The notes below the pieces were generated by a model. It was not told where the DNA came from and made no database searches. It was given only the letters and a program-made list of their open reading frames with translations. A stretch of DNA of 64,000 nucleotides from Saprospiraceae bacterium (GTDB taxonomy: Bacteria > Bacteroidota > Bacteroidia > Chitinophagales > Saprospiraceae), in the NCBI GenBank assembly GCA_020627785.1, contig JAHDGF010000002.1:1-64000 (forward strand). Direction: 5' to 3'. Shown here in pieces: positions 1 to 64,000 of this stretch (the first letter of the stretch is position 1; each line of letters starts with the position of its first letter). A program made the translations under genes and the position numbers.

Positions 1-60
1 GCTGGTTAGAGCATCTGACTGTTAATCAGAGGGTCCAAGGTTCAAGTCCTTGAGGAAGCG
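1..60 (+). tRNA. tRNA-Asn (GTT), 5' end cut by window edge
   Basis: The window opens inside the D arm. The anticodon stem-loop has 5-bp TCTGA/TCAGA arms around CTGTTAA, giving anticodon GTT (Asn). The T arm CAAGG/CCTTG closes a TTCAAGT loop, followed by the 3' acceptor strand AGGAAGC and discriminator G60. About 14 nt of the 5' acceptor and D stem lie outside. CCA is not encoded (CAA follows). Confidence 0.93.
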
Positions 61-70
61 CAATAAAAGT

Positions 71-101
71 AGGGGTTTCATTCATTTGAGACCCCTTTTT
101 T
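71..101 (+). terminator. Rho-independent terminator after tRNA-Asn
   Basis: A 10-bp stem (71-80 with 87-96, one G-U pair) closes a 6-nt loop and is followed by a run of six T. It lies 11 nt past the tRNA. On the minus strand a weaker T-rich tail follows the same hairpin, so it may also end the converging gene that stops at 126. Confidence 0.85.
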
Positions 102-125
102 ATGCTCAAATGGAAGTTCCTCCAT

Positions 126-863
126 TTAATCAAAGTAGTCTTTTGAAAGAAAAGGTTCATTAGGATCTAATCCTGTAAAAAGTCGGTGAAAATTTTTCTG
201 AATTAAGTTATTTGGTAAGTACCACTTAATGGAATGTGCTCCAGCCCCTCGCATCGTTGTTACATTATTTATATCATCCATTGTAAACGCTGTGGATAAA
301 ACATCATACCTGTTTACAAACGCAGAAAATGTTTGTAACATGGTATTTCCAAGACCATAAAATCTTGAAGGTATTAAGCTTCCAACAGTTCCAATCTTAA
401 CTCTAGTTTTTAAATAATCTTGATTGGCTTGACTTAATAAATAGAAACCCAAAACTGCATTATAAATTATTATAGAACCTTGGCTACTTCCGATCAAACC
501 AATCTGAGAATTATTGATGCGACCATATTCTAGAATAGCCATAGTTCTATACATGGCGTCGTTTGGTATAATAGTATTTACAGTTAGAGTAGTAGCTGTC
601 TGAATCAGCCATTGATAATCCTCCTTTATTTCTTGTAGGTCTGGTAGTCCTAGCGTATCATTATAAATTAACTTGAATCGTCGTGGCGAAAAATAAACGT
701 TGACAATATCCAATGCTTTTTCAGCCTTACTTTGATTTTTTAATAAACCATTGACATAGTATAGATTCTCGGAAGCATTTATTGCGCTTGGAATATTACC
801 ATTGTTAGAAACACTTTGCTTTGCCTCTAAAATTTTATTTTGGACTAAATGAGAATTAGGCAT
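126..863 (-). CDS. Putative lipase-fold (alpha/beta hydrolase) protein
   Basis: A 245-residue protein without signal peptide or membrane segment. It carries a nucleophile-elbow-like motif GSSQG (Ser127) after a hydrophobic strand, then NRYDVLS (Asp187) and GAGAHSIKWY (His210). The Ser-Asp-His order and spacing fit an alpha/beta hydrolase of the lipase type, and the N-x-x-D-V context recalls class-3-like lipases. I do not recognise a named family, so the catalytic assignment is inferred from motifs only. It starts at ATG 863, 53 nt downstream of the desaturase, and may share its transcript. The 3' side faces the tRNA terminator hairpin. Confidence 0.6.
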   Translation of the reverse strand: MPNSHLVQNKILEAKQSVSNNGNIPSAINASENLYYVNGLLKNQSKAEKALDIVNVYFSPRRFKLIYNDTLGLPDLQEIKEDYQWLIQTATTLTVNTIIPNDAMYRTMAILEYGRINNSQIGLIGSSQGSIIIYNAVLGFYLLSQANQDYLKTRVKIGTVGSLIPSRFYGLGNTMLQTFSAFVNRYDVLSTAFTMDDINNVTTMRGAGAHSIKWYLPNNLIQKNFHRLFTGLDPNEPFLSKDYFD

Positions 864-916
864 TGTTGATCTTTATTATTAGAGACAAAAGCCCAACTCT
901 TGTTACCCTCACATAA

Positions 917-2062
917 CTATGCAGTCCTTGCCAAGGTCGCTTTTCCTGCTCTTGCTACTTCAGCATTTGGCTTAGATAAGATTTTCAACATTTCATAATG
1001 CTTTCGCAAAGCTGTTAGGAAGCGTTTGTTTTCTTGATATACAATTTGATGATCATCACAAGTCTCTTTCAAAATATCTGTTAGAGCCGAATAGTGTACA
1101 TGACAGACCTTAGGGAAAAGGTGATGAATGACGTGAATATTTATTCCTCCCATCAACCAAGTTCCAAGTTTACTATGTCTACAAAAGTCTGCTGTCGTTT
1201 CTAAAACGTGAAGTGCATAATTGTTTTCAATATTTCCTTTTTCATCTGGCAAAGGATAAGTTGTTCCCTCATACACATGCGTCACTTGAAACATTAATGC
1301 AAATGTAAGACCAGGTAAAAAGTGCATAAAAATCCAACACATAAATATGAAGCCTGCAGATTGAGGCAAGAAAATCATTGGTAGGATAAATCCTGTACCA
1401 TAATAAAAAGCCTTCCCTATAAAGAGTATAACATACTCCTTAAGCGGGTGCTTAATGTTTTTCTGATTTCCAATATTACTTTCAACAAAAAACCATTTGA
1501 AATCTTTGATTGTCACCCAGTGCAACATAGCCAACGCATAGAGCCCGAAAGTGTAAAAATGTTGCCATTTGTGTTTTGGTAACCAAGGCTCATCTGGGGA
1601 AAACCTAAACTGCCCATGAGTCTCTAAGGTTACATCGATTCCATGAATATTAACGTAACCATGATGTGCTCCATGCATTCTCCGGAATAGGTATTGATTC
1701 CCTCCAACAAAATCCATAGAATAACTCCAAAATTGATTAACCTTTTGATTTTCAGAATAGGCATCATGGGTTGCATCGTGCATGATGTTAAAGGCAATAA
1801 AAATAATCACAAAGCCCCAAGCGAAATAAGTCAAAAATAAACCCAGATTGCCTAAAGTCCCGGACATTATCAGTCCAAAACACGCAAGCCACATAACTAT
1901 TGCTAGAGCAGTCTTAATATACATTTCCATATTGGCATATGGAGAGATCTCATTTGTCTTAAAGTATTCATTCACTCTACTCCTCAGATCTCGTATAAAG
2001 TCATCTTTTAGTGGTGTACTTTTAAATTTGACTCTCTTGTCGGAAGTCATACGATTCAGCAT
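917..2062 (-). CDS. Fatty acid desaturase (linoleoyl-CoA/acyl-lipid desaturase type)
   Basis: A 381-residue integral membrane di-iron desaturase that introduces a cis double bond into fatty acyl chains. All three histidine boxes are present: HDATH at 95-99, HGAHH at 130-134 and HVIHH at 310-314. Hydrophobic pairs at about 50-95 and 210-260 match the usual four-helix layout. The pattern fits the DesA/linoleoyl-CoA desaturase branch common in Bacteroidota. There is no cytochrome b5 domain, so an external electron donor is needed. Regiospecificity (delta-5, -6 or other) cannot be read from the sequence. The ATG at 2062 was kept; a second Met lies 4 codons in. Confidence 0.9.
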   Translation of the reverse strand: MLNRMTSDKRVKFKSTPLKDDFIRDLRSRVNEYFKTNEISPYANMEMYIKTALAIVMWLACFGLIMSGTLGNLGLFLTYFAWGFVIIFIAFNIMHDATHDAYSENQKVNQFWSYSMDFVGGNQYLFRRMHGAHHGYVNIHGIDVTLETHGQFRFSPDEPWLPKHKWQHFYTFGLYALAMLHWVTIKDFKWFFVESNIGNQKNIKHPLKEYVILFIGKAFYYGTGFILPMIFLPQSAGFIFMCWIFMHFLPGLTFALMFQVTHVYEGTTYPLPDEKGNIENNYALHVLETTADFCRHSKLGTWLMGGINIHVIHHLFPKVCHVHYSALTDILKETCDDHQIVYQENKRFLTALRKHYEMLKILSKPNAEVARAGKATLARTA

Positions 2063-2124
2063 AATACTTCTATTAGATTTAGGTGCAAATTATTACAATT
2101 TCACTAGTCTTTAGACTCGGATTG

Positions 2125-2132
2125 CAAAAATA
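2125..2132 (-). promoter_or_regulatory. Candidate -7 element (TAnnTTTG) for the desaturase
   Basis: Reads TATTTTTG on the minus strand, 63 nt upstream of the desaturase start, so the 5' leader would be about 55 nt. No good TTTG -33 box is seen at 19-20 nt, so support is partial. Confidence 0.3.
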
Positions 2133-2186
2133 ACTAAATATTAAATTCGGATTTATATCTATATTAATCCTTTAACATACAACCGC

Positions 2187-3857
2187 ATGAAGATTATTAT
2201 TATTGAATCCTTTTTTTTGTTCGCTTTCGCAAATATTTATGCACAAAATAATACGGTAGGCGTCCTTCAAAGTAGCCCTGATTCCTACTTAGGTTATACC
2301 TTTTTCTCTCCATTTAACAGCACAAACGCTTACATGGTTGATAATTGCGGAAGATTGGTGAACCAATGGAATAGAGGTACACGACCTGGCTTATCTGCCT
2401 ATTTTCTAGACAATGGGCTGATGCTAAGAACCTATAAAATTGATCCAATTGGTCCATTCACTTCTGCAAGTAATGCTGGGGGTCTAGAACTGGTAGATTG
2501 GGATAATAATGTAGTTTGGTTTTATGAATTAAATGATGATCAATCTCTTTCTCATCATGATGTAGTAATGATGCCCAATGGTAACCTTCTAGTCCTTACT
2601 TGGGAACTAACCTATACAGATGAATTGGTCGAACTTGGCAGAGACCCAAATGAAATATTTTCAGCAGGTTTTATGTGGTCTGAGAAAATTCTAGAAATCA
2701 GACCGATTGGAAGTAATGAAATGGAGATTGTATGGCAATGGGAAATCAAGGACCATTACATACAAGACTTTGATGATACTAAATTAAACTTTGGAGTTGT
2801 GTCAGAACACCCAGAGCTTTTTGACATCAATCTACCGGAATTAAACAGTAATAATAGCAACTCAACTAGAGATTGGAATCACTTTAATGCGATTGACTAT
2901 AATCCCGAATTAGATCAGATTTTAATAAGTACGAGAAATTCAGACGAAATCTGGATCATTGATCATTCAACAACCATTAATGAAGCGGCTGGCCATACTG
3001 GTGGAACATATGGAAAAGGGGGAGACATTCTCTATAGATGGGGAAATGCCAATGCCTATGATCGAGCCACGGTTGCCTCACAAAAGTTATTTGGACAGCA
3101 CGGTGTGAACTGGATTACTGAAGGAGAAGATACAGGGAGCATTATGATTTATAACAATGGAAATGGAAGGCCAGGTACTGATTTTTCTACTGCGGAAGTT
3201 TTACTTCCACCACAGTCTGATCCTGGATTTTATATTATGCCAGATGAAGACCCCATAGGACCGGAAAACCCTGAATGGATCTATGACGGCGACACCAATG
3301 GGCCTTTTTATTCCCCCTTTCTTTCCAACGCACAGCGTCTACCAAACGAAAATACCTTTATAAACGCTGGTTCAATAGGACACATTTATGAAGTAAATAT
3401 GGATGATGAGATTGTTTGGGAATATATCATTCCTCTCAGTGGTAATAGTCCAGTTCCACAAGGATCAAATGCCAATAACAATTCTACCTTCCGCGCATAT
3501 AAATATGGTCTTGACTATCCTGGATTTAATGGAATAAATCTCGTCGCTACAGAAACACTCGAACCGAATAATAACCCTGATCCTTGTGATTTGGTGTCGA
3601 CAGAAGACATAGATGTTGACCTTTTGAATATAAATCACATCTATGATGGTAACTTAAAGAATCTAAACATTTACTATCAAGGTTTTTATTCATTATCTCT
3701 GCATGTCTTCGATATTCATGGGCGGATGTTTTTACAAAGTGAATTAAGCCAAGGCGAAAATAATATTGACTTATCTGGACTTGAAAAATCAATGTACGTC
3801 TTTACGGTAAGTACAGATTCAAAAATTATTAAAACGGAAAAACTTATCATCCACTAA
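2187..3857 (+). CDS. Secreted arylsulfotransferase-family protein with T9SS sorting domain
   Basis: A 556-residue protein with a Sec signal peptide (about 1-19, ending IYAQ). The central region has repeating propeller-like blades: GGLELVDWDNNVVWFYEL, LSHHDVVMMPNGNLLVL near 120-138, ILISTRNSDEIWIID near 250 and GDILYRWGN. This is the pattern of the arylsulfate sulfotransferase (ASST) family, with His-rich catalytic motifs. The last ~75 residues (LSLHVFDIHGRMFLQSEL... YVFTVSTDSKIIKTEKLIIH) form a T9SS type A sorting domain, so export to the surface is expected. Substrate unknown; many Bacteroidota ASST-like proteins have no proven activity. It leads a run with comF starting 3 nt after its stop. 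Confidence 0.8.
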   Translation: MKIIIIESFFLFAFANIYAQNNTVGVLQSSPDSYLGYTFFSPFNSTNAYMVDNCGRLVNQWNRGTRPGLSAYFLDNGLMLRTYKIDPIGPFTSASNAGGLELVDWDNNVVWFYELNDDQSLSHHDVVMMPNGNLLVLTWELTYTDELVELGRDPNEIFSAGFMWSEKILEIRPIGSNEMEIVWQWEIKDHYIQDFDDTKLNFGVVSEHPELFDINLPELNSNNSNSTRDWNHFNAIDYNPELDQILISTRNSDEIWIIDHSTTINEAAGHTGGTYGKGGDILYRWGNANAYDRATVASQKLFGQHGVNWITEGEDTGSIMIYNNGNGRPGTDFSTAEVLLPPQSDPGFYIMPDEDPIGPENPEWIYDGDTNGPFYSPFLSNAQRLPNENTFINAGSIGHIYEVNMDDEIVWEYIIPLSGNSPVPQGSNANNNSTFRAYKYGLDYPGFNGINLVATETLEPNNNPDPCDLVSTEDIDVDLLNINHIYDGNLKNLNIYYQGFYSLSLHVFDIHGRMFLQSELSQGENNIDLSGLEKSMYVFTVSTDSKIIKTEKLIIH

Positions 3858-3860
3858 AAA

Positions 3861-4565
3861 ATGTTGGCCTTCATTTCAAATTATCTTCAAGCCATTGTGC
3901 ATTTATTTTTCCCAAACTTGTGCTGTGGTTGTGGACACAAACCACCCATAAAAGATGATTTGTTTTGTTTAAGTTGTCAACTAGATCTTCCTTTTACGGA
4001 CCACATTACAGTAAAAGACAATCAACTAGAAATGAAGGTCAAAGGGAGGTTCAAAATCGATCGAGGTGCTGCGTATTTCTACTTTAGAAAAGGCGGCAAA
4101 GTCCAAGAGCTGATTCATAAAATTAAATATCAAAACAAACCTCAAATTGCAAGAGCTCTGGGACGAAAATTTGGTGAACAGTTGATTGAATCAGAAGACT
4201 TCCCAATCCCAGATCTTTTAATTCCAATACCTCTTCACTTTAAAAAATTTCGATTGAGAGGTTACAATCAAAGCACGGAATACGCCAAAGGCATTCAAGA
4301 AGTATTAAATTGTTCAATGGCAACTAATATATTGACTAAACCACTTCCTACGCCTTCACAAACAGATAAAAGCCGTCTAGGACGCATAAAGAGTGTTGGA
4401 AACACCTTTAAGATTAATGGACTAGAGCAACTTGTCAACAAGAATGTCCTATTAATAGATGATGTTATAACAACAGGTGCCACTTTAGAAGCTGCAGCCG
4501 AGAAATTATTGCAGGCTAAAAACCTACGCTTATCTTTGGCCTGTATTGCAATGGCAGAAATCTAA
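3861..4565 (+). CDS. comF: ComF-family phosphoribosyltransferase-like protein
   Basis: A 234-residue cytoplasmic protein. An N-terminal zinc-ribbon-like cluster (Cys21, 22, 24 and Cys36, 39) precedes a type I phosphoribosyltransferase domain with the PRPP loop VLLIDDVITTGAT at about 199-211. RGYNQS near 134 is the other ComF hallmark. In naturally competent bacteria ComF acts in transformation, linked to late DNA uptake/processing; the same family is also found in non-competent Bacteroidota. The start lies 3 nt after the preceding stop and the stop overlaps the next start (TAATG). Confidence 0.88.
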   Translation: MLAFISNYLQAIVHLFFPNLCCGCGHKPPIKDDLFCLSCQLDLPFTDHITVKDNQLEMKVKGRFKIDRGAAYFYFRKGGKVQELIHKIKYQNKPQIARALGRKFGEQLIESEDFPIPDLLIPIPLHFKKFRLRGYNQSTEYAKGIQEVLNCSMATNILTKPLPTPSQTDKSRLGRIKSVGNTFKINGLEQLVNKNVLLIDDVITTGATLEAAAEKLLQAKNLRLSLACIAMAEI

Positions 4566-5065
4566 TGGTTGAATTAATTAAAAAAGAATTTATACGACGT
4601 GTGCAAGAAGAATCCCTAGCTAGGATTGTTAAATGTGTACAATTACTGGGATACGATGGTCTATGGTATACTCCAAATAAGAACGTAAACTCAATCGCTA
4701 ATTTAGTTTTACACCTTTCTGGAAATATTACTCAATACATCCATACTACCTTTGGTCATCAAGCTGATAAAAGAAATCGAGATTTAGAATTTTCTTCACA
4801 CAGAACACATAGTAAAGATCAATTGATAAAGAGCATTGAAGAAAGTATAATTAAGGCTGTTGAATATGTTCAAAAATCGGAGGCGTCAAACTTTGAAAAA
4901 ATACATGAAGTTCAATGTTTCAAAGAATCGGGAATAAGCATTTTAATTCACGTTATTGAACATACAAGTTACCACACTGGTCAGATCACACAGATGACTA
5001 AGTGGATTAATAATATTGACACTGGTTATTATTCAGGGCTGGAACTAGATAAAACAGTTAAGTGA
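4565..5065 (+). CDS. DinB-superfamily (DUF1572-like) protein
   Basis: A 166-residue, all-helical protein. His50 in NLVLHLSGN and the C-terminal motif HVIEHTSYHTGQI (His129, His133, His137) match the three-His metal site of the DinB/YfiT four-helix bundle. Family members act as metal-dependent thiol or small-molecule transferases, but most are uncharacterised and no substrate can be assigned here. The ATG shares one base with the comF stop. The stop overlaps the next gene's GTG start by 4 nt, suggesting translational coupling. Confidence 0.78.
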   Translation: MVELIKKEFIRRVQEESLARIVKCVQLLGYDGLWYTPNKNVNSIANLVLHLSGNITQYIHTTFGHQADKRNRDLEFSSHRTHSKDQLIKSIEESIIKAVEYVQKSEASNFEKIHEVQCFKESGISILIHVIEHTSYHTGQITQMTKWINNIDTGYYSGLELDKTVK

Positions 5066-6204
5066 AACTTACAGTACTTAACATAACAGAGGAAGGAAGA
5101 GGAGGAGGACCACTCAAGCGAATTATTGATGTCGCGTCAGAATTAAAAGATACTGACATCAACTCAGTGGCTCTTTTCCCTAAAGATAACTCCGAAGGTT
5201 TCGAGCAAGAATTAGCTGTCGCAAAAATACCCTACCGAAAAATTAAATTACATCGACTTACAAAAGAAAAAAAATCTCTACTCGCTTACCTATTTACATT
5301 TATCCCAGAAATTATTGCACTAAAAAAAGTCATTAAAAAATCTCAAACAGACATTGTTTTATGCAACGGTTCTTGGCAAATAAAAGGTGTTCTGGCAGCC
5401 AAATTTGCGAAAGCGAAAAGCATCTGGATTCAAAACGATACGCAACAAGGAACTATGGTCAGAATGTTGTTTAAATTAGTTGCCAACATCCCTGACGCTT
5501 ATGTGTATGTGTCCAATCGTACCAAAGAATATTACGAGGCAATCAATCCAAAAATAAAAACCAAACCATCGGTTGTGATACAGTCTCCGGTCAACATGAA
5601 TAAATTTTCACCTAGGAATGGAAAAGGACTTTTGCCCGATGCTACATTCAAGGTTCTTTCCGTTGGCTATATCAATTCCAACAAGGGATTTGATACTTTG
5701 GCTCGAGCCATTAATCTGGTGAATCAAAAAACCAAGAAGGATGTACAATTCTACATAGCCGGACCAGCTTTTGATAGTCAACAAGAATATTACAACATGT
5801 TGTTGAACATCAAGAAAGAGAATAACATAAACAATCTTCACTTTTTGGGCATGAGAAAAGATATCGACCAACTCTTAAATGAGGTTGATTTATATGTTTG
5901 TAGTTCTGACTTCGAAGCCAGTCCAATCTCAATTTGGGAAGCATTAGCCTCCGGTCTCCCAGTCGTTTCTACAGATGTAGGCGATGTTAAAGAAATAATT
6001 GAGCAGAATGATTGTGGTATAGTCGTTCCTTGCAAAAATCCTTCAGAATTAGCAGGAGCTATCCTACAAATGTTAAAAGACCGTGATTATCTGGAAAAAT
6101 GTAGGAAAAACAGCCGCGAAACCGCTATTTCCAATTTTTCAATGGATTCTACAGCCAGTAAATACCGGGAATTCTACCATCAAATCGCTAAATCTTCCAC
6201 TTAA
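5062..6204 (+). CDS. Glycosyltransferase family 4
   Basis: A 380-residue GT-B fold glycosyltransferase. The N-terminal Rossmann domain starts with LNITEEGRGGGPLKRI (acceptor-side glycine loop). The C-terminal domain has FKVLSVGYINSNKG and the donor-binding E-x7-E motif EASPISIWE at about 284-292, followed by ASGLPVVSTD. It transfers a sugar from an NDP-sugar to a glycan or lipid-linked acceptor at the inner membrane face. Start is GTG at 5062, overlapping the previous stop (GTGA). It lies 61 nt before the main glycan operon, which has its own promoter. Confidence 0.88.
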   Translation: MKLTVLNITEEGRGGGPLKRIIDVASELKDTDINSVALFPKDNSEGFEQELAVAKIPYRKIKLHRLTKEKKSLLAYLFTFIPEIIALKKVIKKSQTDIVLCNGSWQIKGVLAAKFAKAKSIWIQNDTQQGTMVRMLFKLVANIPDAYVYVSNRTKEYYEAINPKIKTKPSVVIQSPVNMNKFSPRNGKGLLPDATFKVLSVGYINSNKGFDTLARAINLVNQKTKKDVQFYIAGPAFDSQQEYYNMLLNIKKENNINNLHFLGMRKDIDQLLNEVDLYVCSSDFEASPISIWEALASGLPVVSTDVGDVKEIIEQNDCGIVVPCKNPSELAGAILQMLKDRDYLEKCRKNSRETAISNFSMDSTASKYREFYHQIAKSST

Positions 6205-6210
6205 CCAGAA

Positions 6211-6241
6211 TTTGAGCTTCGTATTATATTAAGTAAATTTG
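6211..6241 (+). promoter_or_regulatory. Bacteroidota-type promoter of the glycan operon
   Basis: TTTG at 6211-6214, a 19-nt spacer, then TAAATTTG at 6234-6241. This is an exact fit to the primary-sigma consensus known from Bacteroides (TTTG, then TAnnTTTG). Transcription would start near 6248, leaving a leader of about 18 nt before the ATG at 6266. The tightly packed genes that follow, to 14961, have no second comparable promoter that I could see. Confidence 0.7.
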
Positions 6242-6265
6242 TAATAAGATATACTTACACAGAAT

Positions 6266-7318
6266 ATGAAGAAAATAATGGTGACAGGATCCTCTGGATT
6301 AATAGGATCAGAGGTATGCATTCATTTTGGTAATAGGGATTGGGAAGTACATGGCGTTGATAATAACCAAAGAGCTATTTTCTTCGGAGAAAGGGGTGAT
6401 ACAAGATGGAATCAACAAAGACTCGAAAAAAGTTTATCAAATTTCAAACATCATGAACTTGATATAAGAAATAGAGAAGGTGTCCTTAAAATAATTCAAG
6501 AGATTCAACCAGATGCCATTGTTCATACGGCCGCTCAACCTTCACATGACAAAGCTGCAGAAATTCCTTTTGAGGACTTTGATACAAATGCAGTGGGTAC
6601 TTTCAATCTGCTAGAGGCAACACGTCAATACTCTACATCAATACCCTTTGTACATTTATCTACCAACAAAGTCTATGGTGATGCACCCAATGAGATTGAA
6701 TTAGTTGAGCTTGAGAAAAGATATGATTACGCGGATAAAACTTATGCGGAAGGGATTCCGGAAAGTTTTAGAATTGATCAAACGAAGCATTCATTATTCG
6801 GATCATCTAAAGTAGCTGCAGACATTGCCGTACAAGAATATGGTCGGTACTTTGATATGCCTACAGCTTGTCTTAGAGGTGGTTGCTTAACAGGCCCTAA
6901 TCATAGCGGTGTGGAGTTACATGGATTTCTTAGTTACCTAATAAAATGTAACCTAATTGAAAAGGAGTATACGATTTTTGGTTACAAGGGGAAACAAGTC
7001 AGAGACAATATTCACTCTTATGATGTGGCGAAATTTATTGAAGCATTTATAGAAGCTCCTAGGATAGCAGAAGTATACAACCTAGGTGGAGGTAAAGAAA
7101 ACACCTGTTCCATTCTTGAGGCCTTTGATATGATTTCTGAAATTTCGGGCATACCAATGAAGTATAATTATAGCGACCAAAATAGAATTGGAGATCATAT
7201 TTGTTATTATTCCGATTTACGTAAGATGAAATCTCACTACCCAGACTGGGACATCACAAAATCCATTGGTGATATTTTTAATGAGATCTATGATTCATGG
7301 AAAACAAGGGTCCAGTAA
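6266..7318 (+). CDS. NAD-dependent epimerase/dehydratase (CDP-paratose 2-epimerase-like SDR)
   Basis: A 350-residue extended short-chain dehydrogenase. The NAD-binding glycine motif GSSGLIG is at 8-14, an acidic Asp follows strand 2 (VDNN), and STNKVYGD at 132-139 supplies the catalytic Ser/Thr. At the active-site Y-x3-K position the sequence is FGSSK (Phe178, Lys182), so the catalytic Tyr is replaced. The block [19 protein letters not shown] resembles proteins annotated as CDP-paratose/CDP-tyvelose 2-epimerases. Role: remodelling of a nucleotide sugar for the downstream glycan. First gene behind the 6211 promoter; its 3' end overlaps the next gene by 22 nt. Confidence 0.82.
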
Positions 7319-8484
7319 GTGTAACCATTGTTAATCGTGTGTATCCTCCTGATAAGGGAGTGATCTCAGAAGCACCCAGCGATTTAGCAAAATATTTAGA
7401 TAGACAAGGAGTTGATGTCAAAGTTGTTCATACCAATGGAGTTTATCCTGGCGGCGGCGCATCTGGTGAAATCATCGGAGAAATTCACAAGGTCAATTCG
7501 ATCTATGATGGAAAAAGTAAATTGCTCAGATTCTTTACAAGCCTCATCGAAGGCAGACGATTAATTAGAAAGGCGTTAGAAGTAAACAAGGGAGTTGTTA
7601 TTGTTATGACCAGTCCTCCACTTTTAAGTTATTGGGCTTCCAAAATATTCAATAAACACAAGGTCCCTTGGATTTATTGGAGCATGGACATTTTTCCTGA
7701 AGCCTTTGCTGCTGGCGGTTTAACTTCATCTTCCAATCCACTATATAAACATTTCTACAACCAGAAATACAGCAAGGCACCTAATGGAGTAATTGCCTTA
7801 GGTGAACTACAATCAAAATATCTATCTGATAAGTATCAGCAAAAATTACCCGAAGTGTTGCTTCCTTGTGGTGTCTTTTTAAATTCTCTACCACAGAAGG
7901 ATAATGATGATGAAAAACCAAAATGGAAAAATGAAGAAGATAAAATTGTCTTAGGTTATATCGGAAATTTAGGTGAGGCTCACTCCATTGACTTTATAAA
8001 ACAAGTAATGGATAACCTCAACGCTAAATCACAGAAACTAATTCTTGTAGTCTATGGTTCGAAAGCACATCACATTAAAAACTATTACGACAAGGACCGA
8101 CATCAAGGAATTCAGTTTTTCGATTTCATACCAAGACATCAATTAAAGTACATTGATTTACATTTAGTTTCGTTACTAAAAGAATGGGTGCATCTTTGTG
8201 TTCCTTCTAAGCTTGTAAGTGCTGTCCATAATGGTTCTATCTTTTTATACTTTGGAAAAAAAGAAAGTGATAATTGGCATTACTTGGGTAAGGCTGGTTG
8301 GATTATTGAAGATTCACCAAGCGCTGAGAAAGAAGTCCAAACATTCTTAAATGAATTGAGCATCGACAAAATAAAAAACAAGCAAGCGCAGATTGGTTCG
8401 CTCCCTGAGACGATGACTGAGAACATTAAAACTGCTTATGCAGGAATACATCAAATGGTAGAAAAAATATTGACCTATGAATAA
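7297..8484 (+). CDS. Glycosyltransferase (GT4-like, WbuB/WcaI type)
   Basis: A 395-residue GT-B protein. The N-terminal domain starts [13 protein letters not shown] and has [15 protein letters not shown] and [12 protein letters not shown], a pattern seen in WbuB/WcaI-like transferases of capsule and O-antigen loci. The C-terminal half has [14 protein letters not shown] and [17 protein letters not shown] clear E-x7-E donor motif is not visible, so it may be a divergent GT4. The ATG lies 22 nt inside the preceding gene. The end overlaps manC by 8 nt. Confidence 0.78.
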
Positions 8485-9547
8485 GAATACATACATAGCA
8501 ATCATGGCTGGAGGCGTAGGATCACGATTCTGGCCATCAAGTAGAGAAAGTTTACCAAAACAGTTCCTTGACATACTTGGAGTCGGGAAATCTCTCATTC
8601 AGTTAACCTGTGAACGATTTCAAAAAATGGTTCCAGCAGAAAACATCCTCGTCCTTACAAACAAGTCTTATGTTGGTCTAGTAAAGGAACATCTTCCCCA
8701 ACTTCCTACAGATAACATTCTGGCCGAACCAAGTAGAAACAATACCGCCCCATGTAATGCTTTACTTGCATTAAAAATACATCAAAAAAATCCTGACGCA
8801 ACCTTGGTCATTGCTCCTTCAGATCATGTCATACTTTTAGAAGATGTGTTTCTAAAGAACATAACAAAGGCAGTAAATTTTGTGTCTTCGAATAAATCGC
8901 TAGCAACTCTCGGAATTCAGCCAACAAGGCCTGATACTGGATATGGTTATATCCAAATGTCAAGTCAGCAAAAAGATGGAATACACAAGGTTGAAGAGTT
9001 TAAAGAAAAACCCAACCGTGAAACAGCAAAACAATACGTTGAGTCTGGTAAATATTTATGGAACGCTGGAATATTTATCTGGACCGCTGCGGAAATAATT
9101 GATTCATTCAAAAAGAGTGCCTCTCAAATTATTCAAGTTCTAAGCGAGGATTTAAGTCAATTAAACTCCCCCAACGAACAAAACTATATTGATAAGGTGT
9201 ATCCTAATACAGAAAGCATAAGCATCGACTACGCAATTTTAGAAAAAGCGGATAATGTTTATACTATTCCATCTGACATCGGATGGTCAGATCTTGGAAC
9301 CTGGAATTCACTACATGCGTATTTGGAAAAAGACGAAGATGGAAATGTGAGCCTTGGTAAAGCTTTTACTTTAGAGGAGGTAAAGGACTGCTTTATCAAA
9401 AGTAATCAGGATAAACTAACAGTAGTTCGTGGACTAGAAAATTTCATTGTTATCGATGAAAAAGATATTTTATTGATCTATCCAAAAGATAAAGAACAAG
9501 AAATCAAAGCTCTTAAAGGCACCATAACTGATTCTAAATACCTATAA
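8477..9547 (+). CDS. manC: Mannose-1-phosphate guanylyltransferase
   Basis: Makes GDP-mannose from mannose-1-phosphate and GTP. The 356-residue protein opens with the nucleotidyltransferase signature MAGGVGSRFWPSSRESLPKQF (residues 10-30), including the pyrophosphorylase Arg and Lys. EKPNRETAKQY and YLWNAGIFIW are also family motifs, and SDIGWSDLGTWNSL near 270 is typical of GMP enzymes. The length matches the single-function enzyme, without the C-terminal isomerase domain of bifunctional ManC/AlgA. It supplies GDP-mannose (or derived GDP sugars) to the surrounding transferases. Confidence 0.93.
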   Translation: MNKNTYIAIMAGGVGSRFWPSSRESLPKQFLDILGVGKSLIQLTCERFQKMVPAENILVLTNKSYVGLVKEHLPQLPTDNILAEPSRNNTAPCNALLALKIHQKNPDATLVIAPSDHVILLEDVFLKNITKAVNFVSSNKSLATLGIQPTRPDTGYGYIQMSSQQKDGIHKVEEFKEKPNRETAKQYVESGKYLWNAGIFIWTAAEIIDSFKKSASQIIQVLSEDLSQLNSPNEQNYIDKVYPNTESISIDYAILEKADNVYTIPSDIGWSDLGTWNSLHAYLEKDEDGNVSLGKAFTLEEVKDCFIKSNQDKLTVVRGLENFIVIDEKDILLIYPKDKEQEIKALKGTITDSKYL

Positions 9548-9552
9548 ATTTA

Positions 9553-10689
9553 TTGAGTAAGAAAAAGATCATATTGGTTGCCAATACTACCTGGAATATT
9601 TACAATTTTAGGCTAAATGTATTACAGAAATTAATTTCTGAAGGGCATCAACTTATGGTCATTGCACCAGTGGATGAATACTTAGAGTACAAAGAAAAAT
9701 ATCCTGAGGTAAAACACATTCCACTTAAGTCTATGGACAGAGACAGTAAAAATCCAATCAAGGATTTAATTCTCACCTTAGAACTTTGGAGAAAATATAA
9801 AACTTTCAGGCCCGACCTAGTCATACACTATACTAACAAGCCAAATATCTTTGGAGGAATGGCTGCTAAACTTTTAGGGATAAAATCTATAGCAGTAGTT
9901 ACCGGTTTAGGGTATTCTTTTATTCATGGAGGTGCTCTTAGTTCCGTGGTAAATCAATTATATAAGTTTACTGGAAAATTTCATAGCCGCTTCATTTTTG
10001 AAAATGAAGATGATAAAGAATTATTTATAAACAGTAAGATTGTAGAAAAGGAACAGGCATACTCGGTTAAAGGTTGTGGAGTAGATACAAGTTATTATAC
10101 TCCAAGTCCCAATGGCTTAAACCCAGATAAAATTACTTTCACTTTTGTCGGTCGCTTGCTTTACGACAAGGGAATTACAGAATTCATTTCAGCGGCCAAA
10201 GAAATTAAAAGAGATTTTCCGCAAGCACAATTTGATGTAATCGGTGAATTTGACAGCGATAACCCTTCCAACATAGACAAGGACTATCTTGTTCAATGGG
10301 TTGATAGTGGGGTAATTGATTATAAAGGATTTGTAAGAGACATCCGACCATTTTTAAAACACAGTGATTGCATTGTGCTTCCGTCATATAGAGAAGGAAT
10401 GCCTCGTACAATTTTAGAAGGATTAGCCATGGGAAAACCGGTCATTACCACAGACGTACCTGGTTGTAGAGAAACAGTTGTTCAAGGGACCAATGGCTAC
10501 ATCGTACCTGTCAGAGACAAGGTAGCTCTGAAAAAAGCCATGCAAAATTTAATAAATTTATCACCAAGTGAAAGGAAAGAAATGGGGAGTAAAGGAAGAA
10601 GTCTAGCTGTTAATGTGTTTGATGATAAATTAATCGCAGAAGAAATACATAACATCATTCAACCATTGTTTGATGAAGAAAAAGATTAA
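9553..10689 (+). CDS. Glycosyltransferase family 4 (PglA-like)
   Basis: A 378-residue GT-B glycosyltransferase. The N-terminus ILVANTTWNIYNFRLNVLQKL, with VIHYTNKPNIFGGMAAKLLGI and VVTGLGYSF, is characteristic of the branch that includes PglA. The C-terminal domain carries FTFVGRLLYDKGI and the donor motif EGMPRTILE near 281-289. The only suitable start is TTG at 9553, six bases after the manC stop. The end overlaps the next ATG by 20 nt. Specificity unknown; the family often uses UDP-HexNAc donors. Confidence 0.87.
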   Translation: MSKKKIILVANTTWNIYNFRLNVLQKLISEGHQLMVIAPVDEYLEYKEKYPEVKHIPLKSMDRDSKNPIKDLILTLELWRKYKTFRPDLVIHYTNKPNIFGGMAAKLLGIKSIAVVTGLGYSFIHGGALSSVVNQLYKFTGKFHSRFIFENEDDKELFINSKIVEKEQAYSVKGCGVDTSYYTPSPNGLNPDKITFTFVGRLLYDKGITEFISAAKEIKRDFPQAQFDVIGEFDSDNPSNIDKDYLVQWVDSGVIDYKGFVRDIRPFLKHSDCIVLPSYREGMPRTILEGLAMGKPVITTDVPGCRETVVQGTNGYIVPVRDKVALKKAMQNLINLSPSERKEMGSKGRSLAVNVFDDKLIAEEIHNIIQPLFDEEKD

Positions 10690-11935
10690 ATCGGCGCTTC
10701 TTATTCACTATTACTTTCCACCCATACACTCTATTGGTGTTTTACGCAACTTTTACCTTGCTAAAGAATTTCATAAGAGGTTTGAGACTGTAAAAGTCCT
10801 AACTACTTCTAACCAAAATATTCTTCCTTCAAGCTCAATGCAGGGATTAGAAACGATGGATGTAGAAATTTTAAAAACCAAAGATTACAGGAGTAAAAGA
10901 AGTCAATCAATGCACTTCGATGAAAAGAAAAAGAAAAACGCGTTATTTCAATTTGCGCGTAGAATGATAGACTCTTACCCCTTAAATATTTTAATCGGTG
11001 AAGGTGGTAGCACTTATATAAAAGAAGGTATTAAGAAAGGAAGTGAATTTCTAAAACAAAATCCTCAAGCATTCATTTTTACATCTTTTAGACCATATGC
11101 AGATTTATACATTGGTGCTCAATTAAAGAAAAAATTTCCGAACGTAAAATGGGTCGTTGATTTTAGAGACTTGCATGTTGACCCAATGTATAAAAATGTA
11201 AATTTCCCAAATTTTCAGATTCGTAAGAATAAAAATTTACTTTCTAATGCTGAATTCATAACTACCATTTCGAATGGGCTAGGATCCAAATTGGCAAAGT
11301 ACAACAAGGAGGTATTAACCATCTACAATGGAATCCATAAACGTGCAAAAAAACAAAAGAGGAAGTCAGAAAAATTCAACATCTGTTACACAGGCTCACT
11401 CTTTGGCGACAAACGAGATCCAAGTCCATTATTAGAATGGCTGTCGAATCAAAAAAATAATATTGACCATGGCAACATCGAAATCCATTATGCTGGAAAA
11501 GATGGAGCACTCTTTCAAGATTATGTGGATAAATATGGATTAAAAAACTCTTTCATTAATCATGGAATGATAACCCATACTGAAGCGAAAAAATTACAGG
11601 AAAGATCTCATATTAATTTACTTCTTACAAGTGTTACAAAAGGATATGAAGGAGTACTTACTGGAAAACTATTTGAATACTTGGGTGGCACTAGCCCAAT
11701 TTTAGCCATCGTTAAAGGTGGTAGAGACAAAGAATTAGAAAGCATCTTAAGGCAAACTGAAGCTGGAATCGTTATCTCTGATGGCAATGACTGGCAATCA
11801 AAATTTTCATCTTGGTATTTAGCTTGGGTAAATAAAAATCTGATTACGATAGACCAAAATAAAGTTCAATCATTATTTAGTTGGGAAAAATCTGTCGATC
11901 AATTGATAGCAAAACTAGAATTCAATGAGCTATAA
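10670..11935 (+). CDS. Glycosyltransferase (GT4-like)
   Basis: A 421-residue protein starting with ALLIHYYFPPIHSIGVLRNFYLAKEF, the acceptor-domain opening of a GT4-like family frequent in polysaccharide loci. It continues with KWVVDFRDLHVDP, FNICYTGSLFGDKRDPSPLL and GVLTGKLFEYLGGTSPILAIV, the last being the donor-domain motif. The product is basic, Lys-rich and encoded by visibly A-rich DNA. Two ATG codons start it (10670, 10673). It overlaps the previous gene by 20 nt and the next by 11 nt. Confidence 0.78.
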   Translation: MMKKKIKSALLIHYYFPPIHSIGVLRNFYLAKEFHKRFETVKVLTTSNQNILPSSSMQGLETMDVEILKTKDYRSKRSQSMHFDEKKKKNALFQFARRMIDSYPLNILIGEGGSTYIKEGIKKGSEFLKQNPQAFIFTSFRPYADLYIGAQLKKKFPNVKWVVDFRDLHVDPMYKNVNFPNFQIRKNKNLLSNAEFITTISNGLGSKLAKYNKEVLTIYNGIHKRAKKQKRKSEKFNICYTGSLFGDKRDPSPLLEWLSNQKNNIDHGNIEIHYAGKDGALFQDYVDKYGLKNSFINHGMITHTEAKKLQERSHINLLLTSVTKGYEGVLTGKLFEYLGGTSPILAIVKGGRDKELESILRQTEAGIVISDGNDWQSKFSSWYLAWVNKNLITIDQNKVQSLFSWEKSVDQLIAKLEFNEL

Positions 11936-13013
11936 AATATTACATATTGTCGGAAATAGACCGCATTTAATAAAGCTTGCACCAGTTTCTAGAGCTATTA
12001 AAAAAGAAACTCAACTAAAACAATTAATCGTTCACACCGGTCAACATTATGATGAAATGATGTCTGATCATTTTATAAAACAATTAGGACTACCTACCCC
12101 CTCATACAATCTTGAAATTGGGTCAAGTGGTGCCTTACGGCAAATGGGGACGACATTGATAAAACTAGAGGACATTTTAAAAATAGAAATTCCTGATCTA
12201 ATTTTAGTTTATGGCGACACCAACTCAACCGCTGCTGGAGCAATCGCCGCTGCTAAATCAAACATTCCGCTGGGCCATGTAGAGTCGGGTTTGCGGGAAT
12301 TTGATAAACAGATTCCAGAAGAAGTAAATAAACTTATTACAGATTCTGTAACGGATCTCTTTTTTGTGCCAACGCATACTGGCATCATGAACTTAAAAAA
12401 CGAAGGAAAAGAAAATCACGTTTTCCATACTGGAGATGTTGGGCTTGACCTTGTTTTTCAAAGTGAAAAAGAAATACAACTTGCTGAGTCAATTCTTGGT
12501 CAAAATAATTTAGAGAAGAACAGCTACATATTAATGACCTGTCATCGAGCAAATAACACCGCAAGCAAAGATAAATTGCAAGCGATTTTAGAAGCTGCCA
12601 ATGAACTAAATCAAAAAATATTTTTTCCCATTCATCCGAGAACAGCTAATGCAATTGAAGCATATAATTTAGGGCATCTCATTAGTAATGTGAATTGGAT
12701 TGTTCATGAGCCTATTGGATTCTTTGAAACGCAAGCTCTGATAAAGAATGCAAGATTCTGTCTTACAGACTCTGGAGGGATTATAAAAGAATCATATTTT
12801 CATGAAACTCCCGCAATCATTACGGACGTCCAGACTGAATGGTTAGAAACCATAGAAGAAGGATGGTGTCATGTAGCCGGACCCAACAAACATAAAATAC
12901 TTGAGCTAGCTAAAACCATTAAACCAGGTATAAAAGGGAAGAAATCATTAGGAGATGGACGTGCTTCAAATAAAATCGTAGAAATAATTGTAAATTTCCT
13001 CTCTACAAAATAA
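11925..13013 (+). CDS. wecB: UDP-N-acetylglucosamine 2-epimerase (non-hydrolysing type)
   Basis: Interconverts UDP-GlcNAc and UDP-ManNAc, or a related UDP-HexNAc pair. The 362-residue sequence keeps the residues that matter in WecB: Asp98 in VYGDTNST, Glu120 in HVESGLR, Glu132/133 in PEEVNK and His207 in TCHRANN. The opening loop is GNRPHLIK rather than the usual GTRPEAIK, so it is a divergent member and a variant substrate is possible. SGGIIKES near 283 corresponds to the SGG(I/L)QEE nucleotide-binding loop. Followed after 3 nt by the deacetylase gene, which suggests a linked amino-sugar pathway. Confidence 0.85.
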   Translation: MSYKILHIVGNRPHLIKLAPVSRAIKKETQLKQLIVHTGQHYDEMMSDHFIKQLGLPTPSYNLEIGSSGALRQMGTTLIKLEDILKIEIPDLILVYGDTNSTAAGAIAAAKSNIPLGHVESGLREFDKQIPEEVNKLITDSVTDLFFVPTHTGIMNLKNEGKENHVFHTGDVGLDLVFQSEKEIQLAESILGQNNLEKNSYILMTCHRANNTASKDKLQAILEAANELNQKIFFPIHPRTANAIEAYNLGHLISNVNWIVHEPIGFFETQALIKNARFCLTDSGGIIKESYFHETPAIITDVQTEWLETIEEGWCHVAGPNKHKILELAKTIKPGIKGKKSLGDGRASNKIVEIIVNFLSTK

Positions 13014-13016
13014 CAA

Positions 13017-13652
13017 ATGCAATTTAAGGACAAGAAAGTCATAATATTAGCTCCACATACGGATGATGGAGAACTGGGTTGTGGTGCTACCATTGCAAAA
13101 ATTTTAGAAGAAGGTGCTCAAGTACATTATGTTGCCTTATCAACTGCAGAAGAATCTGTTCCTGAGGGCTTCCCAAAAAATAGACTTGAAATCGAAGTCC
13201 GTGAAGCAACAAAAAAACTGGGAATACCTGAGGAAAACTTATTTGTACTTCAGCATCAAGTAAGGAAGTTAAATTACGTGCGACAAGAAATTTTAGAATC
13301 CTTAATTGAAATTAGAAATAAAGTAAAACCGGATATGGTTTTCTTACCTTCTTCTAAAGACATTCATCAGGACCACATCACTGTCACCCAAGAGGGAATA
13401 AGAGCATTTAAGTTCAGCACAATTTTAGGGTATGAACTGATATGGAACAACCTTAGCTTTTCAACCGATTGCTTTATACGTGTAACAAAAGAACAGGTCG
13501 ACAAAAAAATTGAAGCCTTAGCATGTTACGAAACTCAAGATGGAAAAAATTACATGGATCCTGATTTTATTCGTTCCTTGGCTAAAATAAGAGGCACACA
13601 AATAGGTAGTGATTTTGCTGAAGCTTTTGAATTAATTCGATGGATTATTTAA
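13017..13652 (+). CDS. PIG-L/LmbE-family N-deacetylase
   Basis: A 211-residue zinc-dependent deacetylase. APHTDDGELGCG (residues 12-23) is the family's metal and catalytic motif (His14, Asp16, Asp17), and IHQDH at 116-120 supplies the third zinc ligand. Relatives remove an N-acetyl group from GlcNAc-containing lipids, mycothiol precursors or UDP-sugars. Located between the WecB-type epimerase and a WbqC-like gene, it likely frees the amine of a HexNAc residue or sugar nucleotide for re-modification. It overlaps the next gene by 13 nt. Confidence 0.87.
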   Translation: MQFKDKKVIILAPHTDDGELGCGATIAKILEEGAQVHYVALSTAEESVPEGFPKNRLEIEVREATKKLGIPEENLFVLQHQVRKLNYVRQEILESLIEIRNKVKPDMVFLPSSKDIHQDHITVTQEGIRAFKFSTILGYELIWNNLSFSTDCFIRVTKEQVDKKIEALACYETQDGKNYMDPDFIRSLAKIRGTQIGSDFAEAFELIRWII

Positions 13653-14395
13653 ATAATTCTGTAGCAATACATCAACCCAATTACTTACCGTGGTTGGGAT
13701 ATTTTTATAAAATTTACTTAGTCAATCATTTTATTTTTCATGACAATGTTGATTTAAACCAACGTTCGTACACCAAGCGTACGCTTGTCAGAAAAGAAAG
13801 AATGAAAGAAGATACACAATGGCTGATCATACCTATTGAAAAATCTAATAATAAAAAAATTACTGCTGCCAAGATAACAGATGGAAACAAAGCAATTGGT
13901 AAACATTTGAGGAAACTCAAATACATCTATAAAGAATCTGAATTTTTTCAAGAATGCTTCCCCTTTATTGAAAATTTACTTTGGGTAACTGTTAAAGAAA
14001 GAAACAAATTAGCAGACTTTAATATTAATTGTTTAGAATCCATAAGTCATGAGTTAGGATTAAATACCAAGTTCTCGAGATCTAGTGAATATAATTTAGA
14101 AGGCTACAAAAGCAACTTAAACATGCAGCTAATCAAAACAGTAAGTGGCTCCATATATATATCTGGGACTGGTGCTAAAAAATATCAAGAAGAAAAGCTT
14201 TTCCAAGAAAACAATATCAACTTAATTTACTCAAATGTAAATGAATACTTAAAGTCAAACCCATATGCGCAAGGACATGAGCCTAGTCTCATGGGTCTTA
14301 GTATTATCGATGCTTGGATGAACTTAGGTAAAGTAGGCATACTAAAGCTATTCGAAAAAATGTTGAATAATCTAAAAGAAAAATCCTCGCAATGA
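13640..14395 (+). CDS. WbqC-like family protein
   Basis: A 251-residue protein whose N-terminus AIHQPNYLPWLGYFYKI (9-25) followed by FHDNVDLNQRSYTKRTLV is the hallmark of the WbqC-like family from O-antigen and capsule clusters. The biochemical role of the family is not firmly known to me; association with modified amino sugars has been proposed from genome context. The ATG is inside the deacetylase gene (13-nt overlap) and the stop overlaps the next start (ATGA), so all three are probably translated as a unit. Confidence 0.85.
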   Translation: MDYLNNSVAIHQPNYLPWLGYFYKIYLVNHFIFHDNVDLNQRSYTKRTLVRKERMKEDTQWLIIPIEKSNNKKITAAKITDGNKAIGKHLRKLKYIYKESEFFQECFPFIENLLWVTVKERNKLADFNINCLESISHELGLNTKFSRSSEYNLEGYKSNLNMQLIKTVSGSIYISGTGAKKYQEEKLFQENNINLIYSNVNEYLKSNPYAQGHEPSLMGLSIIDAWMNLGKVGILKLFEKMLNNLKEKSSQ

Positions 14396-14961
14396 AATTG
14401 TACTTTATAATTTTCTCTGTTTGCATCTTAGGAAGTTCTTGCAAGACTATTCAAGATTTTTCTCAAGAAGCAGAAGATCAAAGAATCGAAAAGTTAAACT
14501 TCCCTGTAGATTGGTCTGGAAAATGGCGGGGCGATTTAAAAGTGTACTCGGGCTTAGGCTTACAATACACAATCAAAATGGAACTACATTTAATTCCACA
14601 AGAAAATTCAGAAAACTATGATTATACAATTATCTATGATAGTCCTGAAAGATTTGATAAGCGATTATATGAATTGATCGTAGTCGATCAGTCACAGGGA
14701 CTTTATCTTTTAGATGAAAAGAACACCATTCTAATTGAAAGCTATTTCATGGGAGGAAAATGGTTTCAGCGATTCGATGTCGTAGAAAACTTACTTGTTT
14801 GTAGCATAGAACAAATTGGAGATCAACTGGTTTGGGAAATTACTTCTGGCAAGACTGAGGCAATAAGTACAACCGGAGATACGAGTCTTGAAGATATTTT
14901 TGAAGTGAACACCTACCCTGTGGGAGTGTATCAAAAAGCAATCCTTAGCAAATATCAGTAA
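14392..14961 (+). CDS. Putative lipoprotein, end of glycan operon
   Basis: A 189-residue protein with a lipoprotein signal: a hydrophobic stretch, then the lipobox LGSSC with Cys17 as the lipidated residue. The mature part is predicted beta-rich (FPVDWSGKWRGDLKVYSGLGLQYTIKMELHLIP, then YDYTIIYD) and resembles small beta-barrel or lipocalin-like surface proteins, but no family is recognised. Its position as the last coupled gene (4-nt overlap with WbqC) suggests a role in glycan assembly or anchoring, though it may just share the transcript. Its stop overlaps the converging gene by 7 nt. Confidence 0.7.
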   Translation: MKLYFIIFSVCILGSSCKTIQDFSQEAEDQRIEKLNFPVDWSGKWRGDLKVYSGLGLQYTIKMELHLIPQENSENYDYTIIYDSPERFDKRLYELIVVDQSQGLYLLDEKNTILIESYFMGGKWFQRFDVVENLLVCSIEQIGDQLVWEITSGKTEAISTTGDTSLEDIFEVNTYPVGVYQKAILSKYQ

Positions 14962-15881
14962 AGAGTCCCAACACCACTGAGCAACAACCAATAATTCTTT
15001 AAAGATTCAAAAACCTTTCCGCCTGTTAATTGAAACAAGTGCTCAAGCTGATAGGCATGTATTTCTTGATAATGAGAGTTTGCTAAGTCAGGAATATTGA
15101 TTGAATATTTTAAATACATTCCTTTATGATACTCTGGCATTGCAATAAGCACTGAATTTAATCCCAACATTGCTTGCTCTTTATAACCACCGTCAAAATA
15201 GGCTAATTCTGTTAAGGTTATCAGAAAAAACAAATAACCATTCAAAACTCCCCTACCTTTTTCACATGGGTATTCTTCAATCCAATATTGATTGCCACCA
15301 TCCATTGAAGTATACAATCCATTCTTTTTATCAAAACAAAAATTAATACACTCCTTTGCTATGTGTAAATGTTCTTGATTTTTTTCTTCTTTAAATTTTC
15401 TTAGATATACCGCTGCAATTATTCCTTGAGCTAACCCAGATACCCAAGGACTCGTTAATTTAAACCTTTTAAAGTCATGAGTGTATTCCCAATAGCTTCC
15501 CGAATTATTGGATAATCTATGTGCTTCTAAGAATTCCCATTGTTTATGAAATTTTAAATAATCCTCCTCAGAATTTGAACGTAAATATCTATTGTAACTA
15601 TACAAAGCATATGTTGCAGGTGTCAATGGATTTTCAACCCCACCCTTTTCACCAAGCGCAACCCCTTCATCAAAATTTAATTTATTTTCAAGATCCGTTT
15701 GAAAGCCAAGAGATATAAATTCATCCTGAAATTTTGATTGAAATTCCAAAGGGTGTTTATTCACCAAATCTCTAATTAAGGCTTGTTGTTTTTCTTCTTT
15801 TAATATTCCACTATGATGTGCATAGCCAAACATTTTGCGAATAACTTTCTCTGTATAATATGTCTTAATTCTTTTTGCCAA
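14955..15881 (-). CDS. D-glucuronyl C5-epimerase C-terminal-domain protein
   Basis: A 308-residue protein matching the catalytic C-terminal domain of heparosan-type glucuronyl C5-epimerases: SPWVSGLAQG (144-153), YWIEEYP (199-205), VLNGYLFFLITLTEL (212-226) and HYQEIHAYQLEHLF. The eukaryotic enzyme turns glucuronate into iduronate inside a polymer and has the same W-EEYP...VLNGF arrangement. No signal peptide is visible, so it would act in the cytoplasm or belong to a different substrate class. Start is TTG at 15881, 2 nt after the GNAT stop. It converges onto the glycan operon, which fits a glycan-modifying role. Confidence 0.8.
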   Translation of the reverse strand: MAKRIKTYYTEKVIRKMFGYAHHSGILKEEKQQALIRDLVNKHPLEFQSKFQDEFISLGFQTDLENKLNFDEGVALGEKGGVENPLTPATYALYSYNRYLRSNSEEDYLKFHKQWEFLEAHRLSNNSGSYWEYTHDFKRFKLTSPWVSGLAQGIIAAVYLRKFKEEKNQEHLHIAKECINFCFDKKNGLYTSMDGGNQYWIEEYPCEKGRGVLNGYLFFLITLTELAYFDGGYKEQAMLGLNSVLIAMPEYHKGMYLKYSINIPDLANSHYQEIHAYQLEHLFQLTGGKVFESLKNYWLLLSGVGTLY

Positions 15882-15883
15882 AA

Positions 15884-16408
15884 TTATGTAGATGGAAAAA
15901 ACTTAGGATTCAACAATCCATATCTTATCTCATCTAAGTAGACCCCATTTTTAATGACAGATTTTTTACCAACTCCTTCCGCAATGAACCCTACTTTTTC
16001 TAACACTTTACAAGAAGCCTTATTGAAATCAAAAACAGAAGTATACAAACGTTTCACTTCCGTAACATTGAAAGCATGGTCAACCACTAATTTCACCGCA
16101 CTACTGGTAATCCCTTTTCCCCAAAAAGGTTCTCCTAACCAATATCCTATTTCCGCAGAATGGCGGTAAACATCCGTTTGCATATTGAATCCTACAAGTC
16201 CGGCAAACTCATTTTCAAAAAGGATTGCAAAATCAGTTTTGGGGTCTTTTACTTGAGTTGAATCAATGTGATTTTGAGCATCTTCTAGAGAATAAGGATG
16301 AGGAATGTAATCTCTTAAGTTATCCCATATCTTCTTATTATTTATATACTTAGCGAGTAGCTCTGCGTCCGATTTTAATAAATGTCTAATTGAAACTTTT
16401 GGATTCAT
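15884..16408 (-). CDS. GNAT-family N-acetyltransferase (RimJ/RimL type)
   Basis: About 174 residues from the ATG at 16408. IRHLLKSDAELLAKYINNKKIWDNLRDY, the core AEIGYWLGEPFWGKGITSSAVKLV (acetyl-CoA loop) and NKASCKVLEKVGFIAEGVGKKSVIKNGVYLDEIRYGLL are typical of RimJ/RimL-like acetyltransferases that acetylate protein N-termini or small amines. An upstream in-frame TTG (16414) is possible, but ATG 16408 overlaps the TonB receptor stop by one base (TAATG) and is preferred. Target unknown. Confidence 0.85.
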   Translation of the reverse strand: MNPKVSIRHLLKSDAELLAKYINNKKIWDNLRDYIPHPYSLEDAQNHIDSTQVKDPKTDFAILFENEFAGLVGFNMQTDVYRHSAEIGYWLGEPFWGKGITSSAVKLVVDHAFNVTEVKRLYTSVFDFNKASCKVLEKVGFIAEGVGKKSVIKNGVYLDEIRYGLLNPKFFPST

Positions 16409-18825
16409 TACCAAGTATAATTTACTGACAATATAAAATTTCTTCCAGCTCCACTTACCCCTGAGGCAAAAGGTCGATAGTGTTGGTCTAATATATTTTC
16501 AACAGATCCTTTAATCCTCCATCGTTCGGTTATCTGATAGCTGCTATATAAATTTAAAGTCTGCCATGCTGGAGTACCAATATCCAAAGCATGTTCGGGA
16601 TTATCTGCAGAGCCACCATACTCCTCTATTGGTTTGAATCCATTGTAAAGCAGATTTAAACTTCCCTCCCATTTATTTTTAGCATATCTCACTTCTGCTT
16701 TTCCATACAAAGGTGGAATGTGATCAAGAGGTTGTTCTACGTTATCACTTCCAATAGAATTTCCTTTGGTGTAATTAATAGAGCCCTCCACAGAAAGAGC
16801 TTCATTAAATTTATATTCAGCTAAAGCCGAAAAACCAAAAACTGTTCCTTGCTTATCATTGACATTGGCCGTTACTTGTAAAGTGTCTTGGTCAATAATA
16901 TACATGGGTGAACCATCTGGCAATGTAAAATCTCGACGAACAATGATGTCGTTTATTTGGCTATAGAACCCAGAAACACCAAAAGACATTTTCTTGGTAT
17001 TGTAGGCGAGATTCAACTCAAAGTTTAAAACTTTTTCTGGATTCAATTCTGTATTCGGCACAGTAATCTCATCCGCTTGTACACGCACCTTTGCTAGATC
17101 ATCAACATTGGGCGCTCTGAAAGAAGTACCAGCTAATAATTTAACTTCCCAAGGCTTAGCATTTAAGTTTAGCCCTGTCATCCAAACCAATGAACTATTG
17201 GAATTATTAATATTACTATAATAGAACGTTGGCCAAGCTATCGGGTCGCTTTGAGAAAAACTAAAGTTTGTACTTTGATTTGAGGCTCTAAGTCCTACAT
17301 TCCATAGTAATAAATCTGGGATTAAATCCATTCTTACATTACCATATATTCCAGACTGATGAAGATTACTGCCATTGCTTGGATACCTAGTCAATGTAGG
17401 TCTTCTTTCTTGACGAAAGATAAATTCCTCTGCGAATGAATCCAAAATGTTTAAATAATATGATCCACCGTATTCTAAATTTATTCTAGGAGTTACTGCC
17501 TTTTTAAAATCCAAATTAGAACCAAAAATATTTAGATCTTCAAATTGACCAGTAAACCATTCAGATCCGAAATTTCTAGAAAATCTTGATTCATCAATTC
17601 GTTGATAAGAAAGATTAAACAAGGCTTGATCAAATAATTTTGTCGTCTTAGTTATTTCAATATTAGGGCTAATTAAAGCTCTTACTTGCGGTCCATAATA
17701 CCACTCAGCAAATCTTGGTAAAGAGTCTCTAACCTCCGTTAAAAAGTCATAACGAGGAATATTGGTAGAGTTACTGTACTGAATGTTTAATCCCAGATTT
17801 ACTCCTGGCTTTACTTTATATATCACCTTCTGCAAAAAATCAAATTGACCATAACCTGTACCTAATTGTAAATTTGGATCACTATTAGTTCTGACAATAT
17901 CTTCTCCATTATTTCTAGGTTCGACATAAAACGGCCTTTGGCCCCAAGTTGGATATTCGGATGAGCGTCTACTACCAGTCCGTAAATCTGAAAATCCAGA
18001 AATTGAAACACTTGTAAGACCTGCAAGATTTTTACCGTTAGAATAACTTAGGTGGCTATGTATTCTCCTTTCCAAATTTGCGGAAGCGAATCGAAAATCA
18101 AAAACACCTTCATCTGATTCAGCATCAATGATAGGATTCATGGTTCTAAAGTGAATGACACCGCCTAATGCATCACTTCCATACAATAAGGAACCTGGAC
18201 CAAATATTAATTCTGCTCGATTTAAAACTGCAGGATCAATGGTAATGGCATTCTGTAAATGACCACCTCGATAAATGGCATTGTTCATTCGTACACCATC
18301 TACAACAAGTAATATTTTATTAGCTTCAAAACCTCTTATAACTGGACTTCCTCCGCCCATTTGAGATTTTTGAACATAGACGTTTCCACTTTTAGCTAAA
18401 GCATCCGCTGAGGTCTGAGATTCTGATCGAGCAATTTCCTTTGATGAAATACTTTCGATCCTAAAAGGCATTTCTTCGGCTCGACTATTTGTTCTTCCGA
18501 CTACAATAATTTCTTCAAGCAATTCATCGGATGAAATTAATTGTACGATAAAATTGGTTTCTGTTAACTCTTCCAGAGTAAGCGACAGATCATTGAAGCC
18601 GAGATATGAAAATAAAATGGTTTTAAATTGTTGTCCATTTAAGTCAACTTTCCCATCACCATCTGTAGATAATTTTGGGGTTCCATCAATAGATATGTTG
18701 ACACCTGGTAATCCCTGGTTACTCTCATCTACGACTTGTATCGCTTGCGCAAATGTGTTATTCTGAATTAAAAACAAAAATATACTAAGCCTTAGGCATG
18801 CGTATAGCAAAGGTAGTCCCCTCAT
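16408..18825 (-). CDS. TonB-dependent outer-membrane receptor (hemoglobin/transferrin-type)
   Basis: An 805-residue receptor. It has a signal peptide (1-27), a carboxypeptidase-D-like regulatory beta domain (about 28-105), then a plug with SPVIRGFEANKILLVVDGVRMNNAIYRGGHLQNAITID and GPGSLLYGSDALGGVIHF. The plug wording matches the TonB-dependent hemoglobin/transferrin/lactoferrin receptor family. The remaining ~570 residues form the beta-barrel and end in NYTW, the aromatic C-terminus needed for Bam insertion. A haem or metal ligand is plausible but unproven. The ATG lies 41 nt inside the histidine kinase gene, implying co-transcription. Confidence 0.9.
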   Translation of the reverse strand: MRGLPLLYACLRLSIFLFLIQNNTFAQAIQVVDESNQGLPGVNISIDGTPKLSTDGDGKVDLNGQQFKTILFSYLGFNDLSLTLEELTETNFIVQLISSDELLEEIIVVGRTNSRAEEMPFRIESISSKEIARSESQTSADALAKSGNVYVQKSQMGGGSPVIRGFEANKILLVVDGVRMNNAIYRGGHLQNAITIDPAVLNRAELIFGPGSLLYGSDALGGVIHFRTMNPIIDAESDEGVFDFRFASANLERRIHSHLSYSNGKNLAGLTSVSISGFSDLRTGSRRSSEYPTWGQRPFYVEPRNNGEDIVRTNSDPNLQLGTGYGQFDFLQKVIYKVKPGVNLGLNIQYSNSTNIPRYDFLTEVRDSLPRFAEWYYGPQVRALISPNIEITKTTKLFDQALFNLSYQRIDESRFSRNFGSEWFTGQFEDLNIFGSNLDFKKAVTPRINLEYGGSYYLNILDSFAEEFIFRQERRPTLTRYPSNGSNLHQSGIYGNVRMDLIPDLLLWNVGLRASNQSTNFSFSQSDPIAWPTFYYSNINNSNSSLVWMTGLNLNAKPWEVKLLAGTSFRAPNVDDLAKVRVQADEITVPNTELNPEKVLNFELNLAYNTKKMSFGVSGFYSQINDIIVRRDFTLPDGSPMYIIDQDTLQVTANVNDKQGTVFGFSALAEYKFNEALSVEGSINYTKGNSIGSDNVEQPLDHIPPLYGKAEVRYAKNKWEGSLNLLYNGFKPIEEYGGSADNPEHALDIGTPAWQTLNLYSSYQITERWRIKGSVENILDQHYRPFASGVSGAGRNFILSVNYTW

Positions 18826-19951
18826 TAATCTTCGATTGTTTTACAAAAATCTTTCCCTTGTGATAGTCTTCTATTATTCTTTTAGCGAGAGACAGACCTA
18901 GCCCCCACCCTCTAGTTTTTGTCGTAAAGCCTGGTTGAAAAACCGTTTTAAATTTAGAATTAGGAATTCCTTTTCCGGTATCAGTTATATCAATATTAAT
19001 ATATTCATTATCGGCTGTTATCTCAGCTGTAATTGAACCAACAGCACCCATTGCATCTAAAGAGTTCCTAATCAAATTTTCTATTACCCAATCAAATAGA
19101 TGCTTATTTACGTTTATCATTAAATTTTCATCCTGAGTTTCTGGAAAATGAAAACTTACTTTTTTTGATGCTCGCTTTTGCATATACTCCTTACATTCAT
19201 TTAGCTCATCATAAACATTGATGGGAGTTAATTTAGGAGCCGAACCGATTTTAGAAAAACGATCAGCAATTAAACCTAGTCGGTCTACATCATTTGATAA
19301 TTCAGAAATTATTTCTAATTGTTCCTCATTACCTTCATTCAAGTCTTCTAAGTGATTTATCCAAGCCAAGATTGCACTTATTGGTGTACCCAATTGATGT
19401 GCAGTCTCCTTAGCCATTCCTGCCCAAACTCTATTTTGTTCAGCTTTACGGGTTGTTGAAAAGAAAAAATATCCAAGACCAATAAATGCACTCAACAGTA
19501 AAACCTGCACAACAGGAAAATAATTGATTAGATCGTAAATCTTTGAGTTTTCATAATATACTAATGAAGCGTAACCAACTCCTTCAATTGGCTTCTTACC
19601 TGAATCGAGAAAAGCTTGCTTTCGTGCTTGTAAAAATTCTTGGTCCCCGTCCTTCTCATCGGAAAAATTATTACCTGTCAAATTCCCTGCTTCATCTTCT
19701 ATGATGATGGGAATGTTTTCTACCATTTCCAAAAAAAACAATTCAATTCCTAAATCATCCTGTGTATTGTTTGAATTCAAGTTTGATTTGAGAACTTCTA
19801 CATACAACTTCACATTGTTTTCTTCATTCTCTGCGAGGTGGTTCGCTAGATGACGAGCATAGAACATCGTGATAAGAACTATCACTAGTCCAATCAATGC
19901 CAGAATAAATTTCCACCACTGCCGCTTTGAATATATGTCGGATCCAGCCAT
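18785..19951 (-). CDS. Sensor histidine kinase
   Basis: A 388-residue membrane kinase with TM1 at about 13-33, a short periplasmic sensor (about 35-145) and TM2 at about 147-165. The dimerisation/phosphoacceptor box is MAKETAHQLGTPISA (His185), followed by an N-box (NLIRNSLDAMGAVG), DTGKGIP and the G-box RGWGLGLSLAKRIIED. No response regulator is adjacent; instead a TonB receptor overlaps its 3' end, so it may control transport genes through a distant regulator. It is the first gene of the minus-strand run down to 14955. A TAnnTTTG-like site (19956-19963) sits too close to the ATG to be a normal promoter. Confidence 0.9.
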   Translation of the reverse strand: MAGSDIYSKRQWWKFILALIGLVIVLITMFYARHLANHLAENEENNVKLYVEVLKSNLNSNNTQDDLGIELFFLEMVENIPIIIEDEAGNLTGNNFSDEKDGDQEFLQARKQAFLDSGKKPIEGVGYASLVYYENSKIYDLINYFPVVQVLLLSAFIGLGYFFFSTTRKAEQNRVWAGMAKETAHQLGTPISAILAWINHLEDLNEGNEEQLEIISELSNDVDRLGLIADRFSKIGSAPKLTPINVYDELNECKEYMQKRASKKVSFHFPETQDENLMINVNKHLFDWVIENLIRNSLDAMGAVGSITAEITADNEYINIDITDTGKGIPNSKFKTVFQPGFTTKTRGWGLGLSLAKRIIEDYHKGKIFVKQSKINEGTTFAIRMPKA

Positions 19952-20075
19952 AGCCCAAATATAACGTACTGGCTTCGTGGCAGGTATTTAAAAGCGCATG
20001 CATTTTACAATATTGTCCGAAACAAGTGAATTACTTGACGATATCTATAGGTGCTGTTTGTTAAATTGATACTAA

Positions 20076-20576
20076 ATGTTTGAGTTACCAAGCAAGGAAG
20101 GTGAAACGTCTTTACTTTTGGTGAAAATTCGACAAGTGAAAAACATTTTCCTACTGCTATCCTTTCTAATTGTTTCCGGAAGTATTTCAGCTCAGGCTCT
20201 TGAACCCGTTTCTTGGGAAAGCTCTGTGGTTGTTGATGAAAATGGCGATCATCGTCTAGTATTTGAAGCTACAATGGATAAGAATTGGGTGATATATTCT
20301 CAGCATACAAAGCCGGATGGCCCCATTCCTACGGAATTTGAAATTGAGACAGAAGGCATTGAGCTTATTGGCGAAGTAGAGGAATTAACCAAGCCAAAGA
20401 CGGAAATGAGTAAAATGTTTGAGATGGAGGTGAGTAAATTCTCTAATTCAGCCACATTTTCTCAAAAGTTTAAGCCCAGTGGAGCTAAAATCATCAGAGC
20501 AAGTGTCACTTTCATGACATGTGACAATCTTAGATGTATTCCGCCAACAACTGTAGACTTCGAAGTAGAACTTTAG
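20076..20576 (+). CDS. Stand-alone DsbD N-terminal-domain (thiol relay) protein
   Basis: A 166-residue secreted protein made of one DsbD-alpha-like immunoglobulin domain. It ends with the redox motif MTCDNLRCIPPTTVDFEVEL, a two-cysteine CxxxxC pair. The same domain occurs twice in the next gene. The signal peptide KNIFLLLSFLIVSGSISAQ suggests that translation may really start at GTG 20136 (or GTG 20121) rather than ATG 20076, because 20 non-hydrophobic residues would otherwise precede it. Likely role: periplasmic electron acceptor or donor of the DsbD system. It lies 66 nt before dsbD. Confidence 0.82.
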   Translation: MFELPSKEGETSLLLVKIRQVKNIFLLLSFLIVSGSISAQALEPVSWESSVVVDENGDHRLVFEATMDKNWVIYSQHTKPDGPIPTEFEIETEGIELIGEVEELTKPKTEMSKMFEMEVSKFSNSATFSQKFKPSGAKIIRASVTFMTCDNLRCIPPTTVDFEVEL

Positions 20577-20593
20577 AAGACAGTACCCGTCTA

Positions 20594-20608
20594 ATTGTTT
20601 CTAACAAT
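20594..20608 (+). repeat. Inverted repeat ATTGTT-TCT-AACAAT upstream of dsbD
   Basis: Perfect 6-bp arms with a 3-nt spacer, ending 3 nt before the candidate -7 box of dsbD at 20612. The position between -33 and -7 would suit a repressor site. No T-run follows, so it is not an obvious terminator for the 20076 gene. Confidence 0.35.
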
Positions 20609-20611
20609 ATT

Positions 20612-20619
20612 TATCTTTG
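20612..20619 (+). promoter_or_regulatory. Candidate -7 element (TATCTTTG) for dsbD
   Basis: Exact TAnnTTTG match 24 nt before the dsbD ATG, giving a leader of roughly 18 nt. The -33 region lacks TTTG at the standard 19-nt distance (a TTG lies only 14 nt upstream), so activity may depend on an activator. Confidence 0.42.
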
Positions 20620-20642
20620 CACAGCTTAAATAAACACATTAG

Positions 20643-23378
20643 ATGCGATCAATTATTCTTTCTTTCATTCTCTCTATTTGTTTCCTTTCTTCTTATGGCC
20701 AAGAGTTAACTCCTGTTAAATGGACCATGGATATAAATTCACTTAACGGTGATGAATATGAACTCATCTGGACTGCAGCCATTGATAAGGGCTGGACGGT
20801 ATATTCTCAGTTTACAAGTGACGATGGACCAGTACCGACAGAAATAACCTTTGAATCAGAAGGATTTGAAAAGGTAGGTGTTGCAACCGAAACTGGTCAC
20901 AAAAAAGAAGGTTTTGATAAACTCTTTGAGGTCGATGTTATCAAGTTTTTGGCGGATGAAGATTTTGTCATTAAGCAAAAAATAAAAGTAGCTCCAGGAA
21001 CCACAAATGTAACTGGATATCTTACTTACATGACCTGTGACGATTCGCGTTGTTTACCACCAACAGATGTAGATTTTAATTTCACGATTCCTGCATCAAG
21101 TGTTTCATCATCTACAAGTAAGCCTGAAGAAGTTAAGACTAAAGTTGTTGACAAGGTGAAAAATTCTACCCCTGTAACTAAGGTTACTGAAGCTGCAGGA
21201 GCCATCACTCAAGCCACCACATCAAAAGTCCAAGAGGTAAAAACTGCAGTTGTTGAAAAGGCAGAAAAAACTTCTCAAAAAGTAGAAAATACATTTGCGG
21301 AAGCGAAAGAAAAATTAAATTCTGCTGCTCAAACAACTGAAACCGATAACAAAAAGGAATCCGTTCTAGACCTTAGTGATGACATCATTGATCCAGTTAA
21401 ATGGAGTTTTGAAATGATTGATGTTGGTAATGGACTTTATGATCTTGTTTACAAGGCAGAAATGGACGATACTTGGAATGTCTACTCGCAATTTACTAGT
21501 GATGATGGACCAGTTCCGACGAGTATTAATTATGAAATTCAAGAGGGTGTCGAATTAGTAGGAGAAGCAAAAGAAGCTGGGCACCGAAAAGAAGGACCAG
21601 ATCCACTTTTCGATGGAGTAAATGTGATTAAGTTTCTATCGGATGAGGCCTTTACCATAACACAAAGAGTAAAAGCTAATGACCAATCAAAACTCAAAGG
21701 TTACCTAACCTATATGACCTGCGATGATACCTCATGTTTACCTCCAACTGATGTAGATTTTGAGGCTAATTTTAAAACTAAAAAGCTTGGAGTCCTAGGA
21801 AGCCTTGGAGCTGCAAGTGGAGCAAATCCTATAGCCGCTGGTATAAATGTTATCGGTGATAAAGTTGATCAGAAAATAGCTTCGATAAGAGCATCGTATA
21901 AAGACCCAATGACTGATTGCGGAGGAGAAGAACAAGCAGATACAAGTATTTTTAGATCTTTTATCCTTGGATTTTTGGGAGGTTTAATTGCATTGCTTAC
22001 ACCTTGTGTCTTCCCAATGATACCATTAACCGTTAGTTACTTTACAAAGGACACCCATAGATCTGGCCTAATGAATGGTTTAATCTATGGTGCTTCTATT
22101 GTTGTAATTTATGTAGCCATGGGACTTATTCTGACAGCCGTATTTGGTGAAGAAGCATTAAATGCGCTTTCAACAAACTGGATTGCGAATACTCTATTCT
22201 TCCTGATATTTATCTTTTTCGCCTTTTCGTTTTTCGGCTATTATGAAATTACATTACCAAGTTCCTGGACAACTAAGACTGATTCCATTGCAGATAAAGG
22301 TGGGTTAATTGGGATCTTTTTTATGGCCTTTACTTTGGCCTTAGTTTCCTTTTCGTGTACAGGTCCGATCATTGGCTCGGCCATTGTATCAGCCGCTTCG
22401 AGTGCTGTAGGACCGGCCGTGGTAATGCTTGGATTTTCAATTGCTCTTGCACTTCCATTTGGATTTTTCGCCGCATTTCCGTCATGGTTAAATAGTTTAC
22501 CAAGATCTGGAGGTTGGATGAATTCTGTCAAAGTAATTCTCGGATTCTTAGAATTAGCTTTTGCCTTTAAATTCTTATCTGTTGCAGATCTTACCAGCCA
22601 CTGGGGATTCCTTAAGTATGAATTATTCCTTGGGATATGGGTAATAGTAGCTGCACTTATGGCTTTATACTTATTTGGTAAAATTAAGTTTCCGCATGAT
22701 AGTCCGATAAAGAAGTTATCGCCTACTAGAATGGCGTTAGCTATTGGTGCGACAGCATTGACCGTGTATTTAGCGACTGGATTTAGAGTTGATCCAAAAA
22801 ATCCATGTGCTTATATGCCGAAGGCAATCACAAGTGGGATTGCTCCTTCAGCTAATTACAATTTCTTTTTGCCAGATTGCGAACTTAATCAAGAGATAAA
22901 AGATAAATACCCATCATATACTCTATGTGCCAATGGTATTCCTTGCTTTAAGGATTATTATGAAGGTCTATCATATGCCCGTGAAATTGATCAACCAGTA
23001 TTTTTAGATTTTACTGGTTTTGGATGTGTAAATTGTAGAAAAACGGAAGAATTCATCTGGGTGGATGATAAGGTTAAGTCCAGATTGATGAATGACTTTG
23101 TTCTCGTTTCATTATATGTAGATGATCGTAAAAAGCTCAAAGAGAAGCATGTATCTATGAGGTTAGACCCACAAGGAAATAACGTAAAACTCAGAACTGT
23201 AGGTAATAAGTGGGCTGACTTTCAGATTGTGAATTTTGAACAGAATTCACAGCCATTATATGTTATGATGACCAACCAAGAACAGGTGGTTTCAAATCCA
23301 AGAGGTTATAGAGAAGGAATAGATGGATATAATAGTTACTTAGACTGTGGCTTAGAAGCCATTTCATCCTTAAAGTAA
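20643..23378 (+). CDS. dsbD: Thiol:disulfide interchange protein DsbD with duplicated N-terminal domain
   Basis: A 911-residue inner-membrane electron conduit carrying reducing power from cytoplasmic thioredoxin to the periplasm. Order: signal peptide (1-19); first DsbD-alpha-like domain ending MTCDDSRCLPPTDVDF (about 130-147); a Lys/Glu/Ala-rich linker (about 150-245); second alpha-like domain ending MTCDDTSCLPPTDVDF; CcdA-type membrane core with Cys455 (LLTPCVFPM) and Cys572 (SFSCTGP); C-terminal thioredoxin domain with CVNC (Cys795, Cys798). Classical DsbD is about 570 residues with one alpha domain, so the doubled domain and long linker are unusual. It overlaps the converging ligase gene by 43 nt. 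Confidence 0.93.
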   Translation: MRSIILSFILSICFLSSYGQELTPVKWTMDINSLNGDEYELIWTAAIDKGWTVYSQFTSDDGPVPTEITFESEGFEKVGVATETGHKKEGFDKLFEVDVIKFLADEDFVIKQKIKVAPGTTNVTGYLTYMTCDDSRCLPPTDVDFNFTIPASSVSSSTSKPEEVKTKVVDKVKNSTPVTKVTEAAGAITQATTSKVQEVKTAVVEKAEKTSQKVENTFAEAKEKLNSAAQTTETDNKKESVLDLSDDIIDPVKWSFEMIDVGNGLYDLVYKAEMDDTWNVYSQFTSDDGPVPTSINYEIQEGVELVGEAKEAGHRKEGPDPLFDGVNVIKFLSDEAFTITQRVKANDQSKLKGYLTYMTCDDTSCLPPTDVDFEANFKTKKLGVLGSLGAASGANPIAAGINVIGDKVDQKIASIRASYKDPMTDCGGEEQADTSIFRSFILGFLGGLIALLTPCVFPMIPLTVSYFTKDTHRSGLMNGLIYGASIVVIYVAMGLILTAVFGEEALNALSTNWIANTLFFLIFIFFAFSFFGYYEITLPSSWTTKTDSIADKGGLIGIFFMAFTLALVSFSCTGPIIGSAIVSAASSAVGPAVVMLGFSIALALPFGFFAAFPSWLNSLPRSGGWMNSVKVILGFLELAFAFKFLSVADLTSHWGFLKYELFLGIWVIVAALMALYLFGKIKFPHDSPIKKLSPTRMALAIGATALTVYLATGFRVDPKNPCAYMPKAITSGIAPSANYNFFLPDCELNQEIKDKYPSYTLCANGIPCFKDYYEGLSYAREIDQPVFLDFTGFGCVNCRKTEEFIWVDDKVKSRLMNDFVLVSLYVDDRKKLKEKHVSMRLDPQGNNVKLRTVGNKWADFQIVNFEQNSQPLYVMMTNQEQVVSNPRGYREGIDGYNSYLDCGLEAISSLK

Positions 23379-24568
23379 GTAGAAGACTTATAGGACATAA
23401 TTGAAAGGATAAAAAACAAGGCGAAAGCTATACCGTATGATCTTTCTATTGTATTTTCGACCAAGAAAGAGATCATAACAATTATCATAATTGTCAAGAA
23501 TAAACTATCCAGTCTTTCACGAAAGTGAAAGGCTGGGTAGACCATCCCAACTAAAAATAAAATTAATCCTATAATCCCAGAACCTGCTAAGATAAACAGG
23601 TACTGGTTGTGTGGATACTTCTCATTCTCCATGTTATATAAGTTCTTATAAGTCTGCTTACATTCCTGCTTTAAATCTCCTATTCCTGTTCCAAAAATTG
23701 GGGATTGCTTAAATAGCGCTAAGCCCACTCCCATGGAATACCACCTTTCTGAATCAGAATACGATTCTCCTTTTCCTGCTCTAAACATTTCATAATCATA
23801 CTTAGCATAATGAATTTTGTTTTGAAAACTAGGAATGGTCTGATAGGCAATAAAAGGAACGGTCAATAAACTTATCAATGGTACTAGAAAAACCAATTTC
23901 TTACTTTTTACAGAGTAACGGAAAAGCAAAAAGAAGGCTGTCAAATAAAAAACTACCAATCCACTCCGCACTGCCAATAAATGTAATACTACAAATAAAG
24001 AAACAGCAGATACTCGCAATAGGGTCTTACTTTTTAGAACTGAAGAAACCCTATTTTCAATTAATAATATCAAACTCGTAAGAAGTGCAAAGGCCACAAA
24101 CAAACTATACTTTATGTGATCCACAGGAGTATTCAAAGCCTTTCCCATCTTGATATTATAAACCAAGTCCTTTTCGAAAAACATATCATACATCACAGGA
24201 AAACTACTCACCAAGGTGAGACAGATATAGAACAAAAGTATGTGATAAAAGTAATTCCCAATTATGTCTTTGTGTATATAAAAACTGAACGGCAGAATTA
24301 AAAATGGAAGTTTCAGTCTAAGGTGACGTACCCATTGCGTAAGATCTTCACTATTTACACCAGAGATAACTGTGACAAAAAATACTAAAACTAAAGCAGT
24401 AAATGGAAAAAGACCACTAAGCTTATATTCTTGATCCTTTCGTAAATATTTATAAATAGCGAGTACACTCAATGATATCATCGCAATAGATAATAGATAC
24501 ATGCTATAAAACATTGAGATTAAATAAATCCCCAAAAAAAACAAGACCAATCTATCTATTAGGTTCAT
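23336..24568 (-). CDS. O-antigen ligase/polymerase family (Wzy_C) membrane protein
   Basis: A 410-residue polytopic protein with about ten to eleven hydrophobic segments. The large loop holds SDSERWYSMGVGLALFKQSPIFGTGIGDLKQE and YPHNQYLFILAGSG (about 270-330), the conserved Wzy_C core seen in WaaL ligases and Wzy polymerases. It would join or polymerise lipid-linked glycan in the periplasm. WaaL and Wzy cannot be told apart by sequence alone. Not adjacent to the 5-15 kb glycan locus but functionally related. The last 43 nt overlap the dsbD 3' end. Confidence 0.85.
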   Translation of the reverse strand: MNLIDRLVLFFLGIYLISMFYSMYLLSIAMISLSVLAIYKYLRKDQEYKLSGLFPFTALVLVFFVTVISGVNSEDLTQWVRHLRLKLPFLILPFSFYIHKDIIGNYFYHILLFYICLTLVSSFPVMYDMFFEKDLVYNIKMGKALNTPVDHIKYSLFVAFALLTSLILLIENRVSSVLKSKTLLRVSAVSLFVVLHLLAVRSGLVVFYLTAFFLLFRYSVKSKKLVFLVPLISLLTVPFIAYQTIPSFQNKIHYAKYDYEMFRAGKGESYSDSERWYSMGVGLALFKQSPIFGTGIGDLKQECKQTYKNLYNMENEKYPHNQYLFILAGSGIIGLILFLVGMVYPAFHFRERLDSLFLTIMIIVMISFLVENTIERSYGIAFALFFILSIMSYKSSTYFKDEMASKPQSK

Positions 24569-24630
24569 GTATTAGATTAATTGGTCGGTTTAAAAATATG
24601 TGTTATCAAAAGTTTTCGTTCTTTTGTCCT

Positions 24631-25431
24631 ATGCAGGATTTAGAGAAATTAGTTACAGAAGTTCTTCAGATTACCGCCACCGTGGGCGAATATATGAGAA
24701 ACGAAATTGATAATGTAGAAAGTACGCAGATTGAAGAGAAAGAGTTGAACAGTCTCGTAAGTTATGTGGACAAAAAATCAGAAGAAAAGATCGTTCAAGC
24801 GCTGCGTGAATTGATTCCTGAAGCTGGATACATCACAGAGGAAAAAACCATAAAAACTGAAAACAAAGAGTATATGTGGATCATTGATCCTTTAGATGGT
24901 ACCACTAATTATTTGTTTGGTATTCCCCATTATTCAACCAGCATCGCTCTTCAGTTAAATGGAGAAATTATTTTAGGAGTAGTCAGCGATAATGCTAAGC
25001 AAGAATACTTTCATGCAATTAAAGGAAAAGGTGCTTTTAGGAATGGCCAAAAGATAAATCTCGAAAGTAAAAATAAACTTGAATTAGCTAATTCAATTTT
25101 TGTAACTGGATTCCCTTATCGCAATAATTATGAAGCCTCTGCCTTTTTTGATGTCATTGATCACTGGTTAAAAAATAGTAGGGGTGTTAGAAGACTTGGA
25201 TCCGCAGCCTTAGATCTTTGTTATGTCGCTTGTGGTAGAATAACTTGTTATTATGAATCCTTTCTCAATATTTGGGATTTAGCCGCAGGAGATTTAATTG
25301 TAAAAGAAGCCAAAGGCATTTCATCTGACTTTTCAGGTAATAACAATCAACTTCATTCAGGGCAAATAATAGCTTGTGATTCTAGAATATATTCGCAAGT
25401 TCTACCTTTGATTAAAGAAAAATTATCCTAA
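24631..25431 (+). CDS. Inositol monophosphatase-family phosphatase
   Basis: A 266-residue Mg-dependent sugar/inositol phosphatase. Metal ligands are visible: Glu70-Glu71 (YITEEKT), the signature DPLDGTTNY (Asp86, Asp89) and a C-terminal WDLAAGD (Asp216). The start is placed at ATG 24631 (MQDLEKLV), because earlier in-frame ATGs would run into the divergent ligase gene and add non-homologous residues. Possible substrates include inositol-1-phosphate, histidinol-phosphate or 3'-phosphoadenosine phosphate. Given the ASST-like protein and glycan genes nearby, a PAP/CysQ-like or sugar phosphatase role is possible. The 3' end sits 1 nt from the converging gene. Confidence 0.88.
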   Translation: MQDLEKLVTEVLQITATVGEYMRNEIDNVESTQIEEKELNSLVSYVDKKSEEKIVQALRELIPEAGYITEEKTIKTENKEYMWIIDPLDGTTNYLFGIPHYSTSIALQLNGEIILGVVSDNAKQEYFHAIKGKGAFRNGQKINLESKNKLELANSIFVTGFPYRNNYEASAFFDVIDHWLKNSRGVRRLGSAALDLCYVACGRITCYYESFLNIWDLAAGDLIVKEAKGISSDFSGNNNQLHSGQIIACDSRIYSQVLPLIKEKLS

Positions 25432-25432
25432 G

Positions 25433-26797
25433 CTATGAAGGGCTTAATGCATCAAAGGTGAAATCATATAAATCTGATAATTGTACATGCGCCGCTCTTG
25501 AATAATTACTCATCGCATTACCAGATAACCATAGATTTCCTACGCCGGTATGATGACCGCTTTTGATGGCTATATTAGAAAATGTATCTAAGAAAGTAGA
25601 AATTGATTTTCCTTCTAAAGTAATGTTATCATTTGATTCGGCCTGTTTTGTATAGGCAGTCTCAATAAATATATATTCAGCCACATCCTCACGAATATTA
25701 AATAATTTTTCTCCTCTAATATTTAATGACTTTAATACATTAAGAGCCTTTATTTTCTGTTCTTCGTTTTTATACTTTATCTGCCAGTCCCGACTCATTA
25801 GCGGGAAAACTTCAAACCCTTGTTCGGCACCAATTCCTATATTATTTGCGAATGATTGATGATCTTTTAATCGATAATAATTCATTCCTCCTTGATCTTC
25901 TTTGTCCGTATAAGGAATCTGAGAAAGACCTGAAGCGATGATGATTAAAGTATCTGGATCATCTTTAACTATATTAATTATTTCCCCTAAAATTTTATCA
26001 TAGGCTCCATATCCATAAGAAATAGGGTCATCATCCGGCCTAATATCATCATACTTTATTGAAGGGTTAAAACCTTCTCTACTATAATTCCTCCAGTAGT
26101 GATGTTGATAATGTGCAATGGCATTTAGAAATAAAGTATAATAGCCAAACTCTGTTTTCCGAAGTATATTCTTAAACAATTCTGCTTGAAAAAGATCAAA
26201 CACAATGGCTAATTTCCATTTAACCTTGGGTTCTAGTTTTTGCTGCAATATTTGATTGGCAATAGAAAAATAAGTAGAAATTGGAATGTTAAATTGTAAG
26301 CAGGAACGGACACCTTTTAAGAGATCTCCAATTCCTAATTTTGATGTTGCATGTGATTGTACGCGGCTACTAATCAACTGCCATAATGGTTTCAATTTCT
26401 CAGGGAACGCTTCTGCATGTATTGCCCAAGGGTCTGGAAAAAACATGCCTCCTTTGGCCGTATTTTTTGCAGCGTTCATACTACCGATTATTCCTGACTC
26501 TATTCCAACTTCAGAAAGTCTTTCCCATATTTGTGTATGCTTGAGTTTATGTACATCGCCCAAATTAAAAATCCCGTGCTCAGCAAACGATTTACCAGTA
26601 TGCGCTGTCACCCACTGAATCCAAGGCTCAATCTTATCATACTCGTCTTCACTATCTGTCTGGAGATATTGCCAGTTCTTATCTAATTTTTTAAAATTTG
26701 GTAGGCGATTTTTTTCAATAAGATGTTCAATGATCGGATAAGAAATCTCATTTAACTCTAACTGAATAATTCGCTTATATTTCTTAGAAACTTTCAA
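25433..26797 (-). CDS. Alkaline-phosphatase-superfamily-like protein with atypical active site
   Basis: A 454-residue protein whose start RIIQLELNEISYPIIEHLIEKNRLPNFKKL aligns in style with the phosphodiesterase/alkaline phosphatase fold (usual VxxIDGxxP...LPNLxxL). EPWIQWVTAHTGKSFAEHGI corresponds to the nucleophile-to-HGI segment. AHYQHHYWR (about 225) and GHHTGVG (about 430) supply the His-rich metal region. The first Asp ligand appears as Glu/Asn (ELNE, 14-17) and no Ser/Thr sits where the nucleophile is expected, so activity is uncertain. Similar proteins occur in glycan clusters. It lies 42 nt downstream of thiL and is likely in its operon. Confidence 0.6.
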   Translation of the reverse strand: MKVSKKYKRIIQLELNEISYPIIEHLIEKNRLPNFKKLDKNWQYLQTDSEDEYDKIEPWIQWVTAHTGKSFAEHGIFNLGDVHKLKHTQIWERLSEVGIESGIIGSMNAAKNTAKGGMFFPDPWAIHAEAFPEKLKPLWQLISSRVQSHATSKLGIGDLLKGVRSCLQFNIPISTYFSIANQILQQKLEPKVKWKLAIVFDLFQAELFKNILRKTEFGYYTLFLNAIAHYQHHYWRNYSREGFNPSIKYDDIRPDDDPISYGYGAYDKILGEIINIVKDDPDTLIIIASGLSQIPYTDKEDQGGMNYYRLKDHQSFANNIGIGAEQGFEVFPLMSRDWQIKYKNEEQKIKALNVLKSLNIRGEKLFNIREDVAEYIFIETAYTKQAESNDNITLEGKSISTFLDTFSNIAIKSGHHTGVGNLWLSGNAMSNYSRAAHVQLSDLYDFTFDALSPS

Positions 26798-26839
26798 TGC
26801 TTGTATTCTTTCAGCCTTTCGGCAAATTTATTCAACAGT

Positions 26840-27874
26840 TTAAAAATGTTTCCAACCTTGAGCAGTAAGGTTATGAATTTTTCCGCCACTGCTGTGTAGT
26901 TTCAATCCTTCTTTCTTTTCTACAATATCACCGATGATATATACATCAGGCATATACTTTACTTTTTCTACATCCTTTGAATCCACAGTAAAAAGTAATT
27001 CATAGTCTTCTCCGCCATGCAATGCACAGGTTAAGGGATCAATATTGAAGGAAATTGCTTTTAACTGGGTCTCTTGGTGTATGGGTAAATTTACTTCTTC
27101 AATAAACAATCCTACATTTGATTGTTTAGCAATATGATGTAACTCTGAAGCAAGTCCATCGGAAATATCAATCATCGATGTTGGCTTCAGGTTATTCTTA
27201 TGGAAATATTGAATGGTATCTTTTCTAGCTTCTGGTTTCAATATGCTTTCTACTAGATAAGCTGCGTTATCAAGGTCTGGTTGTACGGTTGGATGTTCTA
27301 GATAAATTTGCTTTTCTCTTTCTAAAATTTGTAAGCCTAGATATGCCGCTCCCAAATATCCAGTAACACATATAAGGTCTCCCGGCTTAGCCCCAGAACG
27401 ATAAACCACTTGTTCTTTTTTAGCTCTTCCGATAGCTGTTACACTTATACTCAATCCTTTAGGGCTTGATGTTGTATCACCACCCACTAAATCTACTCCA
27501 TACATTTCACAAGCCTTCAATACTCCAGCGTACAAGTCATCTAATGCTTCAACAGAATATCGATTAGAAATTGCAATAGAGTAGGTTATTTGCGTTGGAA
27601 TAGCATTCATAGCATAGATATCAGAAACATTGACAACTACTGATTTATACCCTAAGTGTTTAAGAGGTGTATAAGCTGCGTCAAAATGTATTCCTTCTAC
27701 TAACATATCTGTAGAAATGAGCAAGGCCTCATCTCCAATGTCTATGACCGCAGCATCATCACCAATTCCTTTAATTGAATCAGGGTTATTAAGAGCAAAA
27801 TTTCTGGTCAAATGTTCAATGACCCCAAACTCTCCCAATTCATTAACATCTGTACGTTTGTTATTTTCTTCCAT
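26840..27874 (-). CDS. thiL: Thiamine-monophosphate kinase
   Basis: Phosphorylates thiamine monophosphate to thiamine diphosphate with ATP, the last cofactor step. The 344-residue sequence has GEFGVIEHLT, the Mg/ATP motif IKGIGDDAAVI (35-45), STDMLVEGIHFD, KSVVVNVSDIYAMNAIP, DLVGGDTTSS and MIDISDGLASELHHIA, and near the C-terminus HGGEDYELLF. All are standard ThiL blocks in the correct order and length. The start overlaps the RluA-family gene by 14 nt, so the pair is probably co-translated. Confidence 0.95.
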   Translation of the reverse strand: MEENNKRTDVNELGEFGVIEHLTRNFALNNPDSIKGIGDDAAVIDIGDEALLISTDMLVEGIHFDAAYTPLKHLGYKSVVVNVSDIYAMNAIPTQITYSIAISNRYSVEALDDLYAGVLKACEMYGVDLVGGDTTSSPKGLSISVTAIGRAKKEQVVYRSGAKPGDLICVTGYLGAAYLGLQILEREKQIYLEHPTVQPDLDNAAYLVESILKPEARKDTIQYFHKNNLKPTSMIDISDGLASELHHIAKQSNVGLFIEEVNLPIHQETQLKAISFNIDPLTCALHGGEDYELLFTVDSKDVEKVKYMPDVYIIGDIVEKKEGLKLHSSGGKIHNLTAQGWKHF

Positions 27875-28553
27875 CTAATATTTCCTTCGTTAACGACCAC
27901 AAGTTATCACTACTTGGAAGTTTAGCAAAACAGTGTATCTGCTTACTTTTAGCCTTATTCATAAATTTAATCTCGTGACAGCAAAGGTATATGCTCTTAT
28001 CCTCATTTGATCGCCTTGCTCCATATTTTACATCGCCCTTAATAGGAAAACCAAAATTTGCCAATTGTGCACGAATTTGATGGAATCTTCCTGTTTCAAT
28101 TTTTATTCGTAGGAGTGAGTAATTATCCAAATGATGAAGTAACTCGAATTCTAGTTTTGCTTTTTTATAATCATCATCTTCAGTTTCTGCAATGATCGCT
28201 TTACGCAAATGTTTATCATGTTTTAAATTGGACTCAATTAAACCGGTATTTTGTGTCACCTTTCCTTCGACTAAGGCGAGATAATACTTTTCAAACTTAC
28301 TGGCAGCCTTTAAGCTTTCTAAATACTTAATTGATTCTGGATTTTTACAAAAAATCACGAGCCCATTCACAGGACGATCCAGTCGAGTTGCCACATGGAT
28401 TTTAATTTTTGAATAAATTTTGCCTAACCTCCAAAGTGACATGTCACCAGTTTGATCTTCTTGAACAGGCATTCCCGCTGGTTTGTCCATCACCAAGAAG
28501 TGATGATCTTTCCAACGGACCAAACTTGAAATGGGAGGGCGTTCTTTATTCAA
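27861..28553 (-). CDS. RluA-family pseudouridine synthase
   Basis: Isomerises uridine to pseudouridine in RNA. VMDKPAGMPVQ, the catalytic motif VATRLDRPVNGLVIF (Asp of RLDR), GRFHQIRAQLANFGFPIKGDVKYG and KIHNL-like C-terminal blocks identify the RluA/RluC/RluD group; the S4 domain is absent. The longest frame begins at TTG 28619/ATG 28616 but would overlap a small membrane-protein gene for 71 nt. I prefer TTG 28553, which overlaps that gene's stop by 8 nt, follows a GAAGAAG stretch and gives 230 residues, a usual length. Target RNA position unknown. Confidence 0.88.
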   Translation of the reverse strand: MNKERPPISSLVRWKDHHFLVMDKPAGMPVQEDQTGDMSLWRLGKIYSKIKIHVATRLDRPVNGLVIFCKNPESIKYLESLKAASKFEKYYLALVEGKVTQNTGLIESNLKHDKHLRKAIIAETEDDDYKKAKLEFELLHHLDNYSLLRIKIETGRFHQIRAQLANFGFPIKGDVKYGARRSNEDKSIYLCCHEIKFMNKAKSKQIHCFAKLPSSDNLWSLTKEILDGRK

Positions 28554-28683
28554 CTTCTTCGTATTCTGAAAATTCAGTAGTTTCTTCTCCAATATTTGAA
28601 TTGGATTTAGGCCCATCAATCTTAGGTTTTAAGAACAATCGATAGGCAAAAAATAATAATACGCCTAAATAAAGAAATTTCAT
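28546..28683 (-). CDS. 45-residue membrane protein (DUF4834-like)
   Basis: ATG 28683 opens a 45-codon frame: one N-terminal hydrophobic segment (FLYLGVLLFFAYRLFL), a basic KPK turn, then a polar tail ending in TTEFSEYEEVE. The layout (short TM, then an acidic ..EYxxYEEV tail) matches the DUF4834-type mini-proteins of Bacteroidota, which have no known function. Too short for routine gene calling. It is tail-overlapping with the RluA-family gene (8 nt if that starts at TTG 28553) and stands first in the run to thiL. Confidence 0.62.
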   Translation of the reverse strand: MKFLYLGVLLFFAYRLFLKPKIDGPKSNSNIGEETTEFSEYEEVE

Positions 28684-28700
28684 ACTTTAAAAATAGGTAT

Positions 28701-28733
28701 AAAAAAAAGGCTGCACCCTGTCGGTACAGCCTT
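28701..28733 (-). terminator. Rho-independent terminator of the Omp28-like gene
   Basis: The hairpin arms 28707-28717 and 28723-28733 (11 bp with one mismatch, 5-nt loop) are followed on the minus strand by eight T (28701-28708 complement). It lies 22 nt past the stop at 28755. On the plus strand TTTTCTT also follows, so it may work in both directions. Confidence 0.85.
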
Positions 28734-28754
28734 TTCTTATATATCTTAAAATTA

Positions 28755-30671
28755 TTAGTCTACAAAAGTAACTCTCTTAGATACTACTTTATCGTTAATA
28801 GCAACTTGTACCATGTAAGTACCTGAAGGCAGGTCATTTCTTACGATTGGGAACATTTGATTACCATTTACTGAGTAATGAGTGTTTTGTGCAACTATCT
28901 GACCCATTGTATTTACAAGAGCAATTCTTACATCACTTGACTCATTTAGATCAAGATTTAAGAATGCTTCACTTGTTGCAGGGTTTGGATAAATTGAAAT
29001 TTCGTTAATTTCAGTTGGAACATCAGTTACACTTGAAACAAACTCCATTTTCTTTTTAACAGCATTTAATGTCTCTTGTGTTTCACTATCAATTGCAAGT
29101 ACTGATAAAGATACATGCTTATCATCTACATTGGCTGGCATGATATATTGAAAAGTATAAGTTGAAGTACCTCCAAATTCAGTATCAGAAACAGAACCCT
29201 CTCTCCCTGTAAATCCTCCAACAATTGCTCTTGCAACATCTTCGTAAATCATTTGCGAAGCAGGTACTGGATCAGGTAGGTTTTCATAACCACCCATAGC
29301 TCCTTGTCCTCCTCCGGCATAAGCATTTGCTTGAGCATATCCAGCGTCTGTTGAAGAAACTTCATCTTCAGTTACAACTAAAGCCAATCTGTGAACATCT
29401 CTCAACGAAGTATGAGCTGTAACAGTTGCATTAACCGTTACCAGTCTAGATGTTTCATCATACTCATATTCAAAATCAACAGAAGCAGGAGAAGTCCTAG
29501 AAGTATTTGCTAAATGGAAAGCTTCTAATTCTGATGGATCAATCACAGCTACTCTGTCCATAGGAACTGAAGGAAAGCCTAAAAATCCAGGCACAGAGGT
29601 TAAACCCGCATCATATTCAGTTACAGCCATTGGATCATTGTTATGAACAGCAATTCCAACGAAATCATCAGGATAGTTTTCTTTCATGAATTCCATGAAA
29701 ACAGCTCCTCTCGGGCACCATACACACCAAGTACCTGTTGCTTCCTCAGCAACCGTATTTCTTTTTGGTGAATCAGCAACTCCAAAGAATAATGTAGAAG
29801 TAGCATTATCACTCATATTTTCATCGGCCTCACCATTTATAGATGAAACTGAAATATCCATAACATATTGAATTGGATCAGTAATCCCAATATCCTCCAA
29901 AGAAACTTGAACCGTTTCAAACTGTGCAACAGATAAGCCTGTTACTTCTGTCGTAGATGCCTCACCATTGATTGTTACATCTAACATCATAGTTTCAATA
30001 GTCGCAGTTCCAATGTTTGAAACACTTAGTGTAGCTCCGCTAGAGGCATCATCAATATCAGTATAGCGAGCGACAGTAATTCCGTTCACTGTTGCATCAT
30101 AATTTCTAATTCCGCTAATTGAAACATTGTCAATACCAGCACCGTAATTCCATTGTCCACCATCTCTATATTCAAATTGTAATTGAAGCATGTTTCCTCC
30201 AGCTTCTTCTAAAACTAAATTAGCTCTATTCCAAAGGATGGCAGTTTCAGCATCATTTAATGTTGATTCAGCATTGAATATTTCTGTCCAAGTACTACCA
30301 CCATCATCACTAATAAGTATCTTCAATGTTTCATCCGCATCTTGATAATCTCCATTTAAAAAGAAATAATCTAAGCTAAGTAAATAGTTTCCTGGTTCTT
30401 CAGCAGTTAAATCAATCATGTCTGAATATAAGGAACCACTTCCGTCAACACCTTGACCCAATGCATCATCATTCACGGCCATAAAAGTACCATCACTTTC
30501 TGTAAAAGTAAAGAATTGGCTGCTATTGGCTGCTTCATTTCCCCAATTCCATTCGCCTTCTGCAGTCCAACCGTCAGGGAACATTCCTTCAAAGTCTTGA
30601 GTATAAATTTGTGCAAATGATAGTGAAGCAAAACTTAAGCTCACTACCATTAAAAGTAAAATTCTCTTCAT
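28755..30671 (-). CDS. Omp28-like secreted protein with thioredoxin-type CVWC motif and T9SS sorting domain
   Basis: A 638-residue protein: signal peptide (1-20), a choice-of-anchor-type beta domain (about 22-190, QDFEGMFPDGWTAEGEWNWG, with VSISGI end), an immunoglobulin-like region, then an Omp28/thioredoxin-like segment with TGTWCVWCPRGAVFMEFM (Cys pair near 316-319). It ends in a T9SS type A domain (EISIYPNPATSEAFLNL... GTYMVQVAINDKVVSKRVTFVD). The CxxC sits where thioredoxin-fold Omp28 proteins have it, so a thiol role at the surface is possible. Monocistronic, with its own terminator. Confidence 0.87.
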   Translation of the reverse strand: MKRILLLMVVSLSFASLSFAQIYTQDFEGMFPDGWTAEGEWNWGNEAANSSQFFTFTESDGTFMAVNDDALGQGVDGSGSLYSDMIDLTAEEPGNYLLSLDYFFLNGDYQDADETLKILISDDGGSTWTEIFNAESTLNDAETAILWNRANLVLEEAGGNMLQLQFEYRDGGQWNYGAGIDNVSISGIRNYDATVNGITVARYTDIDDASSGATLSVSNIGTATIETMMLDVTINGEASTTEVTGLSVAQFETVQVSLEDIGITDPIQYVMDISVSSINGEADENMSDNATSTLFFGVADSPKRNTVAEEATGTWCVWCPRGAVFMEFMKENYPDDFVGIAVHNNDPMAVTEYDAGLTSVPGFLGFPSVPMDRVAVIDPSELEAFHLANTSRTSPASVDFEYEYDETSRLVTVNATVTAHTSLRDVHRLALVVTEDEVSSTDAGYAQANAYAGGGQGAMGGYENLPDPVPASQMIYEDVARAIVGGFTGREGSVSDTEFGGTSTYTFQYIMPANVDDKHVSLSVLAIDSETQETLNAVKKKMEFVSSVTDVPTEINEISIYPNPATSEAFLNLDLNESSDVRIALVNTMGQIVAQNTHYSVNGNQMFPIVRNDLPSGTYMVQVAINDKVVSKRVTFVD

Positions 30672-30830
30672 AAGTGTATTTTATTTAATTTGATTTAATA
30701 GGTTTTAGGAATATTTTCTCAAGATAAAAAATAATTGCCACCTTAGTGATTACATTATTTGAATTTTGGTCCTAGTTAAGACATTAAAAGAATGTAGACT
30801 AATATAGATTTAACATATAAAATTCCTCTC

Positions 30831-32171
30831 TTGAATATAATCATCATTGGTAACGGAATAAGCGGAATTACCGCAGCTCGGTGGATTCGGAAACTTTCTG
30901 ATCATAAAATCACAGTTATTTCTTCTGAATCAGACTATTTCTATAGTAGAACCGCATTAATGTACATCTACATGGGGCATATGAGGGAAGTAGATACGCA
31001 ACCTTATGAGCCGAACTTCTGGTCTAAGAACCGAATTGAATTGGTTAAGAAACATATTAAGGAAATCCGATCTGAATCTAAGAGCCTCGTGGCTTCTGAT
31101 GGAACAGAGATTACTTATGATCGATTAATTTTAGCCCTTGGTTCAAAATCCAATAAATTTGGATGGCCTGGACAGGACTTAAAAGCAGTAGGTGGGCTGT
31201 ATCATCTCCAAGATCTTGAAAGAATGGAACAATATAGCTCAGGATTAAATCGGGCAGTCATTGCAGGAGGAGGACTTATTGGGATTGAAATGGCAGAGAT
31301 GTTTCGCAGCAGAAATATTCCAGTAACCATGCTTGTTAGAGAAAAAAGTTATTGGGACAATGCACTACCTTCTGAGGAGTCCCAAATGATAAGTAGACAC
31401 ATCAAAAAACATCACATTGATCTCAGATTAGAAAAAAACTTAGGGGAAATAATTGATGATGGTACTGGTACAGCTCATGCTGTCACAGTAAAAGAAACTG
31501 GTGAAAAAATTGACTGTGGATTTGTAGGACTTACTGCTGGCGTGAGTCCAAATATTGGCTGGTTAAAAGATACAGAAATCGAAACCAACAGAGGCATTCT
31601 CGTTAATGAGTATTTACAGACCAACATCAAGGATGTATACGCAATTGGTGACTGTGCTGAAATGAAAAATCCATCTCCTGGTAGAAGACCTGTTGAAGCC
31701 ATTTGGTACACTGGCAGAATGATGGGTGAAACAGTCGCACACAATATTTGCGGAAGCAAAACAAAATATGATCCAGGCATCTGGTTTAATTCTGCTAAAT
31801 TTTTAGATATAGAATATCAAGTATATGGAACCGTTTTATCGAAGCCCTTAGCTGAACATAAGTCTTTATATTGGGAGCATGAGGATGGTGAAAAAAGTAT
31901 CCGAATTGTCTATGATGAAAATACAAATGAGGTCATAGGATTTAACCTCATGGGAATCCGTTTTAGACATGAAGTTTGTGAAAAATGGATTGCTGAAAAA
32001 ACCCAACTAGAACAAGTTTTACAAGACCTTTCTTTAGCTAATTTTGATCCTGAATTTTATGAACAATATGAAGGTTCTTTGGTGAAAATTTATAATTCAA
32101 ATACTGGTAAAAATCTAAGCTTGAAAAAGAAAAGAAAACTTGATCAAGTTCTAAAATTCTTAAGATCATGA
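30831..32171 (+). CDS. NAD(P)/FAD-dependent oxidoreductase
   Basis: A 446-residue class I pyridine-nucleotide-disulfide-fold flavoprotein. The FAD motif is IIGNGISGITAARW near the N-terminus, the NAD(P) motif is VIAGGGLIGIEMAEMF at about 143-158 and the second FAD motif is NIKDVYAIGDCAEM at about 265. It resembles rubredoxin/ferredoxin reductases and the NirB N-terminal half, without the redox CxxxxC of disulfide reductases. Start is TTG 30831; an in-frame stop lies 36 nt upstream and no ATG between. It ends in a 4-nt overlap (ATGA) with the polyferredoxin gene, so the two probably form one electron-transfer unit. Confidence 0.87.
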   Translation: MNIIIIGNGISGITAARWIRKLSDHKITVISSESDYFYSRTALMYIYMGHMREVDTQPYEPNFWSKNRIELVKKHIKEIRSESKSLVASDGTEITYDRLILALGSKSNKFGWPGQDLKAVGGLYHLQDLERMEQYSSGLNRAVIAGGGLIGIEMAEMFRSRNIPVTMLVREKSYWDNALPSEESQMISRHIKKHHIDLRLEKNLGEIIDDGTGTAHAVTVKETGEKIDCGFVGLTAGVSPNIGWLKDTEIETNRGILVNEYLQTNIKDVYAIGDCAEMKNPSPGRRPVEAIWYTGRMMGETVAHNICGSKTKYDPGIWFNSAKFLDIEYQVYGTVLSKPLAEHKSLYWEHEDGEKSIRIVYDENTNEVIGFNLMGIRFRHEVCEKWIAEKTQLEQVLQDLSLANFDPEFYEQYEGSLVKIYNSNTGKNLSLKKKRKLDQVLKFLRS

Positions 32172-33958
32172 GTGGAATACAAAAATTAGGTGTCGCATTA
32201 TTTTGCATTGCGCTTGTTATCTTTACTGGGTTGCTAGGTTGGAATGATTTCAAACTTACTGAAGAGTCTCTATATACTACTTCTGACACTCATAAGAAGG
32301 CATTGATTGCAGAGGCTAAATCTGCAGGAGTACTAGATAAAAATTACAATAACAATATATCTTTTATCAAAGATGTAAAGCAAGTTATTAAAGCAGCACA
32401 GACAAATCTACAAAATCAATACAATGAAAATCCTCCTTCGGATGTTTCGGAATGGGAGTATAAGATTGGAGATTGGGAAGTGAAAAATATTTTAACTCCG
32501 ACCATCAAATCTTCTGGTCATGGATGGGTTAGTAAAAATCCACTAACCGCTTTTTTACTAACATTTGGTCTAGCAATCTTAGGTGGGTTTCTATTTATTA
32601 TTCCAAAGTTTTTCAAATCCCCAGGAATTAAAAATGATGGCATCTATCACTCTTCACTTACACGTGGTTTGAAGTTTGGTCAAAGACTGTTCCTTCTCGT
32701 TTTTACAATCATAGGGACTTTGATCTATGGGTTTAAATATATGGGTGGAAACTACTTCTGGCCGCTTGTTACTGCAATAGTTATTGGAATAATTTTATTC
32801 CTAGTTTTTAATTATCAAAAAGAAAAAAATCTACAACCTGCTAGATCAGCTTCTAGCGAATTTACAGGTTGGTTAGGGATATTTGCCGGTATCTATATGA
32901 TTGTGTTCTACGTTATTCTTTACTGGAATTCAGAATACCTTACCAATTGGATTACAATGGTTGACCCTATCAGTCTTTCATTAAGTGGAAATGAAGCCTC
33001 ACAATGGTTCTTGTATGGCTTACTATATACAATCATTGTATTCGTTATGGGCATTCGGATGATTTCCAAATATCGTCACAACAAATACCAAATTGTACGA
33101 ACCTGTTCTGTAATTTTCTTTCAAACAGCTTTTGCCTTCATATTACCTGAGATTTTAGTTAGACTGAATTACCCTTATTTTGATTTTAAAAATATTTGGC
33201 CTTTAAACTATACCTTCTTTTTTGATTGGAATATTAACAGTTTAATAGAATCGGGTGGTCTAGGAATCTTTATGCTTGTTTGGGGAATAATCCTCATCAT
33301 TTTAGGAGTCCCAATCATCACTTACTTTTTTGGAAAACGATGGTATTGTTCTTGGGTCTGCGGATGTGGTGGATTAGCTGAAACAATGGGGGATCCGTTT
33401 AGACAATTATCCGATAAGAGTGTTCGCGCCTGGAAGTTCGAACGATGGATTATTCATGGAGTTTTAGCTTTCGCAATTATTATGACAGCAATGGTTCTCT
33501 ATCACTTTTTTACGGGTAATTCAAGAGTATTATTTTTCGACAGTAATAATATAAGAACCTGGTATGGTTTTATCATAGGAGCTGGATTCTCTGGAATCGT
33601 TGGAACAGGATTTTATCCTTTGATGGGTAATCGTACTTGGTGCCGATTTGGATGTCCGTTAGCTGCATATCTTGGCTTAGTTCAAAAATATAAATCAAGA
33701 TTCAGAATTACGACCAATGGTGGTCAATGTATTTCGTGTGGTAACTGCTCTACCTATTGTGAGATGGGAATTGATGTGAGACATTATGCTCAAAGGGGTC
33801 AAGACATCGTCCGTTCTTCTTGTGTTGGATGTGGTGTTTGTTCTGCTGTATGCCCAAGAGGTGTTTTACGATTAGAAAATGCAAGTGGTGATATTTCAGA
33901 TCGTGCAGAAGAACTAAGGACCATTCACATAACTGAAGACCAAATAGGAATACTTTAA
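32168..33958 (+). CDS. Membrane-bound polyferredoxin (NosR/NapH/CcoG-like)
   Basis: A 596-residue protein with a first TM near 7-25, a ~100-residue extracytoplasmic domain, then about eight TM segments. CSWVCGCGG (about 393) and CRFGCPLAAY near 497 are the paired Cys motifs of NapH/NosR/CcoG membrane ferredoxins. Two classical 4Fe-4S motifs follow: CISCGNCSTYCEMG near 520 and CVGCGVCSAVCPRG near 552. It likely carries electrons between the coupled flavoprotein and the quinone pool or a periplasmic partner. The physiological donor and acceptor are not evident. The stop shares TTAA with the converging Nudix gene. Confidence 0.85.
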   Translation: MSGIQKLGVALFCIALVIFTGLLGWNDFKLTEESLYTTSDTHKKALIAEAKSAGVLDKNYNNNISFIKDVKQVIKAAQTNLQNQYNENPPSDVSEWEYKIGDWEVKNILTPTIKSSGHGWVSKNPLTAFLLTFGLAILGGFLFIIPKFFKSPGIKNDGIYHSSLTRGLKFGQRLFLLVFTIIGTLIYGFKYMGGNYFWPLVTAIVIGIILFLVFNYQKEKNLQPARSASSEFTGWLGIFAGIYMIVFYVILYWNSEYLTNWITMVDPISLSLSGNEASQWFLYGLLYTIIVFVMGIRMISKYRHNKYQIVRTCSVIFFQTAFAFILPEILVRLNYPYFDFKNIWPLNYTFFFDWNINSLIESGGLGIFMLVWGIILIILGVPIITYFFGKRWYCSWVCGCGGLAETMGDPFRQLSDKSVRAWKFERWIIHGVLAFAIIMTAMVLYHFFTGNSRVLFFDSNNIRTWYGFIIGAGFSGIVGTGFYPLMGNRTWCRFGCPLAAYLGLVQKYKSRFRITTNGGQCISCGNCSTYCEMGIDVRHYAQRGQDIVRSSCVGCGVCSAVCPRGVLRLENASGDISDRAEELRTIHITEDQIGIL

Positions 33959-34545
33959 GGTTTTACTTTTTCACACAGCGCTAGAATTTCTGCCGTTACC
34001 ATGGAAGTTGCGCCCCAGAGCACTTCTTCGTTTAATGGGTAATAAGGGACATCTTTAATCGTAGTTCCTCTGATTGTAATATCCTTAATAAAAGGCCCTT
34101 TTAAAAGTTTTTCTATGGGCCAATTTATGACGTCTTCTACTTCTAGTGGATCTGGAACAAATTGCATTTCACTTTTGGATATTGCCAAGAATGGATAGAT
34201 CATAAAATCACTCACAAAAACATATAAAGAAGTAAGTTCACCTATTATTTCTATATCGTTCTCAGAGATTCCAATTTCTTCTTGTACTTCACGATATGCA
34301 GCCTCTATTCGGGTCTCATTCCCTTCTATTTTCCCACCAGGAAAACTGATTTGCCCCTTATGTTTATCGTCTTTGTAATGAGAGGCCCTTTTGATAAATG
34401 TAAGGTGTAGTTTATCATTAATTGGAGATATAATTCCAACTACTGAGGCTTCTTTAAAACCAGGTTTTGGTTGCCTATATTTTGGGTTGTATCCAGGACT
34501 TAAACTTCGTTGTGCTTCCCATCCTGGCAAGTCACTTTTGAGCAA
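33955..34545 (-). CDS. Nudix hydrolase (CoA pyrophosphatase, NudL-like)
   Basis: A 196-residue Nudix enzyme from the TTG at 34545. The box GGKIEGNETRIEAAYREVQEEIG fits G-x5-E-x7-REU-x-EE-x-GU, preceded by HKGQISFPGG, the signature of CoA/acyl-CoA pyrophosphatases. The reading frame continues upstream with IEQLKNQLFELLKSDLPGWEAQ, and the family normally has a helix before PLPGxxAQ. The natural start may therefore be the ATT at 34575, which has AAGGAG about 11 nt upstream. It follows hemD in the same run. Confidence 0.85.
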   Translation of the reverse strand: MLKSDLPGWEAQRSLSPGYNPKYRQPKPGFKEASVVGIISPINDKLHLTFIKRASHYKDDKHKGQISFPGGKIEGNETRIEAAYREVQEEIGISENDIEIIGELTSLYVFVSDFMIYPFLAISKSEMQFVPDPLEVEDVINWPIEKLLKGPFIKDITIRGTTIKDVPYYPLNEEVLWGATSMVTAEILALCEKVKP

Positions 34546-34591
34546 TTCAAATAGCTGGTTTTTAAGTTGCTCAATATCAGTCGTCAGCTCC

Positions 34592-35368
34592 TTATTTGTT
34601 TGATTTTTTTAAATATGCCTCTAAGGCCATGGACATAGATGGCGTCTCGGGAGTCGGTGCCAAGATATTAGTCGTTAAACCTTTTTCTTCAACTGCTTTC
34701 TTTGTTGAATTTCCAAAGATGGCGAGCCGAGTGTTATTCTGCTTAAAGTCTGGAAAATTCTCATACAAGGACTCTATCCCTAATGGACTAAAAAAGATAA
34801 GTACGTCATAAGTGACATCACTAAGATCAGAAAGATCGCTAGCCACCGTACGATACATCATCGCTTCTTGAAAATCCAATTCATTTTCTTTGAGATAAGA
34901 AACTACTTCTTTGGCTCCCAAATTAGAACAAGGCAAAAGAAATTTTTCACCGCTATGCTTTACAAATGAACTATTAAGATCTACGATTTTCCTTTTACCG
35001 ACAAAAACCTTCCGCTTTCTGTAAATGATGAACTTTTGAAGATAATTAGCAATTGCTTCCGTCAAACAGAAATATTTAGTCTGCATTGACATCTTTATTC
35101 TCATTTCTTCACATAATCTAAAGAAATGTTCAATAGAAAGCTTACTTGTAAATATGATGGCTGTATAGTCATCAGGTCTAAGCCTATTCTTTCTGAATTC
35201 TTTTTCAGTAACAGGTTCAACATGAATAAATTGTCGCCAATCTATCTTTACATCCCATTTTTGTTCAAGGTGATAATACGGAGAACGCTCAGGCTTCGGC
35301 TGCGAAACGAGTATCGTTTTAACTTTTAGGTAATTATCCTTGCTCGAAGTCTTTGCTTCACTAGCCAT
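34592..35368 (-). CDS. hemD: Uroporphyrinogen-III synthase
   Basis: Cyclises hydroxymethylbilane to uroporphyrinogen III for haem synthesis. The 258-residue sequence is of the divergent Bacteroidota HemD type: KVKTILVSQPKPERSPYYHLEQ, ELFFTSK-like AIIFTSKLSIEHFF, then KFLLPCSNLGAKEVVSYLKE and DVLIFFSPLGIESLYENF, ending in FGNSTKKAVEEKGL. These are the two-lobe substrate-cleft segments. HemD conserves few residues, so the call rests on pattern plus its neighbour DUF4271, with which it is usually paired in this phylum. It starts 32 nt after DUF4271. Confidence 0.85.
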   Translation of the reverse strand: MASEAKTSSKDNYLKVKTILVSQPKPERSPYYHLEQKWDVKIDWRQFIHVEPVTEKEFRKNRLRPDDYTAIIFTSKLSIEHFFRLCEEMRIKMSMQTKYFCLTEAIANYLQKFIIYRKRKVFVGKRKIVDLNSSFVKHSGEKFLLPCSNLGAKEVVSYLKENELDFQEAMMYRTVASDLSDLSDVTYDVLIFFSPLGIESLYENFPDFKQNNTRLAIFGNSTKKAVEEKGLTTNILAPTPETPSMSMALEAYLKKSNK

Positions 35369-35400
35369 ATAAAAATGTTACTATTTAGCCCCGTATCTAG

Positions 35401-36297
35401 TTAAATAACACCTAGATAGTTCAGGATTATCAATACAGGTGCAATTTCGAAGGTGCAAAAATAAAGAAAAAACTGAAAAGTAGAGCCTATTACGTATCTA
35501 CTTGCAATCAAAAAGCCCCGAAAGTAACGATAACCGACAGCTAAGGCGATTAATAATATTCCAATGAACACAAAAATTTTGCCTAATTCAGGAGGTGAAA
35601 AGGCTACAAATAGATTTATAGGTATCAATATAAGACCCAAAATGAAGTTAATCGATGCTATAATGAATGAAAATGACCCCGCTTCATATTCCAACTCATA
35701 TACCCAACCCATTAAATAAAGCATAAGGTGCCTTATTAAATAAATAACCGGAATTGACATTAAAATGTATAATAGCGGTAGGGTCGTTTTTGCTACACTT
35801 AGAGATTTGTAGGATAAAACTATAAACAAGGATAAATTCAAAATAAATATAATATACAACCCTAAAGAGTGGGGTAAAAAGCTAGAAAACACTTTCATCC
35901 GATAGGATTGCATGTAATTACTATTAGTCAAGGACTGTATAAGATCCTGAATCATACTCCTGGAATTAAAAAGAATGATTCCTAAACCAAGCGCTGATAT
36001 CAAAATAATACTCAATGGAGAGATCGCATTATTAGTTGTCGGAGTAGAAATTCTAGAAGTCCTTGATTTCTTCGTTACAGACTTAATTTCTTGATTTTTT
36101 CTAATCGGAATATGACTTACCTCAAAAGGATTTTCTAGGTCATCTAAAATCACATCATTAATACTCTGCTGTTGTGGAAGAGTTTTAACTTCTAATACTT
36201 CACTTGAATCCCGGTACACATCAAATATACTTTGCCCCTGGACTAGATTGAGGCACAGCAAGGAGAATAGTATCAGATGTAATATTTGTCGACGCAC
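35401..36297 (-). CDS. DUF4271 membrane protein
   Basis: A 298-residue protein. Signal-like N-terminus (1-21), a polar segment rich in Ser/Thr/Lys (about 25-95), then six to seven TM helices ending TFEIAPVLIILNYLGVI. The C-terminal FEIAPVLI motif and the position directly before hemD identify the DUF4271 family of Bacteroidota, whose function is unknown. Start is GTG 36297. A TAATTTTG element at 36302-36309 (minus) lies so close that the mRNA would be nearly leaderless, so the true promoter is uncertain. Confidence 0.8.
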   Translation of the reverse strand: MRRQILHLILFSLLCLNLVQGQSIFDVYRDSSEVLEVKTLPQQQSINDVILDDLENPFEVSHIPIRKNQEIKSVTKKSRTSRISTPTTNNAISPLSIILISALGLGIILFNSRSMIQDLIQSLTNSNYMQSYRMKVFSSFLPHSLGLYIIFILNLSLFIVLSYKSLSVAKTTLPLLYILMSIPVIYLIRHLMLYLMGWVYELEYEAGSFSFIIASINFILGLILIPINLFVAFSPPELGKIFVFIGILLIALAVGYRYFRGFLIASRYVIGSTFQFFLYFCTFEIAPVLIILNYLGVI

Positions 36298-36385
36298 AAT
36301 TCAAAATTACCAAAATCTTTCAGCAAAAAGGCTTGTTAATAGACCTTACTTCAGCTGTTAATGGCTTGTTATTTAAAAGCAATAG

Positions 36386-36404
36386 AATTTCATGCTATGA
36401 AATT
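36386..36404 (+). repeat. Perfect inverted repeat (8-bp arms) between promoter boxes of the kinase-regulator operon
   Basis: AATTTCAT-GCT-ATGAAATT, 8-bp arms with a 3-nt spacer. It falls within the spacer of a weak promoter candidate (TTTC at 36388, 19 nt, TAACTTTA at 36411) in front of the two-component genes, and also in the divergent leader of DUF4271. No T-run follows, so an operator is more likely than a terminator. Confidence 0.45.
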
Positions 36405-36437
36405 ATGGCCTAACTTTATTAGACATTAATATCGACT

Positions 36438-37712
36438 GTGCCTTCCCGTACCATAAGAACAATTATAATATTAGGAAGTCTGGCAATTGCTGGCATCATA
36501 TTTATCCAAGGATATTGGGTCTCTAGAACTCTTGATATCCAAGAAGAAGATTTTCATCAAACTGCTACAATTGCACTAAGGAAGGTGGCTGAAGCCATCT
36601 CATTGTACAATGAATCTGAACTACCTAAAACAAACTTAATCATTCAAAGGTCATCGAATTATTATTCGGTAAATGTCAATAGTAGCATAGATGCCAACAT
36701 TCTTGAAGACTATCTTTTTCAAGAATTTGAAAAAGCTTCATTGAATACCGTTTTCGAATACGCTGTTTACGATTGTAGCTCTGATCAACTGGTCTATGGA
36801 AATGTCTGCAACATTGATGAGGATTCTAAAGAGTTTGTCCGAAGTCAAAATCTTCCAAAATTCAATGATTTGATTTACTACTTCGTGGTTAAATTTCCTG
36901 AAAGAGGAAGTTTCATCGCAGACAGTATGAGACAGTCTATTTTGTTCAGTATCATCGCACTGCTAGCTATTGCCTTTTTTGCATACGCCATGTGGGTTAT
37001 CTTAAGACAAAAACAATTGACAGAATTGCAAAAAGACTTCATCAATAACATGACCCATGAGTTCAAAACTCCCATCTCATCAATTAAAATTGCTTCAGAA
37101 TATATTCATAACGAAAAGAGCATTCAATCCAATGAACGATTGGTTAAATATGCCAATATTATCCGTGAACAAAACGAACGTCTAAATAATCAAGTAGAAA
37201 AAGTATTGAACATTGCAAGACTTGAAAAGGACCAGTTTGAGCTGAAAAAATCTAAGATTGATTTAGTTGAAAAATTAAACTCTATCGTCAACAACGAAAA
37301 GCTCCTACTTTCCAAAAGCTCTGCTTCTATAAAGTTTGAAACCCAATTATCTGAAGCTTATATAAAAGCTGATGAGTTGCATTTAAACAATATTATAAGT
37401 ACAATGATTGACAATGGAATAAAGTACAACACCAATGTTCCAGAACTAACGATCGGGCTTAACCAAAGAGATGAAAATAGCTTCCTACTTAGCATTGCAG
37501 ACAATGGAATTGGGATAAGAAAAGAAATGCAGAAAAAGATATTTGAAAAATTCTATCGAATACCCACGGGAAATCTACATGACGTTAAAGGGTTTGGGTT
37601 AGGTCTATTTTATGTAAAAAACATAACAGAGGGGCACGGATGGAATATTTCAGTAAACTCGGAAAAAGGAAAAGGTACACGATTTAAAATCATTATTCCA
37701 AAACAAAATTGA
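36438..37712 (+). CDS. Sensor histidine kinase (RprX-like)
   Basis: A 424-residue kinase with TM1 at about 8-27, a ~140-residue periplasmic domain, TM2 at about 167-189 and then directly the dimerisation box FINNMTHEFKTPISS (His207), with no HAMP domain. NIISTMIDNGIKYN is the N-box, with DNGIGI and GFGLGLFYVKNITEGHGW as later ATP-binding motifs. The architecture matches RprX-type kinases of Bacteroidota. Start is GTG 36438. The cognate regulator begins 2 nt after its stop. Confidence 0.92.
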   Translation: MPSRTIRTIIILGSLAIAGIIFIQGYWVSRTLDIQEEDFHQTATIALRKVAEAISLYNESELPKTNLIIQRSSNYYSVNVNSSIDANILEDYLFQEFEKASLNTVFEYAVYDCSSDQLVYGNVCNIDEDSKEFVRSQNLPKFNDLIYYFVVKFPERGSFIADSMRQSILFSIIALLAIAFFAYAMWVILRQKQLTELQKDFINNMTHEFKTPISSIKIASEYIHNEKSIQSNERLVKYANIIREQNERLNNQVEKVLNIARLEKDQFELKKSKIDLVEKLNSIVNNEKLLLSKSSASIKFETQLSEAYIKADELHLNNIISTMIDNGIKYNTNVPELTIGLNQRDENSFLLSIADNGIGIRKEMQKKIFEKFYRIPTGNLHDVKGFGLGLFYVKNITEGHGWNISVNSEKGKGTRFKIIIPKQN

Positions 37713-37713
37713 T

Positions 37714-38406
37714 ATGAAATCTAAAGCAAAAATTCTATATGTAGAAGATGATGAAGTATTGAGTTTTGTAACAAAAGATAATCTTGAACTCAATCAATTT
37801 GAAGTTCATCATTGTTTAGATGGAAAGTCTGCACTGAAGGCTTTTAGAGAAGGCGGATTTGACCTGTGCCTATTAGATGTTATGTTGCCGGAGATGGATG
37901 GCTTTACTCTAGCCAAAGAAATTAGAAGTCGGAACAAAGAAATTCCATTACTTTTTCTCACCGCTAAGTCTTTAAAAGAAGATAGAATTTCTGGCCTGCA
38001 GATTGGGGCCGATGACTACATTACCAAACCGTTCAGTATTGAAGAACTAATTCTAAAAATCGAAATCTTTCTCAAAAGAAAATACATTTCTTCGACGAGT
38101 GAAATTTATGAAAATTACGCCATAGGAAAATTCACATTAGAGCCAGCCAATCTTCTACTAAAAGGCGGTGATGAACAAAAAAAATTGACACAAAAAGAAG
38201 CAGACCTATTACAATTATTGATCGAACAAAAAAACCAAATTGTCAAAAGGTCTATGATACTAGAAAGACTATGGGGTGAAAATGATTACTTCATGGGTAG
38301 AAGTATGGATGTTTTTATTAGCCGCTTACGCAAATATTTAAAATCCGACACTTCCGTTAACTTGGAAAATATTCATGGTGTTGGTTTTCGGTTAAACGAA
38401 CAGTGA
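37714..38406 (+). CDS. OmpR/PhoB-family response regulator (RprY-like)
   Basis: A 230-residue two-domain regulator. The receiver has acidic pocket EDD (11-13), phospho-acceptor Asp55 (LLDVMLPEMDG), switch Thr (LTAK) and Lys105 (YITKPFS). The C-terminal winged helix (about 128-230) contains LTQKEADLLQLLIEQKNQIVKRSMILERLW and RSMDVFISRLRKYL, with the final GVGFRL wing. It partners the upstream kinase. The conserved Bacteroidota pair RprXY is linked to envelope/redox stress; assignment here is by architecture only. It ends 1 nt from the converging pfk gene. Confidence 0.92.
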   Translation: MKSKAKILYVEDDEVLSFVTKDNLELNQFEVHHCLDGKSALKAFREGGFDLCLLDVMLPEMDGFTLAKEIRSRNKEIPLLFLTAKSLKEDRISGLQIGADDYITKPFSIEELILKIEIFLKRKYISSTSEIYENYAIGKFTLEPANLLLKGGDEQKKLTQKEADLLQLLIEQKNQIVKRSMILERLWGENDYFMGRSMDVFISRLRKYLKSDTSVNLENIHGVGFRLNEQ

Positions 38407-38407
38407 A

Positions 38408-39511
38408 TTAATTTCCAAAAGAGACGCCCATTTTACGAGCTGTTTCAACTAGATAATGGTCAAGACTAATCACATTATAGGTGTTCGTTGCTTCTTTCAA
38501 TGTCACCGTTTCTAAACGATGGTTTTTGTAGGCCACCATCTTCCCAAATTGTTTTTCTTTAACCATATCAAAAGCCTTCACTCCCATACTCGTCGCCAGT
38601 ATACGATCAAATGCTATCGGCGTTCCTCCACGCTGCACATGTCCTAATATTGTTGTTCGCACTTGTGCAAAATTTTGTCTTTCTTCTATCCTCGCACGCA
38701 GATAATTACCAACTCCTCCAAGCTTCACATGTGCATCTCCAGCATCGATTGACTTACTTCCAACCACTTCTCCTTCCGCCTCTTTGGCTCCTTCCGCAAT
38801 TACAATATTTACAAATCCCTTTCCCGTAACATATCGCTTTTCAATGCTCTTCAGAATTTGATCTAAATTAAATGGTATTTCTGGGATCAAACATATTTCT
38901 GCACCACCAGCAATCGCTGTATGTAACGCAATCCAACCAGCATCTCTACCCATAACTTCCATGATCATCACCCGACGATGACTTTCCGCTGTTGTAACTA
39001 ATTTATCAAAAAGGTTCGTAGCAATTTGCACAGCAGTGCTAAATCCAAAAGTCACGTCAGTTGCAGAAAGATCATTATCAATCGTCTTAGGAACTCCAAT
39101 CATAGGAACGCCCTTTTCAAAAAGATGTTGAGAAATCTTCTGGCTCCCATCCCCTCCAATATTGATAACAGCTTCAAATCCCAAACTTTTAATCTTCTCA
39201 ACTAATTCATCACTTCTATTAATTGTGGTCCAAGTTCCATCTTCAGATTGTACCGGATAATCGAATGGGTTTCCACGATTGGTTGTTTTTATAATCGTCC
39301 CTCCCTTGACATGTATTCCTCGGGTTAGATCATCATCGAGTTTTACGATGTCCATCGGTTCAGAAAGAACACCATTAAAGGCTTCAATACTACCCCATAG
39401 CTCATAATTACCATCATACTTAATGGCCTTGTAAATCCCTCGAATCACCGCATTTAAACCTGGACAATCTCCACCTCCTGTAAGTACAAGTACTTTCTTT
39501 TTATCTGACAT
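38408..39511 (-). CDS. pfkA: 6-phosphofructokinase
   Basis: Phosphorylates fructose-6-phosphate at C1, the committed step of glycolysis. The 367-residue protein starts at ATG 39511 (MSDKKKVLVLTGGGDCPGLNAVIRG); a longer frame to 39601 adds 30 hydrophobic non-family residues and overlaps the divergent gene. NIGGDGSQK (117-125) and PKTIDND (141-147) are the phosphate-donor and catalytic motifs. Gly after GGD favours ATP over pyrophosphate as donor, while Lys in PKTIDND is shared with pyrophosphate-type enzymes. The combination is known from ATP-using group III enzymes. GRDAGWIALH and RGGTPIAFDR are further family blocks. Confidence 0.94.
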   Translation of the reverse strand: MSDKKKVLVLTGGGDCPGLNAVIRGIYKAIKYDGNYELWGSIEAFNGVLSEPMDIVKLDDDLTRGIHVKGGTIIKTTNRGNPFDYPVQSEDGTWTTINRSDELVEKIKSLGFEAVINIGGDGSQKISQHLFEKGVPMIGVPKTIDNDLSATDVTFGFSTAVQIATNLFDKLVTTAESHRRVMIMEVMGRDAGWIALHTAIAGGAEICLIPEIPFNLDQILKSIEKRYVTGKGFVNIVIAEGAKEAEGEVVGSKSIDAGDAHVKLGGVGNYLRARIEERQNFAQVRTTILGHVQRGGTPIAFDRILATSMGVKAFDMVKEKQFGKMVAYKNHRLETVTLKEATNTYNVISLDHYLVETARKMGVSFGN

Positions 39512-39583
39512 TTTAGTATTTATAATTGCGAAGATAAAAAGCATTGTAACTGATAATAATTGAAAACCGATTATCTTTAAAAA

Positions 39584-40864
39584 ATGGAAGCGTATGTACA
39601 AGTCTTAATGTTTGCAATTCCTGGGTTTTTAATCTTGATTGGAATCGAATATGTAGCCTCAATCCTAATGAAAAAACCAGTATATAGAGGCTATGATACC
39701 ATCACTAGTTTGAGCTCCGGACTGACGAATGTCATTAAAGATGTCATGGGATTGACCATTGTAATTATCAGCTATGGGTGGCTTGTTGAACATTTAGCAA
39801 TTTTCGATATTGAATCAAAAGTTTGGATGTTTGTAGTAGCCTTTATTGGTAAAGACTTCGCTGGATACTGGTCCCATCGATTGGAACATGTCATTAATCT
39901 TTTTTGGAATCGACATATTATCCATCATAGCAGTGAAGAATTTAATCTGGCTTGCGCTTTGAGACAGCCTGTATCAAATGTGATTGCACTGTTCACTATA
40001 TTTTATCTTCCAGTAGCTATTATTGGAGTTCCTACCATCGTTGTAGCGACTGTTGCGCCGCTTCACTTATTTGCACAATTTTGGTACCACACAAGACTTA
40101 TAGATAAGCTCGGACCTCTTGAGTATATATTAGTAACTCCATCACATCATAGAGTACATCATGCCATTAATGATCAATACATAGATAAGAACTACTCACA
40201 AATATTTATTTTTTGGGATCGTCTTTTTGGAACTTTTCAAGAAGAACTTAAAGAGGTTCCCGCAGTCTTTGGTGTAAAGCGTCCAGTCAATACTTGGAAC
40301 CCAATCGTGATAAATTTTAAACACCTCTGGTTGCTTATCAAAGATGCTTGGCATACTAAAAGTTGGCTAGATAAAATTAGAATTTGGTTTATGCCTACTG
40401 GGTGGAGACCAGAAGGTTTGGATGCGACTCATCCGGAGTATAGCATAACAGATGTTTATGATTTTAAAAAATATGATACACCGCAAAGTTATCCTCTTTT
40501 AATCTGGGTTACCTTTCAGGTACTTTTCCATATGCTCTTAGCCCTTTACTTATTCAAGTCCATCGCTAGTTATGACTTCAGTTACATTCTATTATATACC
40601 TGTTTTCTTTTCAGTTCGATTTTCGCCTATGGAAGTTTGATGGATCGAAGTGTTCTTGCAATCATTTTTGAGTTTTTAAAACTAGGCATCGCTAGTTTCT
40701 TACTCTGGAATCTTAATAGTTGGTTTGGACTAGAGACTTTCGTTCCTGGTGCTACCAATTTAATGATTCTATACCTCATCATTTCTTTGACAGTGACCAT
40801 CTATTTTCTATACTTCGAAAAAAATAGTCCGCTACGTAGCGATGAAAGAAGAATTATTGTTTGA
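39584..40864 (+). CDS. Sterol desaturase/fatty acid hydroxylase-family membrane protein
   Basis: A 426-residue polytopic protein with the di-iron His motifs of the fatty acid hydroxylase superfamily: SHRLEH (about 96-101), WNRHIIHHSSEEFN (about 108-121) and SHHRVHHAIND (about 185-195). YWSHRLEHVINLFWNRHIIHH and NKNYSQIFIFWDRLFGTF match alkylglycerol monooxygenase (TMEM195)-like proteins. It likely hydroxylates or desaturates a lipid in the inner membrane. The C-terminal third adds four more helices of unknown purpose. It diverges from pfk with a 72-nt shared leader. Confidence 0.83.
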   Translation: MEAYVQVLMFAIPGFLILIGIEYVASILMKKPVYRGYDTITSLSSGLTNVIKDVMGLTIVIISYGWLVEHLAIFDIESKVWMFVVAFIGKDFAGYWSHRLEHVINLFWNRHIIHHSSEEFNLACALRQPVSNVIALFTIFYLPVAIIGVPTIVVATVAPLHLFAQFWYHTRLIDKLGPLEYILVTPSHHRVHHAINDQYIDKNYSQIFIFWDRLFGTFQEELKEVPAVFGVKRPVNTWNPIVINFKHLWLLIKDAWHTKSWLDKIRIWFMPTGWRPEGLDATHPEYSITDVYDFKKYDTPQSYPLLIWVTFQVLFHMLLALYLFKSIASYDFSYILLYTCFLFSSIFAYGSLMDRSVLAIIFEFLKLGIASFLLWNLNSWFGLETFVPGATNLMILYLIISLTVTIYFLYFEKNSPLRSDERRIIV

Positions 40865-43328
40865 CAAATTTACCTTGAGCAATTTCAATACCACCTGCAT
40901 CTATTACTTTGATAAAGTAAACACCATTCGCTAAATCTGAGACATCAACGTTATTAGATTTGTCGCTTATTTCAATCATTTTTTGACCGCTCAAGGCAAA
41001 TATTGAAATCGATCTATAATCAATCTGTTCTTCAAAGGTTAAACTCAATCTATCGGACACAGGATTAGGACTAAGTTTAAGGTTTAATGAAACATTTAAA
41101 TCTTCGGTACTAGTTACTTCAGGAACATTATAATAATACAACGATCTCCCATAAGTTGCTGCCAATAGTTTTCCATCTCTTTCAAGATCAATATCAGTCA
41201 CAGGAACATTTGGTAAGCCCCTTCCTAAAATCTCCCAGTTCGATCCATTGTTGTTTGTATAAAATACACCTATGTCTGTAGCAACATAAAGTAAAGAATT
41301 ATCATTTAAATCAACTTGAATATCATTTACAGGAATGTCTGGTAAATTACCCGTTATGTCAACCCAGCTTTGTCCTTGATCTTCTGTTTTATAGACATGC
41401 CCATCATTGCTATCGTATCTGAATCCTGAGAAAGTTGCATAAGCAATCTGATCATCTACTGGATCAGGTAACACTGAAGTTGTCCACCTGTTAGTTGTCA
41501 TTCCCGGGTCAACTTGTAGCCAATTATTTCCACCATCCAAAGTATTCCAGACATGACCATCGTCAGTCCCTGCATAAACAATATTTGAATTAGCTCTTGA
41601 TACTTCAACAGTTGTTACGGTCCCAAAAGTTCTGTTCCCATCATAAGGACCATCTGTTAAGTCTGGACTTATCGGTACTACAGTTTCTCCTCTATCCATT
41701 GATCTCAATATTCTCTGTGACCCTACATAAATTGTAGCTGGGTTATTATAATCTATAGCAATTGGTGTATTCCAATTAAATCGATCCTCCTCACTAAATT
41801 GAAAGCTGAAATAATTAGAAGTAGAAAGATCAACTCTAAAGACATTCCCATTTTGAAACTCACAATATACGATTTCACTATTGCCAGGTTCAACAACGGA
41901 TCGAAAACCATCTCCCCCCAATATATTAAACCAAGACACCACTGCTCCACTCCAATTTGCAGCAGTACCGTTGTCTTGCATTCCTCCATAAATTCTCTCG
42001 GTATTATTTGGATCTATTTCACAGGCATAGAATTGATTGTTTGGTAATCCATTTGATTTCTCATTGGTTAAGCCACCATCTTGGCTCACGTAAATGCCAC
42101 CATCATTTCCATTAATTATTAAATTAGGATTTTCAGGGTGGATAAATAATGCATGATGATCCACATGTACAAATTCAAAAATTTGGTCCCAGTTCTGTGA
42201 AACTGGATTAAATCGACGCATATTTAAACTTGCTAAATAAACATCTTCTTCATTCTCAGGATGCACAAATAATTTACTAAACCACCATTGAAAACTTACA
42301 CCATCAATTCCTGTTATTGGAATTGATGCCCATGTTTCACCTAGATCTTCTGACACATACACCCCTTCCGTAAATCCTATTTGGTCTGCAACAAAAGCAT
42401 ATATTTTATTCGGATTACTAGGAGCAATTGCTAGAGCCATTCTTCCTTTTGAAACAGCTAAGGTAGGCAGACCTCCTCCCAATAGTTCCCAGTTGTCACC
42501 ACCGTCCATACTTCGATAAATGCCACTCGTTTCTCCACCATAAACAATGTTATTAGTTCTTCTACTACGCTCCCACATGGCTGCAAAAATAATGTCAGAG
42601 TTATCAGGGTGAATGGCTAGGTCAATGCCTCCTGTTGAGTCTGAAACAAAAAGTACTTGCTCCCAAGAATTTCCTCCATCTATGGTCCGGTATATTCCGC
42701 GCTCTTCATTTTGACCAAACAGTCTACCCATCGCTGCGACGAAAACTTTGTTCTCATCACTGGGGTCAACTGCCACTTTACCAATGCTTCCTACTTCATC
42801 AAGACCTATATGTTCCCAAGAGTTTCCTCGATCAATTGACTTAAAGACACCCAAGCCATCATAAGCTAGTGAGCCACCTCCACTATTCGCTTCACCAGTA
42901 CCTACATAAACATGATCTGGATTACTTTTTGATATGTCTATATCACCAATGGAAAGACTTGGTTGATCATCAAATATCGGTTCCCAAGTTACTCCTTGAT
43001 CTAAGGAACGAAAAATCCCTCCTGAGGCAGATCCAGCCAAAATAGTGTTTTGATCATCAAGCCACATTTCAATGTCTGTAATTCTTCCACCGATATTTGT
43101 AGGACCCACAAAGTTCCATTCCTTATCAAACATTCTAGATTCAGACAAAAGTTTCTGACGTTCTTTTACCGCTTTGACATAAGCCTTTTTATTTATTTTC
43201 CCATATGGAAAGGCGCGTTGCTGAAAAAACCAATCTGAAGGAGGTTCTTTTTGTACATATGTTTTAGTAGAATCACATGATTGAATAGCAACAGTGAATA
43301 TTAAACCAATCAAAAAGGCATATCGCAT
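40854..43328 (-). CDS. Sortilin/BNR-repeat beta-propeller protein with T9SS sorting domain
   Basis: An 824-residue protein made almost wholly of propeller blades with Asp-box signatures (for example SLDQGVTWEPIF, SIDRGNSWEHIG, TIDGGNSWEQVL, SMDGGDNWELLG, SEDLGETWASIP, TEDQGQSWVDIT). This is the VPS10/sortilin-like glycosidase-related fold. The C-terminus (LNLKLSPNPVSDRLSLTF... NGVYFIKVIDAGGIEIAQGKFVKQ) is a T9SS type A domain. The N-terminal signal ends AIQSCDS, a possible lipobox, an odd combination with T9SS export. Role unknown: adhesion, peptide binding or hydrolysis. It lies 36 nt after galK on the same strand. Confidence 0.85.
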   Translation of the reverse strand: MRYAFLIGLIFTVAIQSCDSTKTYVQKEPPSDWFFQQRAFPYGKINKKAYVKAVKERQKLLSESRMFDKEWNFVGPTNIGGRITDIEMWLDDQNTILAGSASGGIFRSLDQGVTWEPIFDDQPSLSIGDIDISKSNPDHVYVGTGEANSGGGSLAYDGLGVFKSIDRGNSWEHIGLDEVGSIGKVAVDPSDENKVFVAAMGRLFGQNEERGIYRTIDGGNSWEQVLFVSDSTGGIDLAIHPDNSDIIFAAMWERSRRTNNIVYGGETSGIYRSMDGGDNWELLGGGLPTLAVSKGRMALAIAPSNPNKIYAFVADQIGFTEGVYVSEDLGETWASIPITGIDGVSFQWWFSKLFVHPENEEDVYLASLNMRRFNPVSQNWDQIFEFVHVDHHALFIHPENPNLIINGNDGGIYVSQDGGLTNEKSNGLPNNQFYACEIDPNNTERIYGGMQDNGTAANWSGAVVSWFNILGGDGFRSVVEPGNSEIVYCEFQNGNVFRVDLSTSNYFSFQFSEEDRFNWNTPIAIDYNNPATIYVGSQRILRSMDRGETVVPISPDLTDGPYDGNRTFGTVTTVEVSRANSNIVYAGTDDGHVWNTLDGGNNWLQVDPGMTTNRWTTSVLPDPVDDQIAYATFSGFRYDSNDGHVYKTEDQGQSWVDITGNLPDIPVNDIQVDLNDNSLLYVATDIGVFYTNNNGSNWEILGRGLPNVPVTDIDLERDGKLLAATYGRSLYYYNVPEVTSTEDLNVSLNLKLSPNPVSDRLSLTFEEQIDYRSISIFALSGQKMIEISDKSNNVDVSDLANGVYFIKVIDAGGIEIAQGKFVKQ

Positions 43329-43364
43329 TTTTATTATTTTTCTTGAATTTATTAAATAACTGAA

Positions 43365-44516
43365 TCAAAGAATAATTGCTCCGTCTGTTATTTCTACATG
43401 GTAAGTTTCAGGACTTAATTTTGTACTTTTTTCATATTGAGCACAAACTCTGTCAACACTTTCCTTAGAGTTTTTTTCAACCAAACTTAAAATACAACCA
43501 CCAAATCCACCGCCCATCATTCTAGATCCAAGAAAACTACTTTCAGTTTTTGCCAATTGTACTAACAAATCAAGTTCTGTACAGCTCACCATATACTCGT
43601 TTTGCAAGCCATAATGACTTTCGTATAACAAGCTACCCATAACATCCATTTGATTGGATTCTAAAGCGAGGGCAAATTGATGCACTCTTAAATTCTCACT
43701 TAAAACAAAGTGAGCTCGTAAATATTCCTCTTGTGTTAAAAGATTTTTTGACTGTGATAAGTCACTCATAGATAGGTCTCTTAAGGAACTAATATCTTTA
43801 TTTAGATGTGAACTTACTTTTGCGACAACGGAAGCGCATTCTTCAACACGCTGATTGTATGCCGTCTCACTATTGTCGTGTGTAACCATGGAATTAATCA
43901 ATATCCACTCATAATCTGAAAGGTAACAAGGATATAAACTTGCCTCTAGAGATTGACAATCCAAAAGCAATGCCTTTTCACTCTGACCAAAAAGGATGGC
44001 GTATTGATCCATGATGCCTCCTTTAACGCCTTGAAATTCATGATTGGCCTTCTGGCTTAAAAGGGCAAGTTCCATTTTTTCTAGACCTACAAGATTCATC
44101 CTATCAATACCAAGAGCAAACCCAATATCTAATGCAGAAGAGGAACTCATACCAGCTCCAATAGGCAGGTCGCCCATAACCAGGCATTGGAAGTTTAAAA
44201 GACTTGGCTTCTTCTTCAAAAACTGATCTAAAATCCCTAGAAGGTAATTCAACCAGGTCTTATCTGTTCTCTTAATGCTTGAAAAATCTATGGACGATTC
44301 ATCATTAAGATCATGGACTACTACATGGGAGTGGCTTAAATCAGGTACAGCCTTAAAAGCTAGATATATGTGTGCATTGATTGCGGCAGGAAAAACAAAG
44401 CCTTGATTATAATCCGTATGTTCACCAATCAAGTTTATTCTCCCAGGTGCTCTTGATATGAAATCAGGTTCACCTTTAAACTTTTCTACAAACTTGGCTT
44501 GAACTGTTTTTATCAT
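43365..44516 (-). CDS. galK: Galactokinase
   Basis: Phosphorylates galactose to galactose-1-phosphate with ATP. The 383-residue GHMP kinase opens with the galactokinase signature SRAPGRINLIGEHTDYNQGFVFPAAI (21-46), which includes the substrate-binding Glu-His-Thr-Asp. It has the phosphate loop GDLPIGAGMSSSSAL (about 117-131) and GGGFGGCI in the C-terminal lobe. Usual gal partners galT and galE are not adjacent. It is flanked upstream by a terminator, so it has its own promoter in 44517-44529 or beyond the hairpin; I could not identify it. Confidence 0.95.
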   Translation of the reverse strand: MIKTVQAKFVEKFKGEPDFISRAPGRINLIGEHTDYNQGFVFPAAINAHIYLAFKAVPDLSHSHVVVHDLNDESSIDFSSIKRTDKTWLNYLLGILDQFLKKKPSLLNFQCLVMGDLPIGAGMSSSSALDIGFALGIDRMNLVGLEKMELALLSQKANHEFQGVKGGIMDQYAILFGQSEKALLLDCQSLEASLYPCYLSDYEWILINSMVTHDNSETAYNQRVEECASVVAKVSSHLNKDISSLRDLSMSDLSQSKNLLTQEEYLRAHFVLSENLRVHQFALALESNQMDVMGSLLYESHYGLQNEYMVSCTELDLLVQLAKTESSFLGSRMMGGGFGGCILSLVEKNSKESVDRVCAQYEKSTKLSPETYHVEITDGAIIL

Positions 44517-44528
44517 TGATGTAAAAAT

Positions 44529-44559
44529 AAAAAAAGCCCGCCGCGGAGAGCGACGGACT
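44529..44559 (-). terminator. Rho-independent terminator downstream of htrA
   Basis: On the minus strand a 10-bp GC-rich stem (arms 44550-44559 and 44535-44544, with two G-U pairs) closes a 5-nt loop and runs into seven T (44529-44535). The G-U pairs exist only in the minus-strand RNA, which fixes its direction. Confidence 0.85.
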
Positions 44560-44596
44560 ACATCAAAACAAAACGAAAAACCAACTTTTATTTAAG

Positions 44597-44617
44597 AAAC
44601 ACCAGTTAGGTGTTTTT
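44597..44617. terminator. Second small hairpin behind htrA
   Basis: AAACACC and GGTGTTT pair around AGTTA directly after the htrA stop. The T-run is on the plus strand, with only a weak T tail on the minus strand. It may stabilise the htrA 3' end or serve as a backup terminator. Confidence 0.45.
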
Positions 44618-44619
44618 TG

Positions 44620-45777
44620 TTATAAACTCTTCCTTAATTTTACAGGAATTGTCATCTTTTCTCCATCTCTTAATATCGTCAGGCGGACAGTATCTCCTAC
44701 TTTTGAGAATTTCATCTCATCCTTGATATCTTCTATCGAATACACCGTTTTGGAATTTACTTCAGTTACAACATCTTTTGGTAACACGCCTGAATATTGA
44801 GCCCCACTTCCATCAACTACTTTTACAACAAAGAATCCCTTGTCAGTGTTCAATCCTTCTTGCTCGACTAATAGCTCATCAACGTCATATCCTTCTATTC
44901 CTAAATTGGCTCTTGATATATTTCCATTCACTTTTATGTCTTCAATAATCTTTATTGCAAGATTAATTGGAATGGCAAATGAGTAACCGGCATAGACACC
45001 TGTCGGAGTTGCAATGGCAGTATTAATCCCTATTAACCTTCCATCTTTATCAACCAATGCTCCTCCACTATTACCTGGATTAACCGCAGCATCTGTCTGA
45101 ATAAATTCTTCAATCGTTTTTTGACCGTCAATTATATCAAGGTCTCTTCCTTTTGCACTAACTATTCCGGCGGTAACTGTAGAAGTGAGATAACTGAATG
45201 GATTACCAACAGCCAATACCCATTCTCCAATTTTTAACTCATCAGAATTACCAATTGGAATTGTTGGTAGATCTGATCCTTCTATTTTCAGAAGGGCTAA
45301 ATCACTACTTGGGTCTGTTCCTACTTTTACTGCATTAAATTCTCTACCATCGGTTAAGGCAACTTTTATTTTATCTGCAAAACCAACTACATGATTATTG
45401 GTAATTATATATCCATTTTCTGAATAGATAACTCCTGAACCAGTTCCTTGTTTTGGTCCAAAGAAGTTTCCTCCAAGTAAATCACCCAGATCAAAACCAA
45501 ATAGATCTCTTGGATTATTTCTTCTTTGTTGATTGTATCTTTGGTTTGCTAATTGATCACTCTCTTCAGCTGTGATATGAACTACAGCCGGATTAGCAAT
45601 TGCTGCCGCATCTACAAAATTAAATGGTGCATTTGCATTAGAGGTAAACACTGCACGAGGAGATTCATTAACCTTAATCTGTTTTACATCTTGATCCCCT
45701 GAGGTATAAGAAAAGGCTCCAAAGGCGATTAACCCACCGATAACTCCTGATGTAATTAATGATAATATCTGTTTCAT
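44620..45777 (-). CDS. htrA: Trypsin-like serine protease with PDZ domain (HtrA/DegP family)
   Basis: A 385-residue envelope protease/chaperone. N-terminal membrane or signal segment (about 3-22), then the protease domain with catalytic His129 (ITNNHVV), Asp159 (PSSDLALL) and Ser237 (PGNSGGAL). One PDZ domain follows (about 290-385: LGIEGYDVDELL... VVTEVNSKTVYSIEDIKDEM). Classic DegP/DegQ have two PDZ domains; a single one is closer to DegS-like or short HtrA proteins. An Asn/Arg/Gln-rich loop (76-90) sits in the LA-loop region. It degrades or refolds damaged periplasmic proteins, in line with the adjacent chaperone gene clpB. Confidence 0.93.
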   Translation of the reverse strand: MKQILSLITSGVIGGLIAFGAFSYTSGDQDVKQIKVNESPRAVFTSNANAPFNFVDAAAIANPAVVHITAEESDQLANQRYNQQRRNNPRDLFGFDLGDLLGGNFFGPKQGTGSGVIYSENGYIITNNHVVGFADKIKVALTDGREFNAVKVGTDPSSDLALLKIEGSDLPTIPIGNSDELKIGEWVLAVGNPFSYLTSTVTAGIVSAKGRDLDIIDGQKTIEEFIQTDAAVNPGNSGGALVDKDGRLIGINTAIATPTGVYAGYSFAIPINLAIKIIEDIKVNGNISRANLGIEGYDVDELLVEQEGLNTDKGFFVVKVVDGSGAQYSGVLPKDVVTEVNSKTVYSIEDIKDEMKFSKVGDTVRLTILRDGEKMTIPVKLRKSL

Positions 45778-45866
45778 TACTCTCGCTGATTTGCTACTTA
45801 AAACGCAATGAAACTCAGCTAGTTACATTCAGTAATTCGCTTTAACAATATATTAACGACGTCAGG

Positions 45867-48596
45867 CTACTTATCCTTTTTTACGTCGTCGATGGCATCA
45901 TTTAAATCGTCGGTCGCTTTTTTCAATTCATCGACAGAATCTTTCTTTTTGGTTTTCTTTTTCTCAACCTTAGGTTTTTGCTTCGAATCTGAAGGTGTTT
46001 CAGAAAATGTAAATCCCTTGGCATCTGTTCCAACATAAATTTTATCACCAGGACCAAATACTCCCGCAAGTAACTCTTTTGATATTGGATTTATCAACTC
46101 GTTCTGAATTACTCTTTTTAAAGGTCTTGCCCCAAACTGTGGTTCATAACCTAGATCAGCTAAAAGATCTAACGCAGAATCCGTAAGTTCTAAACTCATT
46201 TCTTGTTTGCCGAGATTCTTTGTTAGCTTTCGCAAAAGTAGTTTTCCGATTTTCTTAATCTCTTCTTTACTCAACGGCAAGAACATTATCTTATCGTCAA
46301 TCCTATTTAAAAACTCTGGACGAAGTTGTTCTTTCAATAAATCAAATACTTCCAACCTAGTCGTTTCAATAATATCTGCTTTATGAGCATCACCCAGTGC
46401 ATCAAGATCTTCAAAGTTTTCCAATATGGTTTCTGCGCCCATATTAGAGGTCATGATAATGATGGTGTTTTTAAAGTTAGCTTCTCGGCCTTTATTATCG
46501 GTCAATCGGCCATCATCTAAAACTTGCAATAAGATATTAAAGGTATCAGGGTGTGCTTTTTCAATCTCATCCAATAAAACAATAGAATAAGGTCTTCTTC
46601 TTACTGCTTCTGTCAACTGTCCTCCTTCATCATATCCTACATATCCTGGAGGCGCTCCGACAAGCCTACTTACAGAATGTTTCTCTTGATATTCACTCAT
46701 ATCAATTCTAGTAATGGCATTTTTATCATCAAATAAAACCTCTGCTAAGATTTTAGCAAGCTCTGTTTTACCAACTCCTGTAGGACCAAGAAAAATAAAT
46801 GAACCTATCGGTCGGTTAGGATCTCCAAGGCCAGCTCGACTTCTTCTAATGGCATCAGAAACTGCAACTACGGCTTCATGTTGGCCAATTAATCCTTTTC
46901 CTATTTCCGCTTCTAAGTTGAGTAGACGATCCTTGTCACTCTTCATCATTTTTGTTACCGGAATTCCCGTCCATCTTGCAACCACTCCTGCAATATCGTC
47001 TCGAGTTACTTCTTCATTTGTAAATCGTGTTTCTTCAGGTAAATCAGCCAATTTCTTTTCAGCTTCTTTAAGTTCATTTTCTTTAACCTTTAAATCACCA
47101 TATCTAATCTTAGCTACCAATTCAAAATCACTATCTCTTTCTGCTACTTCAGCCGCATGCTCAAGATCTTCAATTTGCTTTTTGATGTTTTGCATATGAT
47201 CAACAATCTTCTTCTCTCCCATCCATGAAGCTTTGATAGAATCAAAACGTTCTCTTGCATTGGCAATTTGCTCATTGATCATTTTTAGCTTCTTAGGATT
47301 GTCTTCTCTTTTAATCGCCTCTCGTTCAATCTCTAATTGACGTAATTTCCGATCAATCTCATCTACCTCCTCAGGCACAGAATCTAATTCTAATCGCATC
47401 TTTGCAGCTGCCTCATCTATCAGATCTATGGCCTTATCCGGCAAAGCTCGGTCTGTGATGTACCGATGCGACAATTCAGCTGCGGCTACAAGTGCTTCAT
47501 CCAGAATGTCAATCTTGTGGTAAACTTCATACTTATCTTGAATTCCTCTCAGAATTGAGATGGTATCCTCAACGCTAGGTTCATCGATATATACTGTTTG
47601 AAATCTTCGAACTAAGGCCTTATCACTTTCAAAGTACTTTTGGTATTCATCAAGAGTTGTTGCACCAATGGTTCTAATCTCACCTCTAGCCAATGCAGGC
47701 TTTAAAATGTTAGCAGCATCCATGGCACCATTACCTCCCCCAGCACCGATTAGGGTATGGATTTCATCTATGAATAATATCACCTCACCATTCGATGTAT
47801 TTACTTCTTTTATTACTGCCTTCAATCGCTCTTCAAATTCCCCCTTATACTTTGCCCCAGCAATCAATGAAGCCATGTCTAAAACAAAGATTTGCTTCGT
47901 TTGCAAATTCTCTGGAACATCTTTATTCACAATTCTCCAAGCAATACCCTCGATGATTGCTGTTTTTCCTACCCCTGCTTCTCCAACAAGAATTGGATTA
48001 TTTTTCTTACGTCTTGACAGTATGTGTAGAATTCTTCTAATCTCCTCGTCACGACCTACAATAGGATCTAATTTTCCTTCCTCTGCTCTTTCATTTAAGT
48101 TAATGGCAAACTTGCTAAGGGAGTTGTATTGATCGTCCGTATGCTGATCGCTCACTTTTCTACCTTTCCTGAGTTCATTAATTGCTGTGGTTAAGGCCTT
48201 AGAGGTGGCTCCCATATCCTTTAAGATTCTTGCCGTGGCATCTGTTCCGGATAAGATTCCTAATATGATTAATTCGAGAGAAATATATTCATCACCAAAT
48301 TCTTTCAACAATTTTTTGGCCTTGGCTAGAGCTTTATTAGAGTCATTGGTCAGAAATTGTTTCTCTGCCCCTTTCACCTTTGGTGTTCTCGCTATTTGCG
48401 TTTGGAGTTTATCAATCAATGGTTTTAGAGAGATATCCATTTTTTCAAATAGAAAGCCTGTTAACTTATCATCCACTTCGATAATGGCCCTTAAAAGGTG
48501 AGCTGCATCTACCTGTTGTTGATCTAAAGCACCAGCCATTTGCTGAGCCTTAAGTATTGCTTCTTGTGATTTTATAGTAAAATTATCGTACGTCAT
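45867..48596 (-). CDS. clpB: ATP-dependent disaggregase ClpB
   Basis: A 909-residue AAA+ chaperone that, with DnaK, resolubilises aggregated protein. Clp N-domain (1-145); NBD1 with Walker A GEAGVGKT (205-212) and Walker B VILFIDEIH; coiled-coil M domain (about 405-525); NBD2 with Walker A GPTGVGKT (604-611) and arginine-finger region; D2 small domain ending near 865. The final ~44 residues are a Lys/Asp-rich tail (KVEKKKTKKK... DDLNDAIDDVKKDK) absent from ordinary ClpB. No ClpP-binding IGF loop is seen. It has its own promoter at 48642-48673. Confidence 0.96.
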   Translation of the reverse strand: MTYDNFTIKSQEAILKAQQMAGALDQQQVDAAHLLRAIIEVDDKLTGFLFEKMDISLKPLIDKLQTQIARTPKVKGAEKQFLTNDSNKALAKAKKLLKEFGDEYISLELIILGILSGTDATARILKDMGATSKALTTAINELRKGRKVSDQHTDDQYNSLSKFAINLNERAEEGKLDPIVGRDEEIRRILHILSRRKKNNPILVGEAGVGKTAIIEGIAWRIVNKDVPENLQTKQIFVLDMASLIAGAKYKGEFEERLKAVIKEVNTSNGEVILFIDEIHTLIGAGGGNGAMDAANILKPALARGEIRTIGATTLDEYQKYFESDKALVRRFQTVYIDEPSVEDTISILRGIQDKYEVYHKIDILDEALVAAAELSHRYITDRALPDKAIDLIDEAAAKMRLELDSVPEEVDEIDRKLRQLEIEREAIKREDNPKKLKMINEQIANARERFDSIKASWMGEKKIVDHMQNIKKQIEDLEHAAEVAERDSDFELVAKIRYGDLKVKENELKEAEKKLADLPEETRFTNEEVTRDDIAGVVARWTGIPVTKMMKSDKDRLLNLEAEIGKGLIGQHEAVVAVSDAIRRSRAGLGDPNRPIGSFIFLGPTGVGKTELAKILAEVLFDDKNAITRIDMSEYQEKHSVSRLVGAPPGYVGYDEGGQLTEAVRRRPYSIVLLDEIEKAHPDTFNILLQVLDDGRLTDNKGREANFKNTIIIMTSNMGAETILENFEDLDALGDAHKADIIETTRLEVFDLLKEQLRPEFLNRIDDKIMFLPLSKEEIKKIGKLLLRKLTKNLGKQEMSLELTDSALDLLADLGYEPQFGARPLKRVIQNELINPISKELLAGVFGPGDKIYVGTDAKGFTFSETPSDSKQKPKVEKKKTKKKDSVDELKKATDDLNDAIDDVKKDK

Positions 48597-48641
48597 GCCT
48601 TAATATATTTCTGTCTACAAGATAGTCATCAAATCTTTGAC

Positions 48642-48673
48642 CAAACTTAAAAAGCTAGATAATCAAGGTCAAA
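48642..48673 (-). promoter_or_regulatory. Bacteroidota-type promoter of clpB
   Basis: Read on the minus strand: TTTG (48673-48670), a 20-nt spacer, then TAAGTTTG (48649-48642). It predicts a start site near 48636 and a 40-nt leader. No extra heat-shock repeat (CIRCE-like) is visible nearby. Confidence 0.62.
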
Positions 48674-48719
48674 GAGGCATATTCATAGAGCAATCGTAGT
48701 CAAATTGTCAGTAAATCAC

Positions 48720-50201
48720 TCATCTTTTAAGTTCTCCTAATAAGCTTCTATTTGTGTAAACGAGAAATGAGAAAAAGGCTAATAGAATGCTTCCTTTTAA
48801 AAGGACTAAAAGAATGGTAGATAAGTTCAATCCTACAATCCATTGATTAAGAAGAATGAGTAGTATTACCAATATTAACCACACTGCTAGTTTCTTAAAA
48901 TCATATCGAATAGGATAATGCTTCTTGCCCCAAATTAATGCCAAAGCAACCATAGAAGTGTAACAAGCTAAAGCAGCCCAAGCCGAACCAGCATAACCAT
49001 AGACTGGGATGCAATAATAACTTATCAATACTGTGATTAGTACTCCGAATAAACTAATGTAGCTTCCATAAATGGTCTTGTCTGATAGCTTGTACCAAAT
49101 AGAAACATTGTAATATAAGCCCAACATAAAATACGCAAGCAATAGAATAGGGACAAGGTAGATGGCTGCTCTATAGTTTTCACCAACGACGTAGGCAATG
49201 ATTTCAAGATTGTAGATGAGTAAAATCATCATTGCGACAGCACAGATTGAATATAAACTTAGAACTTTTGCATAAATATCCTTATCGTTTTTTCGACTGG
49301 CATTACGGAAGAAAAAGGGTTCCGCTGCATAGTTAAATGCTGAATTAAACATAATTAATAAGGCTGCTAAACGCATAGCAGCGCCATATACTCCAACCTC
49401 AGCAATATTATCATCCATAGAACCAGACAGGAAGAACTGTTGGAACTGAGCAGAAAAGTATTGATTAATACTGCTGGCTACACCTACAATAATTAGTGGC
49501 AGAGAATAAACAACCATTTTTTTCCAAAGCGTCCAATCAACTGAAAATTTAATGCCTTTTAGGTTGGTGCATAGAAGAATGAACATAATTATACTTGCCA
49601 ATAAATTAGCAATAAAAACATAATCAACTAGCTGTCCCCACGCAGGAAATAATTGTTGAACCCAACCATCTTCACCTTGTCTAGGATGATAAAATTCGAA
49701 AAAATAAAAAAGCAAAATTATCGTAAGAATTATATTTCCTACCTTATAAATGGCAAAACTTTTTGCTTTATTCTCTAATCTAAATTTGCCGTAAGGTAAA
49801 AGAGATAAAACATCAAATCCAAGGATGATTGCAAACCATTTAAAGAGGTGTGGGTATTCAGAAAGAGACAAAGTAGAACTAATGGCATCTGAAAAAAGAA
49901 TGATTCCTCCGACACAAAATGTGGTTGTAAAGATTAGAGGAAAGAATGCGGTTGAAAAAGTCTTTTCTAAGTTTCCTTTTCCACTTCCAAACCTAAAAAA
50001 AGCGGTATCAATTCGATAAGAAAGTAATACGATAATCACTGTAGCATAGCTATACATTAATGTATATAGACCATACTCGTAGGAGTCTTTTAAGGTGTAA
50101 GTCAAATAACTACTTAGTATCAAAAAGTATAATACTCTTGATAGCATATGACTCACTCCATATATAATTGTCTGTCCGGCAAATTGCCTGATCAAGGACA
50201 T
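48720..50201 (-). CDS. Polysaccharide flippase-family membrane protein (Wzx/MATE-like)
   Basis: A 493-residue protein with about 13-14 TM helices and the opening FAGQTIIYGVSHMLSRVLYFLI typical of Wzx/polysaccharide transporters of the MOP superfamily. YRIDTAFFRFG, EVGVYGAAMRLAALLIMFNSAFNYAAEPFFFRN and a charged TM pattern follow. It would flip lipid-linked oligosaccharides across the inner membrane, complementing the glycosyltransferases at 5-15 kb and the Wzy_C protein at 23336. No adjacent glycan genes, and no clear promoter recognised. Confidence 0.85.
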   Translation of the reverse strand: MSLIRQFAGQTIIYGVSHMLSRVLYFLILSSYLTYTLKDSYEYGLYTLMYSYATVIIVLLSYRIDTAFFRFGSGKGNLEKTFSTAFFPLIFTTTFCVGGIILFSDAISSTLSLSEYPHLFKWFAIILGFDVLSLLPYGKFRLENKAKSFAIYKVGNIILTIILLFYFFEFYHPRQGEDGWVQQLFPAWGQLVDYVFIANLLASIIMFILLCTNLKGIKFSVDWTLWKKMVVYSLPLIIVGVASSINQYFSAQFQQFFLSGSMDDNIAEVGVYGAAMRLAALLIMFNSAFNYAAEPFFFRNASRKNDKDIYAKVLSLYSICAVAMMILLIYNLEIIAYVVGENYRAAIYLVPILLLAYFMLGLYYNVSIWYKLSDKTIYGSYISLFGVLITVLISYYCIPVYGYAGSAWAALACYTSMVALALIWGKKHYPIRYDFKKLAVWLILVILLILLNQWIVGLNLSTILLVLLKGSILLAFFSFLVYTNRSLLGELKR

Positions 50202-50322
50202 CTATTAGGTTTTGAATTTACAGATGACAAATTATGGTAATTATGTTGTTTCACCGCATGTAAATAATGATATTAGTTTTTTTGCTTCTCAAATCATACT
50301 TTCGTAAAAAAAATTCAGGATA

Positions 50323-51372
50323 ATGATAAATGTAGAGTTATTGAGCCAATGTTGTAAAATACCTGGTGCGCCAGGATTTGAGCAACCGATCAGAGAATTC
50401 ATCATAGATCAATTGGATGGTCTTGTGGATGAAATATCCTTAGACCCAATGGGTAGTATCATTGCTGTCAAAAAAGGTTCTGAAGATCAGAGGGTCATGA
50501 TCGCGGCTCACATGGATGAAATTGGGTTCATTGCTACTCATGTTGATGAAGATGGATTTGTACGATTTCATACCCTAGGTGGATTTGATCCTAAGACCTT
50601 AACTGCACAAAGGGTCATTATTCATGGAAAGAAAGATATTATAGGTGTAATGGGGTGTAAACCTATTCATATCATGACTCCTGAAGAACGTGGTAAAGCT
50701 TTAAAAACTACAGATTACTTTATAGATACTGGATTGCCTGTAAATGAGGTGAAAAAGATTGTAGAAGTTGGATCTCCCATAACAAGAGAACGAGAATTGA
50801 TTGAAATGGGTGATATGGTTAATGCTAAATCTCTGGATAACAGAGTTTCCGTATTTATCCTATTAGAAACTTTAAGGGCCTTGAAATCTAAGAAAGTTCC
50901 TTACGACATCTATGCTGTATTCACTGTTCAAGAAGAAATTGGATTAAGAGGAGCAATTGCTGCATCTTCAGGTATTGACCCAGATTATGCAATCAACCTC
51001 GATGTTACACTTGCCAATGACATGCCTGGCGCCGCACCTCATGAAAGAGTTACTGACATGGGTAAAGGAACCGCAATTAAGATTCTTGACGGAATGACTG
51101 TCTGCGATTACAGAATGGTTAGATTCATGAAAGAAGTAGCGACTAAAAATAAAATTGCACATCAAATGGAATTACTTCCTGCTGGTGGTACGGATACCGC
51201 AGGAATGCAAAGGCATTCAAATGGTGGTTCGATCGCAGGAGGTATATCTATCCCATGCAGATATTTACACCAAGTAATCGAAATGGTTAATAAGAAAGAT
51301 GTAAAAGCTTCAATTGATTTATTGAAGAATTGTCTACTTCAGATTAATAAGTATAATTGGGATTTTAGATAG
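50323..51372 (+). CDS. M42-family aminopeptidase
   Basis: A 349-residue cytoplasmic metallopeptidase of the TET/glutamyl aminopeptidase type that trims N-terminal residues from peptides. Two-metal ligands are visible: His63 (AAHMDEIGF), Asp172 (SLDNRVS), Glu204-Glu205 (VQEEIG), Asp227 (INLDVTL) and a C-terminal His in RYLHQVIEM. GGTDTAGMQ carries the substrate-contact region. Length and motif order match standard M42 enzymes. Earlier endoglucanase annotations of this family are misleading. It converges on the next gene with a 6-nt gap. Confidence 0.93.
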   Translation: MINVELLSQCCKIPGAPGFEQPIREFIIDQLDGLVDEISLDPMGSIIAVKKGSEDQRVMIAAHMDEIGFIATHVDEDGFVRFHTLGGFDPKTLTAQRVIIHGKKDIIGVMGCKPIHIMTPEERGKALKTTDYFIDTGLPVNEVKKIVEVGSPITRERELIEMGDMVNAKSLDNRVSVFILLETLRALKSKKVPYDIYAVFTVQEEIGLRGAIAASSGIDPDYAINLDVTLANDMPGAAPHERVTDMGKGTAIKILDGMTVCDYRMVRFMKEVATKNKIAHQMELLPAGGTDTAGMQRHSNGGSIAGGISIPCRYLHQVIEMVNKKDVKASIDLLKNCLLQINKYNWDFR

Positions 51373-51378
51373 AGTATA

Positions 51379-51891
51379 TTACTCTTCTATTGACTCCATT
51401 GGCTTTAATTCTGGCCAGCCCATTTCAGAGTTATAATTTGGAATGAAAGTTTTTATACTCTCTTGATCTTGTCTATCTAAGGAGACAAACTTCCAAATTT
51501 TACCATTACTACTTGAAGATGCGAGGATTGTAGTCTCAGATTTATACTTTTTGCCTTGTAGTTCTAACATATAGAAGATAGGCACAAAGCATAAAGCTTC
51601 TCTACCTGCTTCATATACTTGACCAGGGGTACCAACTTCACCTCCTAGAACATTAAACCCCATGGCTTCTAAAGAGCCTCGATCGTTTTCTAAGTCTTGT
51701 GCTACAAAGGTTTTTCCACCACTTAAAGAAAGAATATTGGGATGTGTTAAATCGGCCATAGACTCATATTCTCCATTCAAATATGCATCCATATATTCTT
51801 TTGCACTTTCAACTATCGTTGAAGTATCAATCTGCCCAAAGGTCGTTGAAGTTGTAAAAACAAATAAAGCTAATAAGAGTAGATTTTTCAT
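51379..51891 (-). CDS. Small secreted protein, NTF2-like
   Basis: A 170-residue protein with a signal peptide (MKNLLLLALFVFTTSTTFGQ). The mature start TIVESAKEYMDAYLNGEYESMADLTHPNIL and the later beta-rich part (YMLELQGKKYKSETTILASSSSNGKIWKFVSL) look like an NTF2/SnoaL-type alpha+beta barrel, which can be a binding or enzymatic scaffold. No catalytic residues are evident and the family is not recognised, so function is open. It lies downstream of the two Skp genes but is separated by their terminator. Confidence 0.65.
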   Translation of the reverse strand: MKNLLLLALFVFTTSTTFGQIDTSTIVESAKEYMDAYLNGEYESMADLTHPNILSLSGGKTFVAQDLENDRGSLEAMGFNVLGGEVGTPGQVYEAGREALCFVPIFYMLELQGKKYKSETTILASSSSNGKIWKFVSLDRQDQESIKTFIPNYNSEMGWPELKPMESIEE

Positions 51892-51910
51892 GCTATATCT
51901 TTAAAAATGA

Positions 51911-51935
51911 AAAAGCCGACCACTTGGCCGGCTTT
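51911..51935 (-). terminator. Rho-independent terminator of the skp pair
   Basis: On the minus strand AAAGCCGGCC pairs with GGTCGGCTTT (one G-U) around a short loop, followed by T-rich sequence. It sits 15 nt past the stop at 51950 and before the next gene's start. Confidence 0.85.
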
Positions 51936-51949
51936 GAATGTATATTTTA

Positions 51950-52459
51950 TTACAGACCAAGTTTTGATTTCACTTGGGCACTTACATCAGTATTTGAATC
52001 AGCATATAAAACAAATCCAGTGGCATAATCAAAAATGAAAGTATAACCACCTTCTGCAGCAACATCATCTATTGCCTTTTGAATTCTTTCCCTAATTGGA
52101 GCCAAAAGAGTCTCATTCTTTTCCATGATCTTTTGCTGGCTACTTTGTTCAAAAGCCATAAGCTTGGTTTCTTCCTCCTTTAACTTTGCAGCCTCTGTTT
52201 CCAATTGTTTAGGTGAGATATCTCCACTTGCTTGCTTCGCCTCCAAATCTTGATATTTCGTCTGTAGTCTCTGAAGCATATCTTGACCTTGCTTCGCTAG
52301 TTGCTGCTGAAAAGTTTCAAGGTTTGAGGTAGCTTCTTTTACTTCTGGAATTTCTTGAATTAATTCCTGTGAATTAATGTAACCAAATTTCTGTGCATTT
52401 ACATTTAATGCTAAAAAACAGAAAATTGCTATCGTTGTTGATTGGATAAATTTCTTCAT
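51950..52459 (-). CDS. OmpH/Skp-family periplasmic chaperone (second copy)
   Basis: A 169-residue periplasmic chaperone that holds outer-membrane proteins on their way to Bam. Signal peptide (1-22), then FGYINSQELIQEIPEVKEA (the Skp beta start), a long coiled coil rich in Gln/Lys/Glu (about 45-125), and the returning GGYTFIFDYATGFVLYADSNTDVS body strand. It is paralogous to the gene 29 nt upstream and shares its transcript. Confidence 0.9.
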   Translation of the reverse strand: MKKFIQSTTIAIFCFLALNVNAQKFGYINSQELIQEIPEVKEATSNLETFQQQLAKQGQDMLQRLQTKYQDLEAKQASGDISPKQLETEAAKLKEEETKLMAFEQSSQQKIMEKNETLLAPIRERIQKAIDDVAAEGGYTFIFDYATGFVLYADSNTDVSAQVKSKLGL

Positions 52460-52488
52460 TGTTTATAAATCAGTTTCTAAAAAATGTA

Positions 52489-53001
52489 TTACTTAATGTC
52501 TAATCTTCTTTTTATTTCTTCTGTCTTGTTATACTCACCGCTTGTGTAAAGTATTCCTGCAGAACTGCTCTTATCTAGGATCAAATCTAGCCCCTTTTCT
52601 GCTGCATATTCTTCTATAGCAGCAAACACCATATCTTGCACAGGGCTCACCAACTCTTGTCTTTTTCTAAATAAATCACCTTCAGGGCCAAATCTTCTTT
52701 TCTGCAACTCTCTTACTGCCTTTTCTTTTTCTACTATTTCATCTTCCTTTTGACGTCTTGCTTCGTCACTTAAAAGTACTTGTTCCGCCTGGTACTTATT
52801 GTACATACTTTTGATCTTATCATATTCTTGAGCTACTTCTTGTTGCCATTCAGCTGCTACTTTATCAATCTCCTTCTGCGCATTAGAATATTGAGTCATG
52901 TTTGTCAATATATCGTTAACATCCACAATAGCCACTCTTTGAGAAAATGTAGTTGTCAATGCTGCGAAGACTAACAATACTACGGTGCTTAACTTTTTCA
53001 T
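52489..53001 (-). CDS. OmpH/Skp-family periplasmic chaperone (first copy)
   Basis: A 170-residue Skp homologue: signal peptide (1-20), VAIVDVNDILTNMTQYSNAQKEID, coiled-coil arms (about 45-115, with KYQAEQVLLSDEARRQKEDEIVEKEKAVREL) and GLDLILDKSSSAGILYTS as the closing body strand. Tandem Skp paralogues are common in Bacteroidota, usually next to bamA; here BamA is not in the window. A -7 element at 53065-53072 precedes it. Confidence 0.9.
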   Translation of the reverse strand: MKKLSTVVLLVFAALTTTFSQRVAIVDVNDILTNMTQYSNAQKEIDKVAAEWQQEVAQEYDKIKSMYNKYQAEQVLLSDEARRQKEDEIVEKEKAVRELQKRRFGPEGDLFRKRQELVSPVQDMVFAAIEEYAAEKGLDLILDKSSSAGILYTSGEYNKTEEIKRRLDIK

Positions 53002-53064
53002 ATTACTTTTATTTTAATCAATAATAAGATCAAACTTCTTCAAAGCCATCTTATTTGGTGGAAC

Positions 53065-53072
53065 CAAAAATA
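53065..53072 (-). promoter_or_regulatory. Candidate -7 element (TATTTTTG) for the skp pair
   Basis: Exact TAnnTTTG on the minus strand, 64 nt upstream of the first Skp start. No TTTG at the expected -33 distance. Confidence 0.38.
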
Positions 53073-53135
53073 CAGCTTTTAATCATAAGACTTTTTTTTG
53101 AACGAAAAAGTTCACCCTGTCGTATTTTATCAATT

Positions 53136-53154
53136 GTTATACGAACAGTATAAC
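53136..53154 (+). repeat. Perfect inverted repeat GTTATAC-N5-GTATAAC
   Basis: 7-bp arms and a 5-nt spacer in the skp/hutH divergent region. The shape and length are those of a dimeric regulator site; no T-run follows. Confidence 0.4.
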
Positions 53155-53307
53155 CCACTGAAAAACAATAACTTAACACACATATTGTCATTATTTTACT
53201 TATAGAATTTAACCCTTGTTTAACCCTATAAAAGTTATTCTTAACGCTTGAAGGTTCATTTCCACTAGAAAATGAAAAAGTGTACTTTGGTATTCTAATT
53301 AATTCAA

Positions 53308-54804
53308 ATGAAAGGAGAGGGTTTAGTAATATCTGAAGATCACCATAGTCTAGAGGATTTCTGGGAACACATCCAGGCGAATGATTCTATAAAAATCTCC
53401 TCTAGTCTTCAAACACGCGTAACCAAAAACAGAGCTTATCTAGAAGAGAGACTATCAAGCAAAAAAGAAGCATTATACGGAATAAATACAGGTTTTGGTT
53501 CTCTATGCAATGTAGAAATTCCCCAAAAAGACCTTTCCCAGTTACAACATAACTTGGTTGTTTCTCATGCTTGTGGGCTTGGAGATCTTGTGCCTTTAGA
53601 AGTTGTGAAGTTGATCGTCAGCCTTAAAATTAATAATCTAAGTCAAGGATACTCTGGCGTTAGATTGGAACTTATAAAGAAACTGATAGAACTTTTCAAT
53701 GCTGATGTTTACCCAGTTATTTATCAATTAGGTTCCTTAGGAGCTTCTGGAGATTTAGCTCCTTTAGCGCATATGAGTTTACCATTACTTGGTATTGGTG
53801 AGGTGCATTACAAAGGTAAAATACAATCAGCAAAAGAAGTTTTAGCAAGACTAAATATTAATCCTATTGAGTTGTCATTTAAAGAAGGCTTAGCACTTTT
53901 AAATGGAACTCAATTTTCCTTAGCTTATGGCATACATTCCATCGTACATTCTCGGAGAATAATTTCCCTGGCTAATAAAATTGCTGCGCTTTCTTTAATT
54001 GCATTTGGCTGTAAAACTGATCCATTCCATCCTTCCTTGCAGAGAATTAGAAAACATGAAGGTCAAATTACAGTGGCAAGGGAAATCTTTGAACTACTTG
54101 AAGAATCAAAATCTGAAAAAGGAAAGTATAGCGTCCAAGATCCATATTCCTTTAGATGCATACCACAGGTGCATGGCGCAAGCCTAATGGCCATAGAACA
54201 TGCAGCAGATATTTTTGAAAATGAAATGAATGCGGTAACCGATAATCCAAATGTATTGGACCAAGAAGATTTGGTTTTAATTGGTGGCAATTTTCATGCA
54301 CAGGTTTTGGCACTTCCTCTAGATTATTTAGCGATTGCCCTTTCTGAACTAGGAAGTATTTCCGAAAGAAGATCTTTCCAGTTAATCAATGGCGATCGAG
54401 AACTTCCAAGCTACCTTGCAGAAGACCCTGGCCTAGATTCAGGATTTATGATATGTCAATATACCGCAGCATCAATAGCTAGTCAAAACAAACAATTCTG
54501 TACACCCGCTTCTATAGATTCAATTGTTTCAAGTAAAGGACAAGAGGACCATGTAAGCATGGCTGCAAATGCGGGAACCAAATTGTACAAAGTCGTTGAA
54601 AATGTATACCGACTTTTGGCTATTGAATGGATGATAAGTTGTCAGGCTTTAGAGTTTAGAGAAAACATCCAATTGTGTCCTGCACTTGATAACATGTACA
54701 AGAATTACAGAAATATAATTCCACCTTTGAAGGAAGATAGATACCTTTCTCCAGATATAACAAAGACTATAAAATTTTTAAAATCCATCGATATAGGTCA
54801 CTAA
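53308..54804 (+). CDS. hutH: Histidine ammonia-lyase
   Basis: Removes ammonia from L-histidine to give urocanate. The 498-residue protein contains the MIO-cofactor triad Ala146-Ser147-Gly148 in LGSLGASGDLAPLAH, catalytic Tyr57 (ALYGINTGFG) and Ser86-His87 in VVSHACGLG, the selectivity pair typical of histidine-specific members rather than Tyr/Phe lyases. NGTQFSLAYG, DPYSFRCIPQVHGA and NFHAQVLALPLDYLA are further conserved blocks. hutU and hutI are not nearby. Its 3' end probably overlaps the start of the next gene. Confidence 0.94.
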   Translation: MKGEGLVISEDHHSLEDFWEHIQANDSIKISSSLQTRVTKNRAYLEERLSSKKEALYGINTGFGSLCNVEIPQKDLSQLQHNLVVSHACGLGDLVPLEVVKLIVSLKINNLSQGYSGVRLELIKKLIELFNADVYPVIYQLGSLGASGDLAPLAHMSLPLLGIGEVHYKGKIQSAKEVLARLNINPIELSFKEGLALLNGTQFSLAYGIHSIVHSRRIISLANKIAALSLIAFGCKTDPFHPSLQRIRKHEGQITVAREIFELLEESKSEKGKYSVQDPYSFRCIPQVHGASLMAIEHAADIFENEMNAVTDNPNVLDQEDLVLIGGNFHAQVLALPLDYLAIALSELGSISERRSFQLINGDRELPSYLAEDPGLDSGFMICQYTAASIASQNKQFCTPASIDSIVSSKGQEDHVSMAANAGTKLYKVVENVYRLLAIEWMISCQALEFRENIQLCPALDNMYKNYRNIIPPLKEDRYLSPDITKTIKFLKSIDIGH

Positions 54805-54833
54805 GCTTAGCCCTAATTTTAGGCTGCCTTTTT

Positions 54834-55898
54834 ATGATGCTTAATGGCGTCATTGCCCAGTCATTTACAAGTAGTGTGGCTTCGGGCGACATTATCAGAC
54901 ATAGAAGTTTTCTGAGCTACAATCAACCTCCACAAATATGGGGATTAGAAATTCAACTAAATCAAAAACAAGATACCCTAAACTCCTGGAAACAATTTTG
55001 GGGACATCCACAATTAAGTCACCATCTCCACTATTTTAACTTCAACAATAAAGAAGAACTAGGTTCTGTTATTGCATACTTTCCAACATTAAAGTTTGAT
55101 ATTTTTAGATTTCAAAACTTCATTTTTTCCTATCGGATGGGAACTGGTTTATCCTTTTTCAATCGACCCTATGAAGTAGAATCAAATCCTACGAATAACG
55201 CCATTGGTTCAAATTTTAATATGATAATTTCTGCTTCATTTGAAGGCATGTATCATTTTAGTAATAGAGTTTCTATTTTTATTTCTCCACAGTTTTATCA
55301 CTATTCAAATGCCTCTTCAAAAATTCCTAACCTTGGGATTAATACCATAAATTTTAGGATAGGGCTACAGTATTCTATGAATGAATCAAGTGGATTATTT
55401 TATAAAAAAAGAAATAAAAATTTTCCAGCTAGAAAGTTTATTGGCCATGAAATAAATTTCGGATTAGGCTTTCGCCAAATTAATATTCCAAATGGCATCC
55501 TTTATAAAGTCCCACAATTAGCTTATCTAATTCATTACAATAGATCTGCATATTTTAGATTAGTTGGCGGCCTACAGTTTGAATATAATTATGCAGATTA
55601 CTATTTCTCAAGGCATCAAAAATTAGAAAGAAATATGGCTCAAAATTCGGCCAAAGACCTGAGCTTTAAATTGGCCAGCGATTTAATCTTTGGAAATATA
55701 TTCGTAAGATTTCAGCTCGGCGCTTACCTACCTGTGTTTGATAAAGAAATAGATGAACCTATCTCAAGTTTACTTGCCATAAATTATACAACAAAAACAG
55801 ACTTTTCAAACAAACGGAGTTGGTACGTTGGACTCGGAGTAAGGTCGCATAAGTTTGTGGCTCAATACCTTAGCATAAACACTGGTTTTATTCTTTAA
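54834..55898 (+). CDS. PagL-like outer-membrane acyloxyacyl hydrolase family protein
   Basis: At least 354 residues, predicted outer-membrane beta-barrel (alternating aromatic strands, final SINTGFIL). FYHYSNASSKIPNLGIN (154-170) matches the lipid A 3-O-deacylase PagL active-site segment, with His156 and Ser158; Asn170 stands where PagL has its triad Glu. From ATG 54834 the signal peptide would be cut short (MMLNGVIAQ). The frame stays open upstream to 54741 and encodes a proper signal (KIHRYRSLSLALILGCLF...), with only ATT 54774, ATC 54783 or ATA 54741 as starts. It likely overlaps the hutH end. Confidence 0.72.
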   Translation: MMLNGVIAQSFTSSVASGDIIRHRSFLSYNQPPQIWGLEIQLNQKQDTLNSWKQFWGHPQLSHHLHYFNFNNKEELGSVIAYFPTLKFDIFRFQNFIFSYRMGTGLSFFNRPYEVESNPTNNAIGSNFNMIISASFEGMYHFSNRVSIFISPQFYHYSNASSKIPNLGINTINFRIGLQYSMNESSGLFYKKRNKNFPARKFIGHEINFGLGFRQINIPNGILYKVPQLAYLIHYNRSAYFRLVGGLQFEYNYADYYFSRHQKLERNMAQNSAKDLSFKLASDLIFGNIFVRFQLGAYLPVFDKEIDEPISSLLAINYTTKTDFSNKRSWYVGLGVRSHKFVAQYLSINTGFIL

Positions 55899-57213
55899 CC
55901 TTTCTAGACCATATTTCCCTTTGAGGGAACGGAATGGTAATACCAGCCTCACGGAATTTTTTATCGAGTTCAAACCTCATATCACTTTTTATATCCTCAA
56001 TAACAATAAAGTTTCTTGAGAAAAAGTAAAGGGTAAAGTCAAGTGAGCTGTCTCCAAAATTATTAAATCGTACAAAGGGAGAAGGATAAGTGATGACATA
56101 TGGGTTATTATTTGCGAGATCAATTAAGATGTCTTTGACCTTTTGCGTGTCCGTGCCATAAGCCACTCCTATCTTGAGTTCAAATCTTACCTTATCATCA
56201 AAATGAGTCCAGTTAATAACCTTGTCATTTACAAGTTTTGAGTTGGGGACCAAAACGGTAATGTTGCCTCTCGTTTCAATTGTAGAAGCACGTAATCCTA
56301 TTTTTTTTACTATTCCAACAATACCCTCAACTTCCAAAACATCACCCACAGCAACTGTCCTTTCAAAAAGTAAAACCAACCCAGAAATAAAGTCGTTGAA
56401 GGTCTGCTGAAGACCTAGTCCTATCCCAACCAATAAGGCCGCAGCACCACCTAATAAAATCGTAATATCAAGTCCAAGATTATCTAATACGAGGATAAAG
56501 GCAATGACATAAACAACATACTTAAATAGTTGATTTATTGCATATTGAGCGCCAACTTCGACCTTCCTTCTTTTATAAACATTGTATAAAATTAGTTGGA
56601 TAAAAATCCATACAATCCATTGTGCAACTAAGTAAATTAGAATTGAAATAAGAATGTTTGAAATTCTAAAACTTAGTTTTTCACCGTTAATCGTACGCTC
56701 AAATAGTGCGTAGTCAGAGTTAAATAAATTCAACAAAAACAACCCTGCAAGAACAAAGACGATGTATTGAACAATACGATTTGCTTTATTTTCTTCATCA
56801 ACGGACTTAACGTCTGAAGGGTATTTTTTTTCGCTATCTCTCTTTATGTAGTAATCATGGATGTATAAATTTGAAATTACCCAATCGATAATTCTGGCCA
56901 GTTGAAATATTATAAGGCCTTGTAATAGATGGCTAATTTTTAAGTCATAGTCTTCTGTGTGAAGTAAAATTAAATCCGCCTTTAGAAATGCAACAATGAT
57001 TAATAGACATATGAGAAATACAAGTAAAGAGATTTGTCGTTTTACGCCTGATTGAGATTTAGGATCTACTTCCTTACTTCTAGTTAATCGTGGAATTAAC
57101 CAATTAGCTGCGAGTCCGAACAACCAGTATCCAAGCACTGCAACCAGTCCAATCCCAATCAAGTGGTCGGTGGTAAAGTTAAACTCGCCTATGGAAAATA
57201 GGATCTTATTCAT
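55888..57213 (-). CDS. Mechanosensitive channel of the MscS family
   Basis: A 441-residue membrane protein with five to six predicted TM helices, then the MscS pore helix and beta domain: GLGLQQTFNDFISGLVLLFERTVAVGDVLEVEGIVGIVKKIGLRASTIETRGNITVLVPNS. The C-terminal alpha/beta domain (FELKIGVAYGTDTQKVKDIL... FREAGITIPFPQREIW) is complete. It opens on membrane tension to release solutes during osmotic downshock. It lies 9 nt after rsmG on the same strand and overlaps the converging PagL-like gene by 11 nt. Confidence 0.93.
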   Translation of the reverse strand: MNKILFSIGEFNFTTDHLIGIGLVAVLGYWLFGLAANWLIPRLTRSKEVDPKSQSGVKRQISLLVFLICLLIIVAFLKADLILLHTEDYDLKISHLLQGLIIFQLARIIDWVISNLYIHDYYIKRDSEKKYPSDVKSVDEENKANRIVQYIVFVLAGLFLLNLFNSDYALFERTINGEKLSFRISNILISILIYLVAQWIVWIFIQLILYNVYKRRKVEVGAQYAINQLFKYVVYVIAFILVLDNLGLDITILLGGAAALLVGIGLGLQQTFNDFISGLVLLFERTVAVGDVLEVEGIVGIVKKIGLRASTIETRGNITVLVPNSKLVNDKVINWTHFDDKVRFELKIGVAYGTDTQKVKDILIDLANNNPYVITYPSPFVRFNNFGDSSLDFTLYFFSRNFIVIEDIKSDMRFELDKKFREAGITIPFPQREIWSRKVKE

Positions 57214-57222
57214 TTATAATAT

Positions 57223-57861
57223 TCATGTCTGAATGTAAAAAATATACTTCTCTAAATAATATGGAATTTCTGTCCAATCACTAATCTTAAAATGCTCATA
57301 GTATTCAGCTATTTTCATTTCTTTTTTTAATTCCTCCAGGTCGCCCCCTTTTAACATAATCATTCCGTTAGAAATGGCATTATGATCTTTGTCCAAAATT
57401 CTGGGCCTACTCCATGTTAAAAGTTTTTCAACACTCGCGACCGCTCGACTAATAACAAAATCAAATTTTTCCTTCATCTCCTCAACCCTCTTGTGTTCCG
57501 CTTTTACGTTTTTTAACTCTAACAAATCGATGGCTTCATTAATAACCTTTATTTTTTTTGCGCGAGCATCCACCAAGTGAAATTCAACATCGGGAAAACA
57601 AATCGCCAAAGGCAAGCCTGGGAACCCGCCACCTGTGCCCAGATCTAAAATTTTGGAACCTGCTTTAAAGTTTATAAGTTTCATAATAAACAATGAGTGC
57701 AAGATGTGATGCGGTACTACTTGATCAATATCTTTTCTTGAAATCACATTTATTTTATCATTCCAAAAAGTGATATGATCACCAAATAAATTAAGCTTCT
57801 TAATTGTATCCGAGTCAAGATTTGGAAAATGTTTTAATATAATCTCTTGGTTATTTACCAT
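57223..57861 (-). CDS. rsmG: 16S rRNA (guanine527-N7)-methyltransferase
   Basis: A 212-residue S-adenosylmethionine-dependent enzyme that methylates G527 of 16S rRNA. NVISRKDIDQVVPHHILHSL, the SAM loop KILDLGTGGGFPGLPLAI (about 66-85), VEFHLVDARAKKIKV and FDFVISRAVASVEKLLTW are family-specific blocks. It overlaps the preceding GT2 gene by 7 nt. Loss of this methylation gives low-level streptomycin resistance in other bacteria. Confidence 0.95.
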   Translation of the reverse strand: MVNNQEIILKHFPNLDSDTIKKLNLFGDHITFWNDKINVISRKDIDQVVPHHILHSLFIMKLINFKAGSKILDLGTGGGFPGLPLAICFPDVEFHLVDARAKKIKVINEAIDLLELKNVKAEHKRVEEMKEKFDFVISRAVASVEKLLTWSRPRILDKDHNAISNGMIMLKGGDLEELKKEMKIAEYYEHFKISDWTEIPYYLEKYIFYIQT

Positions 57862-58904
57862 TTCTTTCTTTTAGGTAATAGCATGAATAGAGAAAAAAAT
57901 AAAAAATAAATGGCAGTTAAAGGATCCAAAAATATCCAATAACGAGATAGGTCTCCTCCATCTAATTTTTTAAATAATTTAATACAAGGGACAAGAGTAA
58001 GTAAAAATCTAAGAAGAAATAAACTTAGTCCTTGCCAAATATGACCAGAGTAAATGAGGTAAAAAATAACGCCAAATAAACCAACCCAAGAAGCACTGAA
58101 AATACTAAGAGCTATTTTATCCTTTAATTTATAGTACCAAGATGTAGAATGGTGCCTTCTTTTTTGCTTTATATAAGCCCCCCAATTTTTTACCGGAGCA
58201 GAATATGCCCAAGATTCTGGATGAATATTAATGGTTACATTTTCTGAGGTCGCTAATTTATTTATCACTAAGTCATCATCACCCCCAGGTATGTTAAGAT
58301 GCTCTTTCAGTACTCTGCCATCTTCAACTAAAGCTTTTCGATATAGAATATTTCGGCCGACCCCCATATAGGGTGTTCCAATAATAGCAAATGATAAATA
58401 CTGAATACCAGTTAATATGGCCTCATATCTGATCCATTTATTCAAAAACCCTTTAGCTCTTTGATAAGGACTGAAGCCAAAGACGATGTCTTTATCTCCT
58501 ACGGCCAAAAGCATTTGTTCACTCCAGGTCTTAGGTACGCGGCAATCAGCATCTGTTAAAAGGATAAAATCTTCTGAAATATTTGATAATCCATCCATTA
58601 AGGCTTGCTTTTTACCTGGGATACTTTTTGTTGAATTCAAGTAATTTAATTGCTCACTATTGTTTGATAGATTTTCTAAATACTGCACGGTTTCATCAGT
58701 CGATTGATCATTAACAATTAAAATTTTAGGATCTCCATTTTGATTTAGTAGCTGAGGCGCTAATTTTTTCAAATTTTCTAAATCATTTTTGGCGCAAACC
58801 AAAATAGTAAGTGATTTATTTAGTTTATCCTCTAACATTTGCGAAAGCGGCCAATCAATAACCGCATTGAATAATCCATTCCAATAAACCGCCTGAACTA
58901 GCAA
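57855..58904 (-). CDS. Glycosyltransferase family 2, membrane-anchored
   Basis: A GT-A fold enzyme of at least 349 residues. KSLTILVCAKNDLENL, ILIVNDQSTDETVQYL and the metal motif LLTDADCRVP (about 114-123) define the nucleotide-sugar site. GGDDDLVINKLA and KQKRRHHSTSW (Q/RxxRW-like) suggest a processive or polyprenyl-linked subclass. Two to three C-terminal TM segments follow. The only standard start is TTG 58904, but the frame extends 10 codons upstream (IEIIYIGILFL), completing an N-terminal TM helix. The start may therefore be ATC 58934 or ATT 58928. Substrate unknown. Confidence 0.85.
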   Translation of the reverse strand: MLVQAVYWNGLFNAVIDWPLSQMLEDKLNKSLTILVCAKNDLENLKKLAPQLLNQNGDPKILIVNDQSTDETVQYLENLSNNSEQLNYLNSTKSIPGKKQALMDGLSNISEDFILLTDADCRVPKTWSEQMLLAVGDKDIVFGFSPYQRAKGFLNKWIRYEAILTGIQYLSFAIIGTPYMGVGRNILYRKALVEDGRVLKEHLNIPGGDDDLVINKLATSENVTINIHPESWAYSAPVKNWGAYIKQKRRHHSTSWYYKLKDKIALSIFSASWVGLFGVIFYLIYSGHIWQGLSLFLLRFLLTLVPCIKLFKKLDGGDLSRYWIFLDPLTAIYFLFFSLFMLLPKRKKW

Positions 58905-59197
58905 GAATAATATTCCTATATATATAATTTCGATAAGTTAAATCTTTAATTTTTTAAAGCTTTTGATATCATTTTCTAGTATTCTGCGTTTTATTGGCGT
59001 CAAATGACAGCTACCAGACCTTTCACACCTTGTAAATAAAGGCTAAGTCCTTGAATTGACGTCAAAAAAAGCAAAAAAGTGTTTATTTTTGTGTTCAATT
59101 CAGTACGAATAGCCATCCAAAGACACCCTTTATACTATACTTAGGTTTTACTTAGGTATAGGCACCTTATTAGAAATTACAGAAAATTGAACTCACA
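58905..59197. other. Divergent intergenic region before the PorU-like gene
   Basis: 293 nt without a gene. It contains two near-identical 10-bp palindromic words: TTGGCGTCAA (58994-59003) and the perfect palindrome TTGACGTCAA (59056-59065), 62 nt apart. A -7-like box follows at 59084. Otherwise AT-rich with nothing recognised. Confidence 0.55.
59084..59091 (+). promoter_or_regulatory. Candidate -7 element (TATTTTTG) for the PorU-like gene
   Basis: Exact TAnnTTTG about 107 nt before the ATG. The nearest TTG (59056-59058, inside the palindrome) is 25 nt upstream instead of 19-20, so the promoter may rely on a regulator. Confidence 0.35.
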
Positions 59198-62100
59198 ATG
59201 CTACGACTAAGCCTCTTAACCGCATTAATTCTATCCACTTTGTTTGCCTCCGCTCAAATGACTTTCAATGGTCAATCTTTATTTGGGAATGAATGGGTAG
59301 ATCTAGACAAAGATTACATCAAGATAAAAATTGATGAAGATGGAGTCTATAAGATCAATGCTGATCAACTCACCAGCAATGGATTCCCATCAAATGTCAA
59401 AGGAAAAGAATTGCAATTATTTTCAAATGGGCAAGAAGTTGCTATTCACGTTAGCAATGATGAAACATTAGGGTCTAACGACTACTTTGAATTCTATGGT
59501 TTTAAAAATAGAGGAGAATTAGATGCACCATTATATGCTTCACCTGATTCAATGCAACTGAATCCTGACTACAGCATGTTTTCTGATAGCAGAGTTTATT
59601 ATTTAACCTATGAAAGTGGTTCAGGAAATAATCTTCGTTTTGAAAACCTCGATAATAATCTTTCAGGAGCCTTACCAAATCCAGAGGCTTTTTACTTCCA
59701 TGAAGAAAAATTGGTATTCAACGATAGACACATATTTCCTGTAATTAATAGAGATCAAGTTAGGTACTCAAATTTTTGGTTGGCAGAAGGATACGGAAGT
59801 CCATATAGCGAGGTAAGTACTGTTGACTTCAATGTCGACAATCAATTTACCAATTTCCCAGGAAGTAAGGTTAAGGTAAGATTTGGGACAAACTCAAATA
59901 CACATACCATTAGATTTGCATTTAATGATGAGTTTCTTAACGACATAACTTACATAGCATATAATGTAGCAAACGTAGAATTTGACATTCCTGCATCTGA
60001 ATTAAAAAGCACAAATACCTTAAGTCTAACTGAAACAACTTCGGTAGGTACAGAGGTTGATTACAATACAATAGCTAGTGCAGAATTACAATACGCTAGA
60101 ACCTTCAATGCAAGAAATCAAAACTACTTTAGGTTTCCATTCTCGTCACATTCATTTGATAAATATTATGAGATTGAGGATTTCAATGCACAAGGAGGAA
60201 CGCCGGTAGTATTTGATCTTAGAAATAATCAAAGAATAGAAAGTGTTTATGAAAATGGATTAGTAAAATTTTTACTTCCTCCGGTTAGTTTGAACAGAGA
60301 CATTGTTGTTTATACTGAAACAAAAAGTACAAATAATCTAGCTTCCATAGGGAAGATGATCGACTTTGAAACCATATCTCCTGATTATGTTTTATTCACT
60401 AGTAAAGAATTAGACATTGAAGATTCAAACGGAGAGAACTGGGTAAGAAATTATGCTGACTTTAGATCATCGCCTGTAGGTGGCTCTTACAATGTTGAAG
60501 TAATTCACGTTGAAGATGTAATCAATCAATTTGGATACGGGATTGATAATCATACAATTGGTATCAGGAATTGGGCTAACTACATGAGTTCTAGATGGAG
60601 CAATTGGAAGTTTACTTTCATTATAGGAAAAGCCTATGAATATAGTATACAAAGAGGTAATCCTGCCTTGAAATCTTTTGTTCCTACACACGGAGAGCCT
60701 GGTTCTGATCACCTAAGTTTTGCCAATGCTGATAATACCTATCCAGATATGAACATCGGTAGATTGGCTGCCAAAAATTTATTGGAAATAGAAAAGTATC
60801 TGAAGAAGATGCAGGTCTATACTGATGCAAGTTTATGGACTCAGGATATTGAGTCAAAAGCATGGCAGAAAAAAATTATTCATTTGAGTGGTGGAGATGC
60901 AGCTCTACAAAATTCAATTAGAGGTTACCTAGATGATATGGCCAATGAAGTTGTAAACTCAACCTTCGGCGCGGAGGTTGTTACTTTCCAAAAAACGACT
61001 TCTGATCCAATTCAAAACTCTATAACTGAGTCAATACTTAATGCGGTAAACTCTGGATGTGGGCTAATGACCTTCTTTGGTCACTCTGCAGTAGGAACAT
61101 TTGACTTTAGTATTGAAGATCCTGCCAACTTTGATAATGAGAGCAAAAACCCAATCATTATTTCTTTGGGATGTCATTCTGGAAATATACACACCTCATC
61201 ATTTGGTATTAGTGAAAGTTTTGTTTTAGAACCAGAGAAAGGAGCCATAGGATTTCTTGCAGCTTCTGGTTCAGCATTCATTGGTCCTCAGTATACCCAT
61301 GGAGTTGAATTATATAAAATGTTTGGCGATAGTTTATATGGCCAACCGTTAGCTAAAATATTACGAGATGTTTTGATTGAAAACTCTAATAATTTAGACT
61401 TTCAGGTGGCTACACTTCAACAACAATTAACCTTTCACGGTGACCCTGCATTGACTTTAAGAAATCAACCAGGACCAGATTTCACTCCGGACCTTAAATC
61501 ATTCAGAACTGAGCCAGAAGTTGTTTCTGGTCGATTGGATAGTTTTGATATTTGTTTTGATATAGTCAATATTGGAAGATATGTTGAAGACACATTAAAT
61601 TATTATATCGTCCATGAATTTGGATCAAATTCAAGTGATACTTTTTATTTTTCCGCTACTCCTTCTCCATACAGTAGAGAAAATGTATGTCAGACCTTGC
61701 CATTAAATGTGGTACAAGCGGCTGGAGAAAATTCAATAGAAGTTTTCTTAGATCACAATAATGAAATTGATGAATTGCCTGGGCCTTTTGCTGAAATGAA
61801 TAATTCTCTCAGGGGTGTTAGTCAGACTGACGGTTATACCTTTTTCGTTATAAACGATAATCCAATTCCATTTCATCCACAAGAATTTGCCATAACCAAT
61901 GAGCAAAATATAATACTAATGGCGTCTACAGGAAATGGGTTTGTAGGACCAGGAATATATGATATAGAAATAGATACCACTGAATTATTTAATAGTCCAT
62001 TGAAACAAGGAGCTCAGATTGAATCCAATGGAGGATTGGTAAGATGGCAACCAACAATTAACTATCAACAAGAACAAGTTTATTATTGGAGAGTGAAATC

Positions 62101-64000
62101 TGCTGACCCAGAGTTTAATCTTTCGTTTTGGAATAATAGTTCTTTCATATTTATGGAAGAATTCGAAAGCGGATGGAACCAAAGCCACGTATATCAATAT
62201 CTAAAGGATGACTTAAACAATGTCACAATCGATTCTACCTCAGGTGAATTTGAATATGAGTTATCTAATTATGAGTTTAAAATAGTTAATCAAGAAAATT
62301 CTTCGGGGGTTGAATCTATCTTCTCTTGGAACAATGAAAGAGTTGAAGGTAACAATGCAGTATTCTTAGCTGGCGGAGTTTATTGTGTCATTGCTGACCC
62401 GATAAATCTTATTCCACAGGAATGTCCTGTACCTACTCAATATGGAGCAGATTCTCCGGCAAATTTAAGGGATCGGGGTGCATGGCCTTTTAAGACTGAT
62501 ACACCAGACGAAAGAGCGGAATTAATAAATTTCTTGACCAATATTGTCCCGGATGATTACTACGTAATCATGTATACCATTCAACACAGCTGGTATGATT
62601 ACTTCCCTCAAGATTGGGAAGATGAATTATTCCAAGTATTTGAAAACGAAGGAGCACTTAGAATAAGAGAATTGGCTGATGATCCAAGACCTTATGTTTT
62701 TGCTTACCAAAAAGGTAAGGGCGCATTAAATGAAGATATGGCAGAAACTGCAAACGATGTAGTTACTTCATATACAAACATTGAAGGGAATTGGTTTGAA
62801 GGAACAACATATTCTACGAAGATTGGACCTGCTGCACAATGGAATAAATTCTTATGGGACTTCGATGAATACAATGCATCTGAAGACTTATTTGATATAA
62901 GACTTTATGGAATCGGGCAAGATAACAATGAGGACACCTTAGCGACATTTATTATTGATAAAGAATTTGACCTGAGTGGTGTAGATGCCCAAGAGTATCC
63001 ATACCTAAGGCTAGAAATATTTTCAAGAGATACAGTCACTAATTCAGCTTTAGATTTAGATTATTGGAGAATTGTGTACAAAGAATTACCAGAAGCGGTG
63101 TTAAATACCGCAGATGAATTTTCATTTAATTCTGATACACTTGAAATAGGTGAAACCTTGACTCTAGACTATCAAATAGATAATATCAGTGATACCAACA
63201 TGGATAGTATGCTGGTGAAATATTCACTGGTTGATTTTCAAAATCAGGAAACTTTAATAACAGAAAGAAAAGCTCCTGTTAACGCTAACAATCATATTAA
63301 AGATCATTTTGAATATAATACAGATGACCTGAATGGATTGTATGAATTAAGGGTTGAAATTAATCCTAATCAGGACCAACCAGAACAGTTTGATTTCAAT
63401 AATCTAGGGATTCTTAAATTCTTGGTGCGTGGTGATAAAATTAATCCATTACTTGACGTAACGTTTGATGGTATTAGAATACTCGATGGTGATGTTATTT
63501 CACCAACTCCATACATTAAGGTTACACTTTCGGATGAGAACTTAAATCAGCTTCTAGCAAATCCAGAAGATTTCCAGTTAACACTTGAAAATGCAAATGT
63601 ATCAGGATCAGAGATGGCTATAGATATTAATGGACCAGACGTAAACTTTATCCCTGGAACGGTAGATAATGGCAATGTTGCCTGTTTAGAGTATACACCG
63701 ACCCTTGAAGGAGGGGAATACATTCTTTATGTACAAGGCCAAGATGCTTCTGGTAATTTTTCAGGAGATCATTCATATTCTGTCAACTTTACTGTAGTTG
63801 AAGAAAATATGATTTCAAATGTTTTAAATTACCCGAATCCATTTTCAACATCTACACAGTTTGTATTTACGGTTACAGGAAATCAAATACCACAAGATTA
63901 TCATATCAAAATTATGACCTTGAGTGGTAAAGTAGTTAGAGAAATTACTCAGGCGGAATTAGGTCCAATAAGAATTGGTACAAACAGAACAGAATATAAA
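59198..64000 (+). CDS. C25-family (gingipain-like) cysteine peptidase, PorU/PorU2-type T9SS protein, 3' end cut by window edge
   Basis: An open frame of 1601 codons from ATG 59198 to the window end. The signal peptide covers 1-20 (LLTALILSTLFASAQ). DKDYIKIKIDEDGVYKINADQL and YGFKNRGELDAPLYASPDSMQLNPDYSMFSDSRVYYLTY are typical of PorU-like proteins. Catalytic residues of clan CD are present: His629 in FFGHSAVG and Cys659 in LGCHSGN. FHGDPALTLR follows as in other C25 members. The end (YPNPFSTSTQFVFTVTG from Tyr1545, then KIMTLSGKVVREIT) is a FlgD-like module usually close to the C-terminus. PorU removes sorting domains of T9SS cargo; this may be PorU2 or a related protease. Confidence 0.85.
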   Translation, partial: MLRLSLLTALILSTLFASAQMTFNGQSLFGNEWVDLDKDYIKIKIDEDGVYKINADQLTSNGFPSNVKGKELQLFSNGQEVAIHVSNDETLGSNDYFEFYGFKNRGELDAPLYASPDSMQLNPDYSMFSDSRVYYLTYESGSGNNLRFENLDNNLSGALPNPEAFYFHEEKLVFNDRHIFPVINRDQVRYSNFWLAEGYGSPYSEVSTVDFNVDNQFTNFPGSKVKVRFGTNSNTHTIRFAFNDEFLNDITYIAYNVANVEFDIPASELKSTNTLSLTETTSVGTEVDYNTIASAELQYARTFNARNQNYFRFPFSSHSFDKYYEIEDFNAQGGTPVVFDLRNNQRIESVYENGLVKFLLPPVSLNRDIVVYTETKSTNNLASIGKMIDFETISPDYVLFTSKELDIEDSNGENWVRNYADFRSSPVGGSYNVEVIHVEDVINQFGYGIDNHTIGIRNWANYMSSRWSNWKFTFIIGKAYEYSIQRGNPALKSFVPTHGEPGSDHLSFANADNTYPDMNIGRLAAKNLLEIEKYLKKMQVYTDASLWTQDIESKAWQKKIIHLSGGDAALQNSIRGYLDDMANEVVNSTFGAEVVTFQKTTSDPIQNSITESILNAVNSGCGLMTFFGHSAVGTFDFSIEDPANFDNESKNPIIISLGCHSGNIHTSSFGISESFVLEPEKGAIGFLAASGSAFIGPQYTHGVELYKMFGDSLYGQPLAKILRDVLIENSNNLDFQVATLQQQLTFHGDPALTLRNQPGPDFTPDLKSFRTEPEVVSGRLDSFDICFDIVNIGRYVEDTLNYYIVHEFGSNSSDTFYFSATPSPYSRENVCQTLPLNVVQAAGENSIEVFLDHNNEIDELPGPFAEMNNSLRGVSQTDGYTFFVINDNPIPFHPQEFAITNEQNIILMASTGNGFVGPGIYDIEIDTTELFNSPLKQGAQIESNGGLVRWQPTINYQQEQVYYWRVKSADPEFNLSFWNNSSFIFMEEFESGWNQSHVYQYLKDDLNNVTIDSTSGEFEYELSNYEFKIVNQENSSGVESIFSWNNERVEGNNAVFLAGGVYCVIADPINLIPQECPVPTQYGADSPANLRDRGAWPFKTDTPDERAELINFLTNIVPDDYYVIMYTIQHSWYDYFPQDWEDELFQVFENEGALRIRELADDPRPYVFAYQKGKGALNEDMAETANDVVTSYTNIEGNWFEGTTYSTKIGPAAQWNKFLWDFDEYNASEDLFDIRLYGIGQDNNEDTLATFIIDKEFDLSGVDAQEYPYLRLEIFSRDTVTNSALDLDYWRIVYKELPEAVLNTADEFSFNSDTLEIGETLTLDYQIDNISDTNMDSMLVKYSLVDFQNQETLITERKAPVNANNHIKDHFEYNTDDLNGLYELRVEINPNQDQPEQFDFNNLGILKFLVRGDKINPLLDVTFDGIRILDGDVISPTPYIKVTLSDENLNQLLANPEDFQLTLENANVSGSEMAIDINGPDVNFIPGTVDNGNVACLEYTPTLEGGEYILYVQGQDASGNFSGDHSYSVNFTVVEENMISNVLNYPNPFSTSTQFVFTVTGNQIPQDYHIKIMTLSGKVVREITQAELGPIRIGTNRTEYK

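Follow-up and report, generated by a model that had tools for sequence, protein, structure and literature searches.

Our analysis finds tiny DNA hairpins, hundreds to thousands per genome, placed in either orientation inside the genes of some uncultured bacteria that most likely belong to the Saprospiraceae. The window studied here is a 64-kb stretch of such a genome (G000), in which the word TTTGCGRAAGC had been noticed as over-represented. We demonstrate that this word is one spelling of a family built of a 5' T-run, a stem of 2-4 bp, a GNAA loop and the complementary stem, and it is well supported that the fold of this mini-hairpin family is preserved more strongly than its letters.

The word itself occurs in eight exact copies in the window (mean of 0.07 and maximum of 1 in 100 dinucleotide shuffles) and in 14 copies when at most one mismatch is allowed (1.83 expected), and the whole of G000 holds 476 copies (256 on the + and 220 on the - strand) as compared to none of the reversed control word. 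The original prediction had placed all eight copies correctly; a near copy that it gave at 33466-33476 exists but lies one base further, at 33467-33477. As it had described, the copies occupy genes that are unrelated to each other, with either orientation and in differing frames (ALRKH, FAKAK, ICGSK, PLSQM and others), and the condition that it had set for its own refutation did not arise. After permutation of synonymous codons within ORFs, the excess survives both in G000 (94 structural matches vs 10.4, in 424 kb of ORFs) and in G030, a genome of another genus of the family (297 vs 16.2, in 251 kb of ORFs), counts in which a single loop may score twice, once for each of the stem lengths 2 bp and 3 bp, in real and shuffled genes alike. 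Composition or codon usage as the cause is ruled out by the dinucleotide shuffles and the codon permutation, and the role at the DNA level that had been suggested, independent of protein sequence and codon usage, is supported. The sites of the window are as follows, with the strand of each hairpin.

1000..1010, - strand: TTTGCGAAAGC mini-hairpin, sense in a fatty acid desaturase gene (917-2062, -)
2223..2233, - strand: TTTGCGAAAGC with an A-rich 3' tail, antisense in a gene for a T9SS-sorted protein (2187-3857, +)
5215..5225, - strand: TTTGCGACAGC, variant with a GNCA loop, antisense in a glycosyltransferase gene (5062-6204, +)
5404..5414, + strand: TTTGCGAAAGC, sense (FAKAK) in the same glycosyltransferase gene (5062-6204, +)
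12132..12144, - strand: TTTGCCGTAAGGC, 3-bp stem GCC/GGC, antisense in a UDP-GlcNAc 2-epimerase gene (11925-13013, +)
13906..13918, + strand: TTTGAGGAAACTC, 3-bp stem GAG/CTC, in ORF 13640-14395 (+); doubtful member, the enrichment of its stem class being based on 2 vs 0.07 in 464 kb
18077..18087, + strand: TTTGCGGAAGC, antisense in a TonB-dependent receptor gene (16408-18825, -)
18743..18753, - strand: TTTGCGCAAGC (N = C), sense in the same receptor gene (16408-18825, -)
21294..21304, + strand: TTTGCGGAAGC, sense in a DsbD-like gene (20643-23378, +)
26814..26826, - strand: TTTGCCGAAAGGC, 3-bp stem, outside the listed ORFs
31747..31757, + strand: TTTGCGGAAGC, sense in a pyridine nucleotide-disulphide oxidoreductase gene (30831-32171, +)
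33467..33477, - strand: ATTGCGAAAGC, the near copy, hairpin intact and one T of the T-run altered
38324..38334, - strand: TTTGCGTAAGC (N = T), antisense in a response-regulator gene (37714-38406, +)
40989..41000, - strand: TTTGCCTTGAGC, pentaloop variant, of a class with 11 vs 0.12 expected in 839 kb
46226..46236, - strand: TTTGCGAAAGC, sense in clpB (45867-48596, -)
55467..55479, - strand: TTTGGCGAAAGCC, 3-bp stem GGC/GCC, in ORF 54834-55898 (+); doubtful member, its stem being enriched in G030 and absent from the list of enriched stems of G000
58838..58848, + strand: TTTGCGAAAGC, antisense in a family 2 glycosyltransferase gene (57855-58904, -)

Window matches to a loose structural pattern at 23515-23527 and 54557-54569 were excluded from this list because enrichment of their stem classes was not shown in G000.

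The hairpin is now better supported than in the original prediction because the stem bases change in pairs in relatives. In 636 kb of G030, stems following TTT are 7.0-fold enriched when both pairs are Watson-Crick (584 vs 83.5), as compared to 0.90-1.54-fold for the five classes that contain a wobble and 0.98-1.23-fold for the three mismatch classes that are free of wobbles. Whole-genome counts, made in 28 genomes picked by motif count for each word, gave CC..GG and its reversed control as 885/23 in G030, 46/4 in both G502 and G062, 117/24 in G510 and 48/10 in G002, while the mispaired GC..GG and its own reversed control stood at 40/5, 3/3, 2/1, 10/8 and 8/5 in the same genomes. As there are genomes in which the mispaired word is commoner than its reversed control (G030, and also G032, 25 vs 3, and G540, 27 vs 7), the reversed control is a loose background; when set against a Markov model, the mispaired word after TT was found 8 times vs 3.5 in 295 kb of G030. 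Non-complementary stems that score high in G030 (CG..AA, 53 vs 8.5; CG..AT, 26 vs 5.2) were taken for the opposite strand of true sites. G000 alone is dominated by the GC stem (79 of its 2-bp sites, the next class having 4), and its 3-bp stems immediately 3' of TTT include GCC (12 vs 0.03) and GAC (6 vs 0.04) in 464 kb. The fixed, HIP1-like word of the original prediction is thus not supported, since the letters vary and the fold is constant.

The second, variable position of the loop accepts all four letters. After TTT in the same 636 kb of G030, GNAA occurs 421 times vs 9.3; GNCA is enriched in this genome (20 vs 5.2) and GNGA is not (3 vs 3.3), the corresponding counts in G000 being tiny (6 vs 0.4 and 1 vs 0.2). 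From the GNRA mini-hairpin core originally proposed, the hairpin and the variable second loop base are therefore retained, and the GNRA loop is not. The outer TTT, which had been noted as able to pair with RAA in several copies, serves for the most part as flanking sequence on the 5' side, and as a stem arm it is not conserved. The enrichment of T reaches 4-5 bases in G030, and in G000 there are mostly just three Ts, preceded by A, with an A-rich 3' tail. No GNA triloop is among the enriched loops listed for GC stems (on CC stems in G030, GAA is found 3 times vs 1.3), and stability alone is therefore disfavoured and probably not what is kept. By generic folding models, a hairpin of 2 bp is worth -0.5 kcal/mol in DNA (CC/GG, 0) and -0.1 in RNA, a point against the single-strand signal proposed below.

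The mini-hairpins lie on either strand, mostly within genes, and no concentration at gene ends was seen. In G030, neighbouring sites share their orientation in 370 of 923 pairs (p=1.9e-9), and in 357 of 877 (p=4e-8) when the 46 pairs less than 60 bp apart are left out. These 357 divide into 153 of 384 pairs within ORFs and 204 of 493 between ORFs; permutations stratified by gene strand give a mean of 443, and 0 of 1000 reach 357. Across 300 control 7-mers the same-orientation fraction is 0.534 +/- 0.024, with a minimum of 0.492. Gaps between sites of the same strand are also more even than chance in G030 (CV 0.927 vs 1.001, P=0.0005). In G000 alone, alternation is not significant (80 of 177 pairs in the same orientation, P=0.094).

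A function of this family as an uptake, recombination or other signal is what we infer from these patterns. With somewhat less than even confidence, we suggest an identity code that spans the genome and is spelled by a fold, in which single-stranded DNA mini-hairpins spaced along each strand would let a putative reader test incoming or processed strands for self. More specifically, the hairpin may be a self-recognition signal read on single-stranded DNA, most likely at a step of natural transformation, a proposal that we regard as possible rather than probable. ComEC would bring in one DNA strand, a putative protein at or after ComEC would bind the T-run and hairpin, and the bound strand would be more likely to survive or recombine. 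Through many rounds of replacement by strands of this kind, sites could then accumulate on both strands; they would be required at intervals on each of the two, since it could be either strand that enters. Such a signal would act in the manner of an uptake sequence, except that a fold on one strand would be read instead of a duplex word. ComEC is present in 37 of 37 genomes of the family and is equally universal in motif-poor and motif-rich ones. Within Bacteroidota, Riemerella columbina reportedly prefers its own DNA, no signal having been identified (PMC7965970). A classical, pilus-type reading of the uptake signal considered in the original prediction is unlikely, because strong matches to the T4P/T2SS ATPase (PF00437), on which classical uptake depends, were found in none of the 14 motif-rich genomes searched (14 first-look candidates scored per genome); among 120 family genomes, 22 had matches over the cut-off, strong in 7 (best E 2e-121 or lower). 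The weak PF00437 matches include the window's own clpB. Counting against uptake, genes without homologues in our sample, where recent arrivals should be poorer in sites, show no lower site density in a crude test.

The main rival is a Chi-like signal, in which a helicase-nuclease of the AddAB/RecBCD type would meet the hairpin on the unwound strand and switch from degradation to recombination, with the sites on each strand serving breaks that come from one side. It would be no worse than uptake at explaining the alternation and the spacing on each strand, and the PDDEXK_1 domain, which we take to be the nuclease domain of AddA/AddB/RecB, is present in all 36 genomes chosen by motif count; it is, however, equally common in the 20 motif-poor and the 16 motif-rich ones, and copy numbers range from 476 down to 6 within one genus. 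Sites of G000 tend towards one side of the GC skew (64 vs 44, p=0.067, on short contigs), but those of G030 do not (298 vs 297), GC skew being perhaps a poor guide to the replication strand in fragmented assemblies. The letters of the hairpin are also not fixed, unlike those of known Chi words. We consider this explanation unlikely, though far from negligible. It is improbable that the hairpin is a site of priming or restart, recognised on an exposed single strand by a primase or another polymerase that would start opposite the T-run. The order of T-run then hairpin matches hairpin-directed initiation on single-stranded templates, of which phage N4 promoters are an example, and the 4-5 base T enrichment of G030 would suit it; yet the lagging-strand bias to be expected is not seen by GC skew in G030, and the three A-preceded Ts and A-rich 3' tail of G000 fit poorly.

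An element acting in transcripts, as GNRA hairpins or terminators, is very improbable. The GNAA loop is stable in RNA too, and G030 has a preference relative to genes (467 antisense vs 340 sense sites in ORFs), so that the mRNA strand is not neutral; this preference nevertheless runs against sense, and a sense excess is equally absent from the other counts, sense vs antisense being 49 vs 61 in G000 and 171 vs 190 in G030 (both with TTN, not TTT, ahead of six complementary stems) and 70 vs 79 in a larger sample of whole ORFs of G000. Moreover, GNGA is unenriched in G030 and the T-run lies 5' of the hairpin, opposite to the order in a terminator; strand data and T-run position thus disfavour both an RNA GNRA hairpin and an intrinsic terminator, and the loop preference with the absent mRNA-sense excess indicates single-stranded DNA rather than RNA. 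We also give a low probability to a compositional by-product and to a site at which a nucleoid or segregation protein would bind the duplex. Many words that recur throughout a genome are indeed sites of the latter kind, but a duplex reader would have no reason to keep the arms complementary across several stems, nor for orientation to alternate over kilobases, and the by-product is excluded by the shuffles and codon permutation. Least probable of all are mobile mini-hairpins, relics of REP/RAYT or IS200/IS605 spread by a Y1 transposase. REP elements likewise have a 5' guide beside the hairpin foot, and Y1_Tnp (PF01797) has matches in G000 (n=3), G030 (n=2) and G001 (n=1), but it was not found in the motif-rich G002, G005, G016 and G032, and such relics are strongly disfavoured. 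Most copies are intragenic, no longer shared element was found around them, and at the clpB site (46226..46236) the motif is in 0 of 6 aligned relatives, 4 of which differ by substitution without a gap and 2 of which are gapped.

The self-recognition signal that we favour can be compared to known systems. The DUS of Neisseriaceae and USS of Pasteurellaceae are words of fixed sequence, recognised in double-stranded DNA by way of type IV pilus machinery. Our hairpins resemble them in having hundreds to thousands of copies, in both orientations and mostly within genes, and in G000 they form a core with an A-rich flank; they differ in that the fold is kept while letters exchange, with no single fixed core word, in that G030 neighbours alternate by strand, and in that the motif-rich genomes searched have no strong pilus-motor matches. 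Uptake sequences are described as having an orientation preference in reading frames (PMC2346458). The G030 hairpins are likewise biased in their orientation within reading frames. Chi is an abundant, oriented linear word that is recognised on one strand once the DNA is unwound; the mini-hairpin is also abundant and oriented, but has an exchangeable stem and, in G030, no GC-skew bias. REP elements with RAYT are also short hairpins with a 5' flanking guide, but they are longer, largely intergenic and dependent on a Y1 transposase, whereas ours are mostly intragenic and four motif-rich genomes gave no Y1 transposase. HIP1 (GCGATCGC) of cyanobacteria is similarly an over-represented genome-wide word, of debated function. 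It is a palindrome discussed in connection with DNA methyltransferases (PMC4390886), unlike the mini-hairpin, which is asymmetric, structural and not palindromic. Mini-hairpins of the d(GCGAAAGC) type, with GNA or GNNA loops, are described as extraordinarily stable and nuclease-resistant (PMC4686876). They have at least two G-C pairs and are known there as an aptamer tool. The commonest core of G000 is this very oligonucleotide, d(GCGAAAGC), and the genomic family differs in having no enriched GNA triloops on GC stems.

Known genome-wide signals (uptake sequences, Chi, HIP1) are thus words, whereas the mini-hairpin is conserved as a fold, with paired stem changes across genera and strand alternation in the richest genome examined. 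If the reading as an identity code is true, secondary structure and not sequence would be what defines this class of genomic signal; if the mini-hairpin serves in uptake or recombination, it could account for the way in which Bacteroidota that lack a type IV pilus motor discriminate self from foreign DNA. A 12-base oligonucleotide and its mispaired twin offer a direct handle for fishing the putative reader protein.

The trait is unevenly distributed, reaching at least fourfold over control in 14 of the 120 genomes of the family (completeness floor of 85, as for the PF00437 search). A pattern scan of the genome collection, used solely to name relatives, gave among the matches listed many records outside Bacteroidota, which we took for chance, and the follow-up comparison used 28 of at least 80 scan loci (27 genomes). 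The comparison of orthologues is thin because congeners are just ~71-75% identical. In the window's own genus, G004 is an almost motif-free congener, its GC stem not being enriched in 282 kb. G458 has 148 whole-genome matches vs 12 for the control (completeness floor of 80), but structurally its signal is only weak, the GC stem standing at 13 vs 2.2 in 200 kb.

The word TTTGCGRAAGC is one dialect of a fold that consists of a 5' T-run, a stem of 2-4 bp, a GNAA loop and the complementary stem. The original prediction had placed eight exact copies in the window; all eight were found at their coordinates, where dinucleotide shuffles expect 0.07. The word occurs 476 times (256 on the plus strand, 220 on the minus strand) in the window's own genome, G000, a draft of 4.69 Mb in 81 contigs that is 90.6% complete, and the reversed control does not occur at all. 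T9SS sorting domains assign this genome to Bacteroidota. The claim that protein-coding sequence does not explain the copies also held. When synonymous codons were permuted within each ORF, 10.4 structural matches were expected and 94 observed in G000, and 16.2 expected and 297 observed in G030, a genome from another genus of the same family, most likely Saprospiraceae; a mispaired control set gave 3 observed against 8.8 (G000) and 14 against 14.3 (G030). Codon usage is not the cause of the structural matches.

What is conserved is the fold, and G030 displays the pairing rule best. Among its 256 two-base stem combinations around GNAA (295 kb), the top five are complementary, as are seven of the top nine. 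With TTT in front (636 kb), stems with both pairs Watson-Crick number 584 against 83.5 expected, including GC..GC (214 against 2.9), CC..GG (148 against 3.3), AC..GT (36 against 1.9), CT..AG (33 against 3.1) and CG..CG (23 against 1.2), whereas the three mismatch classes that lack a wobble stand at 1.08, 0.98 and 1.23-fold and the five wobble-containing classes at 0.90 to 1.54-fold. A few non-complementary stems score highly in the same 636 kb (CG..AA 53 against 8.5, CG..AT 26 against 5.2, CG..TT 17 against 4.0), and these we take for the opposite strand of true sites matching the same pattern. The loop there is GNAA with any N (421 against 9.3), GNCA being weakly enriched (20 against 5.2) and GNGA not (3 against 3.3), and T enrichment extends 4-5 bases. 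In G000 the consensus extends to CATTTGCGNAAGCG and on through about 8-10 A-rich positions (464 kb), with GNAA loops at 79 against 0.7 and GNCA (6 against 0.4) and GNGA (1 against 0.2) too few to weigh; 3-bp stems immediately 3' of TTT are found as GCC/GGC (12 against 0.03) and GAC/GTC (6 against 0.04). This dialect is repeated in the same-genus genome G005 (160 kb; GC stem 15 against 0.28, GCC 5 against 0.01, GAC 3 against 0.02). G000 also has a second loop type, a pentaloop, enriched as TTTGC-CTTGA-GC (11 against 0.12) and with CTCGA (6 against 0.03) and represented in the window at 40989-41000; the CTTGA pentaloop is enriched in G005 too (7 against 0.02).

The distribution of the trait is patchy. 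TTTGCGRAAGC has 242, 182, 137, 14 and 6 copies in congeners (two of these genomes being 67% and 77% complete) and 491 in G030, and for TTTGCGNAAGC most of 394 Bacteroidota genomes, drawn with completeness of at least 80%, lie near the reversed-control count. Across 120 family genomes, TTTSCGNAAGS is at least fourfold over control in 14, including G000, two- to fourfold in 26 and less in 80. The enriched GC stem was not found in 282 kb of the motif-poor congener G004.

Whole-genome counts of the paired form (CC..GG) and the mispaired form (GC..GG), each as form/reversed control
G030: CC..GG 885/23; GC..GG 40/5
G510: CC..GG 117/24; GC..GG 10/8
G538: CC..GG 106/34; GC..GG 21/12
G481: CC..GG 92/33; GC..GG 18/22
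G502: CC..GG 46/4; GC..GG 3/3
G062: CC..GG 46/4; GC..GG 2/1
G002: CC..GG 48/10; GC..GG 8/5
G000: CC..GG 11/19; GC..GG 9/5

The last row indicates that usage in G000 is confined to the GC form and the 3-bp stems. In whole-genome counts, the CC..GG excess is absent from three motif-poor genomes (G004, G018 and G025). Counter to this clean picture, mispaired GC..GG exceeds the reversed word, a loose background, in G030 (40/5), G032 (25/3) and G540 (27/7); preceded by TT, it numbers 8 against 3.5 expected under a Markov model in 295 kb of G030.

The core of the G000 word, GCGAAAGC, is a known DNA mini-hairpin, that of Hirao and colleagues (cited in PMC4686876). The citing paper describes hairpins with a GNA or GNNA loop and two or more G-C pairs as extraordinarily stable and nuclease-resistant (PMC4686876). 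Generic energy models miss this reported stability, giving -0.5, 0 and -2.3 kcal/mol as DNA and -0.1, -0.1 and -3.4 kcal/mol as RNA for GC/GC, CC/GG and the 3-bp GCC stem, respectively. As GNA triloops are not among the listed enriched loops for GC stems in G000 and G030, a putative reader protein would be a simpler cause than stability alone.

The signal appears to act as DNA more than RNA, and the ORFs of G000 and G030 show no sense-strand excess of sites. Counts of TTN before six complementary stems gave 49 sense and 61 antisense sites in G000, the corresponding figures for the first 295 kb of G030 being 171 and 190; a larger sample of complete ORFs gave 70 and 79 in G000 and 340 and 467 in G030 (1.006 Mb), where the antisense lead is real (p=9e-6). 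Sense sites in G030 are skewed towards the 5' part or start of genes (KS p=0.0006); together with the antisense lean, it is as if mRNA hairpins were mildly avoided. Concordance with GC skew is 298 against 297 in G030 and 64 against 44 in G000 (p=0.067).

Sites in G030 alternate between strands. Over 1.006 Mb (946 sites), only 370 of the 923 neighbour pairs are co-oriented (p=1.9e-9), and same-strand gaps are more even than with permuted labels (CV 0.927 against 1.001, P=0.0005). Removal of the 46 pairs less than 60 bp apart left 357 of 877 in the same orientation (p=4.1e-8). Intra-ORF pairs (153 of 384) and inter-ORF pairs (204 of 493) both show the effect, and its direction does not change across the four distance classes (133/322, 80/206, 89/219 and 55/130), the last of which, beyond 2 kb, is not significant alone (p=0.095). 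Permutation preserving the gene strand of each site (1000 runs) averaged 443 same-orientation pairs and never fell below 393, against the 357 observed, and 300 random 7-mers of like abundance have a same-orientation fraction averaging 0.534 (minimum 0.492). G000 shows a weak trend in the same direction (839 kb, 186 sites; 80 of 177 same, P=0.094), with a same-strand gap CV of 0.798 against 0.901 (P=0.0135). We regard this strand-wise spacing, which rests mainly on G030, as the best clue to function, because a duplex process would be indifferent to the strand of the next site, whereas a single-strand process able to use either strand would be sensitive to it.

The hairpins may be read on single-stranded DNA, and could serve uptake or recombination of self DNA. 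We slightly prefer an uptake role to a Chi-like one, given the motif turnover inside one genus and the self-preference in uptake already reported for the phylum. In Riemerella columbina, own DNA is reported to compete in transformation, which an equal dose of E. coli or R. anatipestifer DNA does not do, and the candidate k-mers listed in that study were A-rich words (PMC7965970). Titles and abstract openings of the open-licence papers listed on uptake sequences in Bacteroidetes, hairpin uptake signals, GNRA and DNA tetraloops, over-represented words and competence do not report the hairpin motif. As for machinery, ComEC is present in 37 of 37 family genomes (56 of 60 overall) and the PDDEXK_1 nuclease domain in 36 of 36 chosen genomes. 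The T4P/T2SS ATPase family passes the cut-off in 22 of 120 genomes, only seven with strong matches and none of these among the 14 motif-rich genomes (14 first-look candidates scored per genome); marginal matches include the window's own clpB. Y1 transposases number three in G000 and two in G030, but a search of four other motif-rich genomes (G002, G005, G016 and G032) turned up none. None of these four families distinguishes motif-rich from motif-poor genomes. Depletion in newly arrived genes, a possible trace of an uptake signal, was not seen in G030 or G000 with crude classes based on presence or absence of homologues in sampled sequence: site density in G030 is about equal with or without homologues (9.1-10.5 per 10 kb across four gene classes), and in G000 it is 1.5-3.1 per 10 kb, with 1.9 in the no-hit class.

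Other repeated sequences were also observed. A dispersed element in G030 ends in CTAAACAGTTAC (for example near 18114 in stretch L052, 1054 in L055 and 17608 in L065), with a GCCTAAAAACAGG-like sequence upstream of several copies, and is possibly an interspersed repeat family; AACAGTTA[CG] has 46 matches in 1.0 Mb of G030, 22 of them inspected. Over-represented CCAGCGG-type words in G000 (22 of 70 matches inspected) lie in many cases within a roughly 51-bp tandem repeat (L038) or a collagen-like repeat (L046), and so look like local repeats rather than a dispersed signal. Finally, the palindrome AGCAATTGCT has four copies in the window, at 35048, 42423, 45595 and 50952, against 0.13 expected.
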